From contig NW_003128863.1 of the NCBI RefSeq assembly GCF_000003605.2, positions 567,217 to 596,577 of the forward strand: DNA of 29,361 nucleotides. Direction: 5' to 3'. The DNA is from Saccoglossus kowalevskii. Lineage: Eukaryota > Hemichordata > Enteropneusta > Harrimaniidae. The stretch's first letter is position 1. Every line of letters starts with the position of its first letter. Below are positions 1-29,361 of the stretch, one piece after another. A model generated the notes under the pieces. The model made no database searches, was not told the DNA's origin, and worked only from the letters and a program-made list of their open reading frames with translations. Both the position numbers and the translations under genes were made by a program.

Positions 1-615
1 CAGTTTTTAAATGAAAGTGATGTTTGCAATTCTTTCTTTTTCCAGTTAGAGAAAAAGGAGGGGACCAAGAAGGCGATCTTTCAGTTAAGGAACCAGGATA
101 ACACTCTTACTGAAAATCAAACTGAAATATGGAAAATCATACACACCTTTTACAATAACCTGTATACACCTGATAACATTGACATTGAAGCTCAAAATAG
201 CCTCCTTGAAGGGCTACCGAAACTAAATGAAACAGATCGTGATGACCTTGACAAACCAATCACGTTTGCCACGGTCAAACTGCTTCCCCATGGGCGTAAT
301 CCCGGTATCGACGGAACACCAAACGAATTTTACCAAACGCTTTGGCATATCATTAGAGGTGATCTGTGCGATGTATTTACTGCTGCCACAAACGAAAATG
401 TGCTCCCCCTATCCTGCACAAGGGCCGTGGTCACTCTTCTCTCTAAAAAAGGTGACGTTACCAACGTAAAACACTGGCTACCTGTGAGTCTCTTATGTAG
501 CGATTACAAAATGTTCACTAAATCGCTTGCATTGCGTTTGCGCGGTGTTTTAGGCAGCATTATTCATCCAGACCAAACCTGCAGCATACCAAACAGGCAT
601 ATTCATGTCACCGGC
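1..615 (+). mobile_element. Tx1/L1-like LINE ORF2 fragment (start of reverse transcriptase)
   Basis: Frame +1 is open from base 1. It reads the segment between endonuclease and reverse transcriptase (SFFFQLEKKEGTKKAIFQL), then RT motifs NPGIDGTPNEFYQTLW, TRAVVTLLSKKGDVTNVKHW, VSLLCSDYKMFTKSLALRL and IIHPDQTCSIPNRHI. These are typical of the Tx1 group of the L1 clade. The RT match stops near 615 before the catalytic YADD block, so it is a 3'-truncated, dead fragment. It probably continues beyond the left edge. Confidence 0.88.
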
Positions 616-956
616 CTGCCTACGGGGTTCCAAGGTGTTTTTGTACTGATACGTGATCGTCTTTTATTTTATTTTACCCGTGAACCAAAAAGCATAATAT
701 ATTATAATATAATATAATATGTCTGAGAATAACCATGGCCGTTCTATTTTATTGTGAGTCCAAGTAAATCAGTGATGTTTACATGGTTTGATAACGATAA
801 ATGCAAAACTATTCTAACCACGTTCTAATGATGTATGTACAATGCGTTATATGGGCTAATTTGAATTATTACTGAAGTTGTTACTATATTTGAGAACAAT
901 AGGGACGTATGTATTGTAAATAATCTAGGTATTAAAACAAGTAATTATTGACCCAC
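616..956. other. Gap left of exon 28
   Basis: AT-rich sequence with a short TAATA run around 696-720. It is the start of the next intron of the gene, plus the edge of the LINE insertion. Nothing else is supported. Confidence 0.5.
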
Positions 957-1133
957 CTGAAATGCAAAGTTTGTCATTGTCTGTACCCCAAACCGCGTTT
1001 TTCTCACAGACAACCTCATCTGTAGTTTGGGACACATATCCTTCATCACATGTAATAGCACACTTAGAACCCTGTGTATTACTACAAGGCTGCTTCACAC
1101 TACCATGTGCAAATACGGTGGGACACGTACCGT
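957..1133 (-). CDS. Exon 28 (module B): CCP/sushi domain 2, last exon seen
   Basis: 177 bases, phase 1-1, residues 1728-1786. [39 protein letters not shown] and a final LCIS. Six cysteines with the conserved Trp. The donor G|GTGGGT leaves phase 1, so the gene goes on past the left edge: more modules, a membrane anchor or a tail. No acceptable next exon is seen at 1-956. Confidence 0.91.
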
Positions 1134-4100
1134 CTGAAAAAATAAATGAAAGAGTCCCCACTAAATATATAGTGACGATCGAACAACTAGAATAGAATGG
1201 TGTATGAGAGTATACAAAAACATTAAATCTAATGTGGTTTTCGGCAATATTATATCGTATTATTATGCATATCAAACACGTGAAACACGTGTCAATCGTA
1301 GAATGCATTTAAGAAACCAAACACTGACCTCGATTACAAAGTGATTCGGTAGGTATATTCCATTCACCATTTTCTTGGCACATAACAGATTGTTTGGTTG
1401 TTGCAAAATAACCCGCGTCACAGCTGTATATGCAACTATTACCGTCTCTGTTGTCACATGCACCTAGTACACTACCACCATTAAACGTTAGGGGACACCT
1501 ATAAACTGTAATAAAACGGACAATTTTACAATAATCATTCTAACATTGGTATCTGTATCATAGAATAGACGAATCAGCGTCACATTTGGGTGAAGGATTT
1601 TGCAAAATAGAGCAGTATTATCACATTGAATGACGTAATGATGTTAGTTATAGCCTCATACCTGTTAGACATTCAGGGATATCTTCGGAACATAGACATT
1701 CAGTACCATGAATTGTGTTTATACAAATACCTCCACATGTACCATACAAATCGCATGGCGCTGAAATAGAATACAATTTTACGCACATAAACATTACATG
1801 TAGTGGGAATTTGTGAACTTATACCCAAAAGTGGTTGGATAATGGAAATATAGTTATGTTGAATAAACTGCTATTTTAACTAAAAGAATACACGCGAATG
1901 ACCTCATATGACATTGGGGCAACAACGTCGTTAAGCTTTAGAGCGGTGAACAATAATCCAGATACCTGGAAAGTAGATAGAACGGCCCTCTTCAATGTTA
2001 TGATACAGTAATTACAGATATATACTACCACTGCAGGGACATATTGTTTATATGTGTATACTGGAAACATCACAGTTAAAACTCAATATTGTACAAGTAA
2101 ATAACGTGTTCTTCTTTAATATTAAGCGATTGTGTGCGTGTACACTTCTTGTAGTATTCCTCGGTGTGCTGTCATGATTTATATTTCTGCTTGTTGGTAG
2201 TTGCCATGACATTCACTGATAACTGCTGGCTACTTAAGGCCAGATGGCAGGACTGGCTGAGATCTGTCGACACGTTCTCATGAGCTTGTTATTCTCAAGC
2301 TTATGCGGCATCTTGGAGGATATATGGTCAGAGTCCAGAAAGAATGATGTGTATATTAAATGTCAAATGTGGAATGTTATTGCAATATCGTTGGCGCCTA
2401 TAAATATAAACTACGTTGACACTATGATAGTAGTTTTCCTAATGCAGTAACAATTAATCAATTGTGTTATGACGTGTAAAACTTTCGGGTGATTGGCTGT
2501 TTGATTGGAGGCAACGCCTTGCAGATTTGATACTTCCTTGTAATTGGCTAAGAAGTTGAGGAGTTAATAAAGTGATTTGAAGCTGTCTTGGCGAACGAGT
2601 ACGAGGCAGTAGGAGAATCGGAGGTGACACGAATTGAGCTTCTGTGTTTTTTGTTAATCCAACGTGGAGAACATTCGAATCTCGGGTACCTAAGTGAAGG
2701 GTTTCAAGACATCAAATTTACCCATTACAGTGCACCTAAAACTATCAATTTTTAATTATTCGGAAACCGAAAAAAAAAACGCTTTATCAAAAGTGTGGAG
2801 GGACTATTTTACTGACAAAAAAAATACTCACCGTTGGACAAGGGTTGTATGCTTTTGTGAAAGAATGTAAGTGCTGTTATCTTCGATTCAACATAAATTG
2901 ATCGGATGTGATCATGACTTCCAATTTCATATATGCTAATTTTCTTGGCGTCGTACCTCGCAACAAATAGGAAGTCCTAACAATGATAATGAAATTAGAA
3001 GACAAATCGTTAGGGTTATAACAAAAAACTCACAATTACGTACATTACTGGCGAAATGCTGTGATAATTAGTGAACTATAACCTGAAGAAAATATTACAG
3101 ATTTTATAAATATGCTTTTATATCTAGTTTAGTTGACTTCACCATATTTTCTTATATTATCATTGTGCCGCAATCCAGACGATAATCACACAGCTCTTAC
3201 CTGAAATATTGTCAGTCCTGAGAATTCTGTTTTATCCTCAGACGTATAAAAAATAAAATTTTCTCTATTATTTCCATCAAAGTCAACTGATATAATTTTC
3301 TTTTCTCCATCATCTGCCCAGTATATTCTACATTGAACAAATCATATATTATTTTCACAAGATCAATAACACGATTAACTCGGTTTATAAAGTACAGATG
3401 CAATAATCTATAACGATCTAATCCGTATATTATATGTTTAGCATGGATGCTCGTGTACAGCACCAAATCGTATATTTTACGTTACGACGCGTCTTCACCT
3501 CAGCAACGGCGCAATGTAAAAATGCAAGTAAATACAATCGCACAAATGGCGAGGGTAATACCTTGTCAAGTCAAAGTTAACATGTACAATCAATGCTCGA
3601 GTACGGCATCTAATCGCTAAGCTCTACGACGCGTATGCCCCTCAGTCACAGACGAGCATCTTCGCCAGCCATGGACCATTTATTTGGCCGAAACCTCAAC
3701 ATTAACCCTTGGCAGATTTCACCACGATTTACTGTATGTCGCACGCCCTCAAACGATTATAAGATTCACTTCGGCTAATTTGCATCACCCAATCAGAAAC
3801 GACACATTACTTGGTAAAATTTAGGTAAAATTAGAATTATGGAATATAGAAATGAATGTCAAAAAACGCTTAGTGCTTATTCTGAGGGAAACAATTCCTC
3901 TAAGTACAGTGTTGCAACAAAGACCGAATCGGGCAAGTCGAAATGTTAGCAGTTTGCACAAATATTTAGATATTCCACCGTCTTCATTCACTTGCCCATA
4001 AACAATTTTCAACGATGGAATAAGAAATTTCGGAAACGTGTCAACGAATATAGACCTTCTGCTTTTTCCTCAGTGTGAATCAGCGCAAAGCCCGGCGCAA

Positions 4101-7100
4101 AGCCTACACGTCGCCATTGTTTTTATATGTGCTGATTGGTGGCACCAACTCCTTGGCTCACCCAATCAAATGACTCGATTTAACTGCAGTGAAATACAGC
4201 TTTTCCTAACATGAAATGACTGGCTTTAGCGAAACCGTGCGATTCGGACGATGTCGGGTGAGCGAGCATCGGTTCAACTCACACATGTTTACTTTGTTTT
4301 GACATAGCATTTAACATGCCATACATTCGGTGTCAGTCACTTACTTTCCTTTCTATTTAAACAGCGACTATGAGTTTACAATTACTTTCTGAGCCCCAAA
4401 AAGGGATGCTTAAACCTCAAACAACTATTTATTGGTTGTCTGAGCTTAAACCTGCTTATTACGTGCAGCGATCGTGAACCCGTCCACGCCGTGGACATTT
4501 AGCTAGCCGATTCGGTGCCGTGCGTGAGCGTTGGTTTGCGTCACGCAAAGGTACGTGTTTACTTTGATTCAATTTACCTTGCGTGTTTTCGATTTTATTT
4601 AAATGGCACCTAGTACTTTAAAGTTACGTACATGTGAAGGTAATACGGAATAAGTTTAATAGATTGTCGACTGAATACCAAACAAATAACAGAAATGATC
4701 TTCATAGAGCCTACATATTATCCCAGACAACCAATATTATATATTCAACTACGAAATGTTTCTGAGGATTGTGCTATGTCATTTGAAAATAAATACTTTG
4801 ACTGTCTAACTTTATAGAGACACGCTTTTAAAACGATACTATGGCATACAACGAACAAATTATTTTTACCTGTCCTTGTTAAAGTCAATAGCAAGCTGTG
4901 TTGGATTAACTATCCCCTCAGAAGCGATCACTATTCGATGCCTTCCGTGTAGATCGGATCGCTCAATCAGGGGATATTCACCGCTGTTACTCCAAAATAG
5001 ATACCTGTGAAGTGAACAGATTATTACCTAGACATCACTCGGCAAAACCATCCTGCGCTATATGTCGTCACCATCAAAATCCTCATGAACATTCAGAGCC
5101 AATGTTTAGGTTTCATTGTTGCATAGTTATGGCCGGAAATGTGTTTGGTGATCCTGTGACATTGTCATATGACTCAAAGAGATGGTCAGGTCGTGCGAAT
5201 CAAATCGCATGTAGAATTTAGAAATATAGATTATAAAGGCGATACACATTTATCATTTGGAGATATATTATGAACATATATTGTTATTGTGGATGGGTCT
5301 TGCGGGTACATACGTTGAAAGTTTAAATGTACTAATAGTTATTTGCTCTTTGAATGTATATTGCAATTAAAAACATACACAAACATATACTGTGACAATA
5401 ACCTTTGATCACACCTTAAAATGTGGCTAAGTATTGAAGTGAAATGAGAAATACGTGTGCCTAGATTATAGAGACTGATTAACTGGCAAAAATGCATAGT
5501 ACACATTGCGACCTTTGCTCTAAACATATAACCAGGTTTTGTGAAGGCCCAAACTATTCCATATGTAGGAATGGGCATGGAGGTGAAAAAAAACCTCCAT
5601 GAGCTGAGCAAACATAAAAAAAAATGCACTAGGATCTTGAACTTTGACCTATTGTCCCAGCTCCCGTGAGTAGCATGGGGAACTTATATACGAATTTTAA
5701 AGGCCTGGCTGTTTTTTTCTATTGTAGATATATACTAAACATAAACAAAATGTTGGATCCAAAATACAGTCACGTCTGTGGTGTATTTAACCTCTGTTTC
5801 ACTTTCAATCAACAATTTTATCAAATCATTGTGAAACATCTACGGGTAGAGAGCGGAAGGTGGACATCGGGTGACAGGATGTACCAGACAAATTATGTCT
5901 ACTTAATTTGCGGGTGTTTCTGTTATACAAACCAGTTAGTTTTGAGGTTTGGTGCCAAAGAGAAATAAAACTGTTTTGAGATGCTGTTAATTCAAATATT
6001 GTAGTTAATGTATATCGACAGTGGACGGCTGCAATGCATATAAAGTAGAAATTCCTGAAAACTGAGAAACTGGTTTTCTTGACTGCATTCAGGAATGCAT
6101 TTTGGATTTTACGAGTATCTAAAACTTTTAATAAGTTTTCTGAGTGCTATCTACGAAAAGGTCATCGAGTCAGGAGTCTTGACAAATTGAATTTACATTT
6201 GAAAAGAAAATTTTACATTCCATAGATTAAAAACTGTGTGTGAAGAAATTCTACCATTCTATCTTTTGGAATTATTTTGATCCGGAAAGTTATCGTAGTG
6301 TAAAAACTAGAATTTTGGAACCCTATCATCGCTTTCAGTCCAGAAAAACAAAATCATATAAGATTGGTATTGGCAATATGAGATCGTCAGCAAAAACACC
6401 CCGCACTCCTGCGCCACATTGCTTCGATCGAATCAATAACAATTCATTTCACATGAATTTAAAAAGTGGCAAACTATCTGAAGCAAGCACAGCATCACAG
6501 TTCAGCGCTCAATTCATAAACCACTGCATATAAAATACTTACATTTTTGTTGCATGGACTGCTATTGCCTTTGCCTCTGGTGTATCTTGTGACACCAAGG
6601 TAGCCACGTGGTCTCCAAGCAGTGTGGCTACGTTAATAGAAGATTGTGTGTCGGTGATCAACGTCCAGTATAAATTTGATCCAATCCAGTCAACTGATAG
6701 ATCTGTTATTTTAAAAGAAAATATTGTTATTACCGATATTTATAACAAACATTTGATTATGCTAGGGATACCTGGGTAAGCTTAAGGTAGCAACAGGGGA
6801 ATTCTGGTCAAATGTTCATGTTTTTTTTTAATAATTGGTATATCACTTTCTTTTAGTGTATTCTTTCAGTACAACTAATAAAAAAAGTATTTTAACCCAT
6901 GAGTGAAAGAAACGGATCCGATTGAGTGGGTACAGCCGAAAATTAAATCCTGTTTCAGATGATTTAGAAGAAGCAACTTTTGTACGGAGAAGATTGATTT
7001 GTATAGTGACAGCGACACTGTCATTTTCATTGACGAAGAAGCACGCTAATTTAATTGTCTTAAATATATCTGCTTCCTGGGATTTCTCTTATAACTGACG

Positions 7101-10100
7101 TCCGTCTATTTGTGTCATTTACGAATTGACTGTTCAGTCATTTTTGTGGCTTGGCCAATTACTTTCAAACTTGACACGCTAGTCAGGCCTGTACTCTAAT
7201 TAAATAGAAGAAAACTGAAAAAATATTGATCCCTGGCCACAGCCGAAAACTTCTTTTCTACCTTCGCGAGGAATTCATCTCCTCCAATAAATCTATAAAA
7301 AAATCTCGAAAATGTCTCATTCTACTCTGCTTAAATATGTGGCCAAACTTACTTTTCTGGTAACTATTTGTTGTTGACAAGCAAGAATTCGAGGTAACAT
7401 TTTCGTCAGAATTGGAATCAGGATAAACAAATTATTATCCCGGTGGATAGCTCACGGGCATGTATATGTAATGTGTAATATTGAGAAAAAAATTAGAGCG
7501 CCATCAAACAGTGGTTTGTAGTTTCGTCATAAATGGTACCCTAAAATGAATTATTGACGTAAAACACGTTCAAGACACATATGAGTCTAAACAGCAGACA
7601 TCATACTCTATAACATTAAAATAAACATTCAAACATGAAGACACGCTCTGTTTCTTCTATTCGCACGGGCGAGAAGTGTATCTTCATCTTCGCCAGCCAA
7701 GGAACATTTATTCGGCCGAAGCCTCAACATTAATCATTGGCAGATTTCACCACGATTTACTGTATGTCGCACGCCCTCAAACGATTATAAGATTTACTTC
7801 GGCTCATTTGCATCACCCAATCAGAACTCGCGACAGAAATTATACATTGCTCGGTAAAATTACAATGGCGGAATCAAATAAACGTGTTGCTGGCTTTCTC
7901 TCTGAACGAGCTTACTGATCATCAAAAGAAAGTGCTTAGTGCTGTATCTGAGAAAAATTACGCGTTTGTTGCAAACACAGTTTCTCGACTGTGTTGCAAT
8001 GAAGACCTAATCGGGCAAGCCGATATGTTATCAGTTTCGACAGTTTTGCTAGTTTACTAAAACATAGTTAGCACAAATATTTAGACATTCCATCTTCCTC
8101 ATTCATTTGCCCACAATTTTCAAAGTTGGGATAAGAAATTTTGGAAACACGACAACGAATATAGACCTTTTGTTCTTGACTCCCAGGGAAACAGTGCCTA
8201 CACGTCGCCATTGTTTTTTAATCTGTGACGAGCTCCCCGATCTTCACATTTATGATACACATTTCTAAAATGAAATTATTAAACATCAATGAAATAATGC
8301 ATTAAGTACAATTGTGCTTTCAACATATTATATCAGAAAATTTGGATCAATGTGTAACTTTTGAATATTATTCTACAAAAAGGGTTGTGCAGTAAGCGTC
8401 TTCCAGTACACTTAAAACTAATATCAATAGCGTGATGAATCAATATTAGAATACAAATCAACAAAGTTTCTTCGATAACTTCAATATTTACATAATCTAT
8501 TCCACTTTTTATCTTTTTGTTTCGTTTTGTTTTTTGTAATTTGTCAAAATATTATTAGTAGCTCAATCTAATTTACGTACGGTCGAAAATCTGGGGTCGC
8601 TATCGAGTATCAACACAGAAGATAAGTATGTGACTTGTGAGTATAATGTGTACTTTATAATGCGGTTAGATCACGAACTTATGACACTACATACCGGATA
8701 CCTGTCCTCCCAGTATGATATCCTGCCAGTGATTATTATCATATCTCAGCCGCGCTCGTTGAATACCTCCATGCTCTTCCGAATGTACAAATATATATTC
8801 TGCATACACGTCGAAGTCCAAGGTGTTCACAGTGAAGTCGGTAAAACATGATACCGTGAATGTCTCTGGTAAGTGTTCATGCCCTATATTGGCGGGGATC
8901 TGGCACAAGTAACCGCCCTCTGCGGAGAACACCAGCTCATGGTCGAGTATAATAGACTCATCTGTGCAGAGAAAGTTATTTTGTGTGGAAGTGGCGCATA
9001 GATAATGATAATCCAGGAAAGATGACGATGACGATAAAATAATCATGACATATTCACCAGGACAACAATATATACGAAAGTGAATATCCGACATGTCAAA
9101 GTGAACATGATATGAACACGTGTATTATAGAGTTGTGATAATCTATGTGATTTGATATAGAGATAATAAAACATACCTTCCTCGCACCTACGTCTGTCAC
9201 TTTTCAACTTGTAACCATGGTTACACAGACATTTGTATCCATTTGGATCACCAACACATATATGGGAGCAAGGGGAACTGCTACACGCAACTATTACAAG
9301 AACAAAAACAACTAAAATTACTGCCGGTAAAACAGTGATTGAAAAAAAAACATACGTCGAATAAGACAATAGTATTAAATAACATTTGTAGTTAAACTTG
9401 ATAAGTAAATCCAAATACAAGCTGCCGTAAAATTACATGTTGTAGCGCTCGCCTGGATTGTATGCTATCACATAGATTCGGGTCAAATTGAAAAACTGCT
9501 AGATAACATGTCAAATTAATATATTTTCATTTATGTAGTTATATAATTGCAATAAATACAATAAGGTAACAGTTCTCATTATATTTAACGGGATAATCGT
9601 ATTATCATGTGCTCAGTGACATGCTCCATGAAAGCGTCATTTGGCCCTCCTAGACTCCTAGACTCTAATTACATAACTGAAATAAATCAGCGAATAAAAT
9701 GCAATATGTTTGACAAATTGTCTACATGAAGTCGATCAAGTATATCACGGGTGGGATCTCACGTGATCTGACACTACAGGACGAAAAACACGATATGAAT
9801 TTTCTTGGTACATCTTGATATTGTTTTCTACCAGTATTTTATCTGCATTTTAATGTGTAAAACACACAATGATAACATGGCCATGAATGTGTGTTTTTGC
9901 CGATGATGGCGCGATCACAATGGGTTTCGTTTTCTTTATGAGACGGCGGTCGACGTGCCATACATGTGCGACATTATTCTTGAAAAAAACTGGCGCCTCT
10001 ACTACGCTTGCGCCGCGCCGCTGATGGTGGTTACGGGACAAAGGTAGCGGATCGAAATTTACCTACGTGAATTTTGGTCACTGCGAAACAGTCAAAGTTA

Positions 10101-13100
10101 TTTCCGCACATTCCACATGTAAAGCATGCATGGCGCGACGTCCACCTCAAGTTCCACATCATGATTTTAGTTCAGGATCAGAGTTGGCTCTACAAATACG
10201 TCAAATCGTCAAATAACTGAAACTTTTCTATAAATGGTATTTGTTACCGTGAAGTAATAACCGAGATTGTTTCAACATGAAAGGGACAATAGCTTTCTCA
10301 ATTCTACTGGTTTATTATATATTTCATGATTTGATTTTCTTTTTCTAATCCCCTGACAACTTGCTGGATATTCAGTGATGAGCACTGTGTGACCGCTTTC
10401 TCGTTGAACGGCGTTTTTTTTAAATGTCATTGCTATTTTGCGCATGATATGTTTGACGGGTTTCAATCACTGTGAAAAAATAATGACTTACAGTCTTCTA
10501 TTGGTTGCCTCGCCTCATCAAAGTAAACAAGTCCATTGGGGTCGTAGCTGGTACTGACTTGAAGGACATCCTTACTCGTATCGAATGGCACTAGGTGGAC
10601 CAAGTCGTGTTCTCGGTCACTTGCAAAAAAACCGAAATTCTAGAGAAAAGGTACAATTATTTTTTTATGCGAATCATGGCATGTTGCGGGCGTTGTCGGG
10701 GGACATATATCGCAACAAGTAAATGCATAATTTGAAAGTCATGCCTTTCTTGTTTGGGATGTCAACAGAACTGATTGTCATCTACTGCATATTAAACCAT
10801 GGATACAGACATACATTACTTACATAGTCGATATCCAGGCTAAATATCTGGCCAAAAGTATCTGGCTCGTTAACAACCACCTGTGGAGTCAACGTGCCCG
10901 CGTTCAGTGTGAGTCGCATGATTTTCTTGTTCTTCTCGTCCGACCAATACAACCTGCGTAAAATAATATCATCCATTGAGTCTGCAACTAGCTGTATAGT
11001 AACATACATACTACGATAACATGGGAGTGTGTCGGTAGATCAATACTTCATAAAAGTTCACCTCGCCAAGGATGTGTTTAAACGGTAGTCAGTGTATTTT
11101 GTTATAGCGCTATAGCCGAGATGCATTAAATCATAATATTCTTTAAATCGTTTCAATGTTTAATCGCAGTGGACTAGATACGAACGTATTCGTCCTTTTC
11201 GAATTACTTACACATTGCTACGCATATCGAGTGTCAATCCGACCGGAGTTCCCAACATGTCACTTCCGACGTCCGCCTCTGCGACCAATACGATTCTACC
11301 TTCCCCAGATAACGTGGATTGCTCAATTTTGTTGTCATCGCCCCAGTCGCACCAGTAAAGATACCTACAAATAAATAGAGGAATTAGACATGGATTAATA
11401 TAATGAAATATATTCCTGCTGATAGACTGAAGAAGATATGTTATTCTCTGTACGTTTTTTTAATTATTATTATTTATTCAAAATGCCGAGAAGCAGCCAT
11501 GATGAAGGAGGCGACCGGCAATTGCACTAACAAACAACATATTTTAGACTTCCGGACGAAGAGGGCGCTCATCGTTTTCACTGTCAAACATCGTTAGTAG
11601 ATCTGTTAGTATGCAGCGTTGCTTGAACTCATTTCAAATTGAGCAGTTCCTGATCTATAAATAGATTCGTGTGTGCACTGCGTATAATAAGTGTCTGGAC
11701 ACGCGTTTTTAAGGTGTAGTACTCCCATTGTTGAGTCCTTTGTTTATACCTTAGGCGGTCATTCGATTCAACGGGTAAAACCGACGAGGAAAACAATGCT
11801 TGCACTGTCACATGAGAACAGACCCTGCTGCGGGAGCAACGTATGTCGTATTTCACAAGAGACTGTCAGACTGTGTAGGAGCACGTCAACTCATGTGAAT
11901 GTTTTCGTTACAGTGAGAGTTTCGACTGTAGCCGTGTAATTGTTTAGTCGAGTGTATTGAACAAACATTAACGTTCACGTTGTTTGAATATAACCAGTAT
12001 ATAGACTGTGTTTGAACATTGTAAAATACCCCGATAAAGAATACTTCCATTAAATGTATGTTATTCCACTGATACTTAGTTTACAATATCGCAAACTCTC
12101 TAACACGCGTCAAAATGCTGTTGACGTGTTTTTGGCCCTGGAACTAGCATTTTATAGATTTGGATACGCTGAGTCATAGTGTAAATACCCTGATCACGCA
12201 TAGTCGTAGACAAAGCTGTTCTCAGCAACAGTTTCGACACTACCAGAATGGTGCCTTGGGGTGGGTGTGGCTATTAGAAACTAGGAGAAGTTAAAACAGT
12301 TTCTATTGTGCAAATAGTTTGTTTTTCCATGCCTAGTTTTGAACTACAGTTTAGTTTAGGGTGATGTAACAGAACTGTAAATTTAGTATGTGTGAATTTG
12401 TTTTATAAATATATATATATTTTCTTTAACTTCCCATATAGATTTGTTTTTCTTCATGAAAAAACGACACGTGTTTGTACATGACCCTGCCAGGCATGGT
12501 GATCCGTTGTGATCTTGGTTAACTTTCGCGATAGTTGCATGGACGTGAATATAAAAAGAGAACGTACGGACCCCAATAATTACTTGAACGTTTCCTGCTC
12601 AGTTAAAAACGTGGGCGTTACTTTATTTTTTCAGTATTTTTTCCCAGAACTTTGTAGAAAATGATAAAAACGCATTTTTTCAAAAAAAATCGAAACTTAA
12701 ATTACACACAAATTTTATGAGAATGAATGAACATTTAAAACAAACCGCCGCACATAGAACTATACGCTGGCAATCCTGGCATATGAAGATTTTTTTCAAT
12801 TCATTCAAAAGTTTATGTTATATAGCAGGTGACGTAAAGGGGCCATAGTTCACGACGATGCAAATATTAGTTGAAAGAGCTATAACATCCGTAAAACTTC
12901 GCCATCGCGATATGGTATACAACCACAGTCCCTCAGAGGGACTGTGATACAACCCATTCCGAGGTATTGCGTGATTTGCATACAGATATCTGCGGAATAT
13001 TCTCTCAAACATTCGATATCACATAACCGCCGCTAATAATGCATTTCTTTCATGTCGACAACATTAACAAAATATTAAAAAAATACTAGTATCTATTCAT

Positions 13101-15820
13101 TATGTGTTATATGGCACGATATATCGTATAGTTACCCTTTGATGGGATCACAAACAATACCAGCTGGTTGATCCAGACCAGTAGTGATAATAGTTCGATG
13201 ATTTGTTCCGTCATAGTTGGCTATTTTGATCCAGTTATATTGAGCGTCTGTCCAGTAGATATGTTTAGTCAACCAATCTACTGTTATACCTTCCACGGTG
13301 GATGACGTGCCGGTGTAGACGAGTGATCGTTCGTCGTCTTTCAATTGCGCCTTGTAGATAACCTTATGTCCCGGATCACTCCAGAACAAAATAGACTCTT
13401 GATAGTCAAAGCTCAGCACCATCTTCTCGGATTCGTACAGAACTTCCCGATGAAGTGTTGCATATGGTACATCAGGACCGTTGCTCCGTGCATGATCATA
13501 GAGAGCTTGCCCGGAATAATTATAATATATCACCCGTGAGTCGGCATCGGTTAGTCTGGGCATGTCAGTGGTGAGATGATCTGCTACAAGTAACACGGGG
13601 CCGACAGGTATATCATTGCCATTAGTACCTGTAAATTGTGGAAAACATTGGTCAATAGTAGTTTATAATTATTTATTACAACTTTACATACTCTTGTGTG
13701 GGATTGTGACAAATAGTATTCAGGCATAGATATAGAAAAACAACCAGGTCATATGACAGCTACGGGTATTATATATCATAATCTGTGTACAAACATTCAA
13801 GGTCGAGCTTTGAAATTTAAATTACCGTTCTGACAACTCAAATAGCTACGGGGAACTACGAGCAGTGTAGCGTTTTTACGTCAGACAGGGCACAAGGGCA
13901 CCTACTGTTGCACTGATTTAAGTTGACGGTATTCAGTCATAGGTTCAGTCGCTGTACGAGAACGGACGATAAATGTAGATGAGTCCCAGTGTTTGTGGGC
14001 TTACGCCAAGTACAATGCTATCACGGGGCGAACAATAACAACTTGCAAGATATGCAAAATGGCTAACGTATTGACCGATTCCACTAACGGTCAACAATCC
14101 CTAGACAAACGTCAACCATTCTAATTGTACACATTTCGATTATGATGTTGATTTATGTCAGTTACTTTTACCCCTTTTTTTAAATACTAGAATCGTTGTT
14201 GTTTTTCATATTATATCGCCCACACAGATCGATCTCCGTGTGGGGAGCGGCGAAATTGAAGTGTTTGCAGAACAACTTACCAGACAACAGAAAACAAGCA
14301 CAGCGGCCAACAACATTATGTCGATATTAGTAGATTTTGCCACAATGCACTCACTGTGTTGCTACTCTATGATTTAAACAACTGTTCAGACATGGTACCA
14401 CAGCGTACCTCGCCATTTTCCCGCAAAGCACAATACGTTCATGAATATCGTGACGGTAATGTATTCAAATCACCACACAAAAAAAAAACGATTCGCTTTT
14501 TTTGTTAAGGAATTGAATACAGCACTACGACTGGGGTCATTGACCGACTATGGAAACAGTTCTACCCGGTACCACCTTTTTACGCTGAGCAACTGACTTG
14601 CACAAGTAAATCCCCAGTTGAATGAAACGCATAGAAGTATTGCCATTCCCCATAGCTAGGTTTATTTCTATAGTTTGTGGTGTTCTCTGAACAAACCAAA
14701 CTGACCTGGTATATATTAATCGACTAAACGGTTGTTTTTGGGGGACATAAATGGCCACCAGTTGGTCAGAGGTCAACTAAACGAAAAACAAATTGACATG
14801 CAAATGTATCCTATTATAAATTGTTTTTTTACCAAATTTGAACAAAATCAGTCTATACATGTCCGAGAAATGACAATGAACGCACGGACCCAAATATATG
14901 CTTGCGTTTCGGAATTCGCTCAACTGGAACAACAATTATCACGGAGCAGGCAGGTACAAGTAATTACACGGCGGAGGGCAAGTACACCATTGCCGGTACG
15001 TGTAGTACCTTGAAGTTGTAGAAAGTGTTCGTCATTCAGAAGATATCACATCTCTTAAAAGAAGGGTTTATTAGGAATTTTCAAGTTCATTGTCTTGAAA
15101 AAAGATAATGCCAAATATTTCTATGCCAGTGAATACTCACTTGAAACGCAAATGTTATCATTATCACCGTCCCATACCCCACTTTCTTGACACGTGATTG
15201 CACTTGTAGTTGCGGGCAGGAAGCCATCTTCACATGTGTACATACAGGTGTTGTATATCATATTGTTACAAGATTCGGTCACACTGCCATGCGCAAAGTC
15301 ACGCGGACATTTGCCATCTGAAAACAATACGAAATATATGCCGTAATATATGCCGTAACAGTCTAGTGGAACATTACTTACACGTTTGTGACAAAGTTCA
15401 TCATATATGCTATATCAGAGGTACATTACTTGGGGTTTGTAACTACGGTGACATTGATACCAAGATCCCGTCACAATCTCGCTCTCGCATAAGCGTTCCA
15501 ACTCAGAAAAAATGCGAATGCGCATGCCCGAGGTAACTAGGATACTGGGATGTCCAGGTGAATCAAAATAGCTGCCCACGATATAACGGATTACGAGAAT
15601 TATATTTTCTGTACATTTTTGATGTAATACATTTTTCACTATGATAGTGACAAGAAAAGTTTTATTTTTTCATTTACACACCTTGCAACATTGATATGTG
15701 TCATGTCAGAAGGTCGTAGCCTCAGTCTCGCTATCTACGAGAAGAGACTGAATGGGATCTTGACATGATGTCTCCATACAGTACTATGCGAATTGCAAAC
15801 CTCAAGTAATGTACCTCTGG

Positions 15821-15916
<96 letters not shown>

Positions 15917-18900
15917 GGAATATTTTTTCTATCCCGTGTTCATGATAAATCTCGAACTAAATGGTCGATGATCAAATTGTCAGTGTGTTGTCACGTGTAA
16001 AGGAAATACTCAAGATGAGCAACTTCCGACTGAAAGGAACACCATGAATTCAAGAAAACGTTTCAGTTCTGGCTTCAAAGCTTGGGTCCGATAATTGAAA
16101 TCTCTTACGACAATTTTAAAGGATTTACGAACAGCAAAATCACAGTTTAGAATAGCAACCAGCCATGTTTTGATCACAAACTTTGACTAACAAACGCATT
16201 ATCCTTTAACAAAATCTACCAATCAAAGTTTCGGGATATTTTGATAAACGAAAAATAAATAGACGCTAGGCGACGAAGCTAAAAATAAAATTGATAATAT
16301 CGACACTAATTATTTGTTTTTCTGCACTTGGATGTTTATGTTAATGCTGTTTTGATATAGTACATGCTTTTAAAGCATGGCTACCAAATGCACTGACCTG
16401 GAGTACAAAGTGAACTGGCTGGTATTTCCCATTCTCCATTTTCTTGGCACACGATCGGTTGGTTGGTTGTTGGAAAATAACCCTTTTCGCAACTATACTG
16501 GCAACTATTACCGTCCCTGTTGTCACATCCATCTGTGACGCTACCATTCGCAAACGTTAGAGGGCACCTATATACTACAGTAAAAATAAAATATTTGTAA
16601 TAACAGAGCTAGTATTCGTAACCCATCGTTTCTATATGTCGCATTCTTTTTAAAGGAAATGTTTCTGTAACGCTGGGAGATGGAAGAGGCGCAGTTCAAC
16701 GTGTCGATGTTGCTTTGGTATGTGATTGTCCTTCAATAAAAACACTGCTTTTGAAACATTTGATATAAAAATGACGAATAACTGCTCAACCCATCTTAAA
16801 CCCATCCACGTAATTTTGGGTCACTGATGAAACGCGTCGCCGTCAAATGTTTATTTGTTTATTTCTTGTAACTTTCATTGCTTTCTTTCATTGCTTTATT
16901 TCAGTTAGAATATCTCCCGCCTTGCGCCGTCCGAGTAGTGTTGTGATCCATATTTGAATGACCGATTGGTGTCGTATATTGATTACCTGTTTGACATCCA
17001 CGGCTATCTTCCGAGCACAGACACTCAGCACCGTACCTTGTGTTGACGCAGATCTCATCACAAAAAATATATGTATCACACGGTCCTGAAATTAGGAATT
17101 ACGATGTGAATCAATTTCACTATGTGTTAACCAACAAGTCGAAACCATAAGAAAAAATAGTTTACACTCACCAATATCCAGAGGTTGTAAGCTCGAGTGG
17201 AAGAATTTGAGTGTTGTCGGTTTCGTTGGTGGTAGTATTACTCTAACACGTTGTCTACTTTCAATCTCATAGATAGTAATGCTTACTTCCGAATACCTTG
17301 CGACAAACATAAAATCCTAGCAACGAGATAGTAATTAGAAAAAAATATGCCAAGTTTAAGTCCGAGTTTGAAGTGTGGAAGAATTGACAATTATCACTTA
17401 AACAACAACTGGACTGGAGCTACAATCAATGACGTCACGTGAAGCGCGTAGTTGAGTCGTACCGCACGATTGGTAAATGCAACACCCATAAGATAAGAAT
17501 TAAATCAACGCCTCTATGTCACTTATTTTTTTTAACCTGATTTTAACCTGAGCTGATTACAGAGATCACACACATTTCACACTGCGCATAAAATAGGGGC
17601 GGGTAATAATTGACTAATGGTCAGTTATGTGGGATTCTTCATGCCAATCAATTTTGAAAAAATGTAAATATAAAATTATGACAATAAATTGAACGAAAGA
17701 TTTTAATATATATGAATATATTAAATATTGGTACATGTAAAAAAAGACTTCAAAATGAACACAAAGAGATTAGATAAGATCAGATATTCGGTTTCCTATC
17801 GTCCGTGACAGTAAATCGCAAATATACCCATCAATGCAACACAATTACAATATTCCTACACGTTTCGAATAATTAAATGTACAGCTACATTATCATAAAT
17901 TTGATAGATCATAAATTTGGAAGGGATTACCAGTACTATTTTACTCAATCGTATCTCTATTACAGTTGCACTGTATCACATATAACGTACCTGAAATATG
18001 GTCAGTCCAGTAAAGCGTACGTCGCTGTCGTGTACAAACATTCGAAACAATGTTCTGTCGTAGCCATCAAAATCAACTGAAACGATTTGCTTGGTTCCAT
18101 CATCCCCCCAATAAAGTCTATTTGAAAACAAAAATACTTCTATAGTAACACAGTTAACACGAGATTTGACTAACTGTATACATAATAACATTGAAGAAGT
18201 ATGGTGCTCAAAATGCAGTGAATTCATACTAAGATTACGATACAGTTACAGGACGCATCTGGAAATCATTCACAGTGTGTCACAATGTGTGTATCATAAA
18301 CAGTATTCCACCGTCGAAACATGCGCAAATTATACTAGCTAAACGAAAATTATTTAATAATATCCAAACCTGTCTCTGTTAAAATCAATCGCAAACTGTA
18401 CTGGATCTTCTATATTTTCAGTTACGAGTACTTTGCGATATCTTCCGCGAAGGTCTGATCGCTCTATGCGGGGACTGTCTCCTTTGTCACTCCAGAATAA
18501 ATACCTACATTGATAAAGACAAAGAGTAGAATACAAGGTTTATGGTATAATCTATTCAGCCACAGCTTTCATTTATGCCTATATATAGACGTAAATTTCT
18601 ATAATTGTGTTGTGAACTTATCCGCAATACCAACACCAATACTCCACCAGTTGCACTGGCTTCCAGTCACTTACATAATCCAATTCAAAATACTCCTCAT
18701 TACTTACAAAGCACTACATCAGTTGACTCCACCATACATTTCGGATCTCATACAACAACGTAATCCTGGTAGAACTCTTGGCTCCAGAAACAAGCAATTA
18801 CTCAAAGTACCAAAAACCAGACATAAATCATATGGTGACCGATCATTCTCTCATTTATCTCCTTCACTATGAAATCATCTACCAAATGACATTCGTACAG

Positions 18901-21900
18901 CACCAAATGTTAGCATATTCAAATCCAGATTGAAAACTCATCTGTTTTGTCAAGCATTCCTGTGAACTATGGCCGTCATTGGGCATCATTTGATCCGCAG
19001 TAGCCATATATTATCTACACTCAACGTATATAACACTCCAAATTCATGGAAACACTTACATTGAAGTTGCATGGACGGCAATCGCCTTTGGTTCGCGTAT
19101 ATCTTGTGAAATCAATGTAGTCACGTGCTCTCCTTCCAGTGTTGACACTTTAATAGATGCAGTTTCATCTTTCCCGGATGTCCAGTATAAATTGGACCCA
19201 ATCCAATCAACCGATATGCCTGTGAATAACAATACATATAATAGTCGGCAAATAAAAGCGTATTCCTTAATTTGACACATAATTACAAAAAAGTAACATT
19301 TTAATCTTTGCACACAGGATTGCAAATACCAAACATATCATTTAAGTTATGTCATAACGTTAATTTAATGCATGTATTCTACAGTTTCTGACTGCCGAAA
19401 TTTAGTGAATCAATTTTCCTACAATTTGTAATTTGAGCTTTAAACCTTTAGGTCATGTACTTATTATCTCCGCCAAATGTTTTTATTTTGTCGACGTCGG
19501 TGTGTGTGTTTGTATGCATGTGCGTCTGTCTGCCCGTGAAAGAAGGCACAATTGTTTACGTTTTTAGAGAGATCAGAATGTAGTTGCCAGGGAGATGGCA
19601 ATTTTCGACACTGTTTCCAGGTAATGTCCAGAAGCGGCTCTCGTTGAGACAATAGAAAAAGCGCAGATTGTTGGGATAGATCTGCCATGTTACCATGGAC
19701 ACAGGGCAAAGCACAATTTTCAAGAGTGGTTGCCCTAGCGACAAGAAACCATCTATTGGATTATGGGAGAGATTTTGACTCGATTGTCATGTAAATAAGA
19801 AACATTTTAATTATTCATTGCAAGATAAAAAGTCACCAACGAGTGATATTTAGATGGGTTGTCAAATCTTAATATAGGATCAATGCCTGATTCGTTGTGT
19901 TAATATAGTATTCAACACTCAATTTTGACTTTCTTTCCACAAACAATGTGCTTATATGTAAATAGAATACATACTATTACATTATGATAGAAGTCTTAGT
20001 AAGGATACTTAGTAAGGATAAGTACTTTGCAGTTGTGGCGGAGTGTCTTCTTTTGCATGTAATGTATGTACTTGATTCGCGTGGGTAGTATACATTACTA
20101 ACTTATTCAATTTACACTAAACTAGGTATACTAATACTATCATATATTCTCGGACTTGATAAAATAGTAAAGGTATACTGAAAATGTCGTTTCTTTCACA
20201 GATTAAGTTGTTTAATATGTAATACTATATAGTCAATTCTTAGTGCGTGCACTCATAAGTGCACTGACTTACATATCGTGGCAGTTCAGCCTAAACGAAA
20301 TTCCTTGTATGGTAAAAAAAATATTAACTTACACGACGGGTCACCCTCCAAAGTAACATGCTCCCACTCGTTATCGTCTTCGTATCTAAGTCGAGAGCGC
20401 TGAATACCTGGATATTGCTTCGAATGCACAAATATGTATTCACCATACACGTCGAAATCAATGGTGTTCACAGTGAAGTCAGAAAAGCACGATACCGTGA
20501 AGGTCTCTGGTAAGTGTTCATGCCCTATATTGGCGGGCACCTGGCACAAGTAACCGCCCTCTACGGAGAAAACCAGCTCATGGTCGAGTATAATAGACTC
20601 ATCTGTAAAGATAAATGCGTTTAAGGAGGTTAGTATGAGCGAAAGAGTTGTTGTTGTGACATAATGCACATTTGATTGTCTTAGAAGAACATACATATGG
20701 ATCCATACAACATACCTTCCTCGCATCTTCGTCCGTCATTTTTCAACTTGTAGCCATGGTTACACAGACACTTGTATCCACTCGGATCACCAACACACAT
20801 GTGAGAGCAAGGGGAACTACTACAGGAAACTGTTCGAAGATAAAGATAAATAGCCAAAATAAAATAAAATAAAATAAAATAAAATAAAATAAAATAAAAT
20901 AAAATAAAATAAAATAAAATAAAATAAAATAAAATAAAATAAAATAAAATAAAAAAATAAAATAAAATAAAATAAAATAAAATAAAATAAAATAAAATAA
21001 AATAAAATAAAATAAAATAAAACAAAATAAAATAAAATAAGCGTGGGACAGTGCGACGAATGTACGTACCGGAAATTCAAATAAGCATGCTATTCCATCT
21101 AACAGACGTGCGCATTTACATATTACGCTATTCCATCCATCATACGTATATTAATGTTATTGAAATTGGAAAACCGTTAATGACTTACAGTCTTCTATTG
21201 GTTGTCTCGCCTCGTCAAAGTAAACAAGACCATTGGGGTCGTAGTTGTTACTGATTTGGAGAACATCCATATTTGTGTCAAATGGCACTAGATGTATTAC
21301 GTCATGTTCTCGGTCATTCGCAAAAAATCCGAATTCCTGGTGAAACGATTGAAATTAATTACATTGAATTGTAATATTAAAATACAAACTGATGGTCCGC
21401 ATTCAATCTTACAGAATGCTATTTTATTCCGTAAATAAGAAAAACAAAAGTACAGGATTATTTATTGTGTGATTTTTATATGTGTATATGCTTTACGTTA
21501 TCTGGTGTTTATCAAGACAACTGTCCACTCCTAATTTACTCACATAATCGATATCCATGCTAAATATTCTCCCGAAACTGTCTGGCTCGTGAACAACCAC
21601 CTGTGGATCGGGAGTGGCATCGTTTAGGTTGAGACGCATGATTTTTTTATTCTGCTCGTCCGACCAATACAACCTACGAACAAACCGATTAATCAACTAT
21701 TAGTACCCTCTTATACAAATAATAAACAATTTTTTTGAACAGGTAGAGTGAAACATAATAAATCGCAACTGTAGCTGTAGCTGTGCAGCGCGCGTTTTAA
21801 TTCCGTGGAAACTTACAATGTGTTTTACGCGCGTTGTACGCGTCGCTTGGAACCCACCGTGGTTCGATGACAACTGACATTACATATTGCGACCGTTGTA

Positions 21901-24900
21901 CATATACTGCGTCGCAATATTCAATATCATTACTTACATATTGTAACGCAAATCAAGAGTCAGTCCCACCGGAGTTCCCAACACGTCACTTCCGACCAAT
22001 ACGGTTCGGCTTTCGCCGGATAATGTTGCCCTCTCTATTTTGTTTTCATTGCCCCAGTCACACCAGTAAAGATATCTGCAAATAAATATATAATTTTTTT
22101 CTCTTAGTATTATAATGTATTTTATATGAGAGTGGCGCTATACGAAATTTGTTTTCTATAAATATTGTATTCACATATTCCCTGCGAAAATATTTGTCAT
22201 TCACCCCTCTTATTTTAAATTATATAGGTGCCATTCAAATATTGTTTGCATTTTTGTTTCAAAAACATTGCACAATTTACAGTTCATATGTTCGAGGTAG
22301 GAGCCATGGCAATAAGAAGCAGGGATACTTTTTAAAAAACAACTGCCCAACCATGATAAATACACTTCAACAAAAATGTGTACGCGTTGGAGTTGAAATA
22401 ATCACATTATATTCTGTCGCTCGGGATAAAAAAGTGATTATATCCATATTGTTGTGCATCCTTATGTATAGCCATTACCGTGACCTTTGACCCAATTAGC
22501 CTATACTTCCAGGGACATTAAACAACTATCAAACAAGTATAGCAATTCTCCCTGAGGCAAATGTATGTTCGCAAAGCGTTGTTATGATCTTAACCTTTGT
22601 TCCTAAAAACCCGCAAAAGAGTATATATAAAAAGGCCGTCGTTCGGGTTCAGAGGGCTCTAAATTAAGGTATTTATTATTGTGTGCGTGAAATTTAAAAT
22701 AAAATCACACAAAATGTAGTAGGCTACCCATGTAGACATGCTCGTATTTCATGTCCTATGTCTTGTACTTTTAAAGTCAGCAGTGCGTAATATATATTTT
22801 TACTCGAAATTCATTTTCGAAACAAATATATTTACATACGCTTATACGGGTATATATATGGATTTCATAAGCATTGACAATAGACTGCGCCTCAGCAGTG
22901 GCACACCAAATGATCAGCCCGACTAATTTTTTTTTCATTGGCTGAAAGTGTGTCACATGGACGGTGTCGTGATTGCTCGTTGGATGTGCCTAAGCGGTTG
23001 TCATGTGGTTTGCTCACATTTTCGTAATTGCATCGCTGCTTGCTGTTGGTCAATCTCCCGAATGTCAGTTGACGCATTTCGTTGTTCGAAGTAGTGCCTA
23101 CATTGACTAATGAAGGAAGGTGTGCCATTTATTCCAATTAATTTATTAAAATTTCAAAACGCGGCATCCCGGGTTTGTGTATTCTTGTGATTGAAAAATA
23201 AAATCCATGATTACCCCCCTAAATTCAAAATCTGATGATTTCTGATTTGATTTGATCAGCAGAGTACCGCTCTGTTAGATTATTTGCTTTCGAATGTGTG
23301 TAATAACAATTTTTGTTGTTGCATTGTATTGGTTTCACACTTCCAAAACCGCATTTAAAGTTGATGACGGTTTGTCGATGATCAAATTTTCAACAAGTTA
23401 TTAAACAATCGAGTTTAAAGAAAGCACTTTTTTCAGTAGCAAAGTCTTGCATACTTCAAAACTGATTACCAATATCATAGTTTATTAGAATACTGCTTTA
23501 GTGAACACTAACCATCGAAACACTATGACATCATGTCTTTCATATGATTTTGCAAAACAAAATAAAATGTTCTAAAACACGGTATTTTTCTAAATCTACT
23601 GAAATTTACTCACATTTTGTTTATTTTTCACGTGTAAAACATAGTTTTATTCGAGAAAAAAAATCAGAAAGTTCAATCATAATATTCATAAAGTGATAAA
23701 AAGTGATAAAATGGATGATAACATGTGATGTTCATTAACATTATGAGGTTTGGAGATAAGTGTCAACGAACATTGGTCCTTAAGTTGGTTCACGTCATAA
23801 ATTAGATAAATAATTCATAAATCATTACCCTTTGATTGGATCACAGACAATACCAGCTGGTTTATCAAGACCAGTCGTAATCAGAGTACGGTGATTCGTT
23901 CCATTGTAGTTGGCAACTTTTATCCAGTTGTACTCGGCGTCTGTCCAATAGACATGTTTAGTCAACCAATCTACTGCTATGCCTTCAACCGTGGTTGACG
24001 TGCCGGTGTGGACAAACGATCTTTGACCATTGACCCAATCCGCCACATAGATTGCTTTATGCCCCGGATCACTCCAGAAGAAGATCAAGTCCATATAGTC
24101 AAAGCCCAGCACCATCTTCTCTGAATTGTGTAGAAATTCACGATGAACTGCTTTATATGGTACATTTGGACCGCTAGTCCGTGCACGATCATAAAGAGCT
24201 TGCCCGGAGTAATTGTAATATATAACCCGTGAGTCGGAGTCGCTTAGCGATGGCAGTGCTGTGGTGAGATGGTCAGCCACCAATAACAGGGGACCGATGG
24301 GGTTATCATAATAAATATTACCTGTAAATTATATAACATATTGTTAAAAAATAATGTTGGTCTGAGTGTTGAAAGATTTGTGATCACGAAGTTATGGTTA
24401 CAAAACGTCGTATCGGGTCGTCTTGTGTCAGGTCGGGTCGTGTCGTCACGGTGTCGGGTACTTATTCGGAAATTTCGTGGTAGGGGTGCGGCTCGTGGTG
24501 GCAACTGCGAAATTCTTGAATTATCTACGTGTTTGATGCGGGTCCTATGCGACGTACCGTGTTCAATTGTTTGCATGAAATTTGAATGCGCAACGACTAT
24601 TGGGCGTAACGTTGGCGATGTCAGAACGCATTTATCGGCCTTGTTCGTAAACGTGTTACATTAATAGGGCACGTCAGCAAAAATAAGCAATATAATAAAA
24701 ATAAAATTGCGCGAGTGCAGGGAGTTGGTTACTAGTCAATAATACGTCGTGATACAACATTTTGCAAAATATTCAGTCCTCGTGGCTCGTTGTATGCTTT
24801 GCGACTTACCGCACCATTATTGTATGCGGTCATGGTGTATGATTGATGATTGGAGAGGTACGACATGGGTAAAAGAATTAATCTAGTAGGAATTATTGAT

Positions 24901-27815
24901 TAATATTAATATTAATTCATTTGGCCTAAAATGGATTGAGCGTCTGTGGATTAGTCTTACCGCATTGACTGATCCCTTCATCGTCTGTAATATCCACTGC
25001 ATTAAACACTGCCAACAGATCTCTACCCCAGGAAAATAAGCTGCCATGTGCACAGCCATCAACTAAATTCGTCGCTATGTCACTCAATGTCAGCCCATAA
25101 TCCCATAAATTGAAATCGGTCAATTCGCCCACAAACGCCTGAAATCTTGTGAAATTCCCTCCCATTGTGTCCTGCTCCTGTCCTATTATAAAGACCCCAT
25201 GCGGCGCGATACTTAGCCCGGTTTTGTGCTCGAAACCGGAGCCAATTTCTTCCCCATCCTGCGAGAGTAACCATTCACCGTTGATACTCCACCACGACAT
25301 GCATAGATGGTGCCACTGTCCGTCATTCAGCTGGTGGTCGACCACGGAAGGAGAGCTGTCCTTTATTTTCAGTTTTAGCGTTGCGTCGGAAAGCCCGCTT
25401 AGACGGATCTCATCATCTCTCCTCGCAACTGCGTAGGAGATCACGGTCCAAGCACCAGTGTGGGTAGTCTTCATCCACATACAAGCGCTGACAGACGTGA
25501 GTCGAGGTATGGAGACCGTTTCCGTGAGTACTGCCAGCGAGTCTCTATCAAACTGTACTTTCTTGCCCTTGACAGAGACTGACGACCATGAAACAAAAAA
25601 AAAATAATTGAAAGATATAACAAAAATGATCAGAGACGGGCGACATACAATGGTTGATTTTTTATTGCAATAAATTAAAAAAATATGGTTTTAAAATCAT
25701 CATAACTAATTTGAAAGTTATATTAATATCCCTCTGGTTAATAAGTTTTACTAATTAATAAGCTATAAATCGCAATAACGTTACATTTAATAAATATCAT
25801 GATACAATTTGTATTAGCTGTGGACAATTCAACAAATTGTAAAAATTGATGTTATTATTTACAATCTTATTAAGAGTAAAGTAGAGTTTAAAACGGGGGA
25901 GTTTTCACCTGCATATACGACAGACGGCCATAGTGTCTACCCATGAGCCTTTGCGTTTTTAGCATGAGAATTCCCTCTCGTGCGCAAGTGACGAACTCTC
26001 CGCTTTTACATTAACACATCACCATCTAACGTACGTGAGTTTATTTCATACGAGCAATTCCCGCACCAATGTCTAGCATTTCTCGTATCCATAAATACAA
26101 CCTGTCGTCATCATCGTCAAAATTATTTTATTTATTATCTAGACGCCTGCGCGGTGTTTGCTCTGTATATTCTTCACCCATCATACTTTGTGAAATTTTC
26201 CTGAGGGCATTGACAAATTGTCAAATAAGAATTATCGGCATAGCATATACCGAGTAGAAAAGTATACCTAATCTTACTCTTAATAGCCTTGAAACCACAT
26301 TTTCGCGAGTATCGTCACGGTCAAGCAAACTGTCATGAGATTGAACGGCGTATATCACGACTATTAAACCGAAGAAACGTGGTAAGTCCGCGACCGGTCA
26401 TACTTCGTTAACGCATTTCTTCAATAATAATTAATTACATAACATCATGGACAAAATTTGAATATATTATATTTTCATTGGTTATTCAACCACTAGATGA
26501 TCTATCAATTTTTGCTTACTTGTTGAATAGAAAGTTTTAAATTTCCTCTTTGTCTCTAAACCCTGAACGTTGGGCAAGTTTAGTCGTGTGGCCAGACTGT
26601 AATCTCATAATCTCAATGATATATTTTATGAGATTTGAACTGACGATTTACAAATTACCTGTACACGCATGGCCTGGGAAATGGACTACTTGACAAAGGC
26701 ATAAGGAAATGTGCCTTGACACTCGACTGAACGATGAAACGACCATAAAATGGCTAAATATAGGTTATTATAATTATGTCTCGCTCTACAATTAAACTAC
26801 CCATAGGCGACAATGTAAACACTTGAAAAGCAGTAGTACGCTACACAGAGCTAAATGAGACACGTACATAAAATTTAAAACAGCTTTAAAAAAGATTTGT
26901 ATAATTCTTAGAATTAAATAGTAAACGCGCCATTGCAGAAGTGGAAAACCTTAAAATAGCCACTGTGCTGATTCAGTTATTTGAATAAGAAAAATTAACG
27001 AAGACGGCTGATCACTCTAAATGTATCGGTCCGCAACTTGAAAACCAATTTAATTTCGCTAGTGTCCCATTAAATACCACAATGTGACATACTTAGCATA
27101 TCATTCCGGGCAACAAGTTGTTTTCAAAACAGAGAGAAATACAATTGTGCTGACGTGCCCTTGCGCCTTGCTACTAATTCAGGGCGGACCCAAACTTTAA
27201 AATCGCCAGACTAAGTTAGATCCGCCACTGTACTTGTGTCGTGAAACCGTGTGTTATTTACGTTCAAGAATTAATCGGTTAGCGAAGACGGAAACACTCG
27301 TCTGTCAATGCAATGTCCTACTTTGTGGAAGGGACACATAGGCTGCACAAAATGGCCGATCATTAGAAACATGACATACGTCACCACTCAAAACACTAAC
27401 CAGTGTTACGCGTTAGCTAATGGCGAAAGACCTAACTGTAGAAACAAGAACTAGGTAGGGACGTGACAATAATTGAATCCACTGTGATTCCACCCTAGGT
27501 GTATAGTATAAGGCAGAAGGAGCTGCTGTTTTTCGGCCGTCAAGTAACGTGTCAAATCTATTATTTTTAATTATTAATATAATGCTTACGGTAATTAGGG
27601 CTCTATGTGATAATATATATGTGTTTTTTTTCTGACGTCATTTATAATCAACTGCACCCAGTCAGCTACATGGATTATGTATCGAACCCCAGTAATTAAT
27701 ATGATTGCTTACCGGTAGTCTGTGTTAACACTATTGTCCATGCCGTCGACATAAGAAGTGTACCGACTGTTAACAGATGTGCTGAGATTCGCATACTTGG
27801 AAAGTCGGAAGACAT
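957..27815 (-). CDS. Multi-exon gene: pentraxin plus two propeller-EGF-propeller-EGF-CCP-CCP modules (3' end beyond window)
   Basis: Whole-gene entry; exons are listed separately. Twenty-eight exons chain in one open frame (5359 coding bases, at least 1786 codons) with matching phases at every junction. Residues 1-34 are a signal peptide, 35-240 a pentraxin domain, 241-1011 module A, 1012-1786 module B. Each module holds a six-bladed LDL-receptor class B (YWTD) propeller, an EGF, a second diverged propeller, an EGF and two CCP domains. The protein enters the secretory pathway. Ligand and role are unknown; family knowledge suggests extracellular recognition or adhesion. No membrane segment is seen. 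The last exon ends in phase 1 at a good donor, so more exons follow to the left. The alternative is two tandem genes, A (27815 to about 15123) and B (14316 onward). Exon content is solid; the A-to-B join is inferred. Confidence 0.8.
1329..1505 (-). CDS. Exon 27 (module B): CCP/sushi domain 1
   Basis: 177 bases, phase 1-1, residues 1669-1727. [40 protein letters not shown] and a final LCNR. Six cysteines with the conserved Trp. Acceptor ATTACAG, donor G|GTCAGT. Confidence 0.92.
1662..1760 (-). CDS. Exon 26 (module B): EGF-like domain 2
   Basis: 99 bases, phase 1-1, residues 1636-1668. [29 protein letters not shown]: six cysteines in EGF order, same length as exon 13. Acceptor ATTTCAG, donor G|GTATGA. 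Confidence 0.87.
1761..2831 (-). other. Intron 25 (1071 bases)
   Basis: GTGAGT donor and ATTTCAG acceptor. Around 2490-2560 there are several ATTGG (CCAAT-type) pentamers close together, but no further promoter evidence. No exon is seen. Confidence 0.55.
2832..2976 (-). CDS. Exon 25 (module B): last blade of propeller 2
   Basis: 145 bases, phase 0 in and phase 1 out, residues 1588-1635. [20 protein letters not shown] and [13 protein letters not shown] match exon 12. Acceptor TGTTAG, donor G|GTGAGT. Confidence 0.86.
3201..3327 (-). CDS. Exon 24 (module B): propeller 2 blade
   Basis: 127 bases, phase 2 in and phase 0 out, residues 1545-1587. [18 protein letters not shown] and FSGLTIFQ match exon 11; the class B motif reads YWAD. 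Acceptor AATGTAG, donor GTAAGA. Confidence 0.88.
3328..4869 (-). other. Intron 23 (1542 bases) with dispersed repeat copy 1
   Basis: GTAAAA donor, AATGTAG acceptor. It contains repeat copy 1. A perfect 7-bp inverted repeat GTCCACG-C-CGTGGAC lies at 4482-4496. No other feature is seen. Confidence 0.6.
3657..4125. repeat. Dispersed repeat, copy 1 (about 0.47 kb)
   Basis: Homologous along its length to 7685-8218 in direct orientation, with small indels. Shared blocks include TTCGCCAGCC, the segment around 3714-3790 ending TTTGCATCACCCAATCAGAA, the segment with CGGGCAAG, and CCTACACGTCGCCATTGTTT. The ends are my estimates from where the two copies stop matching. Confidence 0.8.
4870..5004 (-). 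CDS. Exon 23 (module B): propeller 2 blade
   Basis: 135 bases, phase 2-2, residues 1500-1545. [24 protein letters not shown] and [11 protein letters not shown] match exon 10. The class B motif reads FWSN, losing the final Asp. Donor AG|GTAAAA. Confidence 0.88.
5005..6542 (-). other. Intron 22 (1538 bases)
   Basis: GTAAGT donor and TCACAG acceptor. Short open frames in it have no recognisable domain. No repeat is recognised. Confidence 0.6.
6543..6702 (-). CDS. Exon 22 (module B): propeller 2 blade
   Basis: 160 bases, phase 1 in and phase 2 out, residues 1447-1500. Reads [15 protein letters not shown], then [18 protein letters not shown] and [10 protein letters not shown] class B repeat with YWTL. 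Donor AT|GTAAGT; same length as exon 9. Confidence 0.9.
6703..8694 (-). other. Intron 21 (1992 bases) with dispersed repeat copy 2
   Basis: GTATGT donor and TAACAG acceptor. It carries the second copy of a repeat also found in intron 23. The rest is AT-rich with no coding signal. Confidence 0.6.
7685..8218. repeat. Dispersed repeat, copy 2 (about 0.53 kb)
   Basis: Same orientation and order as copy 1: CATCTTCGCCAGCC at the left, a near-identical block with GGCAGATTTCACCACGATTT and CGCACGCCCTCAAACG, and CCTACACGTCGCCATTGTTT at the right. An internal ACAATGGCG (about 7862) is the inverse of CGCCATTGT near the right end. A short open frame starts at that ATG but breaks after 18 codons. Looks like a non-autonomous transposon or other interspersed repeat; family not recognised. 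Confidence 0.8.
8695..8961 (-). CDS. Exon 21 (module B): start of propeller 2
   Basis: 267 bases, phase 1-1, residues 1358-1446. [46 protein letters not shown] and [13 protein letters not shown] mirror exon 8, one codon shorter. I chose the donor G|GTATGT at 8694, not the GTATCC nine bases earlier, because it gives phase 1 and matches module A. Confidence 0.87.
9177..9290 (-). CDS. Exon 20 (module B): EGF-like domain 1
   Basis: 114 bases, phase 1-1, residues 1320-1357. [26 protein letters not shown] and a final RRRC give the six EGF cysteines of the LRP-type EGF. Nearly the same as exon 7. Donor G|GTATGT. Confidence 0.94.
9291..10491 (-). other. Intron 19 (1201 bases)
   Basis: GTAAGT donor and GTAATAG acceptor. 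Unlike the matching intron of module A (359 bases) it has no AAAAT array. No coding or repeat feature is recognised. Confidence 0.6.
10492..10639 (-). CDS. Exon 19 (module B): closing blade of propeller 1
   Basis: 148 bases, phase 0 in and phase 1 out, residues 1271-1319. Begins [19 protein letters not shown] and ends [15 protein letters not shown], like exon 6. Donor T|GTAAGT leads to the EGF exon. Confidence 0.9.
10824..10953 (-). CDS. Exon 18 (module B): propeller 1 blade
   Basis: 130 bases, phase 2 in and phase 0 out, residues 1227-1270. Reads [27 protein letters not shown] and IFSLDIDY. Acceptor TACGCAG, donor GTAAGT. Confidence 0.9.
11212..11364 (-). CDS. Exon 17 (module B): propeller 1 blade
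   Basis: 153 bases, phase 2-2, residues 1176-1227. Reads [18 protein letters not shown], then [18 protein letters not shown] and LTLDM. A class B repeat with YWCD. Compared with exon 4 it carries 15 extra bases coding for AEADV inside a blade loop. Donor GT|GTAAGT. Confidence 0.9.
11365..13135 (-). other. Intron 16 (1771 bases) with a short perfect hairpin
   Basis: GTAACT donor and TTTGTAG acceptor. It contains an 11-bp perfect inverted repeat with a one-base centre at 12924-12946 (separate entry). No other exon or repeat is recognised. Confidence 0.55.
12924..12946. repeat. Perfect 11-bp inverted repeat
   Basis: CACAGTCCCTC, one A, then GAGGGACTGTG. The arms are flanked on both outer sides by ATACAAC-like direct repeats. 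GC-rich in an AT-rich intron. It could be a collapsed MITE, a transposon end or a protein-binding palindrome. Confidence 0.85.
13136..13628 (-). CDS. Exon 16 (module B): propeller 1, first blades
   Basis: 493 bases, phase 1 in and phase 2 out, residues 1012-1176. Same layout as exon 3: [70 protein letters not shown]. The YWTD and GITVDW motifs define class B repeats. The frame is in phase with exon 15 of module A. Confidence 0.92.
14281..14316 (-). CDS. Possible alternative first exon: signal-peptide-like mini-ORF
   Basis: ATG at 14316 with A at -3 opens [12 protein letters not shown], a convincing hydrophobic signal core, and is followed by a perfect donor GTAAGT in phase 0. Exon 16 needs phase 1, so this splice would hit a stop. 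Use of the weaker GT four bases further on (exon ending at 14277, before GTTGTT) would give phase 1 and a short signal peptide joined in frame to propeller 1 of module B. It is either an alternative promoter and start, a separate gene B, or chance. Confidence 0.3.
15067..15072 (-). terminator. Possible intronic polyadenylation signal AATAAA
   Basis: AATAAA on the minus strand lies about 50 bases after the TAG that ends a read-through of exon 15. It could end a short secreted form with module A only. The hexamer alone is weak evidence in AT-rich DNA. Confidence 0.25.
15141..15317 (-). CDS. Exon 15 (module A): CCP/sushi domain 2
   Basis: 177 bases, phase 1-1, residues 953-1011. Reads [42 protein letters not shown] and a final ICVS. 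Six cysteines plus the conserved Trp. The donor A|GTGAGTATTC is strong. If it is not used, the frame reads seven more codons and stops at TAG (15121-15123). Confidence 0.92.
15318..16397 (-). other. Intron 14 (1080 bases) with (TA)n array
   Basis: GTCAGT donor, TTTCAG acceptor. Apart from the TA array listed separately I see no feature. Confidence 0.6.
15822..15914. repeat. (TA)n microsatellite, 93 bp
   Basis: An uninterrupted alternating TA run in intron 14. It can form cruciform or slipped structures and is likely to be length-polymorphic. The Ile/Tyr open frame through it is an artefact. Confidence 0.98.
16398..16574 (-). CDS. Exon 14 (module A): CCP/sushi domain 1
   Basis: 177 bases, phase 1-1, residues 894-952. 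CCP pattern: [37 protein letters not shown] and a final LCTP. Six cysteines rather than the usual four, with the conserved Trp before the last Cys. Single-exon, phase 1-1 CCPs are usual. Acceptor CTGTAG, donor G|GTCAGT. Confidence 0.93.
16987..17085 (-). CDS. Exon 13 (module A): EGF-like domain 2
   Basis: 99 bases, phase 1-1, residues 861-893. Six cysteines: [26 protein letters not shown] short EGF (about 33 residues) with the C-x-C and final Cys of the family. Acceptor TTTCAG, donor G|GTAATC. Same length in module B. Confidence 0.87.
17172..17316 (-). CDS. Exon 12 (module A): last blade of propeller 2
   Basis: 145 bases, phase 0 in and phase 1 out, residues 813-860. Begins [20 protein letters not shown] and ends [13 protein letters not shown], directly before an EGF. 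It is the most diverged propeller exon between modules, but FVARY, ISIYEI/ITIYEI and L.FFH.S.QPL are kept. Donor G|GTGAGT. Confidence 0.87.
17317..17990 (-). other. Intron 11 (674 bases)
   Basis: GTACGT donor, TGCTAG acceptor. A full palindromic cAMP-response-element core TGACGTCA (17430-17437) overlaps an E-box CACGTG (17436-17441). Otherwise AT-rich, with no coding signal. Confidence 0.55.
17991..18117 (-). CDS. Exon 11 (module A): propeller 2 blade
   Basis: 127 bases, phase 2 in and phase 0 out, residues 770-812. Begins [18 protein letters not shown] and ends FTGLTIFQ. The class B motif reads YWGD. Acceptor AAATAG, donor GTACGT. Confidence 0.88.
18370..18504 (-). CDS. Exon 10 (module A): propeller 2 blade
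   Basis: 135 bases, phase 2-2, residues 725-770. Reads [36 protein letters not shown]: a class B repeat with FWSD. The donor is AG|GTTTGG, poor at +3 to +6; the module B copy has AG|GTAAAA at the same place. Identical exon length in both modules supports the boundary. Confidence 0.87.
18604..18965 (+). mobile_element. L2/CR1-like LINE 3' fragment (C-terminus of reverse transcriptase ORF)
   Basis: On the plus strand, antisense to the host gene and inside intron 9. The conceptual frame has [44 protein letters not shown] and [14 protein letters not shown], the conserved C-terminal tail of L2/CR1/Jockey-group ORF2. The tryptophan expected in the 'xLWNxLP' motif is a TGA stop at 18870-18872; the frame then stays open to a TGA at 18963-18965, probably the natural end. 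It is 5'-truncated and dead. Homology becomes clear from about 18630. Confidence 0.88.
19060..19219 (-). CDS. Exon 9 (module A): propeller 2 blade
   Basis: 160 bases, phase 1 in and phase 2 out, residues 672-725. Reads [18 protein letters not shown], then [16 protein letters not shown] and PKAIAVHA: a clear class B repeat with YWTS. Donor AT|GTAAGT. The module B exon is the same length. Confidence 0.9.
19220..20332 (-). other. Intron 8 (1113 bases)
   Basis: GTAAGT donor, TTCACAG acceptor. No exon, repeat family or RNA gene is recognised. Confidence 0.6.
20333..20602 (-). CDS. Exon 8 (module A): start of propeller 2
   Basis: 270 bases, phase 1-1, residues 582-671. Begins [19 protein letters not shown] and runs through [27 protein letters not shown] and IQRSRLRY. 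It lacks YWTD, but its place between an EGF and clear class B repeats, and the [12 protein letters not shown] strand, make it the first two blades of a diverged propeller. It is strongly conserved between modules. Donor T|GTAAGT. Confidence 0.88.
20716..20829 (-). CDS. Exon 7 (module A): EGF-like domain 1
   Basis: 114 bases, phase 1-1, residues 544-581. Six cysteines in EGF order: [25 protein letters not shown]. The pattern CSHxC..GYxCxCxxGYxL is the LRP/LDL-receptor type EGF that packs against the preceding YWTD propeller. The acceptor GAACAG lies just downstream of the ATTTT array; donor GTATGT. By hand count about 14 of 114 bases differ from the module B copy. Confidence 0.94.
20856..21040. 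repeat. (AAAAT)n microsatellite, 185 bp
   Basis: About 37 units of AAAAT, with an extra-A interruption near 20951 and one C substitution near 21023. In the gene's sense it reads (ATTTT)n inside intron 6 and ends 27 bases upstream of the 5' edge of the first EGF exon. In some minus-strand frames it translates to a phenylalanine/leucine/tyrosine-rich run that looks like a membrane helix but is only the repeat. Confidence 0.97.
21189..21336 (-). CDS. Exon 6 (module A): closing blade of propeller 1
   Basis: 148 bases, phase 0 in and phase 1 out, residues 495-543. Starts [19 protein letters not shown] and ends [15 protein letters not shown], just before the EGF. In LRP propellers the last blade likewise ends with a hydrophobic strand and a short linker into an EGF. 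Donor T|GTAAGT. Confidence 0.9.
21544..21673 (-). CDS. Exon 5 (module A): propeller 1 blade
   Basis: 130 bases, phase 2 in and phase 0 out, residues 451-494. Begins [16 protein letters not shown] (YWSD blade) and ends [11 protein letters not shown]. Acceptor TCGTAG, donor GTGAGT. The module B exon is also 130 bases. Confidence 0.9.
21938..22075 (-). CDS. Exon 4 (module A): propeller 1 blade
   Basis: 138 bases, phase 2-2, residues 405-451. Reads [18 protein letters not shown], then [19 protein letters not shown]: one class B repeat with YWCD in place of YWTD and the GLTLD turn. Acceptor TTTGCAG, donor AT|GTAAGT. The module B copy has a 15-base in-frame insertion in this exon. Confidence 0.9.
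22076..23828 (-). other. Intron 3 (1753 bases)
   Basis: GTAATG donor and TTGCAG acceptor. The sequence is AT-rich. Short open frames on either strand show no domain, biased composition or splice context. Nothing further is supported. Confidence 0.6.
23829..24321 (-). CDS. Exon 3 (module A): propeller 1, first blades
   Basis: 493 bases, phase 1 in and phase 2 out, residues 241-405. It opens the first YWTD-type propeller: [20 protein letters not shown], then blades marked by [33 protein letters not shown] and [19 protein letters not shown]. This is the standard LDL-receptor class B pattern (YWTD, then GLAVDW, then LxxP). An NYS glycosylation sequon is present. The donor is G|GTAATG. Its module B counterpart (13136-13628) is exactly the same length, which supports both boundaries. 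Confidence 0.92.
24322..24960 (-). other. Intron 2 (639 bases) with GC-rich imperfect repeat
   Basis: GTAAGA donor and TTTACAG acceptor, phase 1. Around 24413-24462 there is a short degenerate run of TCGGGTCG/GTCGTGTCG units, more GC-rich than the surroundings. A plus-strand frame across it gives an Arg-rich peptide that resembles nothing known to me. No exon is seen. Confidence 0.5.
24961..25578 (-). CDS. Exon 2: complete pentraxin domain
   Basis: A single 618-base phase 1-1 exon encoding residues 35-240. Pentraxin hallmarks in order: the first disulfide Cys in [18 protein letters not shown], matching the calcium-site segment; [13 protein letters not shown] with the second Cys, close to the family signature HxCx(S/T)Wx[14 protein letters not shown] with the E-Q-D calcium ligands; and [12 protein letters not shown]. 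Length is normal for the family (about 200 residues). Of the classic C-reactive protein calcium ligands the equivalents of D60, E138, Q139, D140 and Q150 appear kept; N61 reads D and E147 reads T. An NFT glycosylation sequon lies in the calcium loop. Pentraxins usually bind ligands in a calcium-dependent way as discs of five; here the domain is fused to a long mosaic tail. The domain is certain, the ligand unknown. Confidence 0.93.
25579..27712 (-). other. Intron 1 (2134 bases)
   Basis: GTAAGC donor, GTCAG acceptor. AT-rich, with no coding exon that I can support. It holds a short possible transposon remnant near 27180-27230 (separate entry). A distal regulatory element could be here but nothing in the sequence marks one. 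Confidence 0.6.
27180..27230. mobile_element. Possible decayed MITE, about 51 bp
   Basis: CAGGGCGGACC at the left end and GATCCGCCACTG (reverse complement CAGTGGCGGATC) at the right form imperfect inverted termini. CAGTGGCGGATC-type ends are common on animal DNA transposons and their MITEs. The body is very short and I see no clear target-site duplication, so this may be an internally deleted remnant or chance. Confidence 0.3.
27713..27815 (-). CDS. Exon 1: signal peptide
   Basis: Encodes residues 1-34 plus one base. The start ATG at 27815 has A at -3 (AACCATG) and an in-frame stop shortly upstream. The N-terminus [11 protein letters not shown] is followed by a hydrophobic stretch ([18 protein letters not shown]), a usual signal-peptide layout with cleavage probably near STA-W or VLT-Q. 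A second in-frame ATG (residue 8) could also serve as start. The exon ends G|GTAAGC in phase 1, which fits the phase-1 acceptor of the pentraxin exon across an intron of 2134 bases. Confidence 0.72.
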
Positions 27816-29119
27816 GGTTGCGATTGCGCCGCGGACAGGGTGGTTTGCGCTCCACCGTATACTGGACGTGCTTTAAAGCTATGAATGTGCTTATACCAAT
27901 CGGCAGTGAAGCGTAGAGTTGTTATTGTCGGACGGCATACAAAAAAAATCACATTAGCATTCTGTTCACAAAACAACAGTAGCGACCACGATTTAGTAGC
28001 GCGAACGACTTTTTCACTAGTTGAATTTCGTCGTAAAAAAGGGAGCCTAAACCTTTCGAGTAGGGTGAACTATTAACTAAGCCTTTACGCGTCATTCCTT
28101 ACACCATACCCAGCCATGACACCGTATTGTGCATAGATAATGTCAATTTCATTGTAATGATTGTCGTGGTCTCACTGTGTTTGTACATCACCGAGTCGTT
28201 TTAACGAATCATTCGTGTTCAATGAACCCATTAAATGACATACGATGCACCGCCATTCATGTATAATACACATTCCTGTACTAGATGCATTTGCATATTT
28301 AAATATTGATTAGTTGTCACACTTATGAAATTGTATTTTACGTTATAAACATGAATATAACACAACCACAGAGTTGTTTATTTCACCAACAATGCTTAAA
28401 ATGCTCCACTACTTCATGTTGACGTTACAGACGTGCTTCCTCCGTAGCGGGCGTGACTTCAAAGAACTGTGACATTGTACATGCCTGGAAGTCTCACGCC
28501 ACCCATTAGCCTATGAGCGTTCGTGCGTGGTTGTTGCTAGCCAGTGGTTTTTCTTTCACCTTGTTTTATGTGAAACTGGATGTATAAGAGCATACTCCAA
28601 TTACGTCATCTGTTGAACCTGTGTGTGTAGCTTTGTTTATTGACAAGTTCTGGTGACCTGTGGATGTTGGCAACCCTTAATTAGACACTTCCAAACTAGC
28701 TGCTTTTCTGAGAATATTGAAGGTGGAAAGACAAATCTATGTGTTTTGTTTACATCCATTTCGTAGGAGTTTGAGCTGGCCAACATGTGTTTTACTGTCC
28801 TGGATTCTATAACATACATGTGGTTTCCACAAATTAAAACAATATTTTGATCTTTAAGAAATTCGCCCAAATGCTAACATTGTCGTCTATTGAGTTCTAA
28901 TTAGTGGTATGAGACCTGAATTCATGAAGTCGAAGTGCGCAGAAATTAGCAATCTTTTTTTTTTATTTTTATTTTACAACTTTTCTGGCATCGTATCCCG
29001 TGTTGACAAATTGAAGTGATTTGTTATCCCTGAATGTCATATTTTGCTATGCATTTCACCATTGCGGCCAATCGCTTGTATTTTGGTTGAAGAAAAATTT
29101 GAAAACTACCGTACAGAAA
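27816..29119. other. Upstream flank of the gene
   Basis: The 5' flank of the minus-strand gene. Besides the possible TATA/CCAAT pair I see no gene, RNA or tandem repeat. Open frames on both strands lack recognisable domains. Confidence 0.5.
27889..27900 (-). promoter_or_regulatory. Possible core promoter: TATA-like box with inverted CCAAT
   Basis: Read on the minus strand, TATAAG lies at 27895-27890, about 75 bases before the ATG, directly preceded by ATTGG (an inverted CCAAT box). An in-frame TAA at about 27875 separates this from the chosen ATG. Placement suits a TATA box with a short 5'UTR, but such short motifs occur by chance in AT-rich DNA and an upstream non-coding exon cannot be excluded. 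Confidence 0.3.
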
Positions 29120-29361
29120 TACAATGGAAGAAAAAATAGAAATTTCCAGTTAAAAATTTTACTTCGCATTCTTGCCACAAATTGTTATCTTTCTAGAACA
29201 AACTTAGAAATGACATTGAATGTAAATATTGTAAACAAGAGGAAAGAATAGAGTACCTATTCTGGGAATGCAAAAGTACAAATTATTTTAGGAAATTAAT
29301 TCAAAATTGGTAGAATTTTAAAACTATATAAAACAGCCGTACATCGGAGAATATATTCTTT
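29120..29361 (+). mobile_element. Tx1/L1-like LINE ORF2 C-terminal remnant
   Basis: On the plus strand one frame reads FQLKILLRILATNCYLSR; after a frameshift near 29205 another reads NDIECKYCKQEERIEYLFWE and then C, up to a TAG at 29311. The spaced C-x2-C and HLFWEC-like block is the C-terminal Cys motif of L1/Tx1-type ORF2 (here Y replaces H). Frameshifted and degenerate. It runs to the window edge and the start is uncertain. Confidence 0.7.

Follow-up and report, generated by a model that had tools for sequence, protein, structure and literature searches.

The window, that is, the whole 29,361-nucleotide stretch of Saccoglossus kowalevskii DNA analyzed here, carries on its minus strand a chain of 28 exons that runs from 27815 to 957, with GT-AG boundaries at every intron. 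Splice sites were placed on collinear matches between the translated open frames of the two window halves and were scored with a small hand-made position matrix, not with a trained program. The exon chain is real and intact; its frame contains 0 stops in 1,786 codons, and the phases match at 27 of 27 joins. The first-pass annotation had drawn a signal peptide, a pentraxin and two repeated modules into one chain over 957 to 27815, which our model reproduced, with the minus strand added. Because corresponding introns of the two modules (copies A and B) have the same phase, only three joins test the chain itself, namely, signal peptide to pentraxin, pentraxin to exon A1, and exon A13 to exon B1, all of them in phase 1. 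The single chain across both copies is best regarded as an in-frame possibility read from the sequence, i.e., a putative transcript. A gene on the plus strand was rejected: on inspection by eye, none of its open frames of 38 residues or more contained a named domain, and the domain exons all lie on the minus strand.

The candidate first exon (27713 to 27815; minus strand, like all exons below) would start at 27815 or 27794 and ends in a phase-1 donor, GTAAGC, scoring 4.9. Its signal peptide, judged by hydropathy alone, is modest (KD9 of 2.17). One other ATG in the 3.8 kb upstream, at 26746 and likewise before the pentraxin, equals it with a phase-1 donor that scores 4.9 and exceeds it slightly in hydropathy. 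The pentraxin domain occupies one 618-base exon with phase 1-1 ends (24961 to 25578). Copy A then provides a first YWTD propeller (exons A1 to A4; 21189 to 24321), EGF 1 (A5; 20716 to 20829), a second propeller (A6 to A10; 17172 to 20602), EGF 2 (A11; 16987 to 17085), CCP 1 (A12; 16398 to 16574), and CCP 2 (A13; 15141 to 15317), the last with a phase-1 donor, GTGAGT, that scores 5.1. After an interval of 1.5 kb (13629 to 15140), which is an intron under a one-gene model, copy B repeats this layout with a first propeller entered through a phase-1 acceptor (B1 to B4; 10492 to 13628), EGF 1 (B5; 9177 to 9290), a second propeller (B6 to B10; 2832 to 8961), EGF 2 (B11; 1662 to 1760), CCP 1 (B12; 1329 to 1505), and CCP 2 (B13; 957 to 1133). 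B13 ends in a phase-1 donor (GTGGGT; score of 5.7), so the chain may extend past the window; in read-through, its frame stops soon, with AATAAA at 753, 673, and 668. Elsewhere in the window, three plus-strand stretches (1 to 714, 18501 to 18869, and 29017 to 29310) look by eye like pieces of LINE-type reverse transcriptase or of its C-terminal region, with no Pfam match at E values up to 0.01. Simple repeats occur within introns at about 15800 to 15950 (TA type) and at about 20750 to 21080, the latter reading FILFY on the minus strand.

A Pfam search of the 1,786-residue model at E values up to 1 returned Pentaxin, Ldl_recept_b, and Sushi in the order that the first-pass annotation had anticipated, and these matches, together with the in-phase joins, place the pentraxin within the chain as that annotation had it. 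Pentaxin scored 98.4 bits against a cut-off of 25, covering profile positions 13 to 180 of 194. The two halves scored 121.7 and 88.9 bits for Ldl_recept_b (four passing stretches per half) and 36.7 and 34.2 bits for Sushi (two per half). The first propellers are supported by the copy match as well as by Pfam. Matches to EGF, FXa_inhibition, and cEGF all fell under the curated cut-offs, and the EGF domains were recognized by the six cysteines present in all four of their exons. The four CCPs likewise have six cysteines each, with identical spacing, which we take to resemble that of selectin-type CCPs. Each YWTD propeller is followed by an EGF domain, a feature of the LDL-receptor/LRP family. 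Within the window model there was no Pfam match at E values up to 1 to the LDL-receptor class A repeat and none to a VWA domain, propellers being found instead; the model also lacks an NPxY motif and, apart from its N terminus, any strongly hydrophobic 19-mer. Among solved structures, residues 71 to 649 of copy B matched LRP2 best (9i3v; E value of 8e-175), followed by LRP4 and LRP6, with nidogen behind. The first-pass annotation had named LRP4/5/6 and nidogen for such tandems; the nearest solved relative of the core is LRP2/megalin. The CCP part of copy B matches CR2 and DAF.

Comparison of translated open frames (E values up to 0.01) paired all 13 exons of copy A with those of copy B in the same order, and 528 of 769 aligned residues (68.7%) are identical. 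The dN and dS values between the copies are 0.211 and 0.920 (dN/dS of about 0.23), and the introns, beyond about 30 bases from the exons, are only about 30% identical, near chance. The collinear match and the constraint are far beyond chance. With dN/dS of about 0.23 and intron flanks that no longer align, both copies evolve as coding sequence, with their exons under selection; the block duplication appears old, with both copies retained. These data also bear on whether the locus could be degenerate or misassembled, i.e., a collapsed or chimeric tandem array devoid of a working product. Tandem paralogs are prone to such errors, and stretches adjoining the window read N. Nevertheless, the lack of any stop or frameshift in 28 exons, the canonical splice sites, and the selective constraint make this explanation very improbable.

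The pentraxin exon was examined in its genomic context, a 572-Mb assembly of 4,830 contigs in which the window lies on contig C2071. Its nearest solved match is neuronal pentraxin-1 (6ype; E value of 2e-33), with which it has the GQEQD motif in common; this motif has a calcium role. An NCBIfam search with the domain gave no match. The nearest relatives in the genome, on C2599 and C2722, are 46% and 42% identical to it. Counting the window's own, pentraxin-domain matches in the genome number at least 96 and Ldl_recept_b matches at least 45; among the matches listed, C2071 is the one contig where the two kinds lie within 100 kb of each other. A second pairing of this kind, on C3895, was discarded, as its weak pentraxin match lies more than 500 kb from the Ldl_recept_b matches. 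Large tandem arrays account for 31 (C4257) and 17 (C350) of the at least 96 pentraxin matches, a strong local expansion of this domain. From the mitochondrial contig of the same assembly (C4830), COX1 uses TGA for Trp and has ATA at ten positions that are mostly Ile in other animals; it contains a single AAA, at a Lys site, and neither AGA nor AGG. This code is Saccoglossus-like and, as read from one gene, makes an enteropneust hemichordate the most likely source. Two studies (PMC3121625, PMC2697986) give ATA as Ile in echinoderms and hemichordates alike and AAA as Lys in Saccoglossus, unlike the echinoderm code.

An alternative is that the signal-peptide exon and the pentraxin exon make up a short secreted pentraxin gene of their own, or that the pentraxin is an optional cassette, the main receptor product being free of it. 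The exon is symmetric, so that skipping preserves the frame and a pentraxin-less isoform may occur; moreover, the read-through frame stops about 11 codons past the donor, and pentraxin arrays are abundant in the genome. However, the sequence from this stop to A1 contains neither AATAAA nor ATTAAA, and the stretch from the pentraxin to A1 offers no start that is both signal-peptide-like and followed by a phase-1 donor. In addition, 7 of 8 other pentraxin loci inspected (8 of the at least 96 matches) have a GTAAG or GTGAG donor no more than 61 bases after the domain match, suggesting that pentraxin exons are, in general, probably spliced to a further exon; the donor of the window exon is of this kind and in phase 1. 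We therefore consider a separate or optional pentraxin unlikely and retain it as the head of the chain.

A genome search with the exon encoding the first propeller (P1) revealed 13 places, two of them in the window and the others 32 to 54% identical, with four on C1550, two on C2727, and five on further contigs. We recognized seven members of a same-genome LRP-CCP family, represented by the four P1 exons on C1550, the two on C2727, and one member on C941, which was counted although its P1 was not seen. Identity to the window in the P1 exon is 27 to 41% for this C1550/C2727/C941 family. The C1550 gene with P1 at 591.8 kb could be followed exon by exon as P1-EGF-P2-EGF-CCP-P3-TM-tail, where P2 and P3 denote the second and third propellers and TM a transmembrane helix, and its tail contains the motif NPIY. 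The four P1 exons of C1550 stand in a row at about 559 to 615 kb, and the tail of the TM gene carries KPIY as well as NPIY. Soon after its tail exon, at about 580.0 to 580.8 kb, lies a tandem DNA repeat that is open in several frames. CCP was followed by P3 in all four of the seven members that were followed to this point (two on C1550 and one each on C2727 and C941); one of the other three is mostly N over its stretch. These four show one CCP each versus two in the window copies; for two of them the count takes in the sequence directly before the CCP, and a genome search with both CCPs as query likewise listed one per paralog. The TM helix and tail were seen in one paralog, and a single tail query gave none in the other members. 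A phase-1 acceptor scoring above 1 precedes P1 in 4 of 6 paralog P1 exons, with none at a fifth and the sixth not evaluated. No signal peptide was found in the paralogs, and among the matches listed there was no pentraxin match on C1550, C2727, or C941.

The window gene shows the P1-EGF-P2-EGF-CCP order and the phase-1 entry intron of this family. On these grounds, its core is most likely a member of a same-genome family of LRP-type cell-surface receptors, and it looks like a derived one, with a pentraxin head, a doubled CCP, and a doubled P1-to-CCP block. The architecture had been put forward as new; this applies to the pentraxin-headed order and not to the core, which has company in the P1-EGF-P2-EGF-CCP-P3-TM-NPIY family of the same genome.

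Whether copies A and B belong to one gene or to two turns on the interval between A13 and B1. We found no third-propeller, TM, or tail homology there (tblastn; E values up to 1), so that by homology the next exon after A13 is B1, in phase. Although the introns are saturated, the donors of A13 and B13 have both stayed strong, which would be expected if the two sites are in use, and a single block duplication between two phase-1 introns would explain the layout without losses. The join itself is without precedent, as P3 and not P1 follows the CCP in all four paralogs checked. The C1550 cluster offers evidence in both directions. A P3 exon there has a phase-1 donor (4.6), and 1.2 kb further on the next P1 exon has a phase-1 acceptor (3.7), with no signal-peptide-like start in the gap, a hint that other members of the family may have their modules chained in frame; that case may also be two genes, as the gap holds two overlapping TM-like open stretches. 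Furthermore, at least one C1550 paralog ends as a gene of its own, its tail and stop coming well ahead of the next P1.

The latter observation speaks for two tandem genes in the window as well. Copy A would then end soon after A13, by read-through or with a short terminal exon, as a soluble product, and copy B would start within the 1.5-kb gap and either end likewise after B13 or run past the window to P3 and an anchor. Several signals in the gap fit this scheme. The A13 read-through reaches a stop with AATAAA at 15072, and a possible terminal exon would open with the acceptor at 14776 and reach a stop in frame, with AATAAA behind it at 14666; with a third AATAAA at 13677, the gap holds three against about 0.9 expected. 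A stop and three AATAAA (0.7 expected) also follow B13, which would allow an end after CCP 2 in both copies. Finally, two ATGs in the gap, at 14316 and 14646, are signal-peptide-like, and starts of neither kind turned up on the plus strand of the window.

Some points weigh against this scheme. ATG 14316 is strongly signal-peptide-like and has a donor at 14281 scoring 6.6 (0 of 300 shuffles gave one as strong), but this donor is in phase 0 and B1 needs phase 1. Its direct joining to B1 was rejected for this reason, and no bridging exon with splice scores above zero fits. The near-consensus donor and start at 14281 to 14316 (minus strand) may be the first exon of something unrecognized. ATG 14646 has a phase-1 donor, but a weak one (1.4), and such a start appeared in 7.7% of shuffles, as did the terminal-exon pattern in 13%. 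These rates serve as a guide only, because the shuffles preserve base composition and not dinucleotides, and the hydropathy and splice-score thresholds were set by hand, those for the candidates in this interval after the candidates had been seen. The A13 donor, moreover, remains at consensus. Taken together, one gene joining A and B appears reasonably probable, and two genes, although distinctly less so, would be the main contender.

Our best explanation, to which we assign a probability of about 0.5, is a single gene encoding a pentraxin-headed member of the local LRP-like receptor family that arose and works as follows. The family plan would be signal peptide-propeller 1-EGF-propeller 2-EGF-CCP-propeller 3-TM helix-NPxY tail, as put together from same-genome paralogs. 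Exon shuffling may have brought a symmetric phase 1-1 pentraxin exon into the phase-1 intron that precedes propeller 1; the CCP exon may have been doubled and the P1-to-CCP2 block duplicated in tandem between phase-1 introns, which would have kept the frame. In the protein, the pentraxin head would bind its ligand in a calcium-dependent manner, on microbes, debris, or glycans; rods of propellers and EGF domains might bind protein ligands and the CCPs opsonin or complement-like partners; and a P3-TM-NPxY end past the window would carry cargo into the cell, if the family end is kept. Such a protein in full, with the pentraxin head, four YWTD propellers in two blocks, four CCPs, and then P3, anchor, and NPxY tail, is a more tentative proposal than the single gene. 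The earlier suggestion of a secreted or anchored recognition molecule can be narrowed accordingly by the TM-NPIY tail of one paralog, which makes an anchored endocytic-type receptor likelier than a secreted matrix molecule; a soluble or matrix role would fit if both copies end after CCP 2.

If this full protein exists, a soluble-opsonin domain would be permanently fused to an LRP-type endocytic receptor, and recognition and uptake would need no separate bridging molecule. Vertebrate pentraxins and LRP-type scavenger receptors are known as distinct proteins. One study (PMC7609443) has LRP1 scavenging apoptotic material via pattern-recognition molecules, C1q among those studied. If fused, the acorn-worm gene would be a natural experiment on the coupling of recognition and uptake. 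The locus also marks a multicopy LRP-CCP receptor family in a nonchordate deuterostome and offers a clear exon-shuffling route, by phase 1-1 insertion plus phase-1 block duplication.

Among the openly accessible papers listed, none described this domain order as far as titles and the starts of abstracts show, in line with the first-pass annotation, which knew of no such protein. SVEP1/polydom, by its full name, likewise combines sushi, EGF, and pentraxin domains, but it has a VWA domain and its domain order differs. To our knowledge, SVEP1 is devoid of YWTD propellers. Pentraxins are known as short pentamers or as coiled-coil long pentraxins. The window domain is a whole pentraxin that has the GQEQD motif in common with neuronal pentraxin-1, but it would form the N-terminal head of a long mosaic protein. 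Within the LDL-receptor family, the LRP branch, LRP2/megalin in particular, has the same tandem of YWTD propeller-EGF-propeller-EGF, and the likeness may extend to an NPxY-type tail, which for the window gene is extrapolated from one same-genome paralog. In contrast to LRP2 and its branch, the window model has no class A repeat, places CCPs after the second EGF, and begins with a pentraxin. Its C1550/C2727/C941 relatives proceed from one CCP to P3, whereas the window has two CCPs and a pentraxin head. An LRP-type receptor that, as far as seen, is free of class A repeats and is equipped with CCPs and a shuffled pentraxin head would thus be a new combination.
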